Origin: Oscillibacter valericigenes
GTDB lineage: Bacteria > Bacillota > Clostridia > Oscillospirales > Oscillospiraceae
NCBI RefSeq assembly: GCF_021531915.1
Contig: NZ_JAFBIV010000009.1
Span: 1 to 64,000 of the forward strand
Length of the DNA: 64,000 nt
Direction of reading: 5' to 3'
Within the stretch, counting starts at the first letter, position 1. Every line of letters begins with the position of its first letter. Positions 1 through 64,000 of this stretch are shown piece by piece. The notes beneath the pieces were generated by a model. The model worked only from the letters and a program-made list of their open reading frames with translations. It made no database searches and was not told the DNA's origin. The translations under genes were made by a program, and so were the position numbers.

Positions 1-444
1 TTTCGATTCCGCCCCCACACCCCCTAACGACACAAAGGGGAGGGGCCGCAGCCCCTCCCCTTTGGATTCCCCTCCCGGGAGTGGGGAGCGGCAGCGGAAA
101 GAGAAGCAATTCCATTCGTTGACCACCCCGAAAGCAAGCCAGTACTCCCAAATGCGGGGAAGCAATTCCCTGTTCCGCCAGGGTATAGCGCACCCGGTAG
201 GAGACTATCAAGTTACATGGGCACCGGCCACGACGACCCCCGTATTGCGGTCAACTTGACACAAAGATGTCAAGTTGATCCGCCCAAGCGGTTTCTCTTT
301 GGACCGTGAACGGCCCGTTTCTCTTTGTCAAGACAAAGAGAAATGGGGGGTTCATCCCCCGTGCGCCCCGGCAGGGGCGCGATTCCCGCGCCGCAAAGCG
401 GCGCCCCCCGTTCCTGTGGAAGGGAGGCGATGGGCGGACAGGCT
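1..444. other. Gene-free left edge with inverted repeats
   Basis: I see no convincing gene here. The stretch contains G/C-rich hairpins, including a near-terminator at about 38-62 and a perfect 12-bp inverted repeat at 318-343 (TTTCTCTTTGTC, two-base loop), followed by a second short G/C hairpin at 345-360. The open frames across it have no ribosome-binding site and no recognisable protein features. Confidence 0.5.
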
Positions 445-744
445 TTACTTGTGCGCCTCCTCATAGGCATGAAGCGTCCCCTCCGTCATGAGGGACAGCT
501 TATGCAGCCGCTCGTTCACCATGTCCCACATGCACATGGGCAGATGGTCCCGGTGGCCCCGGTGCAGCGTCACGCACTCAAAGCAATTGCCATGGTGAGG
601 ACAGGCCTCCTTGCAGGGGCAGTGGTCACCACTCTCCCGGACCTGCTTCAGGAATTCCTTCTTGATGGCCATGGCCTCCTTGCGATGGCCCTCCCGGTCC
701 AGGTCGTTCTGCCGGATGGCCAGCTCGTTGCCGTCGATTTTCAT
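445..744 (-). CDS. Small Cys/His-rich protein of unknown function
   Basis: This 99-residue protein has a charged, probably helical N-terminal half and a compact Cys/His cluster around residues 42-70 (CPCKEAC, HHGNCFEC, then a further Cys after HRGHRDHLPM), which suggests a bound metal ion, probably zinc or iron. I do not recognise a characterised family. It is the last gene of a leftward five-gene run; its ATG overlaps the stop of the MBL-fold hydrolase (ATGA), so the two are probably translationally coupled. It has no signal peptide or membrane segment and should be cytoplasmic. Confidence 0.7.
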   Translation of the reverse strand: MKIDGNELAIRQNDLDREGHRKEAMAIKKEFLKQVRESGDHCPCKEACPHHGNCFECVTLHRGHRDHLPMCMWDMVNERLHKLSLMTEGTLHAYEEAHK

Positions 745-1460
745 ACATCGTCCTCCTCAAATGTAAAGATTTGCTCTGTTCTGTTAACGCACACAGTTTG
801 ACGTTTGAATGTAGTATAGCACGACAAAAACTTCTTTGTAAAGCCGAAATCGCCCCACTGGTGCATGGGCAGGAAGCGGCGGATGTCTGCCAGCTCCAGA
901 AAGTGCTTCGGGCCCCGGAAGCCGTCCGCTCCCAGCCGGGGGTCCAGAGGCAGCATGGCGATGTCCATGCGCCGTCCCCGGAGGGGCTCCGTGTACCGCT
1001 TGAAATTGACCTCCATGTTCCGGTTCCAGCCGGGATCTTCACCCTCCCAGTGCCACCAGTTCAAATCCCCGGCATGAAAGACGGCCTGCCCGTCTGCCGT
1101 CACCAGGAACGCCACTCCCTCGTCGGTGGAGGGAAAGGTCTCCACCGTCACGCCCGGCAGGGGGGAGAGGGTGTCGTGCTTCCCCGTACGGACGCACCGG
1201 GCGGCGGTCTCTTCGGTCAGTCCCCATTTTTCCAGATTCCGGGGTGTCAGGCGGATGTCGCTGCCCAGCAGGAAGGCGTCGGCGTCCAGGGCGAATATTT
1301 CCGGCTTGAAGTGGTCCTCGTGGCGGTGGCTGGAAAAGACCAGAAGGGGGACCCCCGGCCGCAAAGCCGGGAGTTCCCCTTTCCACCAGTCAAACAGCAG
1401 CGTCACGGACGGCAGCTCCACCAGGAAGCCGCTGTGGTCCAGAAAGGTGACCCGCGTCAT
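741..1460 (-). CDS. MBL-fold metal-dependent hydrolase
   Basis: This 239-residue protein is a metallo-beta-lactamase-fold hydrolase, a family that uses one or two metal ions for hydrolysis. The metal-binding signature SSHRHEDHF lies near residues 43-51, later histidines are in FHAGDLNWWHW, and a C-terminal PMHQWGDFGF segment fits the last fold motif. Length suits UlaG/UPF0173-like proteins, but the substrate cannot be told from sequence. Its start overlaps the YbjQ stop by four bases and its stop overlaps the next start, placing it inside a tightly packed operon. Confidence 0.8.
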   Translation of the reverse strand: MTRVTFLDHSGFLVELPSVTLLFDWWKGELPALRPGVPLLVFSSHRHEDHFKPEIFALDADAFLLGSDIRLTPRNLEKWGLTEETAARCVRTGKHDTLSPLPGVTVETFPSTDEGVAFLVTADGQAVFHAGDLNWWHWEGEDPGWNRNMEVNFKRYTEPLRGRRMDIAMLPLDPRLGADGFRGPKHFLELADIRRFLPMHQWGDFGFTKKFLSCYTTFKRQTVCVNRTEQIFTFEEDDV

Positions 1461-1768
1461 ACGAACTTGACGGCGGTGCCGTAGGCCACCACCTCGGCGG
1501 CGCCCTGCATGACGGAGGAGGAAGCGTACCGCATCCCCACCACGGCGTCGGCCCCCAGGGCCTCGGCGGCCTCTACCATCCGCTTGGTGGCGATGGCCCG
1601 GGCTTCGTTGAGCATCTCCGTGTAGCCCACGATCTCGCCGCCCACCAGGGTCTTCATGCCGGCCATGAAATCACGGCCGAAGTTTTTGCTGTACACCACG
1701 GTCCCCTTCACCACATCCAGGGCCTCAAAGGCCTGACCGGGGATGGTCTCAATACTGACGAGCTTCAT
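1457..1768 (-). CDS. YbjQ/UPF0145 family protein
   Basis: This 103-residue protein matches the YbjQ (DUF74) family: an N-terminal ETIPGQ segment, the central alternating helix AIATKRMVEAAEALGADAVV, and a C-terminal strand ending VVAYGTAVKFV. The family forms small oligomeric barrels and has been called a heavy-metal-binding domain, but no reaction is established. The gene overlaps both neighbours in the leftward operon (20 bp with the upstream membrane protein, 4 bp with the MBL hydrolase). No signal peptide is present. Confidence 0.85.
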   Translation of the reverse strand: MKLVSIETIPGQAFEALDVVKGTVVYSKNFGRDFMAGMKTLVGGEIVGYTEMLNEARAIATKRMVEAAEALGADAVVGMRYASSSVMQGAAEVVAYGTAVKFV

Positions 1769-2018
1769 ATTCTTCTCCTCCTTGAATTTCTTTCAAACGG
1801 CTCCGCAGGCTCAGGGCCAGCGGTACCAGACAACACAGCTCCACAAGGGCCAGCACCAGCAGCACCGTGGACAGCGCCCCCTCCGGGCACCACATCCACC
1901 GGGCCAGCAGCAGTACAACAGCGGTGAATACCAGCCATCCGCCGCTGACCAGGGCCGACAGGACGGCCTGCCGCCGGGCGGCCCGGATAAACTCAGTATT
2001 TTTTGACGGCATCTTCAT
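1749..2018 (-). CDS. Small two-helix membrane protein
   Basis: This 89-residue protein has two hydrophobic helices (about residues 20-42 and 48-68) bracketed by Arg/Lys-rich ends and an acidic C-terminus. I do not recognise the family. It overlaps the MerR gene upstream by 26 bp and ybjQ downstream by 20 bp. Given the membrane helices at the end of the neighbouring MerR protein, the two may meet in the membrane, but that is inference. Two ATGs (2018 and 2012) are possible; a GGGGGAT tract sits just before the first. Confidence 0.65.
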   Translation of the reverse strand: MKMPSKNTEFIRAARRQAVLSALVSGGWLVFTAVVLLLARWMWCPEGALSTVLLVLALVELCCLVPLALSLRSRLKEIQGGEEYEARQY

Positions 2019-2643
2019 CCCCCTTGCCGATCTCCCGCAGCCGCTGCACCAGGGCGATGACCACGCCCAGGATCACCACGCCGGGGATGGCGATGAACAG
2101 CGCCAGCAGCGGCAGGGGCGGCGCGCCGGCCGGGTCCGTCTCAAAGGCCCACAAAAAGAGCCAGATGAGCCCCGCCATCAGAATGGCCATGACGATGGCG
2201 GCCACCACCGGGGCCACATACCGCCGCTTCATATCCAGCTTCTGTTTATCCATGAATGTTGTTCCCTCCTGTTCCATCTGCTCCATCCGCTCCAGCAGCG
2301 ACTGGGCGTCCAGAGCTTCCAGCTTTTCGGCGCAGTCCGTCAGTCCCGCGCACAGCTGGGCGGCGGAGCGCAGGTTCTCCTGCTCCCGCTCCAGGGTCAC
2401 CAGGTGGCGGCGCATGCCGTCCCCCACGGTGCGACTGCCGGTCTGCATCTGGCGGATCTCCTCCAGAGGGAAGCCCAGCTTCCGCAGCAGCTTGATGCGC
2501 CGCAGGGCGTCCACCTCGGCCTCGCCGTAGTCCCGGTAGCCGTTGTCGCTGTTGCGGCGGGGGGTCAGAAGGCCCTCGGCCTCGTAAAAGCGGATGTTCT
2601 TTTTGGTGATGCCCACCAGGGCCTCCACCTCGTTGATCTTCAA
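1993..2643 (-). CDS. MerR-family regulator with C-terminal membrane helices
   Basis: The N-terminal 70 residues form a MerR winged helix (INEVEALVGITKKNIRFYEA, then GYRDYGEAEVDALRRI), followed by a dimerisation coiled coil to about residue 130. Two strongly hydrophobic helices follow a KRRY stop-transfer signal, so this is a membrane-tethered regulator rather than a soluble one. I prefer a TTG start at 2643: the sequence GAGGTGAGCGGC directly before it is a good Shine-Dalgarno site, whereas the upstream ATG at 2676 has none. It heads the leftward operon and probably controls it together with the divergent mutY side. Confidence 0.8.
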   Translation of the reverse strand: MKINEVEALVGITKKNIRFYEAEGLLTPRRNSDNGYRDYGEAEVDALRRIKLLRKLGFPLEEIRQMQTGSRTVGDGMRRHLVTLEREQENLRSAAQLCAGLTDCAEKLEALDAQSLLERMEQMEQEGTTFMDKQKLDMKRRYVAPVVAAIVMAILMAGLIWLFLWAFETDPAGAPPLPLLALFIAIPGVVILGVVIALVQRLREIGKGDEDAVKKY

Positions 2644-2761
2644 GCCGCTCACCTCGTTTCTGCTGTCAGCGTACACCTTCCAGAAGGGGGAAAGTCAAGC
2701 GTTTTTCAAAATTTTTTCGGCGGGGGTGGGAAAGCCCCCGGACCTGTGGTATGATGATACC

Positions 2762-3844
2762 ATGAATGACTTGGATTTGACAACTGAAAAGCTGCCGGCG
2801 GCCTTCACGCCGCCGCTGCTGGCCTGGTACCGGGCCAACGCCCGGGACCTGCCCTGGCGGCACACCCGGGACCCCTACCGCATCTGGGTGTCGGAGATCA
2901 TGCTGCAGCAGACCCGTGTGGCGGCGGTGTTGGGCTATTACGCCCGGTTTCTGGAAGCCTTCCCCTCGGTGGAGGCTTTGGCAAACGCCCCGGAGGAGCG
3001 GCTGATGAAGCTGTGGGAGGGCCTGGGCTATTACAGCCGTGCCCGGAATCTGCAGAAGGCGGCGAAAGCCGTGGTGGAGATGGGCGGTTTCCCGGATACC
3101 TACGACGGATTGTTGAAGCTGCCCGGCATCGGGGACTATACCGCCAGCGCCATCGCCGCGGCGGCCTTCGGGCGGCGGGAAGCGGCGGTGGACGGCAACG
3201 TCCTGCGGGTGGTGACCCGCGTCACCGACTGCCACGACGATATTCTGGACCCGAAAACCAAGAAAGCTATCCGGGAGCAGGTGCAGGCCGTCATGCCCAC
3301 CGGGGAAGCGGATATCCGCATTTTCTGTCAGGCCACCATGGAGCTGGGGGCCACGGTCTGCGTGCCCAACGGGTCGCCCAAATGTGAGGTGTGCCCGGTG
3401 CGGGAGCTGTGCCTGGGCCGCATCCGCGGCACGGCGGAGAGCCTGCCGGTGAAGAAGCCCAAAAAGGCCCGGAAGATCGAAGAAAAGACGGTATTTTTGC
3501 TGCTGCGGGAGGGCCGGGTGGCCCTGTGCCGCCGCCCGGACACCGGCCTGCTGGCGGGACTGTGGGAGTTCCCCAACGTGGAGGGGGCTTTGGACGAGAA
3601 AGCCGCCCCGGCCCAGGTGACTGCCTGGGGGCTGGAGCCGAAGCAGTGGAAGAACAAGCTGACGGCGAAACACATCTTCACCCATGTGGAGTGGCACATG
3701 ACGGGGTATACATTGGAGGTGGCCGGGGACGGCCCCGAAGAATGGGAATGGGTGGACCCGGCAGGCCTGGAGGCCCACGCCGTCCCCTCGGCCTTCGCCC
3801 GCTACTACGCAGAAGCGAGGGAACAATTGGGAGAGCAGAAATGA
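2762..3844 (+). CDS. mutY: A/G-specific adenine DNA glycosylase
   Basis: MutY removes adenine mispaired with 8-oxoguanine or guanine in base excision repair. This 360-residue protein has the catalytic Glu in SEIMLQQT (E45), the helix-hairpin-helix LPGIGDYTA (from residue 120), the catalytic Asp of AVDGNV (D144), a [4Fe-4S] cluster (C200, C208, C211, C217) and a C-terminal NUDIX-like recognition domain containing a LAGLWEFP motif. A TATGAT hexamer ends only seven bases before the ATG and no strong Shine-Dalgarno site is visible, so the message may be nearly leaderless or use another promoter. It leads a rightward operon and overlaps the next gene as ATGA. Confidence 0.95.
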   Translation: MNDLDLTTEKLPAAFTPPLLAWYRANARDLPWRHTRDPYRIWVSEIMLQQTRVAAVLGYYARFLEAFPSVEALANAPEERLMKLWEGLGYYSRARNLQKAAKAVVEMGGFPDTYDGLLKLPGIGDYTASAIAAAAFGRREAAVDGNVLRVVTRVTDCHDDILDPKTKKAIREQVQAVMPTGEADIRIFCQATMELGATVCVPNGSPKCEVCPVRELCLGRIRGTAESLPVKKPKKARKIEEKTVFLLLREGRVALCRRPDTGLLAGLWEFPNVEGALDEKAAPAQVTAWGLEPKQWKNKLTAKHIFTHVEWHMTGYTLEVAGDGPEEWEWVDPAGLEAHAVPSAFARYYAEAREQLGEQK

Positions 3845-4572
3845 CAGATAATCGGCTTTTCGATATGGCACTGCTCCTGATCCTGGCGGTGCTGCTGGTG
3901 CTGATGTGGCGCTGGCTGGTGAAGTGGGGGCGGGAGACGGCGGAAAAGCAGTACAGGGCTGACGATGGGGCGGTGCTGCCCCACATTCCGGAGGTGGCTT
4001 TGACGCCTCTGGACGATACTCCCGACGGCCCGGTGCCCTTTGGATATAAAATGGGGTGGCTGGCGGCGAAGTGTGAAGCCCCCTGCCGGCTGATGGAGGC
4101 CTTGGACCTCCGGGACCCAAAGCCCGCCAACTGGACCACCGGTCTTGCCCATGCGGGATATCAGGGCCGGGTGTTCGTGTCCCCGGCCCTGGACGGCTAT
4201 GTGCTGGCAGTGGGCCTCTGGGCGGAGGACCTGGAGGACGTGCCGGGAAGAACGGAACGCTTGGTGGACAGCTTCCCGGAGGTGCTGCTCTTTGGGACTC
4301 ACCGCATATCGGACTACCATTATTGGACAAAATACGTAGACGGGAAAGTGGTCCGGAATTATAACTGCCAGGATGCCGGAGTAGTGAGGGACGAAGGAGA
4401 CCTGACTCCGGAGGAACTGGCCTTGGGCTTTGAACGCTTCCCCAGAGCGGACCGGGAGAGCGGCTGGTTTCCTGGCGAGGAGGATGTCCTGGACATTGCC
4501 GCCGCTTGGGGCGTGGACCCCAGATTTCAGAGGAAGACATACCCGCCCTCCGTGGGCTGGGTCTGTGACTGA
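3841..4572 (+). CDS. Membrane-anchored protein of unknown function
   Basis: This 243-residue protein has one N-terminal membrane helix (about residues 8-26, rich in Leu) followed by a Trp/Tyr-rich soluble domain of roughly 200 residues. I do not recognise the domain. The start is fixed by a four-base ATGA overlap with the mutY stop. The following genes also encode short membrane-anchored proteins with acidic tails, so this looks like a set of co-translated envelope-associated proteins of unknown role hitched to a DNA-repair gene. Confidence 0.75.
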   Translation: MTDNRLFDMALLLILAVLLVLMWRWLVKWGRETAEKQYRADDGAVLPHIPEVALTPLDDTPDGPVPFGYKMGWLAAKCEAPCRLMEALDLRDPKPANWTTGLAHAGYQGRVFVSPALDGYVLAVGLWAEDLEDVPGRTERLVDSFPEVLLFGTHRISDYHYWTKYVDGKVVRNYNCQDAGVVRDEGDLTPEELALGFERFPRADRESGWFPGEEDVLDIAAAWGVDPRFQRKTYPPSVGWVCD

Positions 4573-4592
4573 TGCACGAAAGGAGAAGTTCT

Positions 4593-4829
4593 ATGGGATG
4601 GTTGCTTGGACTGCCCCTGGGCATTTTCCGGGTGCTGTTCAGCCTTGTGATGCTGGCCCTGCGGCTGGCGGTGCCCATTGTCATCATCGTGGTGATCGTG
4701 GTGCTGTACCGCCGGAGCAAGGGCACCTCTGCGGAGCAGCCCCGGCAGGAACAGCCAAAGGAACCGGAGTTTGACGGCCCGGTGTACACCGTGGACTACG
4801 AGGAAGTGGACGAGGATGAAGCTCCTTAA
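4593..4829 (+). CDS. Small single-pass membrane protein with acidic tail
   Basis: This 78-residue protein has a long hydrophobic segment (about residues 1-37) followed by an RRSK anchor and a polar tail that ends in a run of acidic residues (EEVDEDE). The start at 4593 is chosen because AAGGAG lies at normal distance before it; the in-frame ATG at 4572 overlaps the previous stop but lacks a ribosome site. The family is unknown. The end of the gene overlaps the next start by 14 bases. Confidence 0.65.
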   Translation: MGWLLGLPLGIFRVLFSLVMLALRLAVPIVIIVVIVVLYRRSKGTSAEQPRQEQPKEPEFDGPVYTVDYEEVDEDEAP

Positions 4830-5004
4830 TATTTTACTGGTCGTCCTGCTGTTGCTGCTGGTGCGGAAGCTGGCGTGGTGCCTGCGGTGGCTGTGGTGCT
4901 ACTACCACGGAAGGGAGACCCCAGAACCCATTTCCTTCGTTCCGGGGCGGACGGGAGAGACCTTTGAGGGCCACGTCCGGCAGGCCCGGGACGAGGAGGA
5001 CTGA
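4816..5004 (+). CDS. Short membrane protein
   Basis: This 62-residue protein begins with a near-continuous Leu-rich membrane helix (residues 3-16), then a Trp/Cys-rich patch (LAWCLRWLWCYYHGRE) and a polar tail. I do not recognise it. Its ATG lies inside the end of the preceding gene, and GGAAGTGGACGAGG just upstream serves as ribosome site; it stops two bases before the next ATG. The arrangement supports translation as part of the operon even though the protein is tiny. Confidence 0.6.
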   Translation: MKLLNILLVVLLLLLVRKLAWCLRWLWCYYHGRETPEPISFVPGRTGETFEGHVRQARDEED

Positions 5005-5006
5005 CC

Positions 5007-5480
5007 ATGGCGTTCTGGAAGAAAAGCGAGGACCCCTGGGATATCGACCCTGCCAAACAGCGGCGCTCTGTGCCGGTGAAGGAAGAGGAGAAAGGCCCCG
5101 GCCTCTTGGACCAGTTCCAGGACTGGAACGAGGCTCGGAAAGAGGAGAAGGCCCGGAAGGAGCAGCCGCTGCCGCCCATGACCTGCCCCTGGTGCGGCAA
5201 GGAGATGGAGCCTGCATATTTGAACGGCGGACGGGATGGGGTATACTGGCATAAGGAGCGGCCCGAAGTGTTATTCGGCAATCTGGAAGCCGAAAGGCTG
5301 GACACGGACGGCACCTTCTGGAACCGGTATAAGCTGGCGTGGTATTGCCCGGCCTGCCGCAAGCTGGCGGCGGACCTGCCGGATGCGCCAGACACTCCGG
5401 AGAGCCGGACCCAGCAGGAATACATAGACGAGCTTCGCGGATACGCGGAGCAGGCAAAACAGAGAGAGGGAGAGCACTGA
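5007..5480 (+). CDS. Zinc-ribbon protein
   Basis: This 157-residue protein has a charged N-terminal segment and then a zinc ribbon: CPWCGKEM near residue 57 and a second knuckle CPAC near residue 115, with the intervening Gly-rich strand GGRDGVYWHKE. This layout resembles the DUF6487-type ribbons of Firmicutes, though I state that family only tentatively. It lacks a signal peptide. A Shine-Dalgarno-like GAGGAGGAC precedes the start. It sits between the small membrane proteins and thymidine kinase in one rightward operon. Confidence 0.7.
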   Translation: MAFWKKSEDPWDIDPAKQRRSVPVKEEEKGPGLLDQFQDWNEARKEEKARKEQPLPPMTCPWCGKEMEPAYLNGGRDGVYWHKERPEVLFGNLEAERLDTDGTFWNRYKLAWYCPACRKLAADLPDAPDTPESRTQQEYIDELRGYAEQAKQREGEH

Positions 5481-5483
5481 CTG

Positions 5484-6071
5484 ATGGCACAACTCTATTT
5501 CAAATACGGAGCCATGGGCTCCAGCAAAACCGCCAACGCCCTGATGGCTCGGTTCAACTACGAGGAGCGGGGCCAGCAGACCCTATTGGTAAAACCCCGG
5601 CTGGACACCCGGGACGGCGACCACATGGTGGTCTCCCGCATCGGGCTGAAATACCCCTGCATCTACTTCGACGAGATGCGCCAGCTCACCATTATGGAAT
5701 TGCAGCAGAACGCCTGCATCATCGTGGACGAGGCCCAGTTCCTGACGAAAGAGGAGGTCATGTACCTGGTGTACATCGTGGACGACCTGGGCATCCCCGT
5801 CATCTGCTACGGCCTGCGGGCGGACTTCAAGGGGGACCTGTTCCCCGGCAGCGAGGCGTTGCTGGTGATGGCGGACAAGCTGGAAGAGGTGAAGACCATT
5901 TGCTGGTGCGGCAAGAAGGCCATGTTCAACGCCCGGTTTGACAGCACCGGAAAGGTCCTCAAGGAGGGCGCGCAGGTGGTGCTGGGGGCCAACGACCAGT
6001 ACATCGGCCTGTGCCGCAAGCACTGGCGGGAGGGCAACCTGGGCCCGGACTTCGATGTGGGGAAGCTATGA
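5484..6071 (+). CDS. tdk: Thymidine kinase
   Basis: This cytosolic enzyme phosphorylates thymidine with ATP in the salvage of deoxynucleosides. The 195-residue protein has the P-loop GAMGSSKT (residues 10-17), the DEAQF motif that carries the catalytic base (near 89), the lasso-region substrate motif near the C-terminus, and zinc ligands in CWCGKKAMFNARF and CRKHW. Length is that of the type II (human TK1-like) family. It follows the zinc-ribbon gene by three bases and shares an ATGA overlap with the radical SAM gene behind it. Confidence 0.93.
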   Translation: MAQLYFKYGAMGSSKTANALMARFNYEERGQQTLLVKPRLDTRDGDHMVVSRIGLKYPCIYFDEMRQLTIMELQQNACIIVDEAQFLTKEEVMYLVYIVDDLGIPVICYGLRADFKGDLFPGSEALLVMADKLEEVKTICWCGKKAMFNARFDSTGKVLKEGAQVVLGANDQYIGLCRKHWREGNLGPDFDVGKL

Positions 6072-6940
6072 TCTGCAATTTGTGTCCCCGGAACTGCGGG
6101 GCGGAACGAACGGAAACAAAACGGGGCGGCGTGTGCCGCCAGCCCAGCCTGCCGGTGGCCGCCAAGGCGATGCTGCACCAGTGGGAGGAGCCGTGTCTCG
6201 TGGGGGACCACGGGGCCGGGACCGTGTTTTTCTCCGGCTGCAATCTCCGGTGCTGCTTCTGCCAGAACGGCCCCATCTCCCAGGGGGAGGTGGGCAGGCC
6301 CATCACAGCGCAGCGCCTGCGGGAGATTTTCCGGGAGCTGATCGCCCAGGGGGCCGCCTGTCTGGACCTGGTCACCCCCACCCACTTTACACCCGTCATT
6401 CTGGAAGCCCTGGGGGACGAGCCCTGGCCGGTGCCGGTGGTGTGGAACTGCGGCGGGTATGAAAAGCCCGATACTTTACGGCTGCTGGAGGGCAAGGCCC
6501 AGGTGTACCTGCCGGACCTGAAATACGCCCTGCCAGGGCCTGCGAAAAAATACTCGGCGGCGGAGGACTATTTTGAATGGGCCAGTCAGGCCATTCTGGA
6601 GATGTTCCGCCAGACGGGGCCTTATCAAATGGAGGGCGGCCTGCTGAAAAAGGGCGTCCTCATCCGGCACCTGATTCTGCCGGGAGAGCTGGAAAACACC
6701 CGGCGGGTGATCGACTGGGTGGCGGAAACGTTCAAGCCTGGCGACGTGCTGTTCTCCCTCATGAGCCAGTACACCCCCCAGCCGGGAGCGACGGGGAACC
6801 TGAGCCGCCATGTGACCCGGGCGGAGTACCGGGCGGCGGCAGAATATATGGAGAATTGCGGCATCACCGACGGCTACACCCAGGAACGGACCTCGGCCAG
6901 GGAGGAGTACACCCCGGATTTTGATTTGCGGGGGATTTGA
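6068..6940 (+). CDS. Radical SAM protein, PflA-like (PqqE/YgiQ-type 'AmmeMemoRadiSam' relative)
   Basis: This 290-residue protein has the radical SAM cluster motif CNLRCCFC (from about residue 57) and a second Cys set at the very N-terminus (CNLCPRNC and a further Cys in GGVCRQP), as in the PflA-related family of uncharacterised activases. Radical SAM enzymes cleave S-adenosylmethionine to start radical chemistry; the substrate here is unknown. The ATG at 6068 overlaps the tdk stop. No glycyl-radical enzyme lies nearby, so a glycyl-radical activase role is not supported by context. Confidence 0.85.
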   Translation: MICNLCPRNCGAERTETKRGGVCRQPSLPVAAKAMLHQWEEPCLVGDHGAGTVFFSGCNLRCCFCQNGPISQGEVGRPITAQRLREIFRELIAQGAACLDLVTPTHFTPVILEALGDEPWPVPVVWNCGGYEKPDTLRLLEGKAQVYLPDLKYALPGPAKKYSAAEDYFEWASQAILEMFRQTGPYQMEGGLLKKGVLIRHLILPGELENTRRVIDWVAETFKPGDVLFSLMSQYTPQPGATGNLSRHVTRAEYRAAAEYMENCGITDGYTQERTSAREEYTPDFDLRGI

Positions 6941-7443
6941 TGATGAAGGAAAAACGAAAAGATAGTTGGTTTTGGGCTGTGCTGGTGATTTTACTGGCGG
7001 CAGTTGTGGGGACGGTCATCTGGCTGCTGTTTCCCCGGCCCCTGGCGAAACTGGTGGATACCTCCGCACCGGTGGAGCTGCGTATCCAACGGTATGATGG
7101 GGAAAATACGGAACTGACGGCGGAGCCGGGAACGCCTGAGATGGAGGCCCTGGCGGAGGTGCTGGCACGGCATACCTACCACCTGCACTGGACCGCCCTC
7201 TTTGGCAGCACAGGGGTCCAGTCCTATGTGTCCGACACCTACCGGATTTTATATGATGACATGATGATCCGGGGGACAGGGGAGCGGAGCTGCCAGTTTG
7301 GAGGGGAACTGACCTGGTTTAAGCAGAGGGATGCGTCTGACCCGGAGGGCAAACGGGACCGCGTTCTGCTGCTGGACCATTGGGGACGGACCAGGGGCGA
7401 TGATCTTCGCCGGGAGCTGCTGGCTGCCCTGGAGCAGAATTGA
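6940..7443 (+). CDS. Membrane-anchored protein of unknown function
   Basis: This 167-residue protein begins with a Lys/Arg-rich tip and one membrane helix (about residues 11-33) and continues as a soluble extracytoplasmic domain of about 130 residues with mixed strands. No known motif is visible. The start ATG overlaps the radical SAM stop. It ends the rightward operon that begins at mutY; the spacer behind it carries a new promoter. Confidence 0.7.
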   Translation: MMKEKRKDSWFWAVLVILLAAVVGTVIWLLFPRPLAKLVDTSAPVELRIQRYDGENTELTAEPGTPEMEALAEVLARHTYHLHWTALFGSTGVQSYVSDTYRILYDDMMIRGTGERSCQFGGELTWFKQRDASDPEGKRDRVLLLDHWGRTRGDDLRRELLAALEQN

Positions 7444-7487
7444 TCTCCCTAAATCGACAAATCTGGACAAAAATGCCAAAAAATCTG

Positions 7488-7516
7488 TTGCAATCGCGGT
7501 GTGGTTCGTGTAACAT
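7488..7516 (+). promoter_or_regulatory. Promoter of the YegP-type gene
   Basis: TTGCAA (7488-7493) and TAACAT (7511-7516) are separated by 17 bases and lie 35 bases before the gene start, fitting a sigma-A promoter. Confidence 0.6.
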
Positions 7517-7550
7517 GGTGCCATCATCCATTATATAGGAGGTACATGGC

Positions 7551-7919
7551 ATGGGTAAATTCGTGATCCGCAAGACCAACACGGGTATCAAGTTCGACCT
7601 GAAGGCCGGCAACGGCGAGGTCATTGCCACCTCTGAGGTCTACTCCTCCGAGGAGTCCTGCCGCAAGGGCATCGCCAGCGTGCAGAAGAACGCGCCGGTG
7701 GCCGCTGTGGAGGACCAGACGGTGGAGGGCTTCGCCGCCGAAAAGCACCCCAAGTTCGAGATGTACACCGACAAGGCCGGGGAGTTCCGCTTCCGCCTGA
7801 AGGCCACCAACGGCCAGATCGTCGCCGTCAGCGAGGGCTACAAGGCCAAGGCCAGCTGCGTCAACGGCATCGAGTCCGTGAAGAAGAACGCGGTGGACGC
7901 TCCTGTGGAGGAAGTGTGA
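7551..7919 (+). CDS. YegP-like protein with two DUF1508 repeats
   Basis: This 122-residue protein contains two copies of the DUF1508 repeat: one around residues 1-50 (KFVIRKTNTGIKFDLKAGNG, then YSSEESCRKGIASV) and one around residues 62-112 (FRFRLKATNGQIVAVSEGY, then CVNGIESV). The E. coli relative is a small cytoplasmic protein of unknown function whose repeats pack as a beta-alpha unit. Codons are strongly biased to C/G-ending ones as in nifJ, suggesting high expression. A GGAGG site precedes the ATG and a sigma-A promoter lies upstream. Confidence 0.88.
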   Translation: MGKFVIRKTNTGIKFDLKAGNGEVIATSEVYSSEESCRKGIASVQKNAPVAAVEDQTVEGFAAEKHPKFEMYTDKAGEFRFRLKATNGQIVAVSEGYKAKASCVNGIESVKKNAVDAPVEEV

Positions 7920-7929
7920 GGGCCGGACT

Positions 7930-8151
7930 GTGACGGATATCAAGGAAAAGATCGAAGAGCTGGCCGAGAAGATCATGAAGGACACCGCCCTGCAGGCCCA
8001 GTTCAAAAAGGACCCCGTGAAGGCGGTGGAGAAGCTGCTGGGCGTGGACCTGCCTGACGACGTGATCGACAAGGTGGTCAAGGGTGTGCAGGCCAAGATC
8101 TCCGTGGACAAGGTCTCCGGCGCCGTGGACGCTCTGAAAAAACTGTTTTAA
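7930..8151 (+). CDS. Small charged helical protein downstream of YegP
   Basis: This 73-residue protein starts with GTG, ten bases after the YegP-type stop. It is almost entirely amphipathic helix, rich in Lys, Glu and Asp, with the segment QFKKDPVKAVEKLLGVDLPD in the middle. The general look recalls Nif11/NHLP leader peptides (helical leader with an FKKDP-like turn), but there is no double-glycine cleavage site, no Cys/Ser/Thr-rich core and no modification enzyme nearby, so I treat it as an uncharacterised small protein. Codon bias suggests strong expression together with its neighbour. Confidence 0.7.
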   Translation: MTDIKEKIEELAEKIMKDTALQAQFKKDPVKAVEKLLGVDLPDDVIDKVVKGVQAKISVDKVSGAVDALKKLF

Positions 8152-8349
8152 TGTTGCAAAGCCGCATCCGGTATTCCGGATGCGGCTTAGTCTGTCGATA
8201 AACCCGAAAATCTTGCGCGACGGGAAGGAAGATAGTTACGAAAGAAACCCAGGAGGGGTGTCTTTCGTTTTTAATCATAAGTTTTTCTGAACTTGAAAAG
8301 TTCAGAAAAACTTGCGGCAGCTTGTCGAAAAGACTTTTTCGACAAGCTG
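8152..8349. repeat. Tandem perfect hairpins
   Basis: Three perfect inverted repeats lie here in sequence: 8159-8171 with 8176-8188 (13-bp arms), 8279-8294 with 8298-8313 (16-bp arms, 3-base loop) and 8318-8331 with 8336-8349 (14-bp arms). Only the last hairpin beyond this stretch (8350-8378) has a proper T-tract. No gene is visible between them. Confidence 0.7.
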
Positions 8350-8384
8350 AGCCGTATCCGATGTTTTCGGATACGGCTTTTCTT
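8350..8384 (+). terminator. Intrinsic terminator
   Basis: Twelve-base arms (8350-8361 and 8367-8378) around a five-base loop are followed by TTTCTT. Confidence 0.75.
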
Positions 8385-8386
8385 GG

Positions 8387-8415
8387 TTGCCAAGCCCCGG
8401 CGGATACGGTATAAT
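8387..8415 (+). promoter_or_regulatory. Promoter of the FMN reductase gene
   Basis: TTGCCA (8387-8392) and TATAAT (8410-8415) are spaced by exactly 17 bases, and the start codon lies 42 bases downstream. Confidence 0.75.
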
Positions 8416-8457
8416 CATCTGGAAAACATCCAATTACATCATCAGGAGGGTCCATTT

Positions 8458-9084
8458 ATGAAAATCGTCGCGATCAACGGCAGTCCCCGGAAGAACGGCA
8501 ACCTGGCGCAGCTGCTGGAGGTGGTCCGCAAGGAGGTGGAGGCCGCCGGTGTGGAATTTGAGGTGCTGCAGCCCGGCGCCAACGTCCGCCCCTGCATGGC
8601 CTGCTACAACTGCCTGGACACCGGCAGCCTCCGCTGCGTCATGAAGGACGACGGCGTCAATGACATCATCGCCGCCTGCTGCGAGGCCGACGGCATCCTG
8701 CTGGCCTCCCCAGTGTACCACGCGGGCATCGCCGGCAATATGAAGTGCGTGCTGGACCGCATGATGCTGGCCGCGGGCTGCGGCGTGAACCAGTTCCACC
8801 ACAAGGTGGGCGGCGCCCTGTGCACCCTGCGGCGCAGTGGCGGCAGCGAGACCTATCACCAGCTGCTGGCCACCATGGACTGCATGGAGATGGTGCTGGT
8901 GACCTCCGACTACTGGGGCGCGGCCCACGGCGCCGACCCCGGTGAGGTGATGGGCGACACCGAGGGCCTGGACGTGGCCGCTCAGCTGGGCCGCAACATG
9001 GCCTGGATGGTGAAGGTCCTGGCGGAGAGCAAGGTGCCCGTGCCGGAGCGGGGCCACCGGGCCATGACCAACTTCATCCGCTGA
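8458..9084 (+). CDS. NADPH-dependent FMN reductase family flavoprotein
   Basis: This 208-residue flavodoxin-fold protein has the FMN phosphate loop GSPRKNGN (residues 8-15) and a CMACYNC motif near residue 45, found in iron-sulfur-flavoprotein relatives and in one-electron-carrier reductases of anaerobes. It probably reduces small molecules or quinones with NAD(P)H through FMN. It is transcribed alone from its own consensus promoter; AGGAGG precedes the ATG, which excludes longer in-frame starts that would lie inside the promoter. Confidence 0.87.
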   Translation: MKIVAINGSPRKNGNLAQLLEVVRKEVEAAGVEFEVLQPGANVRPCMACYNCLDTGSLRCVMKDDGVNDIIAACCEADGILLASPVYHAGIAGNMKCVLDRMMLAAGCGVNQFHHKVGGALCTLRRSGGSETYHQLLATMDCMEMVLVTSDYWGAAHGADPGEVMGDTEGLDVAAQLGRNMAWMVKVLAESKVPVPERGHRAMTNFIR

Positions 9085-9098
9085 TTTTTTTCGAAAGG

Positions 9099-9132
9099 CT
9101 GTCACCTTTTGACGCCCGGGAGCATCTATTTA
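9099..9132 (+). promoter_or_regulatory. Candidate ECF-type promoter
   Basis: TGTCACC (9100-9106) and CATCTA (9123-9128), with about 17 bases between, do not match sigma-A elements but resemble ECF -35/-10 boxes upstream of ECF sigma/anti-sigma operons in Clostridia. That would make the sigma factor autoregulated. The assignment rests on pattern resemblance only. Confidence 0.45.
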
Positions 9133-9204
9133 TATGACCGGTCATTCGGGGATGCGATGATTCGTCGTCGCGTCCCCCTTTTCAAGGAAGGAGCAGACCA
9201 CTGG

Positions 9205-9699
9205 ATGTTCAAACCACAGGAAGTTTTGGATAAGGAGGCCTTCTGCACCCAGGTCATCGCCTGCCAGGAGACCATGTTCCGCACGGCCAAGGCCATCCTC
9301 CGGCAGGACCAGGACGCCGAGGACGCGGTGCAGGAGGCTATCTGCACGGCCTTCGCCAGCCGGGATTCCCTGCGGGATGTCCAGCGGTTCAAGCCGTGGA
9401 TCCTGCGGATCCTGACCAACAAGTGCTATGATCTCTGCCGCAAGCGGCGGCCTACCGTGGACCTGGACGAAGTGTCGGACCGGCTGTCGTCGGAGGGCCT
9501 GGACCACGACCAGCGGATGACCCTGTGGCAGGCGGTCCTGTCCCTGAGCGACGACCTGCGGGTGACCGTCACCCTGTTCTACTACGAGGGGCTTTCCGTG
9601 CGGGAGATCGGGCAGGTGCTGGGGATCAGCGAGGCGGCGGTGAAAACGCGGCTGTCCCGGGGACGGGCGCGGCTGCGCCTTCTGCTGGAAGAGAAATGA
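9205..9699 (+). CDS. ECF (sigma-70 family) RNA polymerase sigma factor
   Basis: This 164-residue protein has region 2 (DQDAEDAVQEAICTAF, then FKPWILRILTNKCYD) and region 4 (LFYYEGLSVREIGQVL, then AAVKTRLSRGRARL) and no region 3, as in ECF sigma factors. It directs RNA polymerase to stress promoters. I place the start at ATG 9205 after AAGGAG rather than at 9109, because the likely promoter occupies the upstream part. The next gene is an RsiV-like anti-sigma factor, nine bases behind, which defines the pair. Confidence 0.9.
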   Translation: MFKPQEVLDKEAFCTQVIACQETMFRTAKAILRQDQDAEDAVQEAICTAFASRDSLRDVQRFKPWILRILTNKCYDLCRKRRPTVDLDEVSDRLSSEGLDHDQRMTLWQAVLSLSDDLRVTVTLFYYEGLSVREIGQVLGISEAAVKTRLSRGRARLRLLLEEK

Positions 9700-9707
9700 G
9701 GTGCAAC

Positions 9708-10541
9708 ATGGATCAGTTTGATGAGATGCTGAGACGACGGGCGAAGGAAGAGCCCTTCCCTCTGCCGGAGGATTATGCCGGACGGGTCTTTCAGACCTGC
9801 GCCGCCCTGGAGGAGACCAGGCCCCGGAAGCGGAGCCCCTACCGCTGGACGGCCTGGGCCGCGGCGGCCCTGGCACTGTGCATCGCGGTGCCCAACGTGT
9901 CCCCGGCGGCGGCCGCCGCACTGGAGGATGTGCCGGTGCTGGGGGCCATCGTGCGGGTGGTGACCTTCCGGAACTACGTCTACGACGACGGCTTCCACAG
10001 CGCGGATGTGTCCGTGCCGGAGCTGGCGGGGAGCCAGGCCGCCCAGGTGGTGAACGACCAGGTGCAGACCTGGACCGACCGGCTCATGGAGCAGTTCCAA
10101 CAGCTCTGCGCCGACATGGGGGAGAGTTACGGGGACCTGACGGTCACCAACTCCGTGGTGACGGACAGTGACACCTGGTTCACCCTCCGGGTGGACGCTG
10201 TGGAGACCCAGGCCAGCGGTTACCAGTTCAGCCGCTTCTACCACATCGACAAGGCAACCGACCAGGTGGTGACGCTGAAAGACCTGTTCCGGGAGGACGC
10301 GGACTGGTCCGCCGTTCTCACCCGGGAGGTGCGGCGTCAGATGGAGGAGCGGATGGCCGCGGACTCCGGTGCCTCCTATTTCCCGGAGGAGCTGACGGAG
10401 ATCGGCCCGGACCAGAACTTCTATTTCAATGAGAGCGGGGAGCTGGTGCTGGTGTTCGACGAGTACACCGTGGTCCCCGGCTCCATGGGGATGCCGGAGT
10501 TCGCCATCCCGGCGGAAGTATATGAGACCTTGCGGAAATGA
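9708..10541 (+). CDS. RsiV-like anti-sigma factor, DUF3298 domain
   Basis: This 277-residue protein has a short cytoplasmic N-terminal segment with a DEMLRRRAKEE helix, one membrane helix around residues 50-67, and an extracytoplasmic region whose end matches the DUF3298 pattern (LKDLFREDADW, then FYFNESGELVLVFDEY). In Bacillus, RsiV holds SigV and releases it on binding lysozyme. The gene order with the ECF sigma and a lipoprotein supports a cell-envelope stress role here; lysozyme sensing is inference from the family. Confidence 0.85.
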   Translation: MDQFDEMLRRRAKEEPFPLPEDYAGRVFQTCAALEETRPRKRSPYRWTAWAAAALALCIAVPNVSPAAAAALEDVPVLGAIVRVVTFRNYVYDDGFHSADVSVPELAGSQAAQVVNDQVQTWTDRLMEQFQQLCADMGESYGDLTVTNSVVTDSDTWFTLRVDAVETQASGYQFSRFYHIDKATDQVVTLKDLFREDADWSAVLTREVRRQMEERMAADSGASYFPEELTEIGPDQNFYFNESGELVLVFDEYTVVPGSMGMPEFAIPAEVYETLRK

Positions 10542-10551
10542 GGAAAATCAG

Positions 10552-10854
10552 ATGAAACGGATATTTGCGTGCCTGCTGGCGGCGGTGCTGCTGCTGGCCT
10601 GCGTCGGCTGCGGCGGAAAAAAGACCGAGACGGCGGAGGAAAAGACCCTGACCGGAACCCTGGACGAGGTGAAGGACTTCATGTTCGTGGTGACGGACAA
10701 GGACGGCGTCAGCTACGCCCTGAACTTCGAGAAGAAGCCTGAGGGGCTGGCGGATGTCAGCGTGGGGGACAGCGTGACGGTGACCTACACCGGGGAGCTG
10801 TCGGAGATCGACCCCTTCACCGGGACCATCCTGCGGGTGGAACCGGCAAAATAA
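10552..10854 (+). CDS. Small lipoprotein with DUF-like OB strand pattern
   Basis: This 100-residue protein has a lipoprotein signal peptide (MKRIF, hydrophobic core, then a Cys near residue 20) and a compact beta-rich domain with TLTGTLDEVKDFMFVVTDKDG and VGDSVTVTYTGEL, typical of a small OB-like barrel. It should sit on the outer face of the membrane. It ends the sigma/anti-sigma operon, so it may be part of the stimulus-sensing or protective output; that is inference from position. Confidence 0.75.
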   Translation: MKRIFACLLAAVLLLACVGCGGKKTETAEEKTLTGTLDEVKDFMFVVTDKDGVSYALNFEKKPEGLADVSVGDSVTVTYTGELSEIDPFTGTILRVEPAK

Positions 10855-10864
10855 ATGCAGACGA

Positions 10865-10895
10865 AAAGCCGCGCCTTTTGGTGCGGCTTTCGCTG
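10865..10895. terminator. Bidirectional terminator between convergent genes
   Basis: Eleven-base arms (10865-10875 and 10880-10890, one G-T pair) have A and T tracts on both sides and lie between the lipoprotein gene and the convergent membrane protein gene. Confidence 0.7.
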
Positions 10896-11930
10896 TTATT
10901 TGCGGTCGTCCAGCTTCCGCAGGGCGTCCATGGCCTCCTCGAAACCCCTGGCGATGGCGGAGGGGTGGGCCCGCAGGATGCGCAGGGACCGGTGGTAGGT
11001 CCTGGCGGTGCGCTCCCGGACGGCGTGCTTGCGCTCCCGGACCTTTTCGATGGCGTCGTTCAGGTCCTCCCGGCGCTCGGCCAGCCGCTCCGCCGTCATG
11101 TCCGGCAGGTCCTCCAGGTGGTCCCGGCAGGTCTCCAGGGCGTCGGCGATGGTGTCCAGAATGTCCAGCTTCACAGCGGCGCGGCGGCGGAGACGATCCT
11201 CAAGCCGCTCCTGACGGCGTTCGGACCGCTCCTCCCGGGCCTGGCGCTGTTCGGCCAGCTCCGCCTCCACCCGGCTCTGCAGCAGCCGCTTTTCCAGCGC
11301 CGTCTTTTCCCGGAATCGGCGCAGGTCGTCCTCCGCGAAGGCGGCGGCCACCTCGGCCCGCCTGGCAAGGCGCCGCAGGTCCTCGTTTTCCTCCGTCAGC
11401 CGGGTCAACATATCCCGCAGGTCCAGAGCGGCCTGGACGGACCGGACCACGTCCACGGTGAAAGCGGCGGTCAGCGCCAGGGCCAGGGGGTCCACCAGCC
11501 AGGCGGGCACATCCGCCAGCAGCCGGGCGATGGGCGGGTGGATGAACCGCACCAGCAGGATGGAGAAGAAGCCCCAGGCGATGGAGCTGGAAAGGCAGAT
11601 GTGGCCGTCCAGATTGAACTTCTTCTTGGAGTAGTCCCAGTAGCGGACCTTGAATATCCGTTCCATGACGGCGCCGGTGACGTATTCCAGCGCCGTGGCG
11701 GCCAGCATGCCCAGCAGCCACACCAGAGCCAGGTTCCCCGCCGCCGGCAGGGTGACGAAGAGGATGATGATGGCGCCGGAGCCGTAGATGGGCAGCAGGG
11801 GACCGTGGAGGAAGCCCCGGTTTACCCAGTGGCGCTGGCAGAGGGAGACGTAGCAGCTCTCCCACACCCAGCCGCAGAAGCAGTAGAAGAAAAACAGCAG
11901 GACCCACTGGCCTGTGGTATAGACGTGCAT
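10896..11930 (-). CDS. CmpB-type putative ABC transporter permease
   Basis: The N-terminal 180 residues hold about five membrane helices with the family's FYCFCGWVWESCY opening and the GFLHGPLLPIYG motif, matching the 'ABC_trans_CmpB' family, whose permease role is a database label and not proved. The C-terminal 150 residues are a long charged coiled coil rich in Arg and Glu. No ABC ATPase gene is adjacent. The protein is 344 residues long; the start follows GGAGG and the gene is preceded (leftward) by yifB. Confidence 0.82.
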   Translation of the reverse strand: MHVYTTGQWVLLFFFYCFCGWVWESCYVSLCQRHWVNRGFLHGPLLPIYGSGAIIILFVTLPAAGNLALVWLLGMLAATALEYVTGAVMERIFKVRYWDYSKKKFNLDGHICLSSSIAWGFFSILLVRFIHPPIARLLADVPAWLVDPLALALTAAFTVDVVRSVQAALDLRDMLTRLTEENEDLRRLARRAEVAAAFAEDDLRRFREKTALEKRLLQSRVEAELAEQRQAREERSERRQERLEDRLRRRAAVKLDILDTIADALETCRDHLEDLPDMTAERLAERREDLNDAIEKVRERKHAVRERTARTYHRSLRILRAHPSAIARGFEEAMDALRKLDDRK

Positions 11931-11957
11931 GAAAACTCCTCCTGAGGAATAGGGGTA

Positions 11958-13475
11958 TTAGCCCTTTAATATATCCGTGTTGCGGTATTGGATGGCTTCC
12001 GCAAGATGGGCGGCGCCGATGGCTTCTTCGCCGTCCAGGTCCGCGATGGTGCGGGCCACCCGCAGGATGCGGTCGTGGGACCGGGCCGTCAGGCCCATGC
12101 GGGCGAAGGCGCTTTTCATCAGGGCCTCCCCGGCGGTGTCCAGACGGCAAAATTCCCCGATCTGGGCGGGAGTCATGTGGGCGTTGCAGGCGGTGCCGGT
12201 GCCGGCGAACCGCCGGGTCTGGATGGCCCGGGCAGCGTCCACTCTCTTTTTCACGTCGGCGGAGGACTCCGGGATTTCTTTCCGGCGCATGGCCTCGTAC
12301 TCCACCGAGGGGACGTTCACATGGAGGTCGATGCGGTCCAGCAGGGGACCGGAGATCTTCTCCACGTACTTCTCCACCTCCCGGTCGGAGCAGGTGCACT
12401 TGCCGGAGGGGTGGCCCCGCCAGCCGCAGCGGCAGGGGTTCATGGCGCACACCAGCTGGAACCGGGCGGGCAGGTGCAAGGTGCCGCCGGCCCGGGCCAC
12501 CGTCACCTCGCCGTCCTCCAAAGGCTGGCGCATGGCCTCCAGCACGTCCCGGTGGAATTCCGGCAGCTCATCCAGGAACAACACGCCGTTGTGGGCCAGA
12601 GAAATTTCTCCGGGCCGCATGGCGGGACCGCCGCCAGCCAGAGCTGTGGCTGAGGCGGTGTGGTGGGGACTGCGGAAAGGGCGGCGGGTCAGCAGGGGGT
12701 GTCTGGGGTCCGCCATGCCCGCCACGGACCAGATGCCGGAGGCCTCCAGCGCCTCGGCGCGGCTCATGTCCGGCAGGATGGAGGGCAGTCGCTTGGCCAG
12801 CATGGACTTGCCCGCGCCGGGGGAGCCGATGAGCAGCAGGTTGTGGCCGCCGGCGGCGGCGATCTCCAGCGCCCGCTTCACGTTTTCCTGGCCCATGACG
12901 TCCCGCAGGTCCGGCAGGGGACTGTCATCCTCCTCCGGCTCCCAGACGGCAGCGGGGGACAGGGGGACTTCACCCCGGAGGTGGGATACCAGGCTATGCA
13001 CGTCCGGCACGCCGTAGACCGTCAGGCCGCCCGCCAGGGTGGCTTCGGCGGCGTTCTCCGCCGGAACGAACAGCTGGCGAATGCCCGCCCGTCTGGCCGC
13101 CATAGCCATGGGCAGCACGCCGGAGACGCCCCGCAGGGCGCCGGTGAGGGACAGCTCTCCGAGGAAGGCGGCGTCGGCGGGCAGGGGCGGCACCGCCTCG
13201 GAGGCCGCCAGGATACCCACGAAGATGGGCAGGTCATAGACCGTGCCAGCTTTTTTCTGTCCGGCGGGAGCCAGATTCACGGTGATGCGGCTGACGGGGA
13301 ACTTGGCCCCGCAGTTCTTCACCGCCGCCCGGACCCGCTCCCGGGCCTCCCGCACGGCGGCGTCCGGCAGACCCACCACGTCAAAGGCCGGCAGGCCGCC
13401 GGAGAGAAAGCACTCCGCGCTGACCTCGTAGCCGGTGATGCCGCTGAGCCCCAGGGAACGCACTGTCACTACCAT
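11958..13475 (-). CDS. YifB/ComM family Mg-chelatase-like AAA+ ATPase
   Basis: This 505-residue protein matches the ComM/YifB family: an N-terminal Lon-protease-like domain (LPAFDVVGLPDAAVREARER), the AAA+ Walker A motif GSPGAGKS, Walker B GVLFLDELPEF, and a C-terminal Mg-chelatase domain. In other bacteria ComM is a helicase for branch migration during natural transformation. The true start is the ATG at 13475: the same frame stays open another 1,284 codons upstream, but that is the complement of nifJ and not coding. Confidence 0.92.
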   Translation of the reverse strand: MVVTVRSLGLSGITGYEVSAECFLSGGLPAFDVVGLPDAAVREARERVRAAVKNCGAKFPVSRITVNLAPAGQKKAGTVYDLPIFVGILAASEAVPPLPADAAFLGELSLTGALRGVSGVLPMAMAARRAGIRQLFVPAENAAEATLAGGLTVYGVPDVHSLVSHLRGEVPLSPAAVWEPEEDDSPLPDLRDVMGQENVKRALEIAAAGGHNLLLIGSPGAGKSMLAKRLPSILPDMSRAEALEASGIWSVAGMADPRHPLLTRRPFRSPHHTASATALAGGGPAMRPGEISLAHNGVLFLDELPEFHRDVLEAMRQPLEDGEVTVARAGGTLHLPARFQLVCAMNPCRCGWRGHPSGKCTCSDREVEKYVEKISGPLLDRIDLHVNVPSVEYEAMRRKEIPESSADVKKRVDAARAIQTRRFAGTGTACNAHMTPAQIGEFCRLDTAGEALMKSAFARMGLTARSHDRILRVARTIADLDGEEAIGAAHLAEAIQYRNTDILKG

Positions 13476-13823
13476 AAAACTGCCGCCTCCTGCATATACT
13501 TGTCCGGCTGCCCTTCGGCGCCGGAGCATATGGAAAAGATATTGCGAAAAAAAGAGAAAAAAGGATCTGTATTTCATAGAGAATATCACGTTTTGACGAA
13601 AAAGGGAACCCTGCCGGGGGAAATTACCCAAAGAAAGAAATCGGATTTTGTCTCTTCCGCAGAAAAAGAAAATTTTTGTGCAAAAAATAACAAAGCGCAG
13701 GTTTACAGGCGGAATTCCGCGTGATATAATTGGGACGCATGAGAATTCGGGGGAGAGAGTCCGAGTTTCGTGTTTTGGTAAGCTTGCTGCCGTGGGGCAG
13801 CGATTTATAGGAGGTAAGAGTTT
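13476..13823 (+). promoter_or_regulatory. Intergenic region with the nifJ promoter
   Basis: The region is A/T-rich compared with its surroundings. TTTACA (13702-13707) and TATAAT (13725-13730) are spaced by 17 bases and give a leader of roughly 85 bases before nifJ. I see no clear riboswitch fold or small gene in the rest. Confidence 0.7.
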
Positions 13824-16800
13824 ATGGCAAGAAAGTTCAAGTCCATGGACGGTAACAATGCCGCTGCATACGTCAGCTACGCATTTACCGAAGTGGCGGG
13901 TATCTTCCCGATCACCCCGTCCTCTCCCATGGCAGACTTGGTCGACCAGTGGTCCGCCGCTGGCCAGAAGAACATCTTTGGTACCACCGTCAAGGTCTGC
14001 GAGATGCAGTCCGAGGCCGGCGCTTCCGGTACCGTCCACGGCTCCCTGGCCGCCGGTGCTATGACCAGCACCTACACGGCTTCCCAGGGCCTGCTGCTGA
14101 TGATCCCCAACATGTACAAGATCGCCGGCGAGCTGCTGCCCTGCGTGTTCCATGTTTCCGCCCGTACCGTCTCCACCCACGCCCTGAACATCTTCGGTGA
14201 CCACTCCGACGTCATGGCCTGCCGTCAGACCGGCTTCGCCATGCTGTGCGAGGGCAGCGTGCAGGAGGTCATGGACCTGAGTCCCGTGGCCCATCTGGCC
14301 ACCATCGAGGGCCGTGTCCCCTTCATCAACTTCTTCGACGGTTTCCGTACCTCTCACGAGATCCAGAAGGTCGCCGTGTGGGATTACGAGGACCTGAAGG
14401 AAATGTGCGACATGGACGCTGTCGAGGCGTTCCGCAAGCACTCCCTGAACCCCGAGCGTCCCTCCATGCGCGGTTCTCACGAGAACGGCGATATCTTCTT
14501 CCAGCATCGTGAGGCCTGCAACCCCTACTACGAGGCCCTGCCCGCCGTGGTGGAGAAGTACATGGACAAGATCAATGCCAAGCTGGGCACTGATTACAAG
14601 CTGTTCAACTACTACGGTGCTCCCGACGCCGAGCACGTCATCATCGCCATGGGCTCCATCTGCGACGTGGCCGAGGAAGTCATCGACTACAAGCTGGCCC
14701 AGGGTGAGAAGGTCGGCCTGATCAAGGTCCGCCTGTATCGTCCCTTCGCCGCCGACCGTCTGCTGGCTGCCATCCCCGCAACCTGCAAGAAGATCGCCGT
14801 ACTGGACCGCACCAAGGAGCCCGGCTCCCTGGGCGAGCCCCTGTACATGGACGTTGTCACCGCTCTGGCCAACGCCGGCAAGACCGACATCAAGGTCATC
14901 GGCGGCCGTTACGGTCTGGGCAGCAAGGATACTCCTCCCCGCAGCGTGTTCGCTGTCTATGACGAGCTGAAGAAGGACGACATGAAGCGTCAGTTCACCA
15001 TCGGCATCGTGGACGACGTGACCAACCTGTCTCTGGAAGAGAAGCCCGCTCCCGGCGTGGCTCCTGCCGGCACCATCGCCTGCAAGTTCTGGGGTCTGGG
15101 CGGCGACGGCACCGTTGGCGCCAACAAGAACTCCACCAAGATCATCGGCGACCACACCGACAAGTACATCCAGGCCTACTTCCAGTATGACTCCAAGAAG
15201 ACCGGCGGCGTGACCATCAGCCACCTGCGCTTCGGCGACAAGCCCATCAAGTCTTCTTACTACATCAATAAGGCTGACTTCGTGGCCTGCCACGTGCCCG
15301 CCTACATCACCAAGGGCTTCCCCATCGTCCGCGACGTGAAGCCCGGCGGCACCTTCCTGATCAACTGCCAGTGGGACGACGCCGAGCTGGCTGAGAAGCT
15401 GGACGCCGCTTCCAAGCGCTACATCGCCAACAACAACATCCAGGTCTACACCATCAACGCCATCGACCTGGCCAAGGAAATCGGCATGGGCAAGCGCACC
15501 AACACCATCCTGCAGTCCGCCTTCTTCTCCCTGGCCAAGGTCATGCCTGAGTCCGAGGCCATCCAGTACATGAAGGACGCTGCCACCAAGTCCTACTCCA
15601 AGAAGGGCATGGACGTGGTCGAGATGAACCACAAGGCCATCGACGCCGGCGCCACCGCCTACAAGAAGTTCGAGGTTCCCGCCGACTGGGCCAACGCTCA
15701 GGACGTGACCGAGGACGTGAAGCTGGCCGGCAAGGCTGAGCTGGTGGAGCAGGTCAAGACCATCCTGAACCCCGTGGGCCGCATGGACGGCGACAGCCTG
15801 CCCGTGTCCGCCTTCACCAAGCACGTGGACGGCCAGTTCGAGCTGGGCGCTGCCGCTTATGAGAAGCGCGGCGTTGCCGTCTCTGTTCCCACCTGGGACG
15901 CCACCAAGTGCATCCAGTGCAACAACTGCGCTTATGTCTGCCCCCACGCCACCATCCGTCCCTTCGCTCTGACCGAGGCTGAGGCTGCTGCTGCCCCCGC
16001 CGCCGCCAAGATCGTGGACGTCAAGGCCGGCAAGGGCAAGGGCGTTTACAAGTACACCATGGCCGTGTCTCCTCTGGACTGCATGGGCTGCGGCGTCTGC
16101 GTGGGTGTCTGCCCCGTCAACGCTCTGACCATGGTCGCTCAGGAGCAGGAAGCCGCTCAGCAGGATGTGTTCAACTACTGCGTGGCTGACGTTGCCGAGA
16201 AGAAGGACATGCAGGACAACACCGTCAAGGGCAGCCAGTTCAAGCAGCCCATGCTGGAGTTCTCCGGCTCCTGCGCCGGCTGCGCCGAGACCAGCTATGC
16301 CCGTCTGATCACCCAGCTGTTCGGTGACCGGATGTACATCTCCAACGCCACCGGCTGCTCCTCCATCTGGGGCGGCCCCGCTGCTACTTCTCCCTACTGC
16401 ACCAACAAGGCCGGCCACGGTCCCGCCTGGTCCAACTCCCTGTTCGAGGATAACGCCGAGCACGGCCTGGGCATGTTCCTGGGTCAGGACGCCATCCGCA
16501 ACAGCCTGATCGACAAGCTGGCCGCCATGGCTGCCGACGACGCCACCCACGCTGACGCCAAGGCTGCTGTCCAGGCCTATCTGGACACCAAGGACGACGG
16601 CGCCGCCAACGGCCCCGCCACCGAGGCTCTGATCGCTGTCCTGGAGCAGGGCGCCGCCGCTGGCTGCCCCACCTGCAAGGACATCCTCTCCAAGAAGGAA
16701 TACCTGGCCAAGAAGTCCGTCTGGATCTTCGGCGGCGACGGCTGGGCCTATGATATCGGCTTCGGCGGCGTGGACCATGTCCTGGCTTCCGGCAAGGACG

Positions 16801-17360
16801 TCAACGTCTTCGTCTTCGATACCGAGGTCTACTCCAACACCGGCGGTCAGGCTTCCAAGTCCTCCAACATCGGCCAGGTGGCTCAGTTCGCCGCTGCCGG
16901 TAAGGAGACCAAGAAGAAGTCTCTGGCTGAGATCGCTATGAGCTACGGCTACGTCTATGTGGCTCAGATCGCCATGGGCGCCAACCCCGCTCAGACCCTG
17001 AAGGCCATCCAGGAGGCCGAGGCCTATCACGGTCCCTCCCTGATCATCGCCTATTCTCCCTGCGAGATGCACAGCATCAAGGGCGGCATGATGAACTGCC
17101 AGCAGGAGATGAAGAAGGCTGTGGAGTGCGGCTACTGGAACCTGTTCCGGTTCAACCCCGCTGCCGAGGGCGCCAAGTTCACCATGGACTCCAAGGAACC
17201 CAAGGGCGGCTATCAGGAGTTCCTGATGAACGAGGCCCGTTACAGCCGTCTGACCCGCGAGTTCCCCGAGCGCGCCGACCGTCTGTTCAAGGAGAACGAG
17301 ACCGAGGCCATGGCCCGCTATCAGCACCTGCTGAAGCTGAAGGCCATGTACGAGGCCTGA
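13824..17360 (+). CDS. nifJ: Pyruvate:ferredoxin (flavodoxin) oxidoreductase
   Basis: This 1178-residue homodimer-type enzyme converts pyruvate and CoA to acetyl-CoA, CO2 and reduced ferredoxin, the central oxidative step of fermentation. Domains in order: N-terminal pyrimidine-binding and transketolase-C domains, gamma domain, a two-cluster ferredoxin domain (CIQCNNCAYVCP near 696 and CMGCGVCVGVCP near 753), and the thiamine-diphosphate domain with GDGWAYDIGFGG near 972 and VYSNTGGQASKS. Codons are nearly all C/G-ending with very regular choice, the mark of a highly expressed gene. A TAGGAGG site and a consensus promoter precede it; a strong terminator follows. Confidence 0.98.
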   Translation: MARKFKSMDGNNAAAYVSYAFTEVAGIFPITPSSPMADLVDQWSAAGQKNIFGTTVKVCEMQSEAGASGTVHGSLAAGAMTSTYTASQGLLLMIPNMYKIAGELLPCVFHVSARTVSTHALNIFGDHSDVMACRQTGFAMLCEGSVQEVMDLSPVAHLATIEGRVPFINFFDGFRTSHEIQKVAVWDYEDLKEMCDMDAVEAFRKHSLNPERPSMRGSHENGDIFFQHREACNPYYEALPAVVEKYMDKINAKLGTDYKLFNYYGAPDAEHVIIAMGSICDVAEEVIDYKLAQGEKVGLIKVRLYRPFAADRLLAAIPATCKKIAVLDRTKEPGSLGEPLYMDVVTALANAGKTDIKVIGGRYGLGSKDTPPRSVFAVYDELKKDDMKRQFTIGIVDDVTNLSLEEKPAPGVAPAGTIACKFWGLGGDGTVGANKNSTKIIGDHTDKYIQAYFQYDSKKTGGVTISHLRFGDKPIKSSYYINKADFVACHVPAYITKGFPIVRDVKPGGTFLINCQWDDAELAEKLDAASKRYIANNNIQVYTINAIDLAKEIGMGKRTNTILQSAFFSLAKVMPESEAIQYMKDAATKSYSKKGMDVVEMNHKAIDAGATAYKKFEVPADWANAQDVTEDVKLAGKAELVEQVKTILNPVGRMDGDSLPVSAFTKHVDGQFELGAAAYEKRGVAVSVPTWDATKCIQCNNCAYVCPHATIRPFALTEAEAAAAPAAAKIVDVKAGKGKGVYKYTMAVSPLDCMGCGVCVGVCPVNALTMVAQEQEAAQQDVFNYCVADVAEKKDMQDNTVKGSQFKQPMLEFSGSCAGCAETSYARLITQLFGDRMYISNATGCSSIWGGPAATSPYCTNKAGHGPAWSNSLFEDNAEHGLGMFLGQDAIRNSLIDKLAAMAADDATHADAKAAVQAYLDTKDDGAANGPATEALIAVLEQGAAAGCPTCKDILSKKEYLAKKSVWIFGGDGWAYDIGFGGVDHVLASGKDVNVFVFDTEVYSNTGGQASKSSNIGQVAQFAAAGKETKKKSLAEIAMSYGYVYVAQIAMGANPAQTLKAIQEAEAYHGPSLIIAYSPCEMHSIKGGMMNCQQEMKKAVECGYWNLFRFNPAAEGAKFTMDSKEPKGGYQEFLMNEARYSRLTREFPERADRLFKENETEAMARYQHLLKLKAMYEA

Positions 17361-17396
17361 TCTCCCGGCGTCTGTGTCTCTGGCATAAACCTATAA

Positions 17397-17430
17397 AAGA
17401 GCGGACCGCGAAAGCGGTCCGCTCTTTTTG
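17397..17430 (+). terminator. nifJ terminator
   Basis: Thirteen-base arms (17397-17409 and 17414-17426) with a four-base loop end in TTT. Confidence 0.85.
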
Positions 17431-17454
17431 GGTTCCGTGGGCAAACGAGGCCCG

Positions 17455-17483
17455 TTTACAACCAGCGGAGAATGTGTTATATT
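17455..17483 (+). promoter_or_regulatory. Promoter of the Cys-rich small-domain gene
   Basis: TTTACA (17455-17460) and TATATT (17478-17483) are 17 bases apart, about 50 bases before the start codon. Confidence 0.6.
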
Positions 17484-17534
17484 GTGTGAAACTGCCGGGG
17501 CGATCCCGGCGGAACCGTAATGGGGGTGTGTGCC

Positions 17535-17828
17535 ATGAGCGAAGAGAAGAGACCCTACTGGGTGGGAAAGCATTTTTCCTTTTTCAGCAATCGGGAGTGC
17601 GAGTATTTTCCCTGCCATAAGGGGGTGGACCCGGAGGAATTCAACTGCCTGTTCTGCTACTGCCCCCTGTACGCCCTGGGAGAGGACTGCGGCGGCGGCT
17701 TTCGGATTTTGGAAAACGGCGTGAAAGACTGCAGCGCCTGCACGCTGCCCCACCGAAAGGAAAACTACGGGAAGATCACGGGAGAATTCCAGCGGATCGT
17801 GGATACCTTCCGCAAGAAGCCGGATTAA
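17535..17828 (+). CDS. Cysteine-rich small-domain protein
   Basis: This 97-residue protein has eight Cys residues in the order CEYFPCHKG, CLFCYCPLY, EDCGG and DCSACTLPH, matching the 'Cys-rich small domain' (PF04071-like), thought to bind a metal or cluster; similar domains occur fused to or near corrinoid-biosynthesis proteins. The start at 17535 is preferred over an in-frame start at 17520 because a GGGGGTGTG site lies before it. It stands alone between its own promoter and a terminator. Confidence 0.83.
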   Translation: MSEEKRPYWVGKHFSFFSNRECEYFPCHKGVDPEEFNCLFCYCPLYALGEDCGGGFRILENGVKDCSACTLPHRKENYGKITGEFQRIVDTFRKKPD

Positions 17829-17851
17829 AAAGAGAATAAGAGATGAAACGA

Positions 17852-17888
17852 CCCATCGCCTGCTGACGGCAGGCGATGGGTTTTCTTT
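17852..17888 (+). terminator. Intrinsic terminator
   Basis: Twelve-base perfect arms (17852-17863 and 17869-17880) are followed by TTTTCTTT. Confidence 0.85.
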
Positions 17889-17930
17889 CGGGCATATCCG
17901 GCCCTGCGGGCGCATATGGTGATAGCGGTC

Positions 17931-18830
17931 TTACAGCATCTGTATAAACGCACGGGCCTCCGGGGAGAGCTGGGAAGCAGGGTTCCAGACCAGGCAGACC
18001 TGGGGAACGATGGAGATGGTGTCCAGCCGCCGGATGACCAGCCGGGGGTCGGTGTTCAGCGAGGCGGAGGTGAAGGGGGCAATGGCGATGCCGATGCCCG
18101 CCTGGGCCCAGCTGAGGGAGGACTGGATCTCGCCGTTTTCACAGATGATGTGGGGGGTAAAGCCCTGCTTGCGGCAGAGGCTCACCAGCATCTCCCGGTA
18201 ACGCTGATGAATGACCAGGGGCTTGCCCTGCAGGTCCCCCAGAGGGATGATGTCGCTGTCGTTTTCACTCTCGTAATAGCCGTTGAAGAACTGGGGCAGG
18301 GCGATGGCGGCAAAATAATCGTTCTCCCCCTCCTTCAAAGCGGGATGGTGGATGGGAATGGACCGGAAAGTGGACAGGTTGAAGGGTTCCCGTACAAAGC
18401 CCAGCTCGATCACACCCTCCTGCAGGTCCTTCAGGACGGTGTCCGTGCGGCCCTCCCGGACCTGAAAGTTGACATAGGGGTAGTCCCGGCAGAAGCGGGC
18501 GATGATGCCCGGCAGCAGCCGGTTGTTGATGGAGCCGATGGAGCCGATCCGCAGGGTGCACTCCTTTGTGTCGGAAAATTTGTGAAGGTCGTGGGTGGTC
18601 TCCTTCAGGAACGCCATGATGACCTTTGCCCGCTCCTGCAGCAGCAGGCCCTCCGGCGTGATCTCCAGTCCCCGCTTGGTGCGATTGAACAGGGGGACCT
18701 CCAATTCATCCTCCAGCGCTTTTAGCTGCATGCTCAGGGGCGGCTGGGAGATATTCAGCATCTGTGCGGCCTTGCTGACGCTGCCCATCCGGGCGATTTC
18801 CAGGAAATATTCCAACTGCTTGAATGTCAT
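17931..18830 (-). CDS. LysR-family transcriptional regulator
   Basis: This 299-residue protein has the LysR winged helix at residues 1-60 (FKQLEYFLEIARMGSVSKAA, QPPLSMQLKALEDEL) and the periplasmic-binding-like effector domain from about residue 90 (LRIGSIGSINNRLLPGII). LysR proteins act as tetramers and typically regulate a divergent gene; here the divergent partner would be the methyltransferase at 19320. The effector cannot be predicted. Confidence 0.92.
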   Translation of the reverse strand: MTFKQLEYFLEIARMGSVSKAAQMLNISQPPLSMQLKALEDELEVPLFNRTKRGLEITPEGLLLQERAKVIMAFLKETTHDLHKFSDTKECTLRIGSIGSINNRLLPGIIARFCRDYPYVNFQVREGRTDTVLKDLQEGVIELGFVREPFNLSTFRSIPIHHPALKEGENDYFAAIALPQFFNGYYESENDSDIIPLGDLQGKPLVIHQRYREMLVSLCRKQGFTPHIICENGEIQSSLSWAQAGIGIAIAPFTSASLNTDPRLVIRRLDTISIVPQVCLVWNPASQLSPEARAFIQML

Positions 18831-19284
18831 TTGCGGGCCACCTCACTTTTGGAAATAAAAGTTCATATAAAAAACATATGTCAAAACAGGGGGGAATTGA
18901 AGAAAAATGTATTTGAGAGGAACAGACAACTGTGATACTATTACCGTAAAGATTCCAGTTCGTGTCTGCTGCAAATGTGAAAAATGTCAAAATTCATAAA
19001 GACGATGTATTTTTGAAAGAATAACGAGGCAGTTCGACAAAAATATACCCGTCTGCTGATCGCGCACCACAAGATATAGTATTCCCGTCAAGGTATATGG
19101 TTTTGCAATACATGAGATGCGAAATGGATTCAACATTCCTGAAATACTGCCGCAATAAGGGAACATTTTTTAAAGTATAGCATACATCGGGCGTGTTTGC
19201 TACACAAAATTCAGGAAATACCTGCCGAAGCGGTTTTATGGACGGAATGCAATTACAACAACAGGAAAAAGAGGGAGGAAAATT
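18831..19284 (+). promoter_or_regulatory. Long A/T-rich divergent regulatory region
   Basis: The stretch lies between lysR and the methyltransferase. An inverted repeat CATAT-N7-ATATG at 18864-18880 is a candidate LysR site. TTGAGA (18913-18918) and TACTAT (18936-18941), 17 bases apart, could start a rightward transcript with an unusually long leader of about 340 bases. I find no credible gene or known riboswitch in the leader. Confidence 0.4.
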
Positions 19285-19320
19285 ATGTCTAACGAAGAGA
19301 AGACCGTCAAGAAGAGCTAA
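19285..19320 (+). CDS. Possible 11-codon leader peptide
   Basis: An ATG with the strong site GAGGGAGGAAAATT opens an 11-codon frame (MSNEEKTVKKS) whose stop TAA overlaps the methyltransferase ATG as TAATG. The methyltransferase itself has no separate ribosome site, so its translation probably depends on ribosomes finishing this peptide. An alternative is that a frameshift split the original N-terminus of the methyltransferase. Confidence 0.5.
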   Translation: MSNEEKTVKKS

Positions 19321-20024
19321 TGCTGCATTTGAAGGAATACCTGTCCCATGTAAAGCCCGGCATCGCCCTGGACGTGGGTACCCGTTTCGGCGAGTTCGCC
19401 TTCACCCTGGTGGAGGCCATGCCGGAGGGCTCCCGCGTCATCGGCATCGACTGCGACGCCGCCACCGTGGAGCAGGCCAAAGAGAAGTCCGCCGGCAAGG
19501 GCGTGGAGTTCCAGGTGGGCGACGGCGCCCATCTGGATTTCGCGGATGGCTCCGTGGAACTGGCCGCCATCTCCAACACCCTGCACCACATCGAGAACTA
19601 CGACGCCGTGCTGGACGAGCTGGTGCGGGTGCTGCGTCCCGGCGGCACCCTGCTGATCAACGAGATGTTCTCCGACAACCAGAACGAGGCCCAGCAGACC
19701 CACTTTGCCCAGCACACTCTGGAGGCTAAGCTGGACATGATCTCCGGCGGCTTCCAGCGTCCCACCTGGAAAAAGGACGAGATCCTGGCCATCCTGGATC
19801 GCCTGCACCTGAAGGACGTGCAGGTGCTGGAGATGCTGGAGGAGGAGAAGATGGACCGGAAGCTGGCGGAGAAGACCCCCAAACTCACCGCCGCCGTGGA
19901 GAAAAAGGCCGCGGGTCATCCCGACTTCGACGCCCTCATGGCCGAGGCCAGGGAGATCCAGGCCCGGGTGGAGAAAACCGGCATCCAGCGCTGCACCCAG
20001 CTGGTCTACATCGGTAGAAAGTAA
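19320..20024 (+). CDS. Class I SAM-dependent methyltransferase
   Basis: This 234-residue protein has the SAM-binding motif I ALDVGTRFGEFA (residues 17-28), the acidic motif VIGIDCDAA, motif post II DGAHLDFADGSVELAAISN and RVLRPGGTLLINE, as in UbiE/MenG-like small-molecule methyltransferases. The substrate is unknown. Translation probably couples to the upstream 11-codon frame. Its placement opposite a LysR gene suggests induction by that regulator. Confidence 0.85.
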   Translation: MLHLKEYLSHVKPGIALDVGTRFGEFAFTLVEAMPEGSRVIGIDCDAATVEQAKEKSAGKGVEFQVGDGAHLDFADGSVELAAISNTLHHIENYDAVLDELVRVLRPGGTLLINEMFSDNQNEAQQTHFAQHTLEAKLDMISGGFQRPTWKKDEILAILDRLHLKDVQVLEMLEEEKMDRKLAEKTPKLTAAVEKKAAGHPDFDALMAEAREIQARVEKTGIQRCTQLVYIGRK

Positions 20025-20082
20025 GCGCTGCCGCCCGGAAGGGCGATCCCGCACAAAACAGGGAACAGACTGAACGACAGAG

Positions 20083-20125
20083 AAAACCCGCTCCGCCTTT
20101 ACCGAAGGGCGGAGCGGGTTTTTCA
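20083..20125. terminator. Bidirectional terminator
   Basis: Fifteen-base arms (20083-20097 and 20108-20122) flanked by A and T tracts separate the convergent methyltransferase and DUF1847 genes. Confidence 0.85.
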
Positions 20126-20764
20126 TTCAGAGTCCCCGGCATAGGGGAACAGCCGGGGCTTCATATAGCCGTCGGCGCAGTGGATGGCCCCTATGGGGTT
20201 GTGGGCCAGGGCCCGGTCCTTCACCACCAGGGTGGTCACCAGGGCGTCGGAGTATTTGTAGAACATGCTGTCGTGGCCCACGCAGAGGCCGAAGACCACA
20301 TTCAGCTCCGTTTGCGCCTCGTTCAGCAGCTTGGCCTGCAGGATGGGGTTGCACATAGGCTCAAAGGCGCCGGGGCCCCGGACCTGCTTTTCAATGCCCA
20401 CGGCGGGCTTGGGTACGTGGCCCGTCTTGCACATGACGGAGACCACCTCCAGGCCGTTTTTCCGAAGAATATCGGCGGCGGTCCGGGCCTCCTTGTGGAG
20501 CCCGCCGCAGAAGGCCAGGCCGATTTTTTTGTAGCCCATGGCGTGGCACAGCTCCACGATCTCCCGGATGCGGGGCCACTGGCCGTAGCCCTCGGCCTCG
20601 ATCTCGGAGCATTTGACGTAAAATTCATGGTTCTCCGGCAGGAAATACTCCGGCTGGGGAGTGTCCATGGTGTCCGGATGGAGCCCCATGGGACAGTTCT
20701 GGGGCAGCTGGTCCGGGTGCTCCTGGCGGCAGGCTTTGACGGTGCAGTGGGCGCAGGTATACAT
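20123..20764 (-). CDS. DUF1847 metal-binding protein
   Basis: This 213-residue protein fits the DUF1847 family of anaerobes: Cys-rich N-terminus (CAHCTVKAC, then NCPM), GYKKIGLAFCGGLHKEA and a conserved FGLCVGHDS segment with CADG near the end. The conserved Cys residues suggest a metal or iron-sulfur centre; no function is known. No signal peptide is seen. It lies just downstream of hemW and reads in the same leftward direction, 30 bases apart. Confidence 0.85.
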   Translation of the reverse strand: MYTCAHCTVKACRQEHPDQLPQNCPMGLHPDTMDTPQPEYFLPENHEFYVKCSEIEAEGYGQWPRIREIVELCHAMGYKKIGLAFCGGLHKEARTAADILRKNGLEVVSVMCKTGHVPKPAVGIEKQVRGPGAFEPMCNPILQAKLLNEAQTELNVVFGLCVGHDSMFYKYSDALVTTLVVKDRALAHNPIGAIHCADGYMKPRLFPYAGDSE

Positions 20765-20794
20765 GATGGAATTTCCTCCTTTACGGTGTGCGGT

Positions 20795-22006
20795 TCAGTC
20801 CAGCCGGACCCGGAAGTCCCCCCGGGCGGCGGCCTCTGTCCGGCGGCGCTTGTCCTCCGCCAGCACGTCCAGCATCCCGCCGATGATCTGGTTGGACACC
20901 AGAAAGCCCTTGGGCGTCAGGTGCCAGCGGTCCTCCTCATAAACGGCGTAGCCCGCCTGTTCGCATTGGGTCAGGAAGGGCAGGAACATGGAGAAGCGGC
21001 GGCGGAACCGCTGCTCGAAGACCTTGGGGTCCAGGCCCCGGACGGTCCGCAGCCCCAGCATCAGCCATTCCGTGTCCCGGTCCATGGGCGGGATGCGGTC
21101 GTTTTCCGACAGCATGGGGGTCCCCTCCCGGACGCCCCGGATGTAGCCCGCCAGGTCCTTTTCATAGGCGTAGCGGACATCGCCGAAGTCCGAGTGGGCG
21201 CCGGGGCCGAAGCCGGCGTACTCTCCCAGGGTCCAGTATTTCAGGTTGTGCCGGGATTCCCGCCCGGTGCGGGCAAAATTGGAGATCTCGTACTGGAAAT
21301 AGCCGAATCGCCGGAGGTAGTCCACGGTGTAGAGATACATATCGGCCTGCTCGTCATCCCCCGGCAGACCGGCATCGTCCCGGCGGGTGTAAAGGGGCGT
21401 CCCTTCCTCCACCTTCAATCCATAGCAGCTGAGATGGTCCGGGGCCAGGTCCACGGCGGCGGCCAGATTGGCGGCCCAGCGGTCCTGGGTCTGGTGGGGC
21501 AGGCCGTAGATCAGGTCCAGGGACAGGTTGTCAAAGCCCGCCTTCCGGGCGGCCTCCACGGCGGCGCGGACCTGGTCCATGGTGTGGACCCGGCCAATTT
21601 CCCGCAGTTCTTCATCGCAGGCGGACTGCATCCCCAGAGAGACGCGGTTGAAGCCCGCTTTCCGCAGGGCCTTCAGGGCCTTTTGATCCCCGGCGGAGTC
21701 CGGGTTGGCCTCCAGGGTGATCTCGGCGTGCCGGTCCACCCGGTATTTTTTCAGGATGGTTTTCAAGATCTGGACCAGCCGCTTCTCTCCCAGATAGCTG
21801 GGGGTGCCGCCGCCGAAGTAGACGGTGTCCACGGTGTGCCCGGCGGCAAAGGGGGCCGTCTCCGTCAGGTGGGCGCAGAGAGCGTCGGTGTAGTCGTCCA
21901 TGAGCCCCTCGTTCCCGGAGAGGGAATAGAAGTCGCAGTAGGCGCACTTCTGCTTGCAGAAGGGAATATGGACATACAGGCCCAGGGGCTTGGCGGCGGT
22001 TTTCAT
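20795..22006 (-). CDS. hemW: Radical SAM heme chaperone HemW
   Basis: This 403-residue protein has the HemW/HemN-type cluster motif CKQKCAYCDF (residues 17-26), the GGGTPSYL motif, LGMQSACDEEL and the C-terminal HemN domain. HemW proteins transfer heme to target proteins and were long misannotated as coproporphyrinogen oxidases. The start at 22006 follows GGGAGG; upstream extension of the frame overlaps spoVAC on the other strand and is not coding. Confidence 0.9.
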   Translation of the reverse strand: MKTAAKPLGLYVHIPFCKQKCAYCDFYSLSGNEGLMDDYTDALCAHLTETAPFAAGHTVDTVYFGGGTPSYLGEKRLVQILKTILKKYRVDRHAEITLEANPDSAGDQKALKALRKAGFNRVSLGMQSACDEELREIGRVHTMDQVRAAVEAARKAGFDNLSLDLIYGLPHQTQDRWAANLAAAVDLAPDHLSCYGLKVEEGTPLYTRRDDAGLPGDDEQADMYLYTVDYLRRFGYFQYEISNFARTGRESRHNLKYWTLGEYAGFGPGAHSDFGDVRYAYEKDLAGYIRGVREGTPMLSENDRIPPMDRDTEWLMLGLRTVRGLDPKVFEQRFRRRFSMFLPFLTQCEQAGYAVYEEDRWHLTPKGFLVSNQIIGGMLDVLAEDKRRRTEAAARGDFRVRLD

Positions 22007-22121
22007 AGGTGTTTCCTCCCAAATCGTGCTGGGTATAGTGTACCGCCTTTGGCCTGCCTTTTCAAGAAATACATATTTTGAAATGCGGGGGGACATACTG
22101 GATGGGAAAGGAAGTGTTTCC

Positions 22122-22565
22122 ATGGATATGACCCCCAAGGAATACCAACAGTACGTGAAGGAGAAATCCCAAAAGTCCCCCATCCTAAAGGACGTGGTCC
22201 TGGCCTTCATCATCGGCGGGCTGATCTGCGTGGTGGGCCAGGCCATCCAGAACGGCTGGAGCGCCGCGGGACTGAACGAGGAGGACGCCGGCACCGCCAC
22301 CTCCTGTACCCTGGTGCTGCTGTCGGCCCTGCTGACGGGCTTCAACCTGTACAGCAAGCTGGCCCGCTTCGGCGGCGCCGGGACTCTGGTGCCCATCACG
22401 GGCTTTGCCAACGCCGTGGTGTCCCCGGCCATCGACTTCAAAAGCGAGGGCTTCGTCACCGGCATGGCGGCCAAGATGTTCACGGTAGCAGGACCCGTCA
22501 TCGTGTTCGGCACGCTGGCCAGCGCGATCTACGGCGTGATTCTCATGTTATTGCAGAGCTTTTAG
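22122..22565 (+). CDS. spoVAC: Stage V sporulation protein AC
   Basis: SpoVAC is an inner-membrane channel subunit that moves dipicolinic acid during spore formation and germination. This 147-residue protein has the family's TPKEYQQYVKEKSQKSP opening, about four membrane helices, and GAGTLVPITGFANAVVSPA. AAAGGAAG precedes the ATG. It stands without spoVAD/spoVAE. The last 40 codons are repeated, in a G/C-richer version, at 35434-35550; the copy used here probably arrived with the island inserted at this point. Confidence 0.93.
   Translation: MDMTPKEYQQYVKEKSQKSPILKDVVLAFIIGGLICVVGQAIQNGWSAAGLNEEDAGTATSCTLVLLSALLTGFNLYSKLARFGGAGTLVPITGFANAVVSPAIDFKSEGFVTGMAAKMFTVAGPVIVFGTLASAIYGVILMLLQSF
22446..22492 (+). 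repeat. Left 47-bp direct repeat inside spoVAC
   Basis: These 47 bases recur perfectly at 35434-35480. They encode the EGFVTGMAAKMFTVAG part of SpoVAC. A second identical block of 23 bases (GTCATCGTGTTCGGCACG onward) follows in both copies after a few mismatches. I read this as an attachment or recombination site of the island between the copies. Confidence 0.9.
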
Positions 22566-22573
22566 AACAATTT

Positions 22574-22608
22574 TGCCCACTTCGTAATCGACGAAGTGGG
22601 CATTTTTT
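22574..22608 (+). terminator. spoVAC terminator
   Basis: Twelve-base perfect arms (22574-22585 and 22591-22602) are followed by TTTTTT. Confidence 0.85.
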
Positions 22609-22772
22609 GTATGTCTATTGTAACTCGTAAGGCCAAACAGAAGCGAAAAGGCTCTTGAACTCCATGAAATGGGGGAGAAAGTTTCCTTGGAAACCTTTAT
22701 ATAGATGCTTATTCCAGTTTGACTAAGGTGCTTGTATGAAATCATCTGCCTGCAAGGGATGATCGATAAAAT

Positions 22773-22813
22773 GTGATATTATCACGGAACGACCACACAG
22801 AATCTGTTAAGAT
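22773..22813 (+). promoter_or_regulatory. Operator 1 (GTGATATTATCAC) and SDR promoter
   Basis: The palindrome at 22773-22785 is followed by CGGAAC in the -35 position and TAAGAT (22808-22813) as -10. The palindrome centre is 29 bases before the -10 hexamer, the class II activator spacing shared by three other promoters of the island. Confidence 0.75.
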
Positions 22814-22846
22814 ACGGCCATAAACAAAAAGAAAGGCGGTCTGAAT

Positions 22847-23593
22847 ATGAGACTGAAAGATAAGGTTGCGATTATCACCGGCGGCAGCCGGGGCATCGGG
22901 TTTGCTACTGCGGACAAATTTCTGAAGGAAGGCGCTACCGTCATCCTGACTGCAAGTTCTCAGGCATCGGCTGATAAGGCTGTTGCACAGCTGCAAGAAA
23001 AATATCCGGAGGCAACCGTCGCGGGGATCAGCCCTGATCTGTCCAGTCTGGAATCTGTCCGTAATGCGTTCCGTGAAGCCACTGAAAGGTATGGTTGCGT
23101 GGATATTCTGGTGAACAATGCCGGCGTGTCTGAAAGCACCCCTTTTACCGAATATACCGAGGAGACCTTCGATAAGGTTATGAATCTGAATGTGAAAGGC
23201 GTGTTCAACGCCACACGGGCAGCCAGTGAGTGCATGGTGGCGCGGGGCGAGGGCGTTATTCTCTCCACATCCTCTATGGTCAGTATTTCCGGCCAACCCA
23301 GTGGCTTCGCCTATCCCGCGTCCAAGTTCGCAGTCAACGGCTTGACAGTATCCCTGGCCCGTGAGCTTGGTCCCAAGGGCATTCGGGTCAACGCGGTGGC
23401 TCCCGGCATCACGGAGACCGACATGATGAAGGCTGTTCCCAAGGAAGTCATCGAGCCGATGATCAAGCAGATCCCCCTGCGCCGTCTGGGCCAGCCGGAG
23501 GACATTGCAAATGCATTTGTGTTCCTGGCCTCTGATGAAGCATCCTATATTACAGGCGTGGTGCTGAGTGTGGATGGTATGGCAAGAACCTAA
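22847..23593 (+). CDS. Short-chain dehydrogenase/reductase, FabG-like
   Basis: This 248-residue SDR has the cofactor loop TGGSRGIG (residues 11-18), NNAG near 88, the catalytic Ser of STSSMVSISG and the YPASK pair, and the C-terminal GQPEDIANAFVFLASDEASYITG. It should reduce or oxidise a carbonyl/hydroxyl group with NAD(P)H; the substrate is not evident. Its promoter carries operator 1. It is the first gene of the island and a hairpin terminator separates it from the rhodanese lipoprotein. Confidence 0.88.
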   Translation: MRLKDKVAIITGGSRGIGFATADKFLKEGATVILTASSQASADKAVAQLQEKYPEATVAGISPDLSSLESVRNAFREATERYGCVDILVNNAGVSESTPFTEYTEETFDKVMNLNVKGVFNATRAASECMVARGEGVILSTSSMVSISGQPSGFAYPASKFAVNGLTVSLARELGPKGIRVNAVAPGITETDMMKAVPKEVIEPMIKQIPLRRLGQPEDIANAFVFLASDEASYITGVVLSVDGMART

Positions 23594-23598
23594 AAACA

Positions 23599-23632
23599 AA
23601 CAAGGCGGCTGACACGCAGCCGCCTTGTTTTC
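23599..23632 (+). terminator. Intrinsic terminator after the SDR
   Basis: Twelve-base arms (23599-23610 and 23618-23629) with a seven-base loop end in TTTTC. No separate promoter is obvious for the next gene, so read-through may express it. Confidence 0.7.
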
Positions 23633-23651
23633 AAAACACGGAGGAATGACC

Positions 23652-24041
23652 ATGAAGAAAATCATACCCTTTTTGATGGCCCTGCTGCTTTTGGCCGGAT
23701 GCGGAGCGCAGTCGGAGGAGAGCACCTACCGTCAGATCAACGCAGAAGAAGCCGCCGCCATGATGGAGGAGGAGAGCGGCTATCTCATTCTGGACGTCCG
23801 GACTGCGGAGGAATTCAGCGAGAAGCATATCCCCGGCGCCATCAATATCCCCAACGAGACCATCGGCACTGAAGACATCCCGGAGCTGCCAGACAAGGAG
23901 CAGCTGATCCTGGTATACTGCCGCAGCGGCAACCGCAGCAAGCAGGCGTCCGAAAAGCTGGTAAAGCTGGGTTATACCAACATCGTCGAGTTCGGCGGCA
24001 TCAATGACTGGACGGGAGAGACCGTCAGCGGCGCTTTGTGA
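23652..24041 (+). CDS. Rhodanese-like lipoprotein
   Basis: This 129-residue protein has a lipoprotein signal peptide with LLLAGC (Cys near residue 17) and a single rhodanese domain with LDVRTAEEFSEKHIPGA and the active-site loop CRSGNR. Rhodaneses carry sulfane sulfur as a Cys persulfide. Placement outside the membrane is unusual next to cytoplasmic sulfur enzymes and suggests handling of external thiosulfate or polysulfide. Its stop codon lies inside operator 2. Confidence 0.88.
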   Translation: MKKIIPFLMALLLLAGCGAQSEESTYRQINAEEAAAMMEEESGYLILDVRTAEEFSEKHIPGAINIPNETIGTEDIPELPDKEQLILVYCRSGNRSKQASEKLVKLGYTNIVEFGGINDWTGETVSGAL

Positions 24042-24078
24042 CAATATCACGGAACTTGTATGAAATCCCGGTTATCAT
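24038..24078 (+). promoter_or_regulatory. Operator 2 (GTGACAATATCAC) and thioredoxin promoter
   Basis: The near-palindrome at 24038-24050 overlaps the preceding stop codon, is followed by CGGAAC at the -35 position and by TATCAT (24073-24078). Centre to -10 distance is 29 bases. Confidence 0.75.
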
Positions 24079-24115
24079 GGAGTCATCAAACAAGAGATCA
24101 TAGGAGGACTTGCAT

Positions 24116-24421
24116 ATGTCTGTTATCCATATCAACAAGAATAATTTTCAGAATAAAGTTCTGAATTCTGAGAAACCCGTCCTGCTGGACTTCTGGGCGC
24201 CCTGGTGCGGCCCCTGCCGGATGGTCAGTCCCATTGTGGATGAGATCGCAGCCGAGCGCGGCGACATCAAAGTAGGCAAGGTCAATGTGGACGAGCAGCC
24301 GGAACTGGCCGCACAGTTCGGCGTTATGAGCATCCCAACCCTGGCGGTAATGAAGGGCGGCAAAGTCGTCAATCAAATAGTGGGCGCACGGCCCAAGGCG
24401 CAAATTCTGGCCATGCTGTGA
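24116..24421 (+). CDS. trxA: Thioredoxin
   Basis: This 101-residue protein is a canonical thioredoxin: the active site WCGPC in FWAPWCGPCRMVSP, the cis-proline in SIPTLAVMKGG, and full normal length. It reduces protein disulfides in the cytoplasm and would be recharged by the thioredoxin reductase unit encoded at 31794. The start at 24116 follows TAGGAGG; an in-frame TTG six bases earlier is too close to it. It leads an operon with a rhodanese and a CoA-disulfide reductase. Confidence 0.95.
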   Translation: MSVIHINKNNFQNKVLNSEKPVLLDFWAPWCGPCRMVSPIVDEIAAERGDIKVGKVNVDEQPELAAQFGVMSIPTLAVMKGGKVVNQIVGARPKAQILAML

Positions 24422-24433
24422 GGAGGCTCAGGT

Positions 24434-24754
24434 ATGGGATTCTTCGATTTCCTGAAAGGACCCGACATCAGTCAGGGTGTAAAAGAGTATCAGGCCACGC
24501 CCGGCGCTGTTCTTCTGGATGTCCGCACGCTGGAAGAGTACCGGGAAGGACATATCCCCGGCAGCAAGAATGTGCCGCTTCAGTCCCTTGACAAGGTGAC
24601 CGGCTTCGTCAATAATCAAGATACGCCCGTGTTTGTCTACTGCCACAGCGGAGCCAGAAGCAGTCAGGCAGTCAGCGCGCTCCGGCGCATGGGATACACC
24701 AACGTCAAAAATATCGGCGGCATCGCCGCTTATGCAGGAAAGGTGGAACGATAA
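24434..24754 (+). CDS. Single-domain rhodanese sulfurtransferase
   Basis: This 106-residue protein is one rhodanese domain with LDVRTLEEYREGHIPGSKN and the active-site loop CHSGARS. It lacks a signal peptide and is cytoplasmic. It lies 12 bases behind thioredoxin, which can reduce its persulfide, and one base before the CoA-disulfide reductase/rhodanese gene, so three sulfane-sulfur and thiol-disulfide proteins are co-expressed. Confidence 0.9.
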   Translation: MGFFDFLKGPDISQGVKEYQATPGAVLLDVRTLEEYREGHIPGSKNVPLQSLDKVTGFVNNQDTPVFVYCHSGARSSQAVSALRRMGYTNVKNIGGIAAYAGKVER

Positions 24755-24755
24755 T

Positions 24756-26447
24756 ATGAAAGTTGTCATCGTAGGCGGCGTGGCAGGCGGCGCTACTGCT
24801 GCGGCCCGCATCCGCAGATTGGAGGAGCAGGCGGAGATCGTGGTGTTTGAGCGGTCCGGGTTCATCTCCTACGCCAACTGCGGTCTGCCCTATTACATTG
24901 GCGGAGTCATTGAGAACCCCGAGGAGCTGACCCTCCAAACGCCGGAGAGCTTCTTCTCCCGCTTCCGGGTCAACATGAAGGTACGCCACGAGGTCACTGC
25001 CATCCACCCCGACAAAAAGACGGTCTCCGTGACAAATCTGGAAACCGGAGATGCGTTCGAGGAAAGCTACGACAAGCTGATCCTCTCTCCCGGAGCCAAG
25101 CCCACCCAGCCCCGGCTCCCCGGCGTGGGATTGGACAAGCTGTTCACCCTGCGCACCGTGGAGGACACCTTCCGCATCAAGGAGTACATTGACCGGAACC
25201 GTCCCAGGTCCGCCGTATTGGCGGGCGGCGGCTTCATTAGCCTGGAGCTGGCGGAGAATCTGCGGGAACTGGGGATGGAGGTCACCATCGTCCAGCGGCC
25301 CAAGCAGCTGATGAACCCCTTTGACCCGGACATAGCGTCCTTTATCCACAGTGAAATGCGCCGCCATGGCGTGAAGCTGGCTCTGGGTCACACGGTGGAG
25401 GGCTTCGAGGAAAAGAACGGTGGCGTGGATGTGCTGCTGAAGGACGAAGCTCCCCTCCATGCCGACATGGTGGTGCTGGCCATCGGCGTTTCTCCGGACA
25501 CCCACCTCGCTCAAGAAGCTGGACTGGAGCTGGGCATCAAGGGCAGCATCGTGGTCAACGACCGGATGGAGACTTCCGTTCCCGACATCTATGCCGTGGG
25601 CGACGCGGTGCAGGTGAAGCATTTCGTCACCGGACAGGATGTTCTGCTCTCCCTGGCAGGCCCCGCCAACAAGCAGGGCCGTATCGCGGCGGACAACATC
25701 TGCGGCGGCGACAGCCATTATATGGGCAGCCAGGGCAGCAGCGTCATCAAGGTCTTTGATATGACAGCGGCTTCCACCGGTGTCAACGAAACCAACGCAA
25801 AAAAGGCTGGGCTGGACGTGGACACCGTTGTCCTCTCCCCCATGAGCCATGCGGGCTACTACCCCGGCGGCAAGGTCATGACCATGAAGGTAGTCTTTGA
25901 AAAGGAGACCTACCGCCTGCTGGGCGCCCAGATCGTGGGCTATGAGGGCGTAGACAAGCGCATCGATGTGCTGGCCACCGCCATCCGGGCCGGGATGAAG
26001 GCCACGGAACTGAAAGACCTGGACCTGGCCTACGCGCCGCCCTATTCCTCCGCCAAGGACCCGGTGAATATGGCGGGCTTTATGATCGAAAACATTGCAA
26101 ACGGCGTCCTGAAGCAGTGGCATCTGGCAGACGCGGACACGCTCCCCCGGGACGGCAGCGTAACGCTGCTGGATACCCGCACGGTGGAGGAATTTGCCCA
26201 CGGACACATCGACGGCTTTACCAACATCCCTGTGGATGAACTGCGGGAGCGGCTGGGTGAGCTGGACAAGTCCAAGCCGGTGTACGTCATCTGCCAGAGC
26301 GGCCTGCGCAGCTACATTGCTTGCCGTATCCTGGCCGGAAATGGCTTTGACTGCTATAACTTCTCCGGCGGCTTCCGGTTCTACGACGCGGTAATGAACG
26401 ACCGCTGCCTCATTGAATCGGCCACTGCCTGCGGTATGGACAAATAA
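24756..26447 (+). CDS. CoA-disulfide / persulfide reductase fused to rhodanese
   Basis: This 563-residue flavoprotein matches the CoADR-RHD (NADH:persulfide oxidoreductase, Npsr) architecture: FAD motif VVGGVAGGATAAARIRR at the N-terminus, the single redox Cys in SYANCGLPYYIGG (C42), a second Rossmann motif AGGGFISLELAENL, the dimerisation domain, and a C-terminal rhodanese with CQSGLRS. Such enzymes reduce CoA-persulfide or CoA disulfide with NAD(P)H and release sulfide. It ends the operator-2 operon and is followed by a strong terminator shared with the convergent chrA genes. Confidence 0.93.
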   Translation: MKVVIVGGVAGGATAAARIRRLEEQAEIVVFERSGFISYANCGLPYYIGGVIENPEELTLQTPESFFSRFRVNMKVRHEVTAIHPDKKTVSVTNLETGDAFEESYDKLILSPGAKPTQPRLPGVGLDKLFTLRTVEDTFRIKEYIDRNRPRSAVLAGGGFISLELAENLRELGMEVTIVQRPKQLMNPFDPDIASFIHSEMRRHGVKLALGHTVEGFEEKNGGVDVLLKDEAPLHADMVVLAIGVSPDTHLAQEAGLELGIKGSIVVNDRMETSVPDIYAVGDAVQVKHFVTGQDVLLSLAGPANKQGRIAADNICGGDSHYMGSQGSSVIKVFDMTAASTGVNETNAKKAGLDVDTVVLSPMSHAGYYPGGKVMTMKVVFEKETYRLLGAQIVGYEGVDKRIDVLATAIRAGMKATELKDLDLAYAPPYSSAKDPVNMAGFMIENIANGVLKQWHLADADTLPRDGSVTLLDTRTVEEFAHGHIDGFTNIPVDELRERLGELDKSKPVYVICQSGLRSYIACRILAGNGFDCYNFSGGFRFYDAVMNDRCLIESATACGMDK

Positions 26448-26448
26448 C

Positions 26449-26495
26449 AATAACCCCTTCTCAGATTCCACAGGAACATGAGAAGGGGTTATTCT
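26449..26495. terminator. Bidirectional terminator
   Basis: Fifteen-base perfect arms (26449-26463 and 26479-26493) lie between the convergent reductase and chrA genes. Confidence 0.85.
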
Positions 26496-27053
26496 TTAGT
26501 AAATGAGAATCCCAAGCATAGCCGAGGCGATGATCAGCAGGATGGGCGAGAGTTTTTTCTTTTTGAGAGTACGATACATCGCCATACAGGCAGCCAATAC
26601 CACCACGATCAGCAGTGCCCGCAAGTCCGCTTTGGCACCTTGCACCAGAGGAAAGCAGTTGTGCAGCGTCATATAGACGCCGGTGGCCAGGATAATGCCG
26701 ATCATACAGGGCTTCAATCCCTGCAGAACAGCCTGTGCATACTTGCCTTTCAGGATACCCCTGAGCAGGTTCATGACCAGTAGGATCACGAAGAAGGACG
26801 GCAGTACTACTGCCAGCGTGGCGAGGACTGCGCCCCCAAAGCCAGCCTGACTGCTGCCCACATACGTGGCGAGATTCACCATGATGGGGCCGGGTGTGCT
26901 TTCGCTGACGGCGATCATATAGCTCAACTCCTCGTCGCTGAGCCAGCCGCAGGACAGCACCACATCCCGGATGAGGGGGATGGCGCTGTATGCACCGCCG
27001 AAGGTAAAGCAGCCCACCTTCAAAAAGCCCAGAAGCAGTTCCAGATAGATCAT
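26496..27053 (-). CDS. Chromate transporter family protein, half-size subunit
   Basis: This 185-residue membrane protein is a half-size ChrA domain with FLKVGCFTFGGAYSAIPLI, the SESTPGPIMVNLATYVG motif and about five to six membrane helices. Half-size ChrA proteins work as pairs; its partner is the overlapping upstream gene. ChrA transports chromate in some bacteria, but in anaerobes the real substrate is unclear. The ATG overlaps the partner's stop by four bases. It belongs to the crp-chrA-chrA leftward operon. Confidence 0.88.
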   Translation of the reverse strand: MIYLELLLGFLKVGCFTFGGAYSAIPLIRDVVLSCGWLSDEELSYMIAVSESTPGPIMVNLATYVGSSQAGFGGAVLATLAVVLPSFFVILLVMNLLRGILKGKYAQAVLQGLKPCMIGIILATGVYMTLHNCFPLVQGAKADLRALLIVVVLAACMAMYRTLKKKKLSPILLIIASAMLGILIY

Positions 27054-27640
27054 TGCCCGGCACCGCCTCTCTGCGCCGGTGCGCTTTTTGCGGCAAAAAC
27101 GGACAGGCTGATGATCCCTGCTGCCAGCATCAAAGCGACAGAGGAGATCCGCAAGGAGAAGAGGTTGCCAAGCAGCATGATGACAAAGGCGCATCCTGCG
27201 ATGATACGCGGCTGCGGCTTTTTCTTCATCTTCTTCAGCATCGTTGCCCTAGCATCTAAAATCAGCAGGCTTACGCCCACTTTGATGCCCCTGCATGCTG
27301 CAGCAATCACCTGATATTCCAGAAAGTGCTCCAGGAACATGGAGATGAGATAGAGGATCACAAAAGAAGGGAGCACGATACCCAGGGTCGCCAGCACGGC
27401 ACCCGTCATGTCTGCCATCTTGTAGCCCACATAAGTGGCGCAGTTGATGGCGATGGGGCCGGGCGTGGATTCCGCCAATACGGTGAGGTCCATCATCTCA
27501 TCCTGTGTTAGCCACCGCTTTTTCTCCACGCAGGTATCGGTGATCACGGAGATCATGGCGTATCCGCCGCCAAAGGTAAACAGCCCTACTTTCATAAAAC
27601 TGAAAAAGAGTTGAGAGAGCATCGGCAGCGGCTTACGCAT
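27050..27640 (-). CDS. Chromate transporter family protein, half-size subunit
   Basis: This 196-residue partner has FMKVGLFTFGGGYAMISVI, AESTPGPIAINCATYVGYKM and about six membrane helices. The start ATG at 27640 lies inside the end of the Crp/Fnr gene with GGAGG correctly spaced, so expression follows the regulator. Together with the next gene it makes the two-subunit ChrA unit. Confidence 0.88.
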   Translation of the reverse strand: MRKPLPMLSQLFFSFMKVGLFTFGGGYAMISVITDTCVEKKRWLTQDEMMDLTVLAESTPGPIAINCATYVGYKMADMTGAVLATLGIVLPSFVILYLISMFLEHFLEYQVIAAACRGIKVGVSLLILDARATMLKKMKKKPQPRIIAGCAFVIMLLGNLFSLRISSVALMLAAGIISLSVFAAKSAPAQRGGAGQ

Positions 27641-28292
27641 GTTGCAGTTCCTCCAATGCGGCCCCATCCGTGATCTCCACAGTTCCCCGGGCCAGCTTCA
27701 CCATGCCCTCGCTCTGGAAATACCGCAGCATCCGGGTGACTACCTCCCGGGCAGTTCCCAGATGGTTGGCAATGGTCTCGTGGGTAATTTTGAGGACCTG
27801 CGTTTCTTCCAGCGTGCTTTCTTCCAGCAAAAACGCGGCCAGCCGCTTGTCAAAGCTCTTCCACATGATCTGCTCCATGAGCCACATGACCTCGGAGAAG
27901 CGGGTGGCCATGATCTCATTGGTAAAATTGGATACCGGGGCGGATTCCTGCATGATGCTTTGATATATTTCTGCAGGGACGATCCACAGCTCCGTGTCCT
28001 TTTCCGCCTTGATCATCATTTCAAATTGAATGGACCGCATCATGCAGGAGGCGGAGAACAGGCAGATATCCCGGTCAAACAGGCGGTAGAGGGTGATCTC
28101 TCGTCCCTCGTCGGAGAGGATGTAGGCGCGAAGCTGACCATGCCGGATCAGAAGCAGACCCGTACAATCCAGGTTTCCGTTATGAAGAACGGCCCCCTTC
28201 TTTACAGTGCGGCTGACCGCATTGCCTTTGAGTTGCTGCTGCTGTACGGAAGTCAATTTCTCCCAAACAGGAAAATAATCTTGAAACTCCAT
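27633..28292 (-). CDS. Crp/Fnr-family transcriptional regulator
   Basis: This 219-residue protein has an N-terminal cyclic-nucleotide-binding-type beta barrel (residues about 25-115), the dimerisation helix and a C-terminal winged helix (about 165-205). The recognition helix reads TAREVVTRML; its R-E-x-x-x-R spacing equals the CRP residues that read GTGA half-sites. Three Cys residues (43, 77, 83) in the sensor domain could serve redox or persulfide sensing, which is inference. It is the obvious candidate for the four GTGA-N5-TCAC operators of the island. It is transcribed from a symmetric divergent promoter. Confidence 0.9.
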   Translation of the reverse strand: MEFQDYFPVWEKLTSVQQQQLKGNAVSRTVKKGAVLHNGNLDCTGLLLIRHGQLRAYILSDEGREITLYRLFDRDICLFSASCMMRSIQFEMMIKAEKDTELWIVPAEIYQSIMQESAPVSNFTNEIMATRFSEVMWLMEQIMWKSFDKRLAAFLLEESTLEETQVLKITHETIANHLGTAREVVTRMLRYFQSEGMVKLARGTVEITDGAALEELQHA

Positions 28293-28321
28293 GGTACACC
28301 CCCTCTGCTTCAGTCACACCC

Positions 28322-28388
28322 AGTATAAAGCTGTTTACGGCATATGTCAATTATGATAATTGACATATGCCGTAAATGGGCCTATACT
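28322..28388. promoter_or_regulatory. Symmetric divergent promoter on a 43-bp perfect palindrome
   Basis: A perfect palindrome with 21-base arms and a single central base spans 28334-28376. Rightward: TTGACA (28360-28365), 17 bases, TATACT (28383-28388). Leftward, on the other strand: TTGACA (28350-28345), 17 bases, TATACT (28327-28322). Both -35 boxes lie inside the palindrome, so one dimeric factor bound at the centre could block both crp-chrA and DUF134-NifX transcription. Confidence 0.85.
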
Positions 28389-28426
28389 TTCTTTATAAAG
28401 CAACGTGAAGAAAGGAGGCATACCCT

Positions 28427-29197
28427 GTGCCAAGGCCAAAGAAATGCAGGCGCGTGTGTGATTACCCCCGGACGCTGACATTTTTGCCGGAAGACCTCAA
28501 AGACAGAGAACAGGCCGTCATCCTGACGGTGGATGAGTACGAGACCATCCGCCTCATCGACAAAGAGGGACTCTCCCAGGAACAGTGCGGCGATTTCATG
28601 CAGGTTGCCCGCACCACCGTGCAGCAGATCTACGCCAGTGCCCGTAAGAAACTGGCGGATGTGCTGGTGGACGGCCTTCCTCTGCGGATCGAGGGCGGAG
28701 ACTATCAGCTCTGCAACGGGGGCAACCGGGCCTGCGGATGCAGCAACTGCTATAAACAAAAATTCAATCAACTATATGAAAAACCAAAAGGAGAACACAT
28801 CATGAGGATTGCGGTCACTTACGAAAACGGAGAAATTTTTCAGCACTTCGGCCACACGGAGCAGTTCAAGGTCTACGATGTGGAAAACGGCAAAATCATG
28901 TCCGCCGAGGTGGTGGATACCAACGGCAGCGGCCACGGCGCACTTGCAGGTGTTCTGAGCGCGCTGCATGTGGACGCACTGATCTGCGGCGGCATCGGCG
29001 GCGGCGCTCAGGCGGCGCTGGCAGCGGCAGGCATCCAGCTGTATGGCGGTGTATCCGGCGACGCGGACCAGGCGGCAGAGGCGCTGGCTGCCGGAACGCT
29101 GGCCTATAACCCCAATGTGATGTGCAGCCACCACGGAGAGCACCACCACGAGGGCAACTGCGGTGATCATGGCTGCGGCCATCACTCCTGCGGTTGA
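28427..29197 (+). CDS. DUF134 DNA-binding domain fused to NifX/NifB-type cofactor-binding domain
   Basis: This 256-residue protein starts with GTG after AAAGGAGG. Residues 1-100 are DUF134 (UPF0251) with the MPRPKKCRRVC start, a helix-turn-helix LSQEQCGDFMQVARTTVQQIY and a Cys-rich end (CNGGNRACGCSNC). Residues 126-235 are a dinitrogenase iron-molybdenum-cofactor domain (MRIAVTYENGEIFQHFGH, CGGIGGGAQAAL), and the last 22 residues are a His/Cys metal tail. A second ATG at 28802 with its own AAAGGAG site could also yield the NifX part alone. The DUF134 helix-turn-helix is a candidate binder of the palindrome just upstream. Confidence 0.85.
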   Translation: MPRPKKCRRVCDYPRTLTFLPEDLKDREQAVILTVDEYETIRLIDKEGLSQEQCGDFMQVARTTVQQIYASARKKLADVLVDGLPLRIEGGDYQLCNGGNRACGCSNCYKQKFNQLYEKPKGEHIMRIAVTYENGEIFQHFGHTEQFKVYDVENGKIMSAEVVDTNGSGHGALAGVLSALHVDALICGGIGGGAQAALAAAGIQLYGGVSGDADQAAEALAAGTLAYNPNVMCSHHGEHHHEGNCGDHGCGHHSCG

Positions 29198-29202
29198 AAT
29201 AA

Positions 29203-29242
29203 GTGACAAAGTCACGGTATTTGTGCCGTGATTTGATAAAAT
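29203..29242 (+). promoter_or_regulatory. Operator 3 (GTGACAAAGTCAC) and rubredoxin promoter
   Basis: The palindrome at 29203-29215 lies just behind the DUF134-NifX stop, with CGGTA in the -35 position and TAAAAT at 29237-29242. Centre to -10 distance is 28 bases. Confidence 0.72.
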
Positions 29243-29267
29243 ATGGCTAAAGGAGGCGGTGAACCCT

Positions 29268-29897
29268 ATGAAGCAATATGTTTGCAGTATTTGCGGCTAT
29301 GTTTATGACGAAGCTGCCGGTGGCAAGTGGGAAGATCTTCCTGTCGATTGGAAGTGTCCCCTGTGCGGTGCAGATAAATCCCAATTCCGGGAGAAAATCG
29401 AGCAGGCCAAGCCTGCTGCTGCGCTGGACAAGCCCCATGTGGAGAAAGAACTGTCCGCCATGGAAATGAGCATCATCTGCTCCAACCTGGCAAGAGGCTG
29501 TGAAAAGCAATATCTGCCCCAGCAGGCGGAAGATTTTCGGAAGCTGGCAGAGTTCTTCCAGTCCAAGGCGGAACCGGTGCAAGAGCCCAGCGTCAAAAAA
29601 CTGCTGGAACTGATTGAACATGACCTCTCGGTTGGCTATCCCTATGGCAACGCAGTATCCGCCGAGAAGCCGGATCGGGGCGCCCTGCGGTGCCAGGTCT
29701 GGAGTGAAAAAGTCACCCGGATGCTCCAATCCCTGTTGACCCGCTATGAAAGCGAAGGGGACAAGATGCTGGAAAATACCGGTGTCTGGGTCTGCACGGT
29801 CTGCGGCTTTGTCTATGTGGGCAACGCGGCTCCGGAACTGTGCCCGGTCTGCAAGGTGCCCAGCTGGAAATTTGAAAAAGTGGAAGGGAGGGCTTGA
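29268..29897 (+). CDS. Double-rubredoxin protein
   Basis: This 209-residue protein has an N-terminal rubredoxin domain ([14 protein letters not shown], then [11 protein letters not shown]), a helical middle part of about 110 residues, and a C-terminal rubredoxin-like knuckle ([10 protein letters not shown], then [11 protein letters not shown]). Rubredoxins carry single electrons on one iron. Such proteins would pass electrons to the rubrerythrin and desulfoferrodoxin encoded next. The ATG at 29268 is preferred over a GTG at 29259, which is too close to AGGAGG. Confidence 0.88.
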
Positions 29898-31045
29898 TGA
29901 TGGCTGAAAAATACGCGGTGAGAAATCTTCGTTTATGCACCAAGGACTGTCTGTGTCTTTACGTCTGTCCCACTGGGGCCACGGATACGGAGAACAGCGT
30001 CATTGACCCGGAAAAGTGCATCGGATGCGGCGCCTGTGCCGAAGCCTGTCCATCCTCTGCCATTTCTATGGTTCCCAAGACCCTTCCTGTGCAGCAGCCC
30101 AAGGAGGAGAAAGTTGTAGAAGCCCTGCGGGGTCTGGTACAGAGCAAGGCGCAAGCCGAGAGCATTGCTTCTCAGTTGCCGGATGCCCTGAGCGTGGCTG
30201 TGGAAAAATCCTCCCGGCTGATGGCAGAGGACCTGTGCCGTGAAGCGGGCTTCATGCTTCCCCAGAGCAGCAACACTAAGGCGTTCCTGGAAAGCATCAA
30301 AGCATATCCCGGCATCCCGGCGGATGTGGTGGAATCCCTGTTACATACCATTCAATTCAATGAAAAAACGGAGGAAACAAGCATGGAAAAGTGGAAATGC
30401 AGCGTCTGCGGTTACATTCATGAAGGCCCCATGACCCCTGATTTCAAGTGCCCTGTCTGCAAGCAGCCCGCCGACAAGTTTGTGAAGATCGAAGAGGCCG
30501 CCCCTGCGAAGAACCCCTATGCCGGTACCAAGACGGAGAAGAACCTGTGGGAAGCCTTTGCCGGTGAGAGTCAGGCCCGGAACAAGTACACCTACTTCGC
30601 CTCCGTCGCCAAGAAGGCCGGCTACGAGCAGATCGCCGCGCTGTTCCTGCACACCGCTGAGAACGAGAAGGAACACGCCAAGCTGTGGTTCAAGGCTCTG
30701 GGCGAGCTGGGCGATACTGCCGAGAACCTGCTCCATGCCGCTGAGGGCGAGAATGCCGAGTGGACGGATATGTATGACCGCATGGCCCGTGAGGCCGACG
30801 AGGAAGGCTTCCATGAGCTGGCCGAGCAGTTCCGTGGCGTTGCTGCCATTGAGAAGGTCCATGAGGAGCGCTACCGCAAGCTGCTGAGCAACGTGGAGGC
30901 CATGGCCGTCTTTGAGAAGAGCGGCGTTACTATGTGGGAGTGCCGTAACTGCGGCCACCTGGTCGTTGGCACCAAAGCTCCCGAGGTTTGCCCTGTCTGC
31001 AAGCATCCCCAGGCATTCTTCGAGGTGCGCGCGGAAAACTATTAA
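29897..31045 (+). CDS. Ferredoxin-rubredoxin-rubrerythrin-rubredoxin fusion
   Basis: This 382-residue protein combines an N-terminal 4Fe-4S domain ([12 protein letters not shown] plus CLCLYVCP), a helical linker, and from residue 163 a reverse-rubrerythrin-like module: rubredoxin ([21 protein letters not shown]), a ferritin-like diiron domain ([41 protein letters not shown]) and a second rubredoxin ([14 protein letters not shown]). Rubrerythrins reduce hydrogen peroxide to water. An internal ATG at 30383 with GGAGG eight bases upstream could make the peroxidase module alone. The start overlaps the previous stop as ATGA-like spacing. Confidence 0.88.
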
Positions 31046-31058
31046 GGGGGAGTTATTG

Positions 31059-31436
31059 ATGAGCGCAAAGTTTTACATCTGCCGTCACTGCAGCAATTTG
31101 GTGGGCGTGATCCATGACTCCGGCGTGCCTATGATGTGCTGCGGCCAGAAAATGGAGGCTCTGGAGCCCAACACTGTGGAGGCCAGCGGTGAAAAGCATC
31201 TGCCTGTGGTCGCTGTGGAAGATGGCGCGATCAACGTCAATGTGGGCGCTGTGAACCATCCCATGGCTCCTGAGCACTTCATCGAGTGGGTCTATGTTCA
31301 GACGGAGCGTGGCGGTCAGCGCAAGACCCTGAAGCCCGGCGATGACCCCAATGTCACCTTCTCCCTGGGAGATGACAAGGCAGTGGCTGTTTACGCATAC
31401 TGCAACCTCCACGGTCTGTGGATGACCGAGATCTAA
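31059..31436 (+). CDS. Desulfoferrodoxin (superoxide reductase)
   Basis: This 125-residue protein reduces superoxide to hydrogen peroxide. It has the N-terminal desulforedoxin iron site (C8, C11, C27, C28: CRHC and MCCGQK) and the C-terminal catalytic site with EKH (residues 45-47), NHPMAPEHFIEWV and YCNLHGLW. It lies 13 bases behind the rubrerythrin fusion, which can remove the peroxide it makes. A terminator follows. A second, host-style copy is at 39387. Confidence 0.95.
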   Translation: MSAKFYICRHCSNLVGVIHDSGVPMMCCGQKMEALEPNTVEASGEKHLPVVAVEDGAINVNVGAVNHPMAPEHFIEWVYVQTERGGQRKTLKPGDDPNVTFSLGDDKAVAVYAYCNLHGLWMTEI

Positions 31437-31445
31437 AACACTGAG

Positions 31446-31482
31446 ATAATCGCCTGCCGCTGTTTCGGCAGGCGATTATTCT
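31446..31482 (+). terminator. Terminator after desulfoferrodoxin
   Basis: Fourteen-base perfect arms (31446-31459 and 31466-31479) with a six-base loop precede a short T-rich end. Confidence 0.75.
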
Positions 31483-31721
31483 AATGGAGGAATTATGCGG
31501 CATACAAATGTGAGTTTTATCTTCCTTGATCGAGTTCTGGAGGTTGAATGAAATATTTGAGGCCAACAGTGGAAGTCCGCTCTGGCACTGACCCTTCCGG
31601 ATATCTGTGGTAGTATAGCCTACCCGGAAATTGTGAAAAACATCGGGACGGACGCATTATGCTGAATCGACAGAATAATCCCGCCAGAGATGGCGGCTTC
31701 ACGCAGCGGAGCTGCCTTTTT
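31483..31721 (+). other. Intergenic stretch with two tiny overlapping frames
   Basis: GGAGG-AATT precedes an 18-codon frame at 31495-31551, and GGAGG-TTGA precedes a 21-codon frame starting at the overlapping ATGA (31548). Neither matches a protein I know; they may be remnants of a decayed gene or leader peptides. A short hairpin with a T-run lies near 31700-31721. Confidence 0.35.
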
Positions 31722-31761
31722 GTGATATCGTCACGGAAGCATCGGTCATTTGTGGTATACT
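31722..31761 (+). promoter_or_regulatory. Operator 4 (GTGATATCGTCAC) and thioredoxin reductase promoter
   Basis: The palindrome at 31722-31734 is followed by ACGGAA in the -35 position and TATACT (31756-31761). Centre to -10 distance is 28 bases. Confidence 0.75.
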
Positions 31762-31793
31762 GATCATAATAAAAGCAAAAGGAGCGATGAGTG

Positions 31794-33059
31794 ATGTCGA
31801 TTTTGAATATGAATGCAGAAGGCTACCGGAAGTTCACACAGGCGGAGCAGCCTGTTATGGTTGAATTCTCAGCCCCTTGGTGTGTATATTGCCGCCGTCT
31901 GGCTCCAGCATTGGAGAGTGTGGCGGAGGAGTACCAGGATACGTTGGTGTTTGGTGCGGTCAACATTGATGACGAGCCGGAATTAGCTCAGTCCGAGAAG
32001 ATCGAAGTTGTCCCCACTTTGCTGATCTATCAGAACGGACAGGTTCTTGGCTCTATCGTAGCCCCGGAATCCAGGGCACAGCTGGTGGCTTTCATTGAGG
32101 AAACCTTGCAGCACCGGGAGCAGGAGGCGAATGTTACGAAACATATCTATGATATGATCGTGGTGGGCGGTGGACCCGGTGGCTATACCGCAGCACTTTA
32201 TGCTGCCAGAGCCGGATTGGACACGGTGGTTTTGGAGAAACTGTCTGCCGGCGGGCAGATGGCTTTGACCGAGCAGATCGACAACTATCCCGGCTTTGAG
32301 GATGGCATCGACGGCTTTTCTCTGGGAGAGAAAATGAAGCGTGGAACAGAGCGGTTCGGCGTAGAGACAAAGCTTACCGAGGTGCTGTCACTTGACCTGT
32401 CCGGTACTGTGAAGAAAGCGGCGACCAGTGAAGGCCCCTTGTTTGCCAGAACAATCGTGTTGGCAACCGGTGCCGGCCCGAGAGAACTGGGGGTTGAGAG
32501 CGAGCAAGAACTGATTGGCAAAGGCGTCAACTACTGTGCGGCTTGTGACGGAATGTTCTACAAGAACAAAACTGTGGTCATCGCAGGCGGTGGGAATACC
32601 GCTGCGGCAGACGCTCTGATTCTCTCCCGCATTTGCAAAAAGGTAATTGTTGTTCATCGCAGAGATACCTTGCGGGCAACTAAGATCTACCATGAACCGT
32701 TGATGAAAGCGGAGAATGTGGAATTCCGATGGGACAGCGAGATTATTGAGCTGCTTCACGACGAAAAGGTGATCGGCATCCGACTGCGGAATGTGAAAAC
32801 CGGAGAGAAGACCACTCTGGCCTGTGATGGTGTGTTTGTCAGCATTGGAAGGAAACCTTCCAGCGAATTGGTGAAAGATCAGGTTAAGGTTGATCCAGCG
32901 GGTTATATCATTGCAGATGAGAGTACCCGCACCAACATTCCCGGCGTATTCGCTGTGGGTGATGTCCGTACAAAGGCATTACGGCAGGTTGTGACCGCCG
33001 TGGCCGATGGAGCAACCGCTGTGCACTATGCAGAAGAATATTTGGCAGGAGGAATGTGA
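31794..33059 (+). CDS. Thioredoxin-thioredoxin reductase fusion
   Basis: This 421-residue protein has an N-terminal thioredoxin domain (residues 1-105) with the altered active site WCVYC, then a complete thioredoxin-reductase-like flavoprotein: FAD motif VGGGPGGYTAALYAARAG, redox pair CAACDG, NAD(P) motif AGGGNTAAADAL and the C-terminal FAVGDVR. The known mycobacterial fusion has the opposite order (reductase first). It would take electrons from NAD(P)H and serve thioredoxin and, through CcdA, the extracytoplasmic TlpA encoded downstream. GGAG lies nine bases before the ATG. Confidence 0.92.
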   Translation: MSILNMNAEGYRKFTQAEQPVMVEFSAPWCVYCRRLAPALESVAEEYQDTLVFGAVNIDDEPELAQSEKIEVVPTLLIYQNGQVLGSIVAPESRAQLVAFIEETLQHREQEANVTKHIYDMIVVGGGPGGYTAALYAARAGLDTVVLEKLSAGGQMALTEQIDNYPGFEDGIDGFSLGEKMKRGTERFGVETKLTEVLSLDLSGTVKKAATSEGPLFARTIVLATGAGPRELGVESEQELIGKGVNYCAACDGMFYKNKTVVIAGGGNTAAADALILSRICKKVIVVHRRDTLRATKIYHEPLMKAENVEFRWDSEIIELLHDEKVIGIRLRNVKTGEKTTLACDGVFVSIGRKPSSELVKDQVKVDPAGYIIADESTRTNIPGVFAVGDVRTKALRQVVTAVADGATAVHYAEEYLAGGM

Positions 33060-33060
33060 G

Positions 33061-33270
33061 ATGAAAAAAGGAAAAAAGTGGCTGAAGCCAGCTCTTTTTA
33101 CCGCAGGTGGCGCATTGATTGGCCTCTCATATTATTGCTTTGTCGGATGCTCCACCGGAGCCTGCCCACTGACTGCTAACCCATTCATCACGATGGCGTA
33201 TATGGGCTTGGTTGGCTGGCTGCTGTCCGGCGTTTTCGGAAAGGAATGTGAGAACGGATGCAATATGTAA
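33061..33270 (+). CDS. DUF6132-type small membrane protein
   Basis: This 69-residue protein has two membrane helices and four Cys residues, with YYCFVGCSTGACPLTANPF in the loop between them, which matches my memory of the DUF6132 family that travels with redox and rhodanese genes. The Cys set suggests thiol or sulfur chemistry at the membrane. It starts one base after the thioredoxin reductase stop and overlaps ccdA by 13 bases. Confidence 0.8.
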   Translation: MKKGKKWLKPALFTAGGALIGLSYYCFVGCSTGACPLTANPFITMAYMGLVGWLLSGVFGKECENGCNM

Positions 33271-33920
33271 TATCCTTCCTGGAAGGCATCATCACGTTCA
33301 TCTCTCCCTGTCTGCTGCCCATGCTGCCTATATACATCTCTTACTTCGCAGGCGGTGGAGAGCGCAGCATAGGAAAGACACTTGCGGGCGCCGTTGGCTT
33401 TGTGGCTGGTTTTACCGCTGTTTTTGTGACCATGGGCGCTCTGGCAGGCACCGTTGGCGGCTTCCTTCGGGAATATCAAACCGCAGTGAATATTATTTCC
33501 GGCTTGGTGGTGATTTTCTTTGGGCTGAACTTCTTGGGCGTTTTTCAGCTGAATCTGTTTAAGGGCAGCAGCCGGTCTGTGGATACCGGAAATATGAATT
33601 TCTTTTCAGCATTGCTCTTTGGCGTGATCTTTTCCCTGGGCTGGACGCCTTGCGTAGGAGCCTTCCTGGGCTCTGCGCTGATGCTGGCCTCTCAGCAGGG
33701 GCATGTGGCAGAAGGAATGTTGATGCTCCTTGCCTATTCTTTGGGGCTGGGAATTCCTTTCCTTCTCAGCGCCGTGCTGATCGACTATCTGAAGTCGGCT
33801 TTCAACTGGATCAAAGGTCACTACCGGGCCATTAACCTTGTCTGCGGCGTTTTTCTGGTGCTGGTAGGGATCCTGATGGCCACCGGGACTCTTGGGCGGC
33901 TTCTGAGTCTGCTCAGCTAA
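33258..33920 (+). CDS. ccdA: Cytochrome c biogenesis protein CcdA
   Basis: CcdA carries reducing equivalents from cytoplasmic thioredoxin across the membrane. This 220-residue protein has six membrane helices and the conserved pairs ISPCLLPMLP in helix 1 and GWTPCVGAFLG in helix 4, whose Cys residues form the redox pair. It lies between a thioredoxin reductase fusion and a TlpA-type thioredoxin, so the full electron route from NAD(P)H to the outer face is encoded in one operon. Confidence 0.94.
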   Translation: MQYVISFLEGIITFISPCLLPMLPIYISYFAGGGERSIGKTLAGAVGFVAGFTAVFVTMGALAGTVGGFLREYQTAVNIISGLVVIFFGLNFLGVFQLNLFKGSSRSVDTGNMNFFSALLFGVIFSLGWTPCVGAFLGSALMLASQQGHVAEGMLMLLAYSLGLGIPFLLSAVLIDYLKSAFNWIKGHYRAINLVCGVFLVLVGILMATGTLGRLLSLLS

Positions 33921-33929
33921 GGAGGTACT

Positions 33930-34529
33930 ATGAAAAGCAAGAAAACAGTTCTAATGATTCTCCTTGCCTTTGTCTTGGTGCTGGGCGGCGCCAGTGTGCT
34001 TTACAACCGTTTGGGCGAGAATTTGGCTCCCGAGCAGCTGGCAGAGCAGGCTCCGCAGGCGTCAGAACCCGTATCTGATAATTCAGCTGGTTCCGGGGAA
34101 TCTGAACCGGAAAAAGTGCTTGCGCCGGATTTCACCGTGTATGATTTGGAGGGGAATGAGGTACATCTGTCGGACTTCATCGGGAAACCCGTCATCCTGA
34201 ATTTCTGGGCCAGTTGGTGCGGCCCCTGCCAGAGCGAAATGCCGGACTTTGATGAGGCCTATGCAGAGTTGGGAGATGAGATACATTTTCTTATGGTGAA
34301 TATGACCACCAGTTCTCGGGAGTCCTTTGAAAAGGCGTCAGCGTTTATCGAGGATAAAGGTTACTCGTTCCCAGTGTTCTATGACCTGGATTCCAATGCG
34401 GCCACGACCTATGGTGTGTATTCGCTCCCGACAACGCTGTTCATTGATGCAGAGGGGTATGGAATTGCTCAGGCCACCGGTGCCATCGATCGCGAAATCC
34501 TGCAGAGAGGGATAGACATGATTAAGTGA
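33930..34529 (+). CDS. TlpA/ResA-like extracytoplasmic thioredoxin
   Basis: This 199-residue protein has an N-terminal membrane anchor (residues 7-25), a Ser/Glu/Pro linker and a TlpA-like thioredoxin domain with ASWCGPCQSEMPDF and the cis-proline YSLPTTLFID. It faces outward and would keep thiols reduced there with electrons from CcdA. No cytochrome c genes are near, so a role in cytochrome maturation is less likely than repair of, or sulfur transfer to, external proteins such as the rhodanese lipoprotein. Confidence 0.92.
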   Translation: MKSKKTVLMILLAFVLVLGGASVLYNRLGENLAPEQLAEQAPQASEPVSDNSAGSGESEPEKVLAPDFTVYDLEGNEVHLSDFIGKPVILNFWASWCGPCQSEMPDFDEAYAELGDEIHFLMVNMTTSSRESFEKASAFIEDKGYSFPVFYDLDSNAATTYGVYSLPTTLFIDAEGYGIAQATGAIDREILQRGIDMIK

Positions 34530-34603
34530 TATTGTGCAGAATGTATGGCCTCTCCTATGGAAGAATAACTCACCATGTTCAACAAACATACAGGAGAACA
34601 TAG

Positions 34604-35278
34604 ATGCAAAAGAATATCGCTATATACAGAAGCATAGACACATGGCTTGAGAAGCAATACGCGCAATTGGGATTGACTGGACTTCAGGCATCCGCAATTA
34701 TGGTTCTGTTAGATGCCCATAAGATATCACAAAGTGAACTTGCCGGTGAGCTTGGCGTAGGGAAGAGTGCCGTCTCAAAAGTGTCCAGTAAACTTTTGGA
34801 ATTAGGCTACGCTGAGCGGCGACGAAGACGGAAAGATAAGCGGCTTCATTTGCTATGCCCGACCCAGAAAGCTGCTCAACTCAGTCCTCAGTTGGTCGCT
34901 ATTCAGAACCAGCTGGAAGAAATACTCTTTTCGGATTTTTGGGAAGGTGACCGGGAGAGGCTGGAATACTATCTGGATAGAATCAGAGATAATATTCCGC
35001 TGCTTCATGGGAGATCGTTTGAGCCGGTGCCGCCATATCGTATGAAAGATATTCCGGATGATCTGCGAAATATCACACCAGAGCAATGGGAGGCCATGCG
35101 GAAGGTCGATATCAGAACCGTAGATAAATCTCAACTTGTTGATATTCGGACGATCAAAATCGATGAGGAACTGCCACCCATTGACAGATGGTTTAGCTAT
35201 CTGCGTCAAGTCAAAAACCCATATTGCGTCAGAGTAGGGGACATGGCGATAAAGATCAACTTTCCTGACGAGAATTGA
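34604..35278 (+). CDS. MarR-like regulator with DUF6870-like C-terminal domain
   Basis: Residues 1-110 form a MarR winged helix (LTGLQASAIMVLLDAHKISQ, GVGKSAVSKVSSKLLELGY). Residues 160-224 (VDIRTVDKSQLVDIRTIKID, then FIRQ-like YLRQVKNPYCVRVGDMAIKI) look like DUF6870, a small domain I know from conjugative and integrative elements. The fusion is unusual and the tail marks the right end of the island as element-derived. The gene has its own spacing from tlpA, and no operator of the GTGA type is seen before it. Confidence 0.75.
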   Translation: MQKNIAIYRSIDTWLEKQYAQLGLTGLQASAIMVLLDAHKISQSELAGELGVGKSAVSKVSSKLLELGYAERRRRRKDKRLHLLCPTQKAAQLSPQLVAIQNQLEEILFSDFWEGDRERLEYYLDRIRDNIPLLHGRSFEPVPPYRMKDIPDDLRNITPEQWEAMRKVDIRTVDKSQLVDIRTIKIDEELPPIDRWFSYLRQVKNPYCVRVGDMAIKINFPDEN

Positions 35279-35364
35279 TTTAACCGCGCACCCCATTCAT
35301 AGGTATAATTGTGTCAATCGGGAGTGAATATGATTGTTTGGTCCAAACAGTATCCCGATGCAAA

Positions 35365-35397
35365 GGCGGCCCACTGAAAAGTGGGCTGCCGTAATTT
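35365..35397 (+). terminator. Hairpin at the right island end
   Basis: Eleven-base arms (35365-35375 and 35380-35390, one G-T pair) with a GAAA loop are followed by GTAATTT, a weak terminator. Confidence 0.55.
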
Positions 35398-35433
35398 CTC
35401 AGAGAAAAGTGTATGTCTATCTTAACACAACCA

Positions 35434-35480
35434 GAGGGCTTCGTCACCGGCATGGCGGCCAAGATGTTCACGGTAGCAGG
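35434..35480 (+). repeat. Right 47-bp direct repeat
   Basis: Perfect copy of 22446-22492 within the stranded spoVAC end. Confidence 0.9.
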
Positions 35481-35550
35481 CCCGGTCATCGTGTTCGGCA
35501 CGCTGGCGTCGGCCATTTACGGCGTGATCCTGATGCTGCTGGGTGGATAA
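35434..35550 (+). pseudogene. spoVAC: Stranded 3' end of spoVAC
   Basis: The frame reads EGFVTGMAAKMFTVAGPVIV and continues to YGVILMLLGG and a stop, the last 38 codons of SpoVAC. There is no start or upstream part. It differs from the intact gene's end mainly at third codon positions and in the last residues (LLGG against LQSF). Its G/C-rich codons match the host genes around it, so I take it as the original gene end displaced by the island. A strong terminator follows. Confidence 0.88.
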
Positions 35551-35554
35551 GACC

Positions 35555-35594
35555 TGCCCCACAGCCGCGAAAACCGCGGTTGTGGGGCATTTTT
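35555..35594 (+). terminator. Terminator behind the spoVAC remnant
   Basis: Fifteen-base arms (35555-35569 and 35575-35589, one G-T pair) are followed by TTTTTG; probably the original spoVAC terminator. Confidence 0.8.
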
Positions 35595-35618
35595 GTCAAA
35601 AGAAATGGAACCTCCGGC

Positions 35619-35647
35619 TTGGCAGGCGGAAGTTTTTGGAGTATAAT
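35619..35647 (+). promoter_or_regulatory. Promoter of the aminotransferase gene
   Basis: TTGGCA (35619-35624) and TATAAT (35642-35647) are 17 bases apart, 36 bases before the start codon. Confidence 0.75.
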
Positions 35648-35683
35648 ATTTTTCAACTGTCAATCAACATCGGAGGGATTTCC

Positions 35684-36850
35684 ATGGAATTTCAATTTGC
35701 CAGCCGGATGGACCAGTTCCAGGCCGGTATTTTCGGCGTGCTGGACCAGAAGCGCCGGGAGGTGGAGGCCACGGGCCGGAAGGTGTACAACCTGTCCATC
35801 GGCACCCCGGACTTCCAGCCTGCGCCCCATGTGATGCAGGCCCTGTGTGACGCCGCCGGGGACCCGGAGAACTACAAGTACGCCCTGACAGAGCTGCCCG
35901 AGCTGCTGGAGGCTGTGCAGAACTGGTACCGCACCTGCTACGGCGTGGAGCTGGAGCAGGACCAGATCATGTCCGTCTACGGCTCTCAGGAGGGTCTGAC
36001 CCACATCGGCCTGGCTATCTGCGACCCCGGCGACGTGGTGCTGGTGCCCAACCCCGGCTACCCCATCTTTGAGATGGGCCCCATGCTCTGCGGCGCGAAA
36101 ATCGAGTATTACGAGCTGCGGCCGGAGAATGGTTATCTGCCGGACCTGGACGCCATCGACCCGGAACTGGCCCGGAAGGCCAAGATGATGGTGGTGTCCT
36201 ACCCCGCCAACCCTGTGTGCGTGGCGGCGCCCCGGTCCTTCTACGACAAGCTCATCGCCTTCGCCAAGAAGTACCATATCATCATTATCCACGACAACGC
36301 CTACTCCAAGATCATCTTCGACGACCATGAGAGCATGTCCTTCCTGTCGGTCCCCGGGGCCATGGAGGTGGGCGTGGAGTACAACTCCCTGTCCAAGACC
36401 TATAACCTCACCGGCGCCCGCATCTCCTTCGTGCTGGGCAACCGGGAGATCATCCAGAAGTACCGGACCCTCCGGTCCCAGATCGACTACGGCATCTTCC
36501 TGCCGGTGCAGAAGGCGGCCATCGCCGCCCTCAACGGCCCACAGGAGGGGGTGGAGGAACAGCGGTTGGCCTATCAGGCCCGGCGGGACGCCCTCTGCGG
36601 CGGCTTCCGGTCCATCGGCTGGAACGTGCCGGACAGCCAGGGCAGCATGTTCGTCTGGGCCCCCATTCCGGAGGGCTACGCCACCAGCGCGGAGTTCTGC
36701 TTCGATCTGCTGGAAAAGACCGGCGTGCTGTGCACCCCCGGCTCCGCCTTCGGCACCCTGGGGGAGGGCCACGTGCGGTTTGCCCTCACCAAGACCCCGG
36801 AGGAGATCGCGGAGATCATCCAGGTGGTCAAGGCGGCTGATATGTTTTAA
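35684..36850 (+). CDS. PLP-dependent aminotransferase, class I/II
   Basis: This 388-residue enzyme has the class I/II fold with YNLSIGTPDFQPAPHVMQAL at the N-terminus, YPANPVCVAAP, HDNAYSKIIFDD and the Schiff-base lysine in SLSKTYNLTGARI. Such enzymes move amino groups between amino acids and 2-oxo acids with pyridoxal phosphate; LL-diaminopimelate aminotransferase-like proteins share these motifs but the substrate is not fixed by sequence. CGGAGGG precedes the ATG and a consensus promoter lies upstream. Confidence 0.9.
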   Translation: MEFQFASRMDQFQAGIFGVLDQKRREVEATGRKVYNLSIGTPDFQPAPHVMQALCDAAGDPENYKYALTELPELLEAVQNWYRTCYGVELEQDQIMSVYGSQEGLTHIGLAICDPGDVVLVPNPGYPIFEMGPMLCGAKIEYYELRPENGYLPDLDAIDPELARKAKMMVVSYPANPVCVAAPRSFYDKLIAFAKKYHIIIIHDNAYSKIIFDDHESMSFLSVPGAMEVGVEYNSLSKTYNLTGARISFVLGNREIIQKYRTLRSQIDYGIFLPVQKAAIAALNGPQEGVEEQRLAYQARRDALCGGFRSIGWNVPDSQGSMFVWAPIPEGYATSAEFCFDLLEKTGVLCTPGSAFGTLGEGHVRFALTKTPEEIAEIIQVVKAADMF

Positions 36851-36857
36851 GGAAAAG

Positions 36858-36889
36858 ACCGGACAGGGCTGCGCCTTGTCCGGTTTTTG
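36858..36889 (+). terminator. Intrinsic terminator
   Basis: ACCGGACA (36858-36865) pairs with TGTCCGGT (36877-36884) and TTTTT follows. Confidence 0.6.
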
Positions 36890-36906
36890 AAAAGGAGTGG
36901 TTTTCC

Positions 36907-38046
36907 ATGGAGATGGAGCAGATCAAAGCCTACGCGGCGGCCCACGCCGAGGAAGCGCGGCAGTTGACGGAGGTCCTGTGCCGCATCCCGGCCCCGTTCG
37001 GGAAGGAGCGGGCCAGGGCGGAGTTCTGCAAATCCTGGCTGGAGCGGTACGGCGCGCAGAACGTCCGTATCGACAGCGCGGACAACATGGTGCTGGAGCT
37101 GAACGCCGCCGGCAGCGACGCCCTGACGGTGCTCATGGCCCACACGGACACCGTGTTCCCCGATACGGCGCCCATGGAGGTCCGCCGGAAGGGCGGACGG
37201 CTGCTGTGTCCCGGCGTGGGGGACGACACCGCCAACCTGGCGGAGTTGCTGGTGGCGGCCCGGTTCCTGCTGGAGCAGGGGATTTCCCCCAAGCACGGCC
37301 TGGTCATCGCCGCCAACAGCGGGGAGGAGGGCCTGGGCAATCTGCGGGGCTGCCGCCAGCTGATAGCGGACTACCGGGGCCGGGTGGCCCGGATGATCTC
37401 CTTCGACGGCTACTATAACCGCCTGTGGAACAAGGCGGTGGGCTCCGCCCGGTACCGGGTGACGGTCCGGACCCGGGGCGGCCACAGCTTCCGGGATTTC
37501 GGCGCACCCAACGCCATTGCCCAGCTCGCGGAGCTGATCGGGACGCTGTACACCGTCCGCCCCCACTGGGGGCCGGAGGGAACGGTCACGACTTATAATG
37601 TGGGGGCCATTCAGGGCGGCACTTCCGTCAACACCATCGCCCAGGAGGCCTCCATGCTCTACGAGTACCGCTCCGACGAGGCGGCGGGCCTGCGGGGCAT
37701 GGAGGAAGCCTTCCGGGCCGTGGTGGAGGATTTCCGGGCCAGGGGCGCGGAGATCGAAGTGGAGTCCCTGGGCGTCCGCCCCTGCGGGGAGGGGGTGGAC
37801 CCGGTGGCCCAGCAGGCCCTGTCCGACTGGAGCGAAGTCCTGCTGAAAAAGCACACGGCCGGGGACATCGTGGTGGAGCCCGCCTCCACGGACTGCAACA
37901 TCCCCCTGTCCCTGGGCATCCCGGCGGTGAGCTTCGGCCTGTGCGACGGCGGCGGGGCCCACACCCGGCAGGAGTGGATCGAGGCCGCCTCTCTGGAGAC
38001 GGGCCTGGGCATCGCCCTGGAAGCGGTGCTGCATGTTTCGGAATGA
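36907..38046 (+). CDS. M20-family metallopeptidase
   Basis: This 379-residue protein has the M20 zinc motifs: LMAHTDTVFP, GVGDDTANLAELL, the catalytic pair in ANSGEEGLGNL and a C-terminal HTRQEWIEAASL. A central dimerisation domain (VGSARYRVTVRTRGGHSF) is present. M20 enzymes cleave small peptides or acylated amino acids in the cytoplasm. It lies 56 bases behind the aminotransferase with a hairpin in between, and GGAG precedes the ATG. Confidence 0.9.
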   Translation: MEMEQIKAYAAAHAEEARQLTEVLCRIPAPFGKERARAEFCKSWLERYGAQNVRIDSADNMVLELNAAGSDALTVLMAHTDTVFPDTAPMEVRRKGGRLLCPGVGDDTANLAELLVAARFLLEQGISPKHGLVIAANSGEEGLGNLRGCRQLIADYRGRVARMISFDGYYNRLWNKAVGSARYRVTVRTRGGHSFRDFGAPNAIAQLAELIGTLYTVRPHWGPEGTVTTYNVGAIQGGTSVNTIAQEASMLYEYRSDEAAGLRGMEEAFRAVVEDFRARGAEIEVESLGVRPCGEGVDPVAQQALSDWSEVLLKKHTAGDIVVEPASTDCNIPLSLGIPAVSFGLCDGGGAHTRQEWIEAASLETGLGIALEAVLHVSE

Positions 38047-38064
38047 TGGAAAGGGGAAGCGGAT

Positions 38065-38514
38065 ATGGGAAACGTGGAACTGGCAAAAGCCTGCGACATT
38101 GAAGGCTGGATGGACTTGGTGAAGTAGGTCCGGGACAGCTTTCCCGGACTGGAGACCCGGGAGGCCCTGGAGGAGCACCGGAAAACGGTGCTGGACTTTA
38201 TGAGCAGAGACGCTGCCATCTGCGCCAAGCGGGAGGGCCGGGTCGTGGGCGCTCTGCTGTTTTCCAGAGAGCCCGCGGTGCTTTGCTTTCTGGCGGTGGA
38301 CGATGCCTGCCGCAGGCAGCACATCGGGGAGCGCATGGTGGCCTGTATGCGCACCTTCCTGGACCCCGCCAAAGAGGTGACGGTCACCACCTACCGGGAG
38401 GGTGTGCCGGAGGGTGTGGCGGCCCGGGCCTTTTACAAGCGGCTGGGCTTTGCGGAGGGAAGGCTGACCGAGGAATTCGGAAGCCCGGTCCAGGAATTTA
38501 TATGGAAGCCATGA
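38065..38514 (+). pseudogene. GNAT acetyltransferase gene with one in-frame TAG
   Basis: From the ATG at 38065 (after AAAGGGGAAG) the frame encodes 20 residues, meets TAG at 38125-38127, then continues in the same frame for 128 codons to a normal stop. The second part holds the GNAT acetyl-CoA loop (VDDACRRQHIGERMVACM) and the usual C-terminal strand ending FYKRLGFAEG. Gln fits the stop position in the segment LVK-x-VRDSFPGL, so a single CAG to TAG change is the simplest cause. Shorter starts after the stop (for example 38188) lack a ribosome site. Confidence 0.85.
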
Positions 38515-38515
38515 G

Positions 38516-38548
38516 AAAAGGACAGCCGTTTGGCTGCCCTTTTAGCAT
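38516..38548. terminator. Hairpin between convergent genes
   Basis: AAAAGGACAGCC and GGCTGCCCTTTT form a 12-base stem with one mismatch and A/T tracts on both sides. Confidence 0.6.
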
Positions 38549-38556
38549 GCGCTCCT

Positions 38557-39246
38557 TTATTCTGTTAGCGGGAACCAACTGGCGCTGCCTGCAGAGAAAT
38601 TCAGGTTCTTTGCCACCGCCGCACTGCGGCTGCCGGTGCCATCGCTGACGGAGACCGTGACGGCATAGCCGAGCCATCCGCTCTCCAATGCGGCGGTCCC
38701 GGTACAGACGCCGCCGCTGCATGGTACGTCAAAGACGGCGGATTTCCCCTCCGGGTCCGTGAAGGTAATTTGATAGATATAGGCATCTCCTGAGACGCTG
38801 GGGGTGAATTGGTAGGCCACCGTGTCATCGGACACGCTGGAAAATCTCACCCCGGAGACGGTAAAGGTGTCCGGCAGGGTGCTTACCGCCTGCGCCGTCT
38901 CCGCCGGGACCACGTTCCGCCATGTCCAGGCCCACAGCCCGCCCGCCAGCAGGCAGGCTGCCAGGAAGCCGCAGAGGGCGGGCAGCAGCCAGGGGTGCTT
39001 TTTCGGCGGGACATCCGGCTCCCCGGGGGCGGCTGCCGCCGACTCCGCTGTTTCCCGGCCGCAGAGGGCGTCCAGGGAAGTGTCCAGGGCCTCTGCCAGG
39101 GCCAGCAGCCGGTTCAGATCCGGGACAACGTCCCCGGTCTCCCACTTACTGACGGCCTGCCGGGAGACGCCGATCTTCGCCGCCAGCTCCTCCTGGCTCA
39201 GGCCCAGGGCCTTCCGCCGCCGGGCCAGGTGTTCGTGAAATGTCAT
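38557..39246 (-). CDS. XRE-family helix-turn-helix protein with membrane anchor
   Basis: Residues 1-60 are a Cro/CI-type helix-turn-helix (RRRKALGLSQEELAAKIGVS, RQAVSKWETGDVVPDL). A membrane helix follows at about residues 88-107, then an extracytoplasmic beta-rich domain of about 115 residues (VSGVRFSSVSDDTVAYQFTP). Total length is 229. This is a one-component membrane-tethered regulator; the outer domain may sense an envelope signal. A GGAGGGG site precedes the start. A similar but unrelated-tail protein is encoded at 40159. Confidence 0.83.
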   Translation of the reverse strand: MTFHEHLARRRKALGLSQEELAAKIGVSRQAVSKWETGDVVPDLNRLLALAEALDTSLDALCGRETAESAAAAPGEPDVPPKKHPWLLPALCGFLAACLLAGGLWAWTWRNVVPAETAQAVSTLPDTFTVSGVRFSSVSDDTVAYQFTPSVSGDAYIYQITFTDPEGKSAVFDVPCSGGVCTGTAALESGWLGYAVTVSVSDGTGSRSAAVAKNLNFSAGSASWFPLTE

Positions 39247-39386
39247 GGATGTCCCCTCCTTTGCTGGCTCCATGATACCAGAACGACCGGTTGCGCGCAA
39301 CCAGCGGGGGCTGGCATTGCCGCAACCAGCCGTTGCGGAACGAAAAAACACCCGCCGGGTGTCCGGCGGGCATGGGTATACGCGCG

Positions 39387-39764
39387 TTACAGCTCTGCCT
39401 TCCAAAGGCCGTGGAGATTGCACCAGGCATAGACGGCCTTGGCCGTCTGGCCCTCTGCCAGGGCAAAGACCACCTCGGGGGCCTCGCCGGGCTGCGGCCA
39501 CTGGATGAAGGCGCCCTTCTCGGTCTCCAGGGCCACCCAGGGGATGTAGTGCTCGGCGGTCATGGGATGGGCCACGGAGCCCACGGACACCTTCACCAGT
39601 CCGCCCTCCACCGTGACGGCGGGCACGTGTTTCTCCACGGCGGCTTCGGTGACGCCGGCTTCCAGCAGGACCATGTCCTCGCCGCAGCACTTCAGGGGAA
39701 CGCCGGTGGAGGTCAGCTTGGTCACGATATTGCCGCAGTGCTTGCAGATATAAAATTTCATCAT
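39387..39764 (-). CDS. Desulfoferrodoxin (superoxide reductase), second copy
   Basis: This 125-residue protein has the N-terminal iron site (CKHC near residue 9 and KCCGED) and the catalytic site EKHVPAV, AHPMTAEHYIPWVAL and WCNLHGLW. It has host-style G/C-rich codons, unlike the island copy at 31059, and stands alone, so it is probably the resident enzyme. AAAGGAG lies before the double ATG. No GTGA-N5-TCAC operator is seen upstream. Confidence 0.94.
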   Translation of the reverse strand: MMKFYICKHCGNIVTKLTSTGVPLKCCGEDMVLLEAGVTEAAVEKHVPAVTVEGGLVKVSVGSVAHPMTAEHYIPWVALETEKGAFIQWPQPGEAPEVVFALAEGQTAKAVYAWCNLHGLWKAEL

Positions 39765-40120
39765 GGGAGGTCTCCTTTCATCAGTCGGGATGTATCCCGT
39801 TCCTGGTTGCTTTCTGATGACAGCATAGCAGAGTTTGTCCCTGATAACTGTTGCGCCTGCAACAAAAAAGCGAAATTGCGGGAAAAAAGTCGAAATTCTC
39901 ACGGTGAGAGAGAATGGTGTCGAAAAACGGCGGCGGAAGAAAACCGGGAAAATGTGCGTGATTTTTTCGTAAATTCCGGAGTTGACATAACGGTGTGGAA
40001 AACTCTGTGGAGAATGTGAAAAACCCTTGATTATGAACTGTTTGTGAAGGTGACAGTCCGGTTATGGGTAACATTACGCAACAACATTTTCGGGAAGAAC
40101 CGGTTTTTGAAACGGGAAAA
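39765..40120. other. Gene-free A/T-rich region with DnaA-box-like repeats
   Basis: Three nine-base elements in the same orientation lie close together: TGTGGAAAA (39994-40002), TGTGGAGAA (40006-40014) and TGTGAAAAA (40015-40023). The first two differ from the reverse DnaA box TGTGGATAA by one base. TTGACA lies at 39982-39987. I see no gene in this stretch. Confidence 0.45.
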
Positions 40121-40147
40121 GGCGGGAAAGCATCTTCGCTTCCCGCC
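40121..40147 (-). terminator. Terminator of the XRE membrane protein gene
   Basis: GGCGGGAA (40121-40128) pairs with TTCCCGCC (40140-40147); on the minus strand TTTTCCC follows. Confidence 0.6.
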
Positions 40148-40158
40148 CATTCGGTTGT

Positions 40159-41058
40159 TCAATTCAGCTCCAGAATGGCGTCCACGGCGCCGCTTTCGCA
40201 GTTGTACCAGAAATATCCATCGTGCAGCCCGCCGCCGCTGTCCTCAAAGGCATAGTAGATCAGCATGGAGGCACTGTCCAGCCCCCACTGCAGGAACTGG
40301 TATTCAATTTCGGGGAACCCGGTCTCGTCCACATGGCGGTCTTTCCGCAGCTCCGTGGCTTCCACGCCCATGGAGAGGTAGGCATTCAGGTTGCTCTCTG
40401 AATGCCGGTCCAGCCAGGACAGGGCCAGGTAGGTGCCATCATCATATTGGAGAGCAATGACGTATTTGGAGCTGTCCGGCGCCCACCACAGACCCCCGTA
40501 TGTGCAGTCGCCGTAGGTAATGTAGGTCTTCGCGCCGTTGCTGCCCGTGATGCGCAGGGAGGCGGCGTCTTTCAGGGAGAAGTCGGAAAAGCCGCCCAGA
40601 TCGAAGGATTTGCGGTACACCGTGACGCTGGTCTGCCCGTCGGGAGACACGCTCCTGTCCGTGACGAACAGGACGCCGCTTTTCCACAGGAGCATCCCGC
40701 AGAGCAGCCCCATCCCCAGCAGGCAGGCCGCCAGCAGGCCCAGATACCGCTTCCGGGCGGAGCGCAGCTTGTGGGCCAGCGCTCCTTTGGAGTAATCCAG
40801 CACCTGCCGGGTGTGGGCCTCCGTCTGGCCGGGCGTCTCCGGCTGGCTGCTCCGTTCCCCCTGGATCAGCTCCAGGATGGAGATGCCCAGAATATCCGCC
40901 AAAGGCTCCAGCAGGGAGATGTCCGGCGCGCACAATCCCCGCTCCCATTTGCTGACGGCCCGGTCCGTGATGTGCAGCCGCTCCGCCAGGTCCTTCTGGG
41001 TCATGTTCCGTTCCTTCCGCAGCGCCCGGATCAGGGCGCCGGTCTTTGTGGGGTCCAT
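40159..41058 (-). CDS. XRE-family helix-turn-helix protein with membrane anchor
   Basis: This 299-residue protein has an N-terminal Cro/CI helix-turn-helix (LRKERNMTQKDLAERLHITD, RAVSKWERGLCAPDI), a membrane helix at about residues 105-127 and a large extracytoplasmic domain with repeated Trp/Tyr-rich strands (TYGGLWWAPDSSKYVIALQY). It is one of three membrane-tethered DNA-binding proteins in the window. The outer domain probably senses something; no partner gene is adjacent. It is divergent from the parE-like gene. Confidence 0.83.
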   Translation of the reverse strand: MDPTKTGALIRALRKERNMTQKDLAERLHITDRAVSKWERGLCAPDISLLEPLADILGISILELIQGERSSQPETPGQTEAHTRQVLDYSKGALAHKLRSARKRYLGLLAACLLGMGLLCGMLLWKSGVLFVTDRSVSPDGQTSVTVYRKSFDLGGFSDFSLKDAASLRITGSNGAKTYITYGDCTYGGLWWAPDSSKYVIALQYDDGTYLALSWLDRHSESNLNAYLSMGVEATELRKDRHVDETGFPEIEYQFLQWGLDSASMLIYYAFEDSGGGLHDGYFWYNCESGAVDAILELN

Positions 41059-41135
41059 GGGTCATCCCTCCTTATTCTTCTAAGATAGCGGAGATTTCCG
41101 CCAAAAGCAACAAACCGCCGGTTGAGTGGCACCCC

Positions 41136-41164
41136 TTGAACCTGTGGGGTTCTTGTGATACAAT
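41136..41164 (+). promoter_or_regulatory. Promoter of the parE-like gene
   Basis: TTGAAC (41136-41141) and TACAAT (41159-41164) are 17 bases apart, 46 bases before the start. Confidence 0.7.
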
Positions 41165-41209
41165 ACCACATATTGAAAAATTGGGCGGTTTCGCCCCTTC
41201 GGAGGAACT

Positions 41210-43204
41210 ATGGCAGCAAAAAAGCAGGATTACGGCAACGAGAGTATTTCGTCCCTGAAAGGCGCGGACCGGGTCCGGAAACGGCCCGGCGTCATTTTCG
41301 GCTCCGACGGCCTGGACGGCTGCGAGCACGCGGTCTTTGAAATTCTCTCCAACTCCATCGACGAGGCCCGGGAGGGCCACGGCAAGACCATCACCGTCAC
41401 CCGGTTCCTGGACCGGTCCATCCAGGTGGAGGACATGGGCCGGGGCTGCCCGGTGGACTGGAACGAAAAGGAGCAGCGGTACAACTGGGAGCTGGTGTAC
41501 TGCGAGCTGTACGCCGGCGGCAAGTACGACAACCTGTCCGGTGACAACTACGAGTATTCTCTGGGCCTCAACGGCCTGGGCGCCTGCGCCACCCAGTACG
41601 CCTCCCGCTACATGGATGTCACCGTCTGGCGGGACGGCCAGGAGTATACGCTCCACTTTGAGCGGGGCGAGATCGTGGGGGAGCTGAACAAATCGCCCCT
41701 GCCCAGGAATCAGAGCCGCAAGACCGGCACCCGCACCCGGTGGCTGCCCGACCTGGACGTGTTCACGGACATTGCCATCCCCGCCGAGTACTTCACGGAC
41801 GTGATGAAGCGGCAGGCGGTGGTCAATGAGGGCATCACCTTCCGCTTCCGCAACGAGACCGAGCCGGGGAAGTTCGAGGAGACGGAGTTCCTGTACGAAA
41901 ACGGCATCACGGACTATGTGACGGAGCTGGCAGGCGAGGGGAGTCTCACCTCTCCCGTGTTCTGGCAGGCGGAGAAGAAGGGCCGGGACCGGGCGGACAA
42001 GCCGGAGTACAAGGTGAAGCTCAGCGTGGCCTGCTGCTTCTCCAACAAGGTCAACGTCATTGAGCACTACCACAACTCCAGCTGGCTGGAGCACGGCGGC
42101 AGCCCGGAAAAGGCCACCAAATCGGCCTTCGTCTCCGCGGTGGACAAGTACCTGCGGGACCAGAACAAGTACCAGAAGAACGAGAGCAAGATCACCTGGG
42201 CGGACATCGAGGACTGCATCGTTCTGGTCAGCAACAACTTCTCCACCCAGACCAGCTACGAGAACCAGACGAAAAAGGCCATTACCAACAAGTTCGTCCA
42301 GGAGGCCATGACGGAGTTCCTGCGGACCAACCTGGAAATTTACTTTATTGAGAACCACTTCGACGCGGAGAAGATCGCTGAGCAGGTGCTCATCAACAAG
42401 CGCAGCCGGGAGAGCGCGGAGAAGCAGCGGCTGAACATCAAGAAGAAGCTCTCCGGCAGCATCGACATCGCCAACCGGGTCCAGAAGTTCGTGGACTGCC
42501 GGTCCAAGGACCCGGAGAAGCGGGAAATTTATATCGTGGAGGGCGACTCCGCTCTGGGCAGCGTCAAGCTGAGCCGGGACGCGGAGTATCAGGGCATCAT
42601 GCCGGTTCGCGGCAAGATCCTGAACTGCCTGAAGGCGGACTACGCCCGCATCTTCAAAAGCGAGATCATCACGGACCTCATCAAGGTCCTGGGCTGCGGC
42701 GTGGAGGTCCAGAACAAGCATGTCAAGGATATGGCTTCCTTCGACCTGAGCAACCTGCGGTGGAGCAAGATCGTCATCTGCACCGATGGCGACGTGGACG
42801 GCTTCCAGATCCGGACCCTGATTTTGACCATGCTGTACCGCCTGACTCCCACCCTCATCCGGGAGGGCTACGTCTATATCGCCGAGACACCCCTGTTTGA
42901 GATCAACTGCGGTGACAAGACCTGGTTCGCCTATTCCGACAAGGAAAAGAACGACATCGTCAAGGGGCTGGAGGGGAAGAAATACAAGATCGACCGCTCC
43001 AAGGGCCTGGGCGAGAACGACCCGGACATGATGTGGCTCACCACCATGAACCCGGAGACCCGCCGCCTCATCCGGGTCATGCCGGAGGACGTGGAGCGGA
43101 CGGCCCAGGTCTTCGACCTGCTGCTGGGGGACAACCTGCAGGGGAGAAAGGACCATATTGCCGAAAACGGGTATAAGTATCTTGAAATGGCAGATATTTC
43201 GTAA
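41210..43204 (+). CDS. Type IIA topoisomerase subunit B (ParE/GyrB-like, divergent)
   Basis: This 664-residue ATPase subunit has the GHKL motifs ILSNSIDEAREG and VEDMGRGCPVD, the GLNGLGACATQYAS loop, the transducer domain, and the TOPRIM domain with EGDSALGSVK and CTDGDVDGFQIR. The EGDSA motif is followed by LGSVK where gyrase has GGSAK, as in the clostridial ParE-type second enzyme. With the ParC-like subunit encoded at 47353 it should unlink replicated chromosomes. It is 4.1 kb away from that partner instead of adjacent. Confidence 0.9.
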   Translation: MAAKKQDYGNESISSLKGADRVRKRPGVIFGSDGLDGCEHAVFEILSNSIDEAREGHGKTITVTRFLDRSIQVEDMGRGCPVDWNEKEQRYNWELVYCELYAGGKYDNLSGDNYEYSLGLNGLGACATQYASRYMDVTVWRDGQEYTLHFERGEIVGELNKSPLPRNQSRKTGTRTRWLPDLDVFTDIAIPAEYFTDVMKRQAVVNEGITFRFRNETEPGKFEETEFLYENGITDYVTELAGEGSLTSPVFWQAEKKGRDRADKPEYKVKLSVACCFSNKVNVIEHYHNSSWLEHGGSPEKATKSAFVSAVDKYLRDQNKYQKNESKITWADIEDCIVLVSNNFSTQTSYENQTKKAITNKFVQEAMTEFLRTNLEIYFIENHFDAEKIAEQVLINKRSRESAEKQRLNIKKKLSGSIDIANRVQKFVDCRSKDPEKREIYIVEGDSALGSVKLSRDAEYQGIMPVRGKILNCLKADYARIFKSEIITDLIKVLGCGVEVQNKHVKDMASFDLSNLRWSKIVICTDGDVDGFQIRTLILTMLYRLTPTLIREGYVYIAETPLFEINCGDKTWFAYSDKEKNDIVKGLEGKKYKIDRSKGLGENDPDMMWLTTMNPETRRLIRVMPEDVERTAQVFDLLLGDNLQGRKDHIAENGYKYLEMADIS

Positions 43205-43225
43205 AGACAGAGAGAGGAACAGGTC

Positions 43226-43999
43226 ATGGAAAAACGGTATGTGTCTCCGGCGGAGGTCTGCGGGAATTTTCTGGCCGTGGGGGAGCGGAAGGCCGCTCTG
43301 CCGCTGGATAAAATGCTGGTGATGGCGGTCCTGGCAGGGGCCTTCATCGCTTTGGCGGGGGTGGCCTCCACCTGGGGCTCCATGCTGGTGGAAAACCTGT
43401 CCCTGCGGCGGCTCATCGCCGGGTGCGTGTTCCCGGCGGGCCTTGCTATGGTGGTGCTGACGGGCACAGAACTGTTCACCGGCAACTGCCTCATGTCCAT
43501 CGCTCTGCTGGACCGGCGCATCACAGTGCCCGCCATGCTGCGGAACTGGTGCGTGGTGTATGTGGGCAATTTCATCGGCGCGGCGGCGGTGGCCGCCATG
43601 GCGGTGTGGGGCGGTGTGTTCGCCGGGAAAGAGGAGTTCCTGGTAAACGCCGCCATGGGCAAGATCATGCCCGTGGAGCAGGCCATTTTCCGAGGCATTC
43701 TGTGCAACATCCTGGTGTGCCTGGGGGTGCTGATGGCCGCCGCGGCCACAGATGCCGGCGGCAAGGTGGTGTCCCTCTTTTTCCCGGTGGCGGCCTTCGT
43801 CATGGCGGGCTATGAGCACAGCGTGGCCAACATGTACTACCTGACGGCGGGCGTCCTGGCGGGAGCGGACCTCTCCGCTGCGGATATCTTTATCCGGAAC
43901 CTGCTGCCGGTGACCATTGGCAACATCATCGGCGGCGCCGTCATCCTGGGCGGCGGGTACTGGTACATGTACCGCAAGGGCGCCGAAAGGGCCAACTGA
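43226..43999 (+). CDS. Formate/nitrite transporter family protein
   Basis: This 257-residue protein has six membrane helices and the FNT signatures AGAFIALAG and LTGTELFTGNCLM, with GYEHSVANMYYL near the end. The family forms pentameric channels for formate, nitrite or hydrosulfide. In this pyruvate-fermenting cell formate is plausible; hydrosulfide is an alternative. It lies 21 bases behind the parE-like gene and probably shares its transcript. Confidence 0.9.
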   Translation: MEKRYVSPAEVCGNFLAVGERKAALPLDKMLVMAVLAGAFIALAGVASTWGSMLVENLSLRRLIAGCVFPAGLAMVVLTGTELFTGNCLMSIALLDRRITVPAMLRNWCVVYVGNFIGAAAVAAMAVWGGVFAGKEEFLVNAAMGKIMPVEQAIFRGILCNILVCLGVLMAAAATDAGGKVVSLFFPVAAFVMAGYEHSVANMYYLTAGVLAGADLSAADIFIRNLLPVTIGNIIGGAVILGGGYWYMYRKGAERAN

Positions 44000-44015
44000 A
44001 CCGCATCCATACAGT

Positions 44016-44047
44016 AAAACGCACCGGAATCGTTCCGGTGCGTTTTT
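44016..44047. terminator. Bidirectional terminator
   Basis: Fourteen-base perfect arms (44016-44029 and 44033-44046) with a three-base loop lie between convergent genes. Confidence 0.88.
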
Positions 44048-44062
44048 GTAATTTGGCTTGTT

Positions 44063-45043
44063 TCAATCCGCGATGACCTCGGCCATCTCCCGGGCGGAGA
44101 TGCGGTAGACCGCGCCGTCGATGCCGTGGGCTTGCAGGGCATCCAGCACGGCGGAGCGCTCATAGCGGCAGCCCACCAGGGCGGCGCAGATGGTCTCTGC
44201 GTCCAGGGTGGAGAAGAAGTCGCCGTAGACGGCGGCGCTTTGGATGACGCCCTTCTGCACGTCGATCTTGAACTGCATTTTGCCGCCGGCCAGCCGGCCG
44301 GTGCGCTCAATGTTGAACTTGGGGTCGGCACCGTAGATGCGCTCCCAGTTGTTGAATTTCTCCGCAGCGATCTCCCGGATGCACTGGTCGTCATCCGGGG
44401 TGATAGTATAGACGGCGTCGCTGCCGCCCATGATGTGCCGGACCATGCATTCCTTGAAGGTCTCCGCGTCCATGGGGGCGGGCAGGTGCTCGGCGATGTT
44501 GGTGACCCGGTCCCGGACGGACTTGATGCTCTTGGAGAGAATTTTATAGCTGTCCACGGTGGTGGACTCCACCATCTGGCGGGTGTCCGTGTCGAACAGC
44601 AGGGAGCCGTGGTGGACGATGCAGTCCCCCAGCCGGTACTGGGCGTTGCCGGAGAATTTCTTGCCCCCGATGGTCAGGTCGTTGCGGCCGTTGAACTCCG
44701 CGCGGACCCCCAGCTCCGCCAGGGCGCCGATGACCGGGGCGATGTACTGCTGGAACTCGATCTCCCCGGCCTCCTTGTGCTGGATGAAGGAGAACTGCCA
44801 GCCGCCCAGGTCCGTGTAGATGGTGCCGCCGCCGCTCATGCGCCGGACGATGTGGATGCCGTGTTCATCGGCGTAGGGCTTGTTGATCTCCTCCAGCACG
44901 TTCTGGTACTTGCCCACCATCAGGGTCGGGGTGGTCCGCCAGAAGAGAAACACGGTGTCCGGCAGCCGCTTTTCCAGGGTGAAGTAGGTCTCCACGCCGA
45001 AGTTGTAGTAAACGTCGGAGGAGCCGGTCTCAATATAGATCAT
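44063..45043 (-). CDS. lplA: Lipoate-protein ligase
   Basis: This 326-residue enzyme attaches lipoate to lipoyl domains. It has RRMSGGGTIYTDLG, GRNDLTIGGKKFSGNAQYRL and HHGSLLFDTD, all typical of LplA, and a C-terminal accessory domain (about residues 245-326) needed for lipoate activation. It overlaps lipA by 14 bases and is the last gene of the leftward lipoate cluster. It shares the same motif set with the second ligase at 46201, from which it has diverged strongly. Confidence 0.92.
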   Translation of the reverse strand: MIYIETGSSDVYYNFGVETYFTLEKRLPDTVFLFWRTTPTLMVGKYQNVLEEINKPYADEHGIHIVRRMSGGGTIYTDLGGWQFSFIQHKEAGEIEFQQYIAPVIGALAELGVRAEFNGRNDLTIGGKKFSGNAQYRLGDCIVHHGSLLFDTDTRQMVESTTVDSYKILSKSIKSVRDRVTNIAEHLPAPMDAETFKECMVRHIMGGSDAVYTITPDDDQCIREIAAEKFNNWERIYGADPKFNIERTGRLAGGKMQFKIDVQKGVIQSAAVYGDFFSTLDAETICAALVGCRYERSAVLDALQAHGIDGAVYRISAREMAEVIAD

Positions 45044-45890
45044 GGACGTCCTCCAGAACCTCCCACGCCTTGTAGGAGCTGCGGGCCAGGGGTGCGGAGG
45101 CCACATGGCGGAAGCCCTTGGCCAGGGCCATTTCCTTGTAGCGGGCGAAATCCTCCGGCGTGGCGTACCGGGCCAGGGGATAGTGCTGGGGAGAGGGCTG
45201 CAGGTACTGGCCGATGGTCAGAATGTCGCAGCCGGTGTCCAGAATGTCGTCCATCAGGGCGCTGATCTGATCCTCTGTCTCGCCAAGGCCCACCATGAAG
45301 CCGGTTTTGGTCAGCAGGGTGGGGTCCTTCTGCTTGCAGTAGCGCAGCACATCCAGGGACCGCTGGTACCGGGCCTGGGGCCGCACGGCGGACTGGAGCT
45401 CCTTGACGGTTTCCACGTTGTGGTTCAGCACCTCCGGGTGGGCGGCGATGACGATGTCCAGGGCGTCGGTGTTGCCCTTCATGTCGGAGATCAGGGTCTC
45501 CACGGTGGTGCCGGGGCAGACTTCCCGGATGGCCTGAACGCACTTGGCGAATTGCTCCGCGCCGCCGTCAGGCAGGTCGTCCCGGGTGGAGCAGGTCAAA
45601 ACGACATGGCGCAGGCCCAGCTTTTTGGCGGCTTTTGCCACATTCATGGGCTCCTCCGGGTCCGGGGGCAGGGGATGGCCGGTGGTGACGTTGCAGAACC
45701 GGCAGTTCCGGGTGCAGATGCTGCCTAAAATCATAAAGGTGGAGGTGTGCTTGCGGTAGCACTCCCCCAGGTTGGGGCAGTTGGCCTCCTTACAGACGGT
45801 GTTCAGCTTCAGGTCCCGCATCATCTCCGCCACCTCGTTGACGGCGTCCTGATTGTACCGGACCTTCAGCCATTCAGGCTTCTTTTCCAT
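45030..45890 (-). CDS. lipA: Lipoyl synthase
   Basis: LipA inserts two sulfur atoms into protein-bound octanoate. This 286-residue radical SAM enzyme has both cluster motifs: the auxiliary set CKEANCPNLGEC (from residue 33) and the radical SAM set CTRNCRFC. Length is normal. It lies nine bases behind the stand-alone lipoyl domain gene and overlaps lplA. No lipB is in the window; the ligases would supply the octanoyl or lipoyl group. Confidence 0.95.
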   Translation of the reverse strand: MEKKPEWLKVRYNQDAVNEVAEMMRDLKLNTVCKEANCPNLGECYRKHTSTFMILGSICTRNCRFCNVTTGHPLPPDPEEPMNVAKAAKKLGLRHVVLTCSTRDDLPDGGAEQFAKCVQAIREVCPGTTVETLISDMKGNTDALDIVIAAHPEVLNHNVETVKELQSAVRPQARYQRSLDVLRYCKQKDPTLLTKTGFMVGLGETEDQISALMDDILDTGCDILTIGQYLQPSPQHYPLARYATPEDFARYKEMALAKGFRHVASAPLARSSYKAWEVLEDVHDLY

Positions 45891-45899
45891 GGGGCTGCC

Positions 45900-46139
45900 T
45901 CACTTGGTCTCCAGAATGGCCACCGGGGTCTCCACGTTCACCGTGTCGCCCTCCTCGAAGAGCTGCTTTTTCAGCACGCCGCTCTCCGTGGCCTCGATCT
46001 GGTTGACCACCTTGTCGGTCTCGATCTCAAACAGGGGCTCGCCGGCGGTGACGGTGTCGCCCTCCTCCTTCAGCCAGGCGCACAGGACGCCGTTTTCCAT
46101 CTCGGGACGCAGCTTGGGCATGGTCAGTTCTTTTTCCAT
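45900..46139 (-). CDS. Stand-alone lipoyl (biotinyl-type) domain protein
   Basis: This 79-residue protein is a bare lipoyl domain: MPKLRPEMENGVLCAWLKEE, the modification site ETDKVVNQIEA with the lysine in DKV, then GDTVNVETPVAILE. It lacks the catalytic domain of E2 enzymes and is shorter than GcvH. It sits between two ligases and lipA, so it is probably their substrate. A free-standing carrier of this kind would need outside partner enzymes, which are not encoded here. Confidence 0.88.
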   Translation of the reverse strand: MEKELTMPKLRPEMENGVLCAWLKEEGDTVTAGEPLFEIETDKVVNQIEATESGVLKKQLFEEGDTVNVETPVAILETK

Positions 46140-46200
46140 TGGTGATTCATCCCTTCTCCGCGTTTGACGCGGGTATCTGTATCAGGAAAGCCGCTGTGGT

Positions 46201-47148
46201 TTACAGCAGCCAGTCCATCAGTTCTTCCGCCTGGTCTCCCACAAGGACTCGGCAGATTTTGTCAAAGCCCTCCGGGTCCAGCCGGGAGCCGTTCAGCAGT
46301 CGGGCGGCCTGGGCGCCGTCCAGGGCTGCGCAGTCGATTTCAGCGTTGGACACGATGCCGCGCTTGGCCTGATAGGCCACCCGGATGGGCACCCCGGCAA
46401 AGCTGCCGGATTTTTCGTATGTAAAGGCCGGGGTCTTGCCCCAGGTCCACTCCCAGGAGCGGTACTTCTCGTCCCGCAGGCGGCAGACCGCCGCCACCTG
46501 TTCCGGCGTCAGGGTCAGCCGGGGGCAGCCGGGAGGCACCATCCGGTCCAGCAGCCGGGTCCCGAATTCCTCCAGGGTCATGGGGGCGGACAGGTGGTCG
46601 GCGATGTTGGTCACGGGGCAGATGGCCGAGACCGTTCCCTTGGACTGGAAGCAGTCGTTTTTGTGGTGGGTGGTGATCCGGTCCAGCACCGCCAGGTCCG
46701 ACTGGAACAGCAGGGTCCCGTGGTGCAGGAGCCGCCCCCCGGCGGCCCGCTGGGCGCTGCCGGAGATCTTCTGCTCCCCGATGGCGATGTCGCAGGTCCG
46801 GTTCTTCCGGGCGGGAACGCCGATATCGTTCAGGGCCCCGATGACGGGCCCGAGACAGCGGTCGTAGTCCACCAGACCGTCCTGGCGGGTGATGTAGGTA
46901 TAATTCACATTGCCCAGGTCGTGGTACACCGTGCCGCCGCCGCTCATGCGGCGGACGACGGGGATGCCCAGCCGCCGCAGGGTCTCCACATGGACCTCCC
47001 GGCAGATGTTCTGATAGCTGCCCACGATGACGGCGGGGCTGTTCTGCCACAGGAGGAACACATCATCCTCCCGGAAGGTCTCAAAGACGAATTCCTCGAA
47101 GGCCTGGTTGTAAAAGGGGTCGTGGGAGAGATTTCGTACCGTCAGCAT
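46201..47148 (-). CDS. Lipoate-protein ligase, second paralogue
   Basis: This 315-residue protein has RRMSGGGTVYHDLGNVNY, DIAIGEQKISGSAQR and HHGTLLFQSDL, followed by an accessory domain. The first 25 residues (LTVRNLSHDPFYNQAFEEF) are typical of the family. GGAGATGG lies before the ATG at 47148. Having two ligases next to one lipoyl domain may reflect different donors (free lipoate against octanoate) or different carriers; the sequence does not tell which. Confidence 0.9.
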   Translation of the reverse strand: MLTVRNLSHDPFYNQAFEEFVFETFREDDVFLLWQNSPAVIVGSYQNICREVHVETLRRLGIPVVRRMSGGGTVYHDLGNVNYTYITRQDGLVDYDRCLGPVIGALNDIGVPARKNRTCDIAIGEQKISGSAQRAAGGRLLHHGTLLFQSDLAVLDRITTHHKNDCFQSKGTVSAICPVTNIADHLSAPMTLEEFGTRLLDRMVPPGCPRLTLTPEQVAAVCRLRDEKYRSWEWTWGKTPAFTYEKSGSFAGVPIRVAYQAKRGIVSNAEIDCAALDGAQAARLLNGSRLDPEGFDKICRVLVGDQAEELMDWLL

Positions 47149-47249
47149 ATCCGCCCCATCTCCTTTCCCCAGTAGGTCAGTCTGAAATGAATTATAGTTA
47201 TTTGTGAAAAGATTGTCAATAGAAGAAATGCTTTGGTGACCGGCTTCGG

Positions 47250-47278
47250 TTGCCTTTTCCAGAGAAAAATGGTATGAT
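47250..47278 (+). promoter_or_regulatory. Promoter of the parC-like gene
   Basis: TTGCCT (47250-47255) and TATGAT (47273-47278) are 17 bases apart. Confidence 0.65.
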
Positions 47279-47352
47279 ACCTTTATGAAATTGTGCAATG
47301 GAAAACGGGCGGCCCCGGCAGCGTATTCCGGCCGCCGCTTTTGAGGTATGGT

Positions 47353-49596
47353 ATGAAGAAAAACGAGAAAACGCAGGCGAAAAAGGCCGCTGTCCCCGCC
47401 AACGTGCTGGGACTCCACGCGGCGGTGGTGGAGCAGCCCATCACCGACACCCTGGAGACCAACTACATGCCCTACGCCATGAGCGTCATCGTCTCCCGGG
47501 CCATCCCGGAGATCGACGGCTTCAAGCCCTCTCACCGGAAGCTCCTGTACACCATGTACAAGATGGGCCTCATGACCGGCGCCCGGACGAAATCCGCCAA
47601 CATCGTGGGCCAGACCATGCGATTGAACCCCCACGGCGACGCCGCCATTTACGACACCATGGTGCGCCTGTCCCGTGGCTACGGCGCATTGCTGACACCT
47701 TTCGTGGACTCCAAGGGCAACTTCGGCAAAAGCTACTCCCGGGATATGTCCTGCGCCGCTCCCCGGTACACCGAGGCCAAGCTGACCCCCATCTGCGCGG
47801 AGCTGTTCCGGGACATCGACAGCGACACCGTGGACTTTGTGGACAACTACGACAACACCATGAAGGAGCCGGCCCTGCTGCCCACCACCTTCCCCAACAT
47901 CCTGGTGTCCGCCAACAGCGGCATCGCCGTGGGCATGGCCTCCCAGTTCTGCGGCTTCAACCTGAAAGAGGTCTGCGATACCACGGTGGCCTACCTGAAA
48001 AATCCGGACTGCGACCTGACCGAGACCCTGCTGGCCCCGGATTTCCCCACCGGCGGCGAGCTGATCTGCGACCCCAATGCCCTGCGTGAAATTTACGAGA
48101 CCGGCCGGGGCAGTGTAAAAGTCCGGGCCAAGTACCGCTATGTGAAGGCGGAAAATCTCATTGAAATTTATGAAATTCCCTACTCCACCACCGTGGAGGC
48201 CATTCTGGACAAGGTGGCGGAGCTGATCAAGGCGGGCAAGGCCAAGGAGATCGCCGACATGCGGGACGAGACGGACCTCTCCGGCCTGAAGCTGACCATC
48301 GACCTGAAGCGTGGCGTGGACCCCGACAAGCTGATGGCCAAGCTCTTCAAATCCACCACCCTGGAGGACTCCTTCGCCTGCAACTTCAACGTGCTCATCG
48401 CCGGCAGCCCCCAGGTGCTGGGCGTCCGGCAGATTTTGGAGGAGTGGACCGCCTGGCGCACGGAATCCGTCCGCCGCCGCATTTACTTCGTGCTGAAAAA
48501 GAAGCGGGACAAGCTGCACCTGCTCAAGGGCCTGAAGCGCATCCTGCTGGACATTGACAAGGCCATCAAGATCATCCGGGAGACGGAGGAGGAGGCCGAG
48601 GTCATCCCCAACCTGATGATCGGCTTCGGCATCGACCAGGTCCAGGCGGAGTTTGTGGCGGAGATCAAGCTGCGCAACATCAACAAGGAGTATATCCTCA
48701 AGCGCACCCGGGAGACCGACGCCCTGCGGGACGAGATCGACGACCTGGAGGACACCCTGTCGAACCCCAAGCGGGTGAAGAAGATCATCGTGGAAGAGCT
48801 GAACGAGGCCGCCAAAAAGTATGGCGAGCCCCGCCGGACCTCCATCGTCTACGGCCATGAGATCGAAGTTTATGCGGAAGAGGAATCTGTGGAGGAATAC
48901 CCGGTGAACATCTTCCTGTCCCGGGAGGGCTATTTCAAGAAGATCACGCCCCTGTCTCTCCGCATGAGCGGCGAACAGAAGTACAAGGAGGGGGACGGCC
49001 TGCGCCAGTCCTTCGAGACCACCTCCAATGCCGAGATCATGTTCTTCACCGACAAGTGTCAGGTGTACAAGACCCGCCTTTCCGAGTTCGACGACACCAA
49101 GGCCAGCGTCCTTGGCGACTACCTGCCCGCCAAGCTGGGCATGGACCCGGGAGAGACGCCGGTCTACGCCGTGCTGCCGGGACCGGATTACGCCGGGGCC
49201 CTGCTGTTCTTCTTCGAAAACGGCAAGGCGGCCCGGGTGGACCTGACGGCCTACAAGACCACTTCCAACCGCCGCAAGCTCACCGGCGCCTATTCCGACA
49301 AGTCGCCCCTGGCGGCCATCCGCCGCATCGATCAGGACTGCGAGCTGGCGGTGTACTCCAATGAGCCCCGCTGCCTGATCTTCCACACCGCCCTGCTGGC
49401 TCCCAAGACCACCCGCACCACCCAGGGCGTGGCGGTGATGCACATGAAGCCTAAGTACCATCTGGAGGCGGTGAAGCCCCTGGAGGAGACCTCCATCGCA
49501 AACCAGAGCCGCTACCGGGTCCGGGCGGTCCCTGCCGCCGGCGCCCTGCTGCGGCAGGAGGACTCCGAGGAGCAGCAGCTGGGCCTGCTGGACTGA
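47353..49596 (+). CDS. Type IIA topoisomerase subunit A (ParC/GyrA-like)
   Basis: This 747-residue subunit breaks and rejoins DNA. It has YAMSVIVSRAIPEIDGFKPS, the winged-helix region with NIVGQTMRLNPHGDAAIYD, the catalytic Tyr in AAPRYTEAKL, the long coiled-coil arm and a C-terminal part with fewer beta-propeller repeats than GyrA. TTGAGG precedes the ATG. It pairs with the ParE-like subunit at 41210; the formate channel and lipoate genes lie between them. Confidence 0.9.
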   Translation: MKKNEKTQAKKAAVPANVLGLHAAVVEQPITDTLETNYMPYAMSVIVSRAIPEIDGFKPSHRKLLYTMYKMGLMTGARTKSANIVGQTMRLNPHGDAAIYDTMVRLSRGYGALLTPFVDSKGNFGKSYSRDMSCAAPRYTEAKLTPICAELFRDIDSDTVDFVDNYDNTMKEPALLPTTFPNILVSANSGIAVGMASQFCGFNLKEVCDTTVAYLKNPDCDLTETLLAPDFPTGGELICDPNALREIYETGRGSVKVRAKYRYVKAENLIEIYEIPYSTTVEAILDKVAELIKAGKAKEIADMRDETDLSGLKLTIDLKRGVDPDKLMAKLFKSTTLEDSFACNFNVLIAGSPQVLGVRQILEEWTAWRTESVRRRIYFVLKKKRDKLHLLKGLKRILLDIDKAIKIIRETEEEAEVIPNLMIGFGIDQVQAEFVAEIKLRNINKEYILKRTRETDALRDEIDDLEDTLSNPKRVKKIIVEELNEAAKKYGEPRRTSIVYGHEIEVYAEEESVEEYPVNIFLSREGYFKKITPLSLRMSGEQKYKEGDGLRQSFETTSNAEIMFFTDKCQVYKTRLSEFDDTKASVLGDYLPAKLGMDPGETPVYAVLPGPDYAGALLFFFENGKAARVDLTAYKTTSNRRKLTGAYSDKSPLAAIRRIDQDCELAVYSNEPRCLIFHTALLAPKTTRTTQGVAVMHMKPKYHLEAVKPLEETSIANQSRYRVRAVPAAGALLRQEDSEEQQLGLLD

Positions 49597-49654
49597 GAAG
49601 GCACCGCCCATCCCGGAGAAGGATACAGCAATTACTGAAAGGAGACGATCTAAG

Positions 49655-50242
49655 ATGTTTGATACCGTGAAACAGAATCTGGAGACCCGGGGCTTTTCCG
49701 TCCGGACCTTTGCAACGGCGGCAGAGGCGGCCGCCTACCTGAATGAGGCCATTGACGGCAAGACCGTGGGATTCGGCGGCTCCGTGACGCTGAAGGACAT
49801 GGGCCTGTATGAGCTGCTGGGCAGCCACAATGAGGTCCACTGGCACTGGGTGAACGGCCAGGAGGAGCGGAAGGCCGCCATGGGGACCCAGGTATATCTC
49901 AGCTCCGCCAACGGCCTGGCGGAGACCGGCGAGATCATCAACATCGACGGCAGCGGCAACCGGGTGGCCTCCACCCTGTACGGCCACGAGAAGGTGTATC
50001 TGGTCATCGGCCGCAACAAGCTGGCCCCTACCTATGACGAGGCCCTGTGGCGGGCCCGGAACATTGCCAGCCCCAAAAACGCCCAGCGGCTGGGCCGCAA
50101 GACCCCCTGCGCCGTCAAGGGTGACCGCTGCTACGACTGCAAGAGCCCGGAGCGCATCTGCCGGGGCCTGGTGGTCCTGTGGGGTCCCATGATGGGTATG
50201 GAGACGGAAGTCATCCTGGTGGATGAAGACCTGGGCATGTGA
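49655..50242 (+). CDS. LUD-domain (lactate utilisation type) protein
   Basis: This 195-residue protein is a single LUD domain: GKTVGFGGSVTLKDMGLYELL, SSANGLAETGEIINIDGSGN and RVASTLYGHEKVYLVIGRNK, with a Cys-rich tail (CYDCKSPERIC). LUD domains occur in LutB/LutC lactate oxidation, but the partner subunits are absent here. The following gene is a clear tandem duplicate. It lies 58 bases behind the parC-like gene with its own AAAGGAG site. Confidence 0.88.
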   Translation: MFDTVKQNLETRGFSVRTFATAAEAAAYLNEAIDGKTVGFGGSVTLKDMGLYELLGSHNEVHWHWVNGQEERKAAMGTQVYLSSANGLAETGEIINIDGSGNRVASTLYGHEKVYLVIGRNKLAPTYDEALWRARNIASPKNAQRLGRKTPCAVKGDRCYDCKSPERICRGLVVLWGPMMGMETEVILVDEDLGM

Positions 50243-50256
50243 GGAAGGAACGGCTT

Positions 50257-50844
50257 ATGACCAGTCTGGAACGGACGGCGGAGGCCCTGCGGCAGCGGGG
50301 GTTCACCGTCAGCGTGTTTGAAACAGCGGAAGCGGCGGCGGACTATCTGGACGCCAACCTCGACGGCAGGACCGTGGGCTTCGGCGGCTCCATGACGTTA
50401 GAGGCCATGGACCTCTGGGAGCGCCTGCGGACCCACAATCAGGTCTACTCCCACCTCCACGGCTTCCCCTTGGGACCGGAGGCGGCAGAGGCCCAGGTCT
50501 ATGTGACCTCCGTCAACGGCCTGGCGGAGACCGGCGAGGTCATCAACATCGACGGCATCGGCAACCGGGTGGCATCCACCCTGTACGGCCACGAAAAGGT
50601 GTATCTGGTGGCAGGCCGCAACAAGATCGCCCCCACCTATGACGAGGCCCTGTTCCGGGCCCGCAACACCGCGGCACCGAAGAACGCACAGCGCAAGCAG
50701 ATGAAGACCCCCTGTGTCCAGGGGGACCACTGCTATGACTGTAAGAGCCCGGACCGCATTTGCCGGGCGCTGACGGTCCTGTGGGGACCCATGATCGGCA
50801 TGGAGACGGAGATCGTGCTGATCGACCGGGACCTGGGCTATTGA
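50257..50844 (+). CDS. LUD-domain protein, tandem duplicate
   Basis: This 195-residue protein repeats the previous one along its full length: GRTVGFGGSMTLEAMDLWERL, TSVNGLAETGEVINIDGIGN and RVASTLYGHEKVYLVAGRNK, and the same Cys tail (CYDCKSPDRIC). ATG 50257 with AGGAAGG before it is preferred over in-frame starts that overlap the previous stop. The two probably form a heteromer or serve related substrates. Confidence 0.88.
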   Translation: MTSLERTAEALRQRGFTVSVFETAEAAADYLDANLDGRTVGFGGSMTLEAMDLWERLRTHNQVYSHLHGFPLGPEAAEAQVYVTSVNGLAETGEVINIDGIGNRVASTLYGHEKVYLVAGRNKIAPTYDEALFRARNTAAPKNAQRKQMKTPCVQGDHCYDCKSPDRICRALTVLWGPMIGMETEIVLIDRDLGY

Positions 50845-50872
50845 TATCTGCGAAAGAGAGGAGGCGCGTCCT

Positions 50873-51622
50873 GTGAAGAAACGGTGTTTGGCGATGTTGC
50901 TGCTGGCCCTCTGCCTGCTGACAGGGTGCGCCCCTCTGCTGGAGCGGGAGTACAGCACCTCAGAGCCTCACAGCAGCAAGTTCTGGGAGAGCGAGACAAC
51001 AGATACCCTGCGGGCGGAGAATTATCAGGACATCGTCAACGACCTGCTGATCCTGATCGGCCAGCACGCGGAGCAGGCCACGCTGCGCCTGTATAACTTC
51101 AAGGATGACCTGACCGTGGCGGACATTCTGGAACGGGCCACGGTGGAGATCCAGCAGGAGACACCTCTGGGAGCCTACGCGGTGGCGTATATCACCTCCT
51201 CGGCCCAGGCCCAGCGGAGCTACTATGAGGTGTCGCTGCAGATCGGCTACCGCCGCACGGCGGAGCAACTGCAGGCGGTGGTGAATGCCACCAGCCCGGA
51301 GGCGGTGTCCAGCCTGCTGGAATCCGCTCTGGAGGCCGGAAAAACGGAGCTGGCGGTTCGCATCGGCTATTGGGGCGCGGATGGTCGGGAAAAAGTGGAG
51401 AGCGCTATCCTGCAGCTCCGGGAGGAACGGGAATTGACGGAGACCCCCATGTGGGTGGTGAATTATTATCCCACCCAGGGGCCGGTGGGCCTGCTGGAAT
51501 TCCTGCTGGACCCGCCGGAGGCACTTGTGGAGGAGACCCCGGAGACCGGGGAAGATGACCCGGAGGCGGAGGGGGAAACACCTCCGGAGGAGACACCGGA
51601 GACGCCCAGCAAAGAAAATTGA
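50873..51622 (+). CDS. Lipoprotein of unknown function
   Basis: This 249-residue protein starts with GTG after GAGGAGG and has a lipoprotein signal peptide (LLLALCLLTGC, Cys near residue 19). The mature part is alpha/beta with an acidic, Pro/Thr/Glu-rich tail (ETPETGEDDPEAEGETPPEE), which often extends a domain from the membrane into the wall. I do not recognise the folded domain. It is followed by the tRNA-Gly promoter. Confidence 0.78.
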   Translation: MKKRCLAMLLLALCLLTGCAPLLEREYSTSEPHSSKFWESETTDTLRAENYQDIVNDLLILIGQHAEQATLRLYNFKDDLTVADILERATVEIQQETPLGAYAVAYITSSAQAQRSYYEVSLQIGYRRTAEQLQAVVNATSPEAVSSLLESALEAGKTELAVRIGYWGADGREKVESAILQLREERELTETPMWVVNYYPTQGPVGLLEFLLDPPEALVEETPETGEDDPEAEGETPPEETPETPSKEN

Positions 51623-51640
51623 AATTTTCAAAGAAAATGC

Positions 51641-51669
51641 TTGACAAAGAGCGAAACGCCTGCTAAAAT
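51641..51669 (+). promoter_or_regulatory. tRNA-Gly promoter
   Basis: TTGACA (51641-51646) and TAAAAT (51664-51669) are 17 bases apart. Confidence 0.85.
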
Positions 51670-51681
51670 AAACCCTGTTCC

Positions 51682-51757
51682 GCGGGCTTAGCTCATCTGG
51701 TAGAGCGCCACCTTGCCAAGGTGGAGGTAGCGAGTTCGAGCCTCGTAGCCCGCTCCA
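51682..51757 (+). tRNA. tRNA-Gly (anticodon GCC)
   Basis: A full cloverleaf is present: acceptor GCGGGCT pairs with AGCCCGC, anticodon stem CCACC/GGTGG with loop TTGCCAA gives GCC at 51715-51717, T-loop GTTCGAG, and CCA is encoded. Confidence 0.96.
51729..51757 (+). repeat. 29-bp repeat unit at the tRNA-Gly 3' end
   Basis: These last 29 bases of the tRNA gene recur perfectly at 51908-51936, as expected for attachment-site remnants of an element once integrated in the tRNA. Confidence 0.85.
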
Positions 51758-51762
51758 ACTGA

Positions 51763-51797
51763 AACAGGACATCCGGTTTGGATGTCCTGTTTTTTCG
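51763..51797 (+). terminator. tRNA-Gly terminator
   Basis: Twelve-base perfect arms (51763-51774 and 51780-51791) are followed by TTTTT. The core hairpin is repeated at 52342-52366. Confidence 0.88.
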
Positions 51798-52341
51798 TTA
51801 GAGGGAGAGAACTCGCTGCCTCCACCTCTATGCGCGAAGCGCATATTCAATCAGAGGTAGGGCAGGGTTCCCGCGAATCGCCGCAGGCGGTTCGTGGGAT
51901 GCCGGGAAGCGAGTTCGAGCCTCGTAGCCCGCTCCAGCTCAGAAAAAGTCTTAAGGCGATGAAAAAAGCCTTAAGACTTTTTTCATGCGCCGAACAGACT
52001 TTTTCTTCGCTTTCCCACCGGAACCGCTGCGCTGGGTTCCGGCGGGAGCCCTGATGTTTTCCATCCGAAAGGATGGGGATTCTTATTTGGAACTTTCCCA
52101 TTTTGCCAAGGCAAAATGGGCCGCTGCGGCGGGTTGATTCAAATCGCGCAGGGGAAACAGGCGAAGCGCCGCCGGCGGCGGATGAAGCGAGACTGTTTCG
52201 AGACAGCGGCACGATTTGCGGCCTGTTTTAAGGGCCGCAAATCGTAATGCCGCAACGGTGTGATCCGCAAAGGTTTTCCCCGCACACACCCCTTTCCTTG
52301 CGAAGGGCGGGAAGATGGGTTCCGGCGGGAGCCCTGAGTTT
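51798..52341. other. Palindrome-rich gene-free stretch with tRNA-Gly remnant
   Basis: No gene is visible. The stretch holds several strong hairpins: 51943-51957 with 51968-51982 (15-bp arms), a CCATTTTGCC repeat near 52099-52120, and a 13-bp stem near 52211-52245. A 21-base block beginning GGGTTCCGGCGGGAGCCC occurs twice (about 52034 and 52317). The tRNA-Gly 3' end remnant lies at 51908-51936. Confidence 0.6.
51908..51936 (+). repeat. Second copy of the tRNA-Gly 3' end
   Basis: Perfect 29-base copy of 51729-51757 with no 5' half; not a functional tRNA. Confidence 0.88.
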
Positions 52342-52373
52342 CAGGACATCCGGTTTGGATGTCCTGTTTTTTT
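52342..52373. terminator. Second copy of the tRNA-Gly terminator hairpin
   Basis: CAGGACATCC (52342-52351) and GGATGTCCTG (52357-52366) with the same GGTTT loop as at 51775 are followed by a T-run. Confidence 0.8.
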
Positions 52374-52444
52374 CATTAGGAGGAGAAGGTCCTCAGCATA
52401 GAAAAGGGCAGGGCGTGTCATCGACACTCCCTGCCCTTATGCTT

Positions 52445-53098
52445 TTATGTAAGGATGCGCCGGACCATTTCCACCGCCGGGTCCAGAAGGGGAAGCTCTG
52501 TCCGGGTGGCCAGGGCTTCCTTGAAGTAGGGAAAGTGGGTGCAGCCCAGCAGCAGGGCCTCCATGCCGCACTGCCGGAACCAGCTGGCCAGCTCCGCCAG
52601 CCGGTGGCGGGCCACCAGCTCCGCCGGGTCCATGCCAGCCTCGATGGACAGCACCGCCGGCAGCAGGCAGGCACCCAGCAGCTCCAGGTCCGGATTGGCG
52701 CCGTACAGCGTTCGCTCAATGCCCGCCAGCCCCTGGGCGTTTGCGGCTATGAATCCCAGGCGGCGATACTGCCCCGCCAGGGAGCGATAGACCTCCAGAG
52801 GCGTCACGATCCGCATGCCCGTCTCCGCTGCCAGCGGCTCAAAGTCCACGGCGGAGGACAGGGAGTTGCAGTATACGAAGGCTTTCCGACAGCCACGGTC
52901 CATGGCGGTCTGCAGAACGGAACGGACTTTTGCCTGCTTTTCAACGTCGGAGGAGATCTGAAAGGCCGTCTGATGCCGGGGGTCCTCTGCCAGAGGAAAG
53001 GGGAGACCGGTCAATCCGGCCCCGCCCAGCACCTCCACCCCCATTTGGGTGTCCACGGGGGTGCCCGCCAGGACGGCGATGGATTCTTTCGTGTTCAT
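52445..53098 (-). CDS. Aspartate/glutamate racemase family protein
   Basis: This 217-residue protein has the two catalytic Cys contexts of the racemase family: VYCNSLSSAVDF near residue 75 and LLLGCTHFPYF near 185. The second is nearly the glutamate racemase signature. The family makes D-amino acids for the wall or for other uses; the protein is shorter than standard MurI and lacks its usual N-terminal start, so the substrate is open. It reads leftward, four bases behind yitT. Confidence 0.82.
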   Translation of the reverse strand: MNTKESIAVLAGTPVDTQMGVEVLGGAGLTGLPFPLAEDPRHQTAFQISSDVEKQAKVRSVLQTAMDRGCRKAFVYCNSLSSAVDFEPLAAETGMRIVTPLEVYRSLAGQYRRLGFIAANAQGLAGIERTLYGANPDLELLGACLLPAVLSIEAGMDPAELVARHRLAELASWFRQCGMEALLLGCTHFPYFKEALATRTELPLLDPAVEMVRRILT

Positions 53099-53102
53099 GG
53101 GA

Positions 53103-53987
53103 TCAGTCCAGCTTTCTGCGGAAATTGCCGTACACCCGGACGCCCTCCTGCACGGTGAAGAAGGCGTTGGGGTCGATGGTGTGGACGGCGTGGAGCATCT
53201 CTTCAATCTCGTACTTGGAAAGGCACACGCACAGCACGTGAACGCCCTCGCCGGTGTAGGCGCCGGTGCCGCTCCAGTAGGTGACGCCCCGGCCCAGCTT
53301 CTCCATGACGTACTGGCCCAGCTTGTGCTCGTCACCGTGGGTGAAGATCAGGGCCTGCACGTTCACGTTTTGCTGGTGCATCCGGTCCAGCACCATGACG
53401 GTGAAGAAATTGTAGATCACGGAGTAGATGGCCACCGCCGGGTCAAAGAGGATCAGACAGGCGGTGTACAGGAAGATGTTGAAGGTCAGGGAGAACTTTC
53501 CCACGGTGAAACCGCTGCCCCGTTTGCTGAGGCACAGGCCTACCACGTCCAGCCCGCCGCCGCTGCAGCCGCAGGTGAGAACGATGCCGCTGCCGATGCC
53601 GGTGAGGATGCCGCCCAGCAGGCAGGCGGTGAGGTAGTCCTCCAGAATGGGGGCAGAGGGGACGGGAATGATGCTGTAAAAGAAGGAATAGGACAAGGTG
53701 CAGATGATGGTTCGCGCCGCCAGTCCCCGCCCCAGGTTCAGGTAGGCAAGGATCAGAATGGGGATGTTCACCAGGAAATAGAGGATGCCGGCGATATCGT
53801 GGGCACCGAAGCTGAGCCCGGCATAGTCCTGCAGCAGGGTCCGGATCAGCTGGCAGACGCCCATGACGCCGCCGGAGTACAGATGCAGGGGGACGATAAA
53901 GAGATTCATGGCGGCGGCGGCAATGAACTCGCCCGCCACGGCAGCCACCAGACGAAGCCATCGGTTGTGCAGTGTGTTGTACAGCAT
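53103..53987 (-). CDS. YitT-family membrane protein
   Basis: This 294-residue protein has five to six membrane helices with the family's LHLYSGGVMGVCQLI and GSGIVLTCGCSGGGLDVVG motifs and a C-terminal soluble DUF2179 domain (VHVLCVCLSKYEIEEML). YitT-like proteins are widespread in Firmicutes with several paralogues per genome; their transport substrate is unknown. The start ATG at 53987 follows AGGAGG. Confidence 0.9.
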   Translation of the reverse strand: MLYNTLHNRWLRLVAAVAGEFIAAAAMNLFIVPLHLYSGGVMGVCQLIRTLLQDYAGLSFGAHDIAGILYFLVNIPILILAYLNLGRGLAARTIICTLSYSFFYSIIPVPSAPILEDYLTACLLGGILTGIGSGIVLTCGCSGGGLDVVGLCLSKRGSGFTVGKFSLTFNIFLYTACLILFDPAVAIYSVIYNFFTVMVLDRMHQQNVNVQALIFTHGDEHKLGQYVMEKLGRGVTYWSGTGAYTGEGVHVLCVCLSKYEIEEMLHAVHTIDPNAFFTVQEGVRVYGNFRRKLD

Positions 53988-54067
53988 GAAACGCTTCCTC
54001 CTGTCAGGTATTAGGATGCCCTTCTGCTTTCGATTATACGGGCTTCCGGAGAAAAGCTCAAGAGAAA

Positions 54068-54364
54068 TTATAAGGTGTACTGCAAATACCGCCGCAGCCG
54101 CTCCTGGGCCCGCCGCAGGGTCCGGGAGACGGTGGAGGCATTGACGCCCAGATGCCGGGCGATCTGGGTGACGGACATGTTCCGCTCATAGCGGAGCTCC
54201 AGCACCTGCTGCTGGCAGGGGGTCAGCTCCTGCTCCCTGGCCAGACGGAGGTTGCGGCGCAGCCGCTCCAGCTGGAGCTGGTTGTCCTCGCTGTTCTCCC
54301 GGAGCCAGACGGTCATGTCGCCGATCCATTCGCTGCTGCGGGTATCAAAGGGTATATTTCTCAT
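54068..54364 (-). CDS. Sigma-70 region 4-like DNA-binding protein
   Basis: This 98-residue protein has a C-terminal helix-turn-helix like region 4 of sigma factors (LTPCQQQVLELRYERNMSVT, HLGVNASTVSRTLRRA) and lacks region 2, so it cannot act as a full sigma factor. Such proteins often come from phage or transposon modules and regulate small operons. GGAG lies before ATG 54364; an in-frame ATG at 54385 is possible. It overlaps the next upstream gene by 20 bases. Confidence 0.78.
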   Translation of the reverse strand: MRNIPFDTRSSEWIGDMTVWLRENSEDNQLQLERLRRNLRLAREQELTPCQQQVLELRYERNMSVTQIARHLGVNASTVSRTLRRAQERLRRYLQYTL

Positions 54365-54578
54365 GCTTGTGATAACTCCTGTCATAGTATCGGGCGGTCA
54401 GCACCGCCAGCTCCCGGGTCTCCCGCAGCAGGGGGCGCAGCGTCTCGATCCGGAGCCGCAGGCGCCGGGCGGCGTCCGGGTCGGTCTCCGCCCGCTCCGC
54501 GGCCCGCAGCTCCGCTATGCGGGTGCGGATCAGGGCGGCGCTGTCGGCGTAATAGGCGGACATTTCCAGAAGGGTCAT
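54345..54578 (-). CDS. Small helical protein of unknown function
   Basis: This 77-residue protein is almost wholly helical and Arg/Glu-rich (RAAERAETDPDAARRLRLRI). It has no recognisable domain. Its ATG overlaps the stop of the upstream zinc-ribbon gene by four bases and its end overlaps the sigma-like gene, so the three form one unit, probably accessory in origin. Confidence 0.68.
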   Translation of the reverse strand: MTLLEMSAYYADSAALIRTRIAELRAAERAETDPDAARRLRLRIETLRPLLRETRELAVLTARYYDRSYHKHEKYTL

Positions 54579-54766
54579 AGGCCAGCCTCCTTTCCCCGGG
54601 TCTCATGGCAGGGGGCCAGCTCCTGGCGGGCAAATTCCGGCAGACAGCCCGCGCAGATGCGGCTGCCGTTGCAGGCCCAGTATTCCTCTCCGGTGGTGAT
54701 CTCGCGGCCGCACAGGGTGCAGCGCAGGGTGGTTTGCCGTCCGGGACGGCGGTGAACATGGTACAA
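54575..54766 (-). CDS. Small zinc-ribbon protein
   Basis: This 63-residue protein has CTLCGREI and CAGCLPEF knuckles around residues 16-45, a probable zinc ribbon. I choose a TTG start at 54766 because AGGAGG lies at good distance before it and no ATG is available in frame. Longer frames run into the tRNA genes on the other strand and are not coding. It leads the three-gene unit. Confidence 0.62.
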   Translation of the reverse strand: MYHVHRRPGRQTTLRCTLCGREITTGEEYWACNGSRICAGCLPEFARQELAPCHETRGKEAGL

Positions 54767-54807
54767 AGGGGTCCCTCCTTTAAAAATAAAAAAGATGAAA
54801 AAAGCTG

Positions 54808-54836
54808 TTGACAAAAACGTTTTCCTCTGGTAAGAT
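54808..54836 (+). promoter_or_regulatory. tRNA-Thr/Tyr promoter
   Basis: TTGACA (54808-54813) and TAAGAT (54831-54836) are 17 bases apart. Confidence 0.85.
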
Positions 54837-54861
54837 AAATCCTGCTGTTGGAAATGTACTT

Positions 54862-54937
54862 GCTGGTGTAGCTCAGCCGGTAGAGCAGCTGATTTGTAAT
54901 CAGCAGGTCGGGGGTTCGAATCCGTCCACCAGCTCCA
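54862..54937 (+). tRNA. tRNA-Thr (anticodon TGT)
   Basis: Acceptor GCTGGTG pairs with CACCAGC; the anticodon stem GCTGA/TCAGC with loop TTTGTAA gives TGT at 54895-54897; T-loop GTTCGAA and an encoded CCA are present. Confidence 0.95.
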
Positions 54938-54947
54938 AAGTTCATAT

Positions 54948-55032
54948 GGGGGAATTCCAGAGCGGCCAAATGGGGCAGACTGTAAATCTGTTGTCACTGA
55001 CTTCGGTGGTTCGAATCCACCTTCCCCCACCA
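54948..55032 (+). tRNA. tRNA-Tyr (anticodon GTA)
   Basis: Acceptor GGGGGAA pairs with TTCCCCC; stem GCAGA/TCTGT with loop CTGTAAA gives GTA at 54982-54984. The long variable arm and 85-base length are typical of tRNA-Tyr. CCA is encoded. Confidence 0.95.
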
Positions 55033-55069
55033 ATACCGATCACCCATCAGGGTGGTCGGTATTTTTTTG
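55033..55069 (+). terminator. tRNA operon terminator
   Basis: A 14-base stem with one G-T pair (55033-55046, 55050-55063 region) is followed by a run of seven T. Confidence 0.8.
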
Positions 55070-55115
55070 TTTGGTGGATTCGAAGGGGAGCGGGGCTCTG
55101 CTCGGTACGGCAACA

Positions 55116-55221
55116 AACAAGAAACTTGTTATATAAGTACAAAATAACAAGAATCTTGTTTGCAATTGAAAATATAGCACATATGTTCGATTGAGTCAAG
55201 GGGTTTAACAAGAAACTTGTT
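55116..55221. promoter_or_regulatory. Three AACAAGAAWCTTGTT operators
   Basis: Fifteen-base palindromes lie at 55116-55130, 55146-55160 and 55207-55221, starting 30 and 61 bases apart, close to whole helical turns. The third touches the -35 region of the LexA-like gene. They are the likely binding sites of that repressor. Confidence 0.82.
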
Positions 55222-55229
55222 AAAATAAT

Positions 55230-55258
55230 TTGACATAACCAAAAAAATCGCATATGAT
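55230..55258 (+). promoter_or_regulatory. Promoter of the LexA-like gene
   Basis: TTGACA (55230-55235) and TATGAT (55253-55258) are 17 bases apart, 30 bases before the start. Confidence 0.82.
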
Positions 55259-55287
55259 AAAGAAAAACGACGCAGGGAGGAATGACC

Positions 55288-56040
55288 ATGAGCCTTGGAA
55301 AGCGGATCCAGGAACAACGGGAAGCGCTGGGCCTTTCGCAGGCCGCCCTGGCGAAGCTGCTGGGGGTGTCCCAATCCACCGTGGGCAATTACGAGGCGGG
55401 CATCAGCTTCCCCAAGGAGGAGGTCATGCTCCGTCTGTTTGACTGCCTGGAGACCGATCCCAACACCCTTTTCCGGGACAGCTTCCGGGAGGGCGGCCGG
55501 GTGCCGACCCACAGCGAGCAGCAGCTGCTGGAAGGCTACCGGGGCCTGTCCCCCAGGGGGAAAGAGACGGTCCGCTCCGTGGTGGACGCCCTGTGCGCCT
55601 ACCGGGATGAGGTGGAGGAGAGCCGCTCCGGCCGGGAGCCCCGGGTGATCCCCCTGTACCGCAGTCCCGCGGCGGCGGGCTACGCGGCCCCGGTGTTCGG
55701 CGAGGACTTCGACAGCATCCCCGTGACAGAAGATGTCCCCCAGGCGGCGGAGTTCGCGGTCCGCATCCAGGGGGATTCCATGGCACCTTATATTCCCGAC
55801 GGTTCCGTGGCCTACGTGAACCGGGACCCTCTGGGGCCGGGGGATGTGGGCATCTTCTGGGTGGACGGGGATATGTTCTGCAAGCAGTATTATAAGGACC
55901 CGGCGGGGGTGGTGTACCTGTTCTCCCTGAACCGGGCCCGGGCCGACGCGGACATCGTGCTGCTGCCGGGCAGCAGCCGGGGGCTGGTGTGCTTCGGCCG
56001 TGTCATCATGCATGCCCTGCCTCTGCCCGGAAAGGCGTAA
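55288..56040 (+). CDS. XRE-S24 (LexA/CI-like) self-cleaving repressor
   Basis: This 250-residue protein has a Cro/CI helix-turn-helix (residues 1-60: LGLSQAALAKLLGVSQSTVG) and a C-terminal S24 peptidase domain with the Ser in QGDSMAPYIPDG and the Lys in DMFCKQYY. The linker contains SPAAAGYAAP, a likely Ala-Gly cleavage site. Such repressors cut themselves when RecA filaments form. I prefer ATG 55288, seven bases behind GGGAGG, over 55282. No phage genes follow, so this may be a domesticated prophage repressor or a host stress regulator. Confidence 0.9.
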   Translation: MSLGKRIQEQREALGLSQAALAKLLGVSQSTVGNYEAGISFPKEEVMLRLFDCLETDPNTLFRDSFREGGRVPTHSEQQLLEGYRGLSPRGKETVRSVVDALCAYRDEVEESRSGREPRVIPLYRSPAAAGYAAPVFGEDFDSIPVTEDVPQAAEFAVRIQGDSMAPYIPDGSVAYVNRDPLGPGDVGIFWVDGDMFCKQYYKDPAGVVYLFSLNRARADADIVLLPGSSRGLVCFGRVIMHALPLPGKA

Positions 56041-56042
56041 AA

Positions 56043-56072
56043 AAGAGCGCGGACGAAAGTCCGCGCTCTTCC
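56043..56072. terminator. Terminator between convergent genes
   Basis: Twelve-base perfect arms (56043-56054 and 56059-56070) with a GAAA loop. Confidence 0.8.
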
Positions 56073-56082
56073 ATTTGATCCA

Positions 56083-56817
56083 TCAGACAATGAAGCCGCC
56101 GTCGGCGGTGAGGACCTGGCCTGTCAGGAAGGAGGCCTTGTCCGAGGCAAAGAAGGCCACCGCGTGGGCGATGTCCTCCGGGGTGCCCAGGCGACCCAGG
56201 GGGGTCTCCTCAATGAGCATGGAGCGGGTCTCGTCCCCCAGGACCTTCACCATGTCCGTGTCGATGCAGCCGGGGGCCACGCAGTTCACCCGGATGCCGG
56301 AGGGGGCCAGCTCCAGGGCCAGAGACCGGGTCAGGCCGATGACGGCGGCCTTGGAACAGGCGTAGGTAACCTCGCAGCTGGCGCCCCGCAGGCCCCAGAT
56401 GGAGGAGATGTTGACGATGCAGCCGGACTTTTCGGAGAGCATGTGGGGCAGCACCGCCCGGATGACGTTGCGGGCGCCGCCCAGGTTGACGGCCATGTGG
56501 CGGTCCCACATCTCGTCGGAGGTGTCCTGAAACAGGCCCTGCCCGGAGATGCCGGCGTTATTCACCGCCAGAGTGACCGGACCCAGCTGCGCCTCCGCGG
56601 CGTGGACCATTGCGCTTACGGCTTCGCCGTCGGCCACGTCGGCCTGATACGCCATGGCGTTCTGGCCGATGGAGCGGATCTGGGCCGCCACGGCTTCCGC
56701 AGATTCCCGCTGTTGGATGTAGTTGACGCAGACATCCCAGCCTTCCCGGGCCAATTGCAGGGCGATGCCCCGGCCAATGCCCCGGGATGCACCGGTCACC
56801 AGCGCGATCTTCCGCAT
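56083..56817 (-). CDS. Short-chain dehydrogenase/reductase, FabG-like
   Basis: This 244-residue SDR has TGASRGIGRGIAL, NNAGISGQG, the catalytic Ser in NISSIWGL and Tyr-Lys in YACSKAAVIG, and a C-terminal ASFLTGQVLTADGGFIV. It resembles 3-oxoacyl-ACP reductases, but no fatty-acid genes are nearby. AAGGAGG precedes the ATG at 56817. It is distinct from the island SDR at 22847. Confidence 0.9.
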   Translation of the reverse strand: MRKIALVTGASRGIGRGIALQLAREGWDVCVNYIQQRESAEAVAAQIRSIGQNAMAYQADVADGEAVSAMVHAAEAQLGPVTLAVNNAGISGQGLFQDTSDEMWDRHMAVNLGGARNVIRAVLPHMLSEKSGCIVNISSIWGLRGASCEVTYACSKAAVIGLTRSLALELAPSGIRVNCVAPGCIDTDMVKVLGDETRSMLIEETPLGRLGTPEDIAHAVAFFASDKASFLTGQVLTADGGFIV

Positions 56818-56885
56818 ATTCCAGACCTCCTTGTGAGCTGTTGGATGCAGTATATCAAATTTTTTCAAAAAGCGCAAGAAAAGTG

Positions 56886-56914
56886 TTGACAAATCGGGTC
56901 GGGCCGTGTATTCT
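56886..56914 (+). promoter_or_regulatory. tRNA-Val promoter
   Basis: TTGACA (56886-56891) and TATTCT (56909-56914) are 17 bases apart. Confidence 0.82.
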
Positions 56915-56930
56915 ATATTTGTTCCGCTTC

Positions 56931-57007
56931 GGACGATTAGCTCAGCTGGCTAGAGCACCTGCTTGACGTGCAGGGGGTCACAGGTTCGAGTCCTGTATCG
57001 TCCACCA
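56931..57007 (+). tRNA. tRNA-Val (anticodon GAC)
   Basis: Acceptor GGACGAT pairs with ATCGTCC; anticodon stem CCTGC/GCAGG with loop TTGACGT gives GAC at 56965-56967; T-loop GTTCGAG and an encoded CCA are present. An integrase gene ends 84 bases downstream, so this tRNA is the probable integration site. Confidence 0.95.
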
Positions 57008-57010
57008 GAT

Positions 57011-57046
57011 AACCTCCTAGAGCCGCAAGGCTTTGGGAGGTTTTTT
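57011..57046 (+). terminator. tRNA-Val terminator
   Basis: AACCTCC and GGAGGTT arms, extended by the AGAGCC/GGCTTT inner stem, are followed by TTTT. Confidence 0.75.
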
Positions 57047-57090
57047 GCTGCCTGTTTGACTTTTCTCCCTTATTTTCTCCCTTATTTCAA

Positions 57091-58299
57091 TTATCCAGCC
57101 GAAACACTCTTGATGACTTGTTCCATACGGTCAGCACTGTCCCTTCGCATTTGAGCAGTCACATGTCCATAGACATCGAGTGTGAAAGCGGCGGTAGCAT
57201 GGCCCAAATTCTCTTGAACAGTCTTGATGTCATCTCCGCTTTTGATTGCCAGAACAGCGTAGGTGTGGCGTAAATCGTGAAATCGGGTAGAGGGAGAGCC
57301 GATCTTGTCTACAATTCGCTTAAAGCAATCATAGACAGTGCGGTAGGAAAGAAAGCCTCCGGTCTGGTTGGAGAAAATCAGGTTGTTTTCCTCCCAGCTG
57401 TTCCCGGCTTCTAGGCGCATCCCATTCTGCTTTAGCTTCTGCAAGCGAAACAACTGAACAACAGACGGGGCCAGGGAGAGAACCCGGCTTTTATTGTTTT
57501 TGGGCGGTGAGAAATAGTACTTGCCGCCCTTTTGCTGTTCCCGGCGAAGTTGCTGCTTGATAAGGAGCGTTCCATGCTCTAGGTCTACACAGTCCCATGT
57601 GAGGCCAAGTACTTCCCCCTCACGCATCCCAGAAAACAACGTAATTTTATACAGGTATTCGTGGGGATGGCCTTGAATGGCTTTTAGAAATTCGGAAACC
57701 TGAGTTTCATCAAGTGGCTGAATTTCCTTTTTTACTACACGGGGTGGCTTGCAGGCGTCTGTTGGGTTCACTCGAATATATCCATTCAGTACTGCTTGCT
57801 GTAGCGCTTTGTGAAGCACTCCGTGGAGGCTTCGGATAGTCTTGGCTGATAGTGGCTTGACATCCTTTTTGTCAGGTTTGTGCAGACGGTTATAGAGAGC
57901 CTGAACCATGGGGGAGGTCAGAGCGTCCAGCTTGACAGACCCTAAGTTAGGGATGATGTACATTTCCATATTCCTTGTATACAGATACTTGGTGGATGGT
58001 TTTATATCCTCCAAGTATTCCTTTACCCAAGTGTCCAGCCAGTCCTTGACAGTCAGCTTTGTAGGGGCTAAATAGGTCCTTTTGTCAATCTCAACTGATA
58101 TTTCCCTGAGTTTTTGTGCGACTTCTTTTTGCGTTTTTCCACTCACTGATCGTTGTATTTGTTTCCCAGTGCCGGGATCACGCTCAGTGGTGATACGACC
58201 TTCCCACCAGGTATAGGTTTTTCCATTTTTAATTTGGGTCTTCTTTCTTATTGAACCATTGCCGTTAGCGGCACGGCCCATTGTATTTTTGCGTGGCAT
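57091..58299 (-). CDS. Tyrosine-type site-specific integrase
   Basis: This 402-residue recombinase has an N-terminal arm-binding domain (GNGSIRKKTQIKNGKTYTWW), a core-binding SAM-like domain and the catalytic domain with Arg in FSGMREGEVLGLTW, HDLRHTYAVLAIKSG, the second His in LGHATAAFTLDVYGHV and the Tyr in that segment. It resembles Tn916-type integrases. The ATG at 58299 follows AAGGAGG. Its position next to tRNA-Val suggests that tRNA as its target. Confidence 0.94.
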   Translation of the reverse strand: MPRKNTMGRAANGNGSIRKKTQIKNGKTYTWWEGRITTERDPGTGKQIQRSVSGKTQKEVAQKLREISVEIDKRTYLAPTKLTVKDWLDTWVKEYLEDIKPSTKYLYTRNMEMYIIPNLGSVKLDALTSPMVQALYNRLHKPDKKDVKPLSAKTIRSLHGVLHKALQQAVLNGYIRVNPTDACKPPRVVKKEIQPLDETQVSEFLKAIQGHPHEYLYKITLFSGMREGEVLGLTWDCVDLEHGTLLIKQQLRREQQKGGKYYFSPPKNNKSRVLSLAPSVVQLFRLQKLKQNGMRLEAGNSWEENNLIFSNQTGGFLSYRTVYDCFKRIVDKIGSPSTRFHDLRHTYAVLAIKSGDDIKTVQENLGHATAAFTLDVYGHVTAQMRRDSADRMEQVIKSVSAG

Positions 58300-58364
58300 A
58301 AATAACCTCCTTCCGCCACGCAGAACGTACCACAAAAATATGATACGCCCTGAATGGCATTTGG

Positions 58365-58496
58365 TCAATTATCAGCCACATGCAAAAATTGCAGCAGCGC
58401 ATCTTTCGGAACTCGAATTTGATGTCCGATGCGGACACTTCTGATTTGTCCACAGTGTATGAGGTCATAGGCTGTGTTTCTGCCTATGCCCTGCAA
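58365..58496 (-). pseudogene. Excisionase-like remnant
   Basis: The frame encodes LQGIGRNTAYDLIHCGQIRS and then VRIGHQIRVPKDALLQFL, the helix-turn-helix of small excisionases that pair with this type of integrase. There is no ATG; the frame upstream runs to a stop without a ribosome site, and a perfect 10-bp inverted repeat (58488-58497, 58505-58514) lies over the presumed N-terminus. It is either broken or starts at TTG 58496. Confidence 0.65.
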
Positions 58497-58564
58497 GTTT
58501 GAGGCTTGCAGGGCAGTTTCTATGTACGCACCGCAGGGGCCTTCCTGCGGTGTATTTTTCTGTC

Positions 58565-59206
58565 TTAGCGTCCTCTGTCATAATCATGGCTGCGATGTCG
58601 GGTCTGCTGCCGCCTTGCATCGTTCCTCCGCTTGGTCTCCGCCTCCATGTCCCGGAGTTTCTTGTGGATGCTCTCCTTTTCAGGCGGTGCCGGCGGGGGC
58701 TGCTGCCCTCCGTGGACTTGCCGCTCCCATGCGGCCAGATCGCGGTTGTACTGCTCCACAAGGCTCGTGGCGTCGTCATACAGCCGTTTGAACGCCTGCA
58801 CGTCTGGATAGCCGTCCTCTTTCAGGATACCGGGCAACCGGTCCATCCGACGGTCGATCTCTTGCTGTATACCTGTAATCTTTTCCTGCAGGGCCTTGCG
58901 TTCCTTGCCCTTGAACAGCCCGGTCGCCTCTGCAAGCTGCTTCTCCAGCTTGGGAAGTTCCCCGTGCATGAGCTGCTTGACCGCCCTGGCTTCGTCCTGG
59001 ACCTTGACCATCAGTTTCTGCATCTTGCGGTACTCCGCCATGTCAACGGACAGCGTAGGCTTAGGCGGGATTTCCGTCTCCCGGATCAATCCCATCAGGA
59101 TTTCCTTTGCCTTTTGAATGATGCCCCGGAACAGTCCCGGCAGCCAGCCGTGCTTCTGCACGGAACGGGTAGCCTCGTTGTACAAGGCTGCTTCGAGAAG
59201 ACTGCT
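58565..59206 (-). pseudogene. C-terminal fragment of a relaxase/mobilisation protein
   Basis: The frame encodes about 210 residues of charged helical and coiled-coil sequence (KMQKLMVKVQDEARAVKQLM, then GLFKGKERKALQEKITGIQQ) like the C-terminal part of mobilisation proteins from clostridial elements; that likeness is from memory. The nuclease domain is missing: the frame remains recognisable up to about 59206 (SLLEAALYNEATRSVQ) and is cut there by the junction with the oxidoreductase fragment. Confidence 0.65.
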
Positions 59207-59840
59207 GACGTGGTTTGAAAAGGAGATTCAGGAGTCCGGTGTGAAAGTCGAACTGAATCAGAATCTGACCGCAGAGGATATCAAGAAACTGGATGCTGAC
59301 GCGGTTGTCATATCTACCGGCGCGTCTGCCAAAATCCCGAATATCCCCGGAGTCAAGAACGCAAACGTGACTACCGCTGTGGATGCACTGCTGGGCAACG
59401 CTGAGATCGGAGACAATGTCGTTGTTGTTGGCGGCGGCCAGGTGGGTTGCGAGGTTGCCTATGAGTTCCTGAGAGCGGGTAGAAAGGTCTCTGTCGTTGA
59501 ATTCCTTGGCGGGCTCATCGCGGGTGGTACAGAGCCTGTGTCTGCCGCTGTGGTTCTGATGCTGGAGGACCTGCTCAACTACTACAAGGCGGATATTCAT
59601 CTTTCCAGCGCAGTCAAGGAGATCAAGGAAAAGTCCGTCGTCATTGAAAAAGACGGCTTGTCGGAAGAGATACCGGCAGATACAGTCGTGCTTGCTGCAG
59701 GCTTTGTCGAGAACAATAGTTTGTATACCGACCTGCAGGATTGTGGGAAGGATGTCTACTTGATCGGCGATGCCAAGAAGAGTCCCGGCAACATCATGCA
59801 CGCAGTGGCAGATGGCAATAAGGTTGGCAGAGAGATCTGA
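59205..59840 (+). pseudogene. C-terminal fragment of an Old-Yellow-Enzyme-type NADH:flavin oxidoreductase
   Basis: From LTWFEKEIQESGVKVELNQN the frame encodes the NAD/FAD-binding half of a 2-enoate reductase/2,4-dienoyl-CoA reductase-like protein: AVVISTGASAKIPNIPG, VVVGGGQVGCEVAYEFLRAG and VYLIGDAKKSPGNIMHAV. The entire N-terminal FMN barrel and cluster region is absent. The junction with the relaxase fragment shows that the mobile element cut off the 5' part. Bile-acid BaiCD/BaiH enzymes share this architecture, but the fragment does not identify the substrate. Confidence 0.85.
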
Positions 59841-59914
59841 CATTGGAGTTATTCCTACAAACGCATATTTCCATTATTGCATAATTGCCCGCCATTCCAA
59901 GGAAAAACGGCCGC

Positions 59915-60139
59915 ATGAAAGACGCTATTACCCGCGAACGGCAGGATAAGAACTTTCAGAAAGGAATCAATGAAGATCTTCGAAGTGCATTGAATGAAGA
60001 ACGCAATCGCAGCTTTGAACAGCGTCTGAAGATTTCTGAACTGGAACGGCGGTACAGGCGTCTGGAACATCTGCTGGGCAAAATCCCACGGGAGGAATTG
60101 GAGAAATTTCTACCAAATCAAAGGGAATATCAACGATAA
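59915..60139 (+). CDS. Small coiled-coil protein
   Basis: This 74-residue protein is highly charged and helical (LKISELERRYRRLEHLLGKI) and has no known domain. AAGGAA lies eleven bases before the ATG. It stands alone between the oxidoreductase fragment and the pst promoter. It may be a mobile-element or degraded remnant; its reality rests only on the ribosome site and reading frame. Confidence 0.5.
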   Translation: MKDAITRERQDKNFQKGINEDLRSALNEERNRSFEQRLKISELERRYRRLEHLLGKIPREELEKFLPNQREYQR

Positions 60140-60235
60140 ATAAGCAGGGCTGTCCCAAGGCATTATGCCAAATACAGCCTTGCTTATCTATTTGCAGTTG
60201 CACTTTTGAAGTGATTGTTCATGTATTGCAGCAAT

Positions 60236-60291
60236 TTAACGCAGGATTAACATAGGCATGGTGACGGATTTTACGCCGGGCTGCTTATACT
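60236..60291 (+). promoter_or_regulatory. pst promoter with PhoP-box-like repeats
   Basis: TTAACG (60236-60241) and TTAACA (60247-60252) start 11 bases apart, the spacing of PhoP boxes in Firmicutes. TATACT (60286-60291) is a good -10; no -35 is visible, as expected for an activator-dependent promoter. Confidence 0.6.
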
Positions 60292-60341
60292 AATCCCGTG
60301 GCATGAAGCAACAGACATATGAAAAAAGGAGAATCATTGTG

Positions 60342-61220
60342 ATGAAAAAAGTATTTGCCATTCTGCTGACCCTGACCATGGCTCTGAGCCTGCTGGCCGC
60401 CTGCGGCGGCAAGCAGGAGACCCCCGCCCAGACTGAGCAGCCTGTTCAGACCGAACAGCCCGCCCCAGCGGAAGAGCCTGCCGCCCTGTCCGGCGCCGTC
60501 GCTACCAACGGCTCCACCTCCATGGAGAAGGTCATCGGCGCTCTGAGCGAGCAGTTCATGTCCGACAACAGCGGCGTCTCCATCACCTATGACGCTACCG
60601 GCTCCGGCGCCGGCATCGAGGCTACTTCCAATGGCAGCGCCGACATCGGCCTGTCCTCCCGCGGCCTGAAGGACGAGGAGAAGGCCTCCGGCCTGGTGGG
60701 CACCACCGTGGCTCTGGACGGCATCGCCGTCATCGTGAACCCCGCCAACAAGGTCGCTGACCTGACCGTGGAGCAGATCGCCAAGATCTTCACCGGCGAG
60801 ATCACCGACTGGAGCGAGCTGGGCGGCGACGCCGGCACCATCTCCTGCATCGGCCGTGAGGCCGGTTCCGGCACCCGGGACGGCTTCGAGTCCATCACCG
60901 AGACCAAGGACGCATGCAAGATGGATCAGGAGCTGACCTCCACCGGCGCCGTTATCGAGGCTGTGGCCGGCAACCCCAACGCCATCGGCTATGCCTCCCT
61001 GTCCGCCCTGAAGGACACCGTCAAGGCCGTCACCGTGGGTGGCGTGGAGTGCACCGAGGACACCGTCCTGGACGGCAGCTATGCCATTCAGCGTCCCTTC
61101 GTCTTCGTCACCAAGGACGGCGTGGCCCTCAGCGCCCAGGCTCAGGCCTTCTTCGACTTCGCCACCTCCTCCGCCGCAAATGACCTGATCCGTGCCGCCG
61201 GCGCCGTGCCCGTGGCCTGA
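60342..61220 (+). CDS. pstS: Phosphate ABC transporter substrate-binding lipoprotein
   Basis: This 292-residue lipoprotein binds phosphate outside the cell for the Pst transporter. It has a signal peptide with LLAACGG (Cys near 21), an acidic Gln/Pro/Glu linker, and the phosphate-site motifs NGSTSMEKVI, TYDATGSGAGIEA and GREAGSGTRDGFE. Start ATG 60342 follows AAAAGGAG. Codon use is that of a highly expressed gene. A stem-loop at about 61248-61290 separates it from pstC, which may raise its yield relative to the rest of the operon. Confidence 0.95.
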   Translation: MKKVFAILLTLTMALSLLAACGGKQETPAQTEQPVQTEQPAPAEEPAALSGAVATNGSTSMEKVIGALSEQFMSDNSGVSITYDATGSGAGIEATSNGSADIGLSSRGLKDEEKASGLVGTTVALDGIAVIVNPANKVADLTVEQIAKIFTGEITDWSELGGDAGTISCIGREAGSGTRDGFESITETKDACKMDQELTSTGAVIEAVAGNPNAIGYASLSALKDTVKAVTVGGVECTEDTVLDGSYAIQRPFVFVTKDGVALSAQAQAFFDFATSSAANDLIRAAGAVPVA

Positions 61221-61247
61221 ATCATTCCTCAAACATCCCACCCCCTC

Positions 61248-61290
61248 TTGGGAACGCCCTCACCCTCAAAAACAGGGTGAGGGCCGTTCC
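61248..61290 (+). promoter_or_regulatory. pstS-pstC intercistronic stem-loop
   Basis: CCCTCACCCT pairs with AGGGTGAGGG around a short loop, with outer GGGAAC/GTTCCC arms. There is no T-run, so I read it as an mRNA-stabilising or partly attenuating structure. Confidence 0.6.
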
Positions 61291-61313
61291 CGTCACTGGA
61301 AGGAGTTTCAAAC

Positions 61314-62273
61314 ATGGAAATGGAAAACGCACTGCGGATGCCCGCCCGGCAGCGGACAGCGGAAAAGAAACGGGGCGGCGGAACCGGACAGAAGCGGAAC
61401 AGCCGGGAGGCCATGGAGTGGTTCTTCCACCTGCTGTTTTTGCTGTGCGGCGTGGTGGCGGTTGCCTTCGTGCTGTTCATCAGCATCTACCTCATCGTCT
61501 CCGGCCTGCCTGCCATCCGGGAGATCGGCCTGGTGGACTTTCTGTTCGGCAAGACCTGGGCCCCCACCGCCACCACGGTGGAGCCTTCCTTCGGCATCCT
61601 GCCTTTTATCCTGACCTCTGTCTACGGCACCGCCGGGGCGGTGGTCCTGGGTGTGCCCATCGGCCTGATGACCGCCATGTTCCTGGCGAAGGTGGCGCCG
61701 CCCAAGGCCGCCCGGGTCATCAAGTCCGCCGTGGAACTGCTGGCGGGCATCCCCTCCGTGGTCTACGGCTTGGTTGGCATGATCGTGCTGGTGCCCGCCA
61801 TCCGGAATTTGTTCGGCCTCAGCTCCGGCGCCTGTTTGCTGGCGGCCATCATCGTGCTGGCCATTATGATCTTGCCCTCCATCGTCAACGTCTCCGAGAC
61901 CGCCCTCCGGGCCGTGCCCCGGGAGTATGAGGAAGCGTCCCTGGCCCTGGGCGCCACGGAAATTGAAACGTATTTCCGGGTGTCCCTGCCCGCCGCCAGT
62001 AGCGGTGTGGCGACAGCCGTCGTCCTGGGCGTGGGCCGGGCCATCGGCGAGGCCATGGCCATCATCATGGTGGCGGGCAACGTGGCGAATATGCCGGGGC
62101 TGTTCACCTCCGTCCGCTTCCTCACCACCGCCATCGCCTCGGAGATGAGCTATGCCGCCTACGGCAGCCTCCAGCGCAATGCCCTGTACTCCATCGGCCT
62201 GGTGCTGTTTTTGTTCATCATGCTCATCAATGTGCTGCTGAACGTGTTTATCAAGAACAAGAAGGAGGACTGA
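61314..62273 (+). CDS. pstC: Phosphate ABC transporter permease PstC
   Basis: This 319-residue permease has a charged N-terminal tail and six membrane helices. The ATPase-contact loop is EEASLALGATEIETYFRVSL, and GIPSVVYGLVGMIVLV and GRAIGEAMAIIMVAGN are typical PstC segments. AAGGAG precedes the ATG. Confidence 0.95.
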   Translation: MEMENALRMPARQRTAEKKRGGGTGQKRNSREAMEWFFHLLFLLCGVVAVAFVLFISIYLIVSGLPAIREIGLVDFLFGKTWAPTATTVEPSFGILPFILTSVYGTAGAVVLGVPIGLMTAMFLAKVAPPKAARVIKSAVELLAGIPSVVYGLVGMIVLVPAIRNLFGLSSGACLLAAIIVLAIMILPSIVNVSETALRAVPREYEEASLALGATEIETYFRVSLPAASSGVATAVVLGVGRAIGEAMAIIMVAGNVANMPGLFTSVRFLTTAIASEMSYAAYGSLQRNALYSIGLVLFLFIMLINVLLNVFIKNKKED

Positions 62274-62276
62274 GCC

Positions 62277-63131
62277 GTGGAACAGAAGCTATCCCCCCGC
62301 CGCCAGGTCTATGATAAGGGCCTGCGGGCCCTGCTGTGGCTCTGCGCGGGCGTCACGTGCGCCCTGCTGGTGTTCCTCATCGGTTATATCTTCTACCGGG
62401 GTCTCGGCAACATCACTTGGGAGCTGCTGACCACCCAGACCAGCTATATCAAGGACACCATCGGCATCCTGCCCAATATCCTCAATACCCTCTATATCAT
62501 CTTTGTGGCCATGCTCATCGTCCTGCCCCTGGGCGTGGGCGCCGCCATCTACCTGACGGAGTACGCGTCCAACCATAAGGTGGTGGAGGTCATCGAGTTT
62601 GCCACCGAGACGCTGACGGGCATCCCCTCCATCATTTTTGGCCTGGTGGGTATGCTGTTCTTCGTCCAGAAGCTGGGCCTTGCGCCGGGCATCCTGGCGG
62701 GCGGACTGACCCTGGTCATCATGATCCTGCCCACCATCGTCCGCACCACCCAGGAGAGCCTCAAGACCGTCCCCCAGTCCTACCGGGAGGGCGCGTTGGG
62801 CCTGGGGGCGGGGAAGTGGCACATGGTCCGCACCGTGGTGCTGCCCAACGCCATCGACGGCATCGTCACCGGCTGCATTCTGGCGGTGGGCCGCATCGTG
62901 GGCGAGAGCGCGGCGCTGCTGTTCACCGCAGGCTTCGGCCTGATTTTGAACGACTTCTTCACCGCCCTCCAGTCCTCCTCCGCCACGCTGACGGTGGCGC
63001 TGTACGTCTATGCCAATGAGCGGGGCGAGACCGGCGTGGCCTTCGCCATCGCCGCGATTTTGATGGTGCTGACCTTCCTCATCAACCTGTCCGCGAACTA
63101 CGCGGGGAAGAAACTGAAAAAGGGAGAATGA
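62277..63131 (+). CDS. pstA: Phosphate ABC transporter permease PstA
   Basis: This 284-residue permease starts with GTG three bases behind the pstC stop after GGAGG. It has six membrane helices, [16 protein letters not shown], the ATPase-contact loop [20 protein letters not shown] and [15 protein letters not shown]. It forms the channel with PstC. Confidence 0.95.
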
Positions 63132-63132
63132 T

Positions 63133-63888
63133 ATGGCAACGATTTTGCAGGCAAAAGACCTGAACCTGTGGTACGGTCAGAACCATGCCCTCCACAGTGT
63201 GAACGTGGACATCCCGGAGCATGAGATCACGGCCTTCATTGGCCCCTCCGGCTGCGGCAAGTCCACCTTTCTGCGGACGCTGAACCGCATGAACGACCTG
63301 ATCCCCTCCGTAAAGATCACCGGCGAGGTAGATTTCCGGGGGCAGAACATCTATGACAGCGGTGTGGACCCCACCTGGCTGCGCAAGCAGATCGGCATGG
63401 TGTTCCAGAAGGCCAATCCCTTCCCCATGAGCATCTATGACAACGTGGCCTACGGCCCCCGGACCCACGGCGTCCGCTCCAAGGTGGAGCTGGACGAGAT
63501 CGTGGAGAAATCCCTCCGCGCCGCGGCCATCTGGGACGAGGTGAAGGACCGCCTGAAAAGGAGCGCCCTGGGACTCTCCGGCGGCCAGCAGCAGCGGCTG
63601 TGCATCGCCCGTGCCCTGGCGGTGGAGCCGGAGGTGCTGCTGATGGACGAGTCCACCAGCGCTCTGGACCCCATTTCCACTTCCAAGATTGAAGACCTTG
63701 CGGCGGAGCTGAAAAGCAAGTATACTGTCATTATGGTGACGCACAATATGCAGCAAGCCGCCCGTATCTCAGATAACACGGCCTTCTTCCTGCTGGGAGA
63801 GCTGGTGGAGTTCGGCAAGACGGAGCATCTGTTCTCCAACCCCACCGACAAGCGCACGGAAGACTACATCACAGGCCGGTTTGGATAA
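63133..63888 (+). CDS. pstB: Phosphate ABC transporter ATP-binding protein PstB
   Basis: This 251-residue ATPase powers the Pst transporter. It has Walker [10 protein letters not shown] (residues 37-45), the PstB-typical [11 protein letters not shown] segment, Q-loop [16 protein letters not shown], signature LSGGQQQR and Walker [13 protein letters not shown]. It starts two bases after pstA. Confidence 0.97.
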
Positions 63889-63901
63889 GGAGGATGCTGA
63901 T

Positions 63902-64000
63902 ATGCGAAACAAATTTGACGAGCAGCTGCAGCGGCTCCATGTGGAGCTGATCCAGATGGGCGCCGCCTGCGAGGACGCCATTTCCGCCGCGGCGGAGGCC
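63902..64000 (+). CDS. phoU: PhoU, partial at window edge
   Basis: Only the first 33 codons are in the window: MRNKFDEQLQRLHVELIQMG and a following helix match the start of PhoU, the regulator that links the Pst transporter to the phosphate two-component system. AAGGAGG precedes the ATG. Its position directly behind pstB supports the call. Confidence 0.88.
   Translation, partial: MRNKFDEQLQRLHVELIQMGAACEDAISAAAEA

Follow-up and report, generated by a model that had tools for sequence, protein, structure and literature searches.

The redox island in the window, by which we mean the whole stretch of 64,000 nucleotides of Oscillibacter valericigenes DNA that was analysed, probably belongs, as a non-autonomous element, to a family of cassettes residing at codon 109 of spoVAC in Oscillospiraceae and carried by recombinase elements through accretion-mobilisation. 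A cassette of this kind would consist of a spoVAC 3' end, a terminator, cargo and a conserved right arm.

Structure of the island

The first-pass annotation had claimed an exact 47-bp repeat around a redox cargo, and both are borne out. The stretch 22446-22492 recurs without mismatch at 35434-35480; the match is 47 bp long and stops there, as the flanking bases differ on both sides. The DNA between the copies encodes rhodaneses, thioredoxin, rubrerythrin, desulfoferrodoxin and the like. On the plus strand of the window only 36 25-mers are present at least two times, of which 23 constitute the 47-bp repeat; the others fall, among the matches listed, at one further place (about 51.77/52.34 kb), and no inverted copies of 25-mers occur in the window. 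Given this rarity and the lack of inverted copies, the repeat is not a chance occurrence. The closest tRNA gene found lies at 51.7 kb, and a tRNA-type integration site was rejected.

The left copy lies within a complete spoVAC gene on the plus strand (22122-22565; TIGR02838, 178.5 bits against a cut-off of 164, with a PF03862 match also), whose protein ends in LLQSF*. The host part of this gene, codons 1-108 (22122-22445; gene 92% identical to that of the sister genome G039 and 71% to that of Oscillibacter sp. ER4), is followed by the GAG codon 109 (22446-22448), the remainder of the repeat (22449-22492) and an element-borne end (22493-22565), whose C-terminus is identical in ER4, G101, G102, G516 and G118. 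Next on the same strand come a terminator-like hairpin seen in the sequence (22575-22608), with a counterpart at related left ends, and the motif GTATGTCTATTGTAACTCG (22609-22627), which by eye resembles the right arm in direct orientation and is possibly an old junction.

The cargo, classified by Pfam, begins with genes for an SDR protein, a rhodanese, TrxA, a second rhodanese and a CoA-disulfide reductase-rhodanese (22847-26447, plus strand), followed by two chromate transporter halves and a Crp-family regulator (26496-28292, minus strand). The plus strand then encodes a DUF134/FeMo-Co protein, rubredoxin-type proteins, rubrerythrin and desulfoferrodoxin (28427-31436), and a Trx-TrxB fusion, a small ORF without Pfam match, CcdA and a TlpA-like protein (31791-34529). 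The last island gene (34604-35278, plus strand) encodes a MarR-DUF6870 fusion (PF12802, PF21757), the DUF6870 part of which is 66% identical to the DUF6870 protein of recombinase element L077. In related elements, a DUF6870 domain is encoded immediately upstream of the recombinases.

A second terminator-like hairpin read from the sequence (35365-35392, plus strand) is kept in G029, ER4 and G025. It precedes the right attachment arm GTATGTCTATCTTAACACAACCA (35411-35433, plus strand), of whose last 20 bp 19 are shared with the arm of recombinase element L167. The right copy of the repeat begins an orphan spoVAC end on the plus strand (35434-35550, ending in LLGG*), 3' of which lie a terminator-like hairpin and then a putative aminotransferase gene (35684-36850, plus strand). 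Pfam scans of 17 island proteins (16 plus the MarR-DUF6870 protein) revealed no mobility gene, transposase included, and tblastn of the window with three recombinases (E<=1e-4) matched DUF6870 only.

Empty site and mobility

The empty site is present in G039, where spoVAC runs into the native end and is directly followed by the aminotransferase gene (95% nucleotide identity to the window). The orphan end of the window agrees with this gene end and is therefore the displaced native one. Synteny extends to the left host flank, a putative HemN-like radical SAM protein gene (20795-22006, minus strand; 93% nucleotide identity). Tandem duplication, which the first-pass annotation had named as a competing origin, is rejected by the 13-kb insert between the copies and by the existence of the empty site.

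The island parts in ER4 are 95.9% identical to the window over 3,913 nt (the left redox genes), 99.1% over 351 nt and 99.7% over 338 nt, despite identities of only 70.7% in the 5' part of spoVAC and 66% in hemN. Thus, the island moves. A search of 86 genomes of the genus recovered its right end from 5, the window's own counted, rather than from all lineages; in one of the five (G025) it lies inside a racemase-like gene and not in spoVAC. These results support the earlier proposal that a redox island of non-phage type arrived by horizontal transfer, bringing a substitute spoVAC end and displacing the native one to the right. Relatives of the left redox genes are present on the Pusillibacter plasmid pMM59_01 (72.6% over 60% of the query), where spoVAC is absent from the 19 features listed around them, and the island right end was found in no plasmid. 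Among the viral contigs, exact peptide words recovered no SpoVAC relatives, and neither the 22-bp arm nor the left motif nor the ER4 left junction had an exact match there. L077, a contig of that collection, carries a junction of an arm with a spoVAC end.

A family of insertions at codon 109

Twenty-six right junctions at spoVAC codon 109 were found in 21 genomes or contigs, behind variants of one arm of about 20 bp. Nine of them came from patterns presupposing both arm and codon, whereas 17 were found without the codon in the pattern, ten of these without the arm too. One pattern, run on 366 genomes, hit 13 sites in 11 of them; the G222 site is a chance match in an ABC transporter gene. The left junctions of ER4, G515 and G463 are also at GAG.

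Ten of the 26 junctions lie 3' of large serine recombinase genes (seven with the full triplet), and both recombinase junctions with a visible left end split spoVAC. The other 16 show no such recombinase; those with a visible left end bring a spoVAC end of their own, and some form stacks. In the nine genomes compared, the reading frame of spoVAC passes without a break from the host part into the left end of the element. Stacks share one orientation (G444, G102, L173), and six cassettes are smaller than 2 kb. For ER4, G101, G102, G516, G515 and G463, the left and right ends come from separate contigs of the same assembly, and we infer their pairing.

The arms of cassettes and recombinase elements are related: 11 of the 17 cassette arms seen match recombinase-element arms at 14-20 of 20 bp, and the best matches over 48 bp reach 45/48 and 40/48. 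In a random control, 2 of 20,000 20-mers from the whole window, the true site not excluded, reached 14 of 20.

Large serine recombinase elements

All three recombinase proteins of L077 combine Resolvase, Recombinase and zinc ribbon domains and are large serine recombinases; those of other elements are assigned by similarity to the L077 proteins only. Nine viral contigs were found, six of which run past LSR3, and in five of the six the order is LSR1-LSR2-LSR3 followed by a spoVAC end; the exception, L174, is only 32-39% identical. Recombinase genes precede the boundary also in G413, G463, G515, G575 and G474, with only one or two of them before the contig end in G413, G463 and G515, and with 2.4 kb between the third recombinase and the boundary in G474. 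Inverted arms at the element ends are clear in G515 and weak in G463. A recombinase element lies directly upstream of cassettes in L173, the one case seen in the family.

L168 encodes YqaJ, RecD2 and primase-type domains. One G463 protein has a TrbL-like match below the cut-off (21.6 against 27 bits), and four G463 proteins gave no NCBIfam match. A partial recombinase query against 300 genomes of the family (E<=1e-60) and an LSR3 query against 394 genomes of the order (E<=1e-100) returned one match each; at these thresholds no close relative was found in the window's own genome. No single contig was found to hold a whole recombinase element from end to end, and no excised circle was found.

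Origin of the 47-bp repeat

The join in ER4 falls at codon 109, and the element's own end starts directly after GAG. The substitute and native ends differ there at 24 of 47 positions, compared with 0 of 47 in the window. The first 47 bp of the window's left copy correspond to the local native end, a sequence absent from the other spoVAC cores read in the genus, the nearest of which (G039) differs at 1 of 47 positions. Judging from this comparison, the attachment core is the GAG codon at the 5' edge of the repeat, and the remaining bases are best read as a later conversion tract. The repeat reported at first pass is real, and the notion of the 47 bp as the strand-exchange core is ruled out by ER4. 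The host-like stretch of the left copy varies in length: ER4 has none (0 bp), G000 and G102 have about 47 bp, and G210 has about 80 bp. In G101 and G516, the two copies differ at 10 and 7 of 47 positions, which weakens the conversion reading there. Of ten comparisons between element-borne ends, the six that paired G101, G516 or ER4 with G000 or G118 counted 6 nonsynonymous and 10-13 synonymous codons, so that selection is less clearly indicated in them than in the remaining comparisons.

Proposed mechanism

The larger elements would carry the serine recombinase triplet, usually a DUF6870 gene, and the same type of right arm, and would enter the same codon so that spoVAC is split. An element inserted upstream of a cassette would face two right-hand sites of one type, its own and that of the cassette. 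Recombination of its left site with the far one could excise and transfer element and cassette together, and in the new host a later excision through the near site would fuse the spoVAC end of the cassette to the host 5' part, leaving spoVAC whole and the native end displaced. Gene conversion from the native end may later overwrite the first tens of bases of the cassette end, which would produce the repeat in the window. Observed are the junctions, the mobility, the empty site, the stacks and one recombinase element upstream of cassettes; the recombination route, mobilisation in trans and the conversion are inferences.

Homologous recombination alone, through a circle or fragment bearing a spoVAC end and the 75-120 bp shared with the host, is unlikely to account for these insertions. 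The arm would then be inherited and without a role, yet its variants precede the codon in recombinase elements and in cassettes whose cargoes are unrelated (ten were recovered without using the arm), and the 17 junctions recovered without presupposing the codon all have their right boundary there. In favour of such exchange, several genomes have a left copy that starts host-like for 45-80 bp, with end points that vary. Against it, one homologous crossover alone should have left foreign sequence in one of the copies, which is not seen in G000, and ER4 joins at GAG with little adjacent homology.

We consider it quite improbable that recombinases insert excised cassette circles (arm, GAG and spoVAC end) in trans, as in integrons, with no accretion. 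The arm common to both partners and the stacking of cassettes in one orientation (G444, G102, L173) would fit, but the circle site would share one whole arm with its target, unlike a classical attP x attB pair, and serine integrases are reported, in the available part of one account, not to recombine other pairings (PMC3783163). Transposition with a 47-bp target duplication by staggered cuts is very improbable and was dropped given ER4: both copies are host-like in G000 and G102 (0-2 of 47 mismatches), but the length varies and no duplication exists in ER4 despite a nearly identical island, spoVAC stays in frame across the left end in the nine genomes compared, the 17 scanned island proteins include no transposase, and in G515 and G463 the recombinase elements show no such repeat where they join at GAG. 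Accretion-mobilisation with later conversion is the reading we retain.

Comparison with known systems

Sporulation genes are already known as integration sites (sigK, spsM, gerE and yabG, in the sources as available); what is new against these precedents is the gene-restoring, recombinase-less cassette form and its stacks. The family may be described as SCC/CIME-like islands with new features. LSR3 of L077 scores 31-63 bits on Ccr models with cut-offs of 700-900, far below these, and the target is spoVAC rather than rlmH. Integron cassettes, which depend on the tyrosine integrase IntI and attC sites, resemble spoVAC cassettes in stacking only, and the integrase of the e14 prophage is also a tyrosine integrase.

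The CIMEs of Streptococcus ICE/IME tandems, as far as the consulted portion of PMC5704250 goes, are likewise recombinase-less islands between att sites, in tandem with active elements at one target gene, and joint tandem transfer is reported there; the present family differs in its serine recombinase triplets, spore-gene target, cassettes carrying a coding gene end, and left junction without an element arm beside the core. No integration or transfer genes were found in the window island by tblastn with three recombinases and by Pfam scans of 17 proteins; it keeps the right arm and, on the left, GAG without an element arm. A tandem with a related element was seen in L173 and not at the window island. 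The island may thus work like a CIME, and we do not file it as one.

SCC/ECC elements at rlmH, in the excerpted account (PMC6222049), likewise use large serine recombinases, bear variable cargo, insert into the 3' region of a conserved gene and show multiple attR sites and repeats of about 50 bp. In contrast to them, recombinase triplets replace CcrAB here, about 39 codons are exchanged, and six cassettes are below 2 kb. In the part of PMC5595907 that covers it, gin in gerE of Bacillus cereus is a non-phage element with three serine recombinase genes that splits a sporulation gene and is excised in sporulation, rebuilding the gene; the window cassette keeps the gene whole while inserted, and the elements in G515 and G463 split it. 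The e14 prophage also supplies the 3' end of its target, icd, with about 163 bp of native end displaced as a pseudogene, and the portion of that report at hand (PMC6379469) describes no recombinase-less cassettes or stacks. Serine integrase triplets of Streptococcus ICEs similarly enter protein genes (hsdM, traG, mutT); within the accessible text of PMC4701971 all 29 serine-integrase ICEs disrupt their target, and a rumA group swaps C-termini but carries its integrase.

Implications

It is conceivable, though we hold it tentatively, that spoVAC is the dedicated dock of a two-part system, in which triplet elements break the gene and cassettes ride along, heal it, stack, and become locked by native-end overwriting. 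A healing end would let carriers sporulate again after the breaking element leaves, so that healing itself would be selected; whether passenger spread is driven by healing a broken spore gene is a testable question. If the accretion-mobilisation reading holds, spore-forming gut anaerobes would exchange genes at an SCC-like site defined by a single codon of a germination gene; redox, membrane and candidate anti-phage genes would pass between genera there without disabling spoVAC, and variable SpoVAC C-termini would be marks of cassette turnover. The combination of arm, GAG and orphan spoVAC end offers a simple marker for accessory DNA in uncultured Oscillospiraceae. Relatives carry different cargo at the same codon, sometimes as several blocks in tandem.

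Insertion of the Redox Island into spoVAC

The redox island is an insertion, and it is mobile. The first-pass annotation had described redox cargo between copies of a perfect 47-bp repeat (22446-22492 and 35434-35480), and both parts of the description were borne out: the identity is exact with neighboring bases differing on each side, and Pfam recovers the redox genes. The left copy lies within a full-length spoVAC (22122-22565; TIGR02838 score above the cut-off). The right copy opens a displaced spoVAC end (35434-35550) that lacks codons 1-108; a terminator-like hairpin and an aminotransferase gene come after it. The GC content of the island is 0.541, compared with 0.614 in the left flank (12000-22445) and 0.624 in the right flank (35434-46000).

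An empty site, which the first-pass annotation had proposed seeking in relatives, is present in genome G039 of the same genus, where hemN, a spoVAC ending in LLGG and the aminotransferase gene adjoin directly with 92-95% identity to the window. In genome G029, the same right end (94%, 153 bp) is joined at the identical base to that genome's own, different spoVAC end. Oscillibacter sp. ER4 (NZ_JPJG01000078) carries the island split over two contigs, its left part 95.9% identical over 3,913 nt, its right end 99.1% over 351 nt and its chromate-transporter region 99.7% over 338 nt; its host genes have diverged from the window, with 70.7% identity in the 5' part of spoVAC and 66% in hemN. In ER4, a remnant of the chromate transporter adjoins a cut-down DUF6870 gene, which makes this copy of the island the shorter one. 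Genomes G330 and G517 return the same places as ER4.

A Fixed Right Boundary at Codon 109

In ER4, the element's end starts directly after the host GAG codon and 24 of its 47 bases are unlike the native end, whereas in the window the element-side copy and the native end show no difference in 47. The 47 bp of the window are host-specific: among 59 core copies at 59 loci of the genus (certain genomes counted twice), zero mismatches occur only in the window's own copy, and the nearest other core, that of G039, has one. In genomes G101 and G102, the element's end is common from GGGCCTGTG on and unlike before that point, and in G210 and G271, which belong to different genera, it is common only from about 80 bp on. 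These comparisons indicate a constant right boundary and a variable host-like stretch on the left. Both are explained by a site-specific join at GAG and subsequent gene conversion, the latter a step that we infer. The conversion reading is weaker in G101 and G516, because mismatches between their left and right copies number 10 and 7 in 47, respectively.

Variants of a single arm of about 20 bp directly precede GAG codon 109 at the right junctions (35411-35433 in the window). The arm alone, with up to three mismatches, was found at six sites in 86 genomes of the genus (four of them in spoVAC, another in a racemase-like gene of G025 and the last a chance-like match in G043), and its exact form at six sites in genome_contigs (five in spoVAC plus the G025 locus), three of which repeat sites from the former search. 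When the pattern joined the arm to the first part of the spoVAC end, 13 sites turned up in 11 of 366 family genomes, and 12 of these were true. Altogether, GAR codon 109 is the site of 26 right junctions from 21 genomes or contigs, viral_contigs included; one further junction, with a truncated spoVAC end, lies on contig L173 outside this count. Nine junctions (G444 and G412, two each; G474, G271, G210, G280 and G463) agree by construction, because the patterns that found them held the arm and GARGG. The codon was not presupposed in the other 17, ten of which were found without the arm, through a recombinase or spoVAC-end protein (L077, L170, L171, L172, L173 twice, G413, G575, and the second and third ends of G102), and it is these independently found junctions that carry the case for a shared codon. 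Hosts, mostly draft genomes, include genera g1, g82, g106, g113, g120, g127 and g128 where the genus is known, and one (G575) comes from another family, f18. A spoVAC end (E ≤ 0.001) was detected in 74 of the 86 genomes of the genus.

Several other loci were observed. At L064/L073, in contig JALFSO010000012 of G025 (Dysosmobacter sp. SUG973), the right end recurs at 95% identity not in spoVAC but in the gene read from sequence as racemase-like; the cargo there is different and the DUF6870 gene is shortened. Loci L040, L041 and L034 (G028, G007 and G043) hold a different insert of roughly 150 bp directly after spoVAC; it lacks the arm and contains an inverted core piece (CACGGTGAAC), a repeat of the gene's last ~70 bp comes after the insert, and the boundary falls some 40 bp within the gene end. 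Two contigs of G111 (C209 and C279; L143/L144) share an overlap of about 55 bp, and one of them opens precisely with the spoVAC core, as would be seen if empty and occupied alleles were mixed in the population sampled.

Occupants That Break or Restore spoVAC

Large serine recombinase (LSR) genes precede 10 right junctions. The full LSR1-LSR2-LSR3 triplet is present at seven: L167 (= L077), L170, L171, L172 and L173 from viral_contigs, G575 (whose first recombinase gene is truncated where the contig stops) and G474 (where LSR3 and the boundary lie 2.4 kb apart); two recombinase genes are visible before the contig end in G413, and one each in G463 and G515. Recombinase domains were examined in L077 only. 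Nine viral_contigs matched with LSR1, of which L078, L168 and L169 end inside the element and six extend beyond LSR3; the spoVAC end comes next in five of these six, and the other, L174 (32-39% identical), has no such end. A DUF6870 gene lies upstream of the recombinases in this clade wherever the contig extends far enough. A left junction was seen for two of these elements, G515 and G463: spoVAC is cut at codon 109, and GAG leads into an inverted copy of the arm that is clear in the former and weak in the latter, the left junction and right end being on different contigs. At L109 and L106/L146 (G515 and G575), the gene after the spoVAC end was read from its sequence as spoVAD; the element would therefore break the spoVA operon in both.

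The other 16 right junctions are without a visible large serine recombinase; in some cases the contig holds only a short piece of the element (385 bp in G029). No triplet-related recombinase was found in the 64-kb window (tblastn, E ≤ 1e-4), and the right contig of ER4 holds weak partial matches (35-44%) nearly 6 kb outside the island. The first spoVAC is whole wherever the left end of such a cassette was seen: G000 (the window's own genome), ER4, G101, G102, G516, G444, G271, G210, G280 and G118 (right end not seen). Both ends are on a single contig in G000, G444, G271, G210 and G280. Cassettes can be stacked. In G444, an intact spoVAC precedes two cassettes, of 9.2 kb and then 5.4 kb, each closed by a spoVAC end. 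In G102, the redox right end comes first and two cassettes of about 0.7 kb and 1.6 kb come after it. The series in L173 starts with a recombinase element and continues with a cassette holding a NERD gene, a truncated end, a gene for a GDSL hydrolase and a final end. Other cargo includes one gene with a PD-Lambda-3_B match (1.7e-66) and the domains DACNH, DUF4143, LGT and Y1_Tnp. Closely similar cassettes with a Y1_Tnp-type gene occur in two genera (L164 and L165, in G271 and G210), and their sequences agree from a point about 80 bp within the spoVAC end.

Over the 24 codons of the element-borne ends, raw counts uncorrected for site numbers give 6 synonymous vs. 1 nonsynonymous change for ER4/G101, 3 vs. 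0 for G101/G516, 7 vs. 1 for G516/ER4 and 3 vs. 2 for G000/G118; when G101, G516 or ER4 is paired with either G000 or G118, the six comparisons give 10-13 vs. 6. Such mainly synonymous change is what translation of these ends would predict. From an in-frame ATG in the arm (MSILTQPEGFVTG...), the displaced end of the window may be readable as a 45-residue peptide (35413-35550), and the frame seems open in several other cassette arms too.

A Probable Shared Specificity and a Possible Route of Transfer

Eleven of 17 cassette arms were compared with nine recombinase-element arms, near-duplicates and G412 being excluded. Over the last 20 bp before GAG, cassette arms match the best element arm at 14-20 positions, a likeness partly by construction for pattern-found arms; in a random control, 2 of 20,000 window 20-mers reach 14 matches (true site not excluded). 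Over 48 bp, the highest counts are 45, for G101 against L167, and 40, for both G280 and the inner L173 arm against the L173 element. This likeness between sequences supports a recombinase specificity probably shared by cassettes and elements.

The deduced attP of the element would be arm.GAG.inverted arm, and its reaction with spoVAC would yield attL and attR (arm.GAG.spoVAC end), the type to which cassette boundaries would belong. An element upstream of a cassette, as arranged in L173, could excise through the far attR and take the cassette along; both would move and integrate in a new host, and the element could later depart through the near attR, leaving the cassette's end to complete the new host's spoVAC. 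Such a model would need no more than standard reactions and the accretion logic already known (PMC5704250). No excised circle or excision event was seen in the material examined, mostly draft genomes, and the recombinase elements are at most candidate autonomous or conjugative elements.

Earlier papers describe a gene end supplied by an integrating element (e14 in icd; PMC6379469), triplets of serine recombinases (PMC4701971, and PMC5595907 for gin in gerE) and, in SCC/ECC, cassettes with serine recombinases that use a single gene (PMC6222049). A full-text search covering few subscription journals returned no report of spoVAC as a prophage or serine-recombinase integration site, at least among the matches listed for spoVAC with recombinase, and no paper on Oscillibacter integrative and conjugative elements with a serine recombinase or on DUF6870. 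The combination of spoVAC target, breaking and healing occupants, stacks and putative conversion lock looks new as a variant.

By eye, a motif like GAGTATGCTGATTTAGTCCAAA lies close to the right end in redox elements (35320-35365 in the window) and close to the left ends of recombinase elements (L108 and L110); it may be left over from the left end of the parent element.
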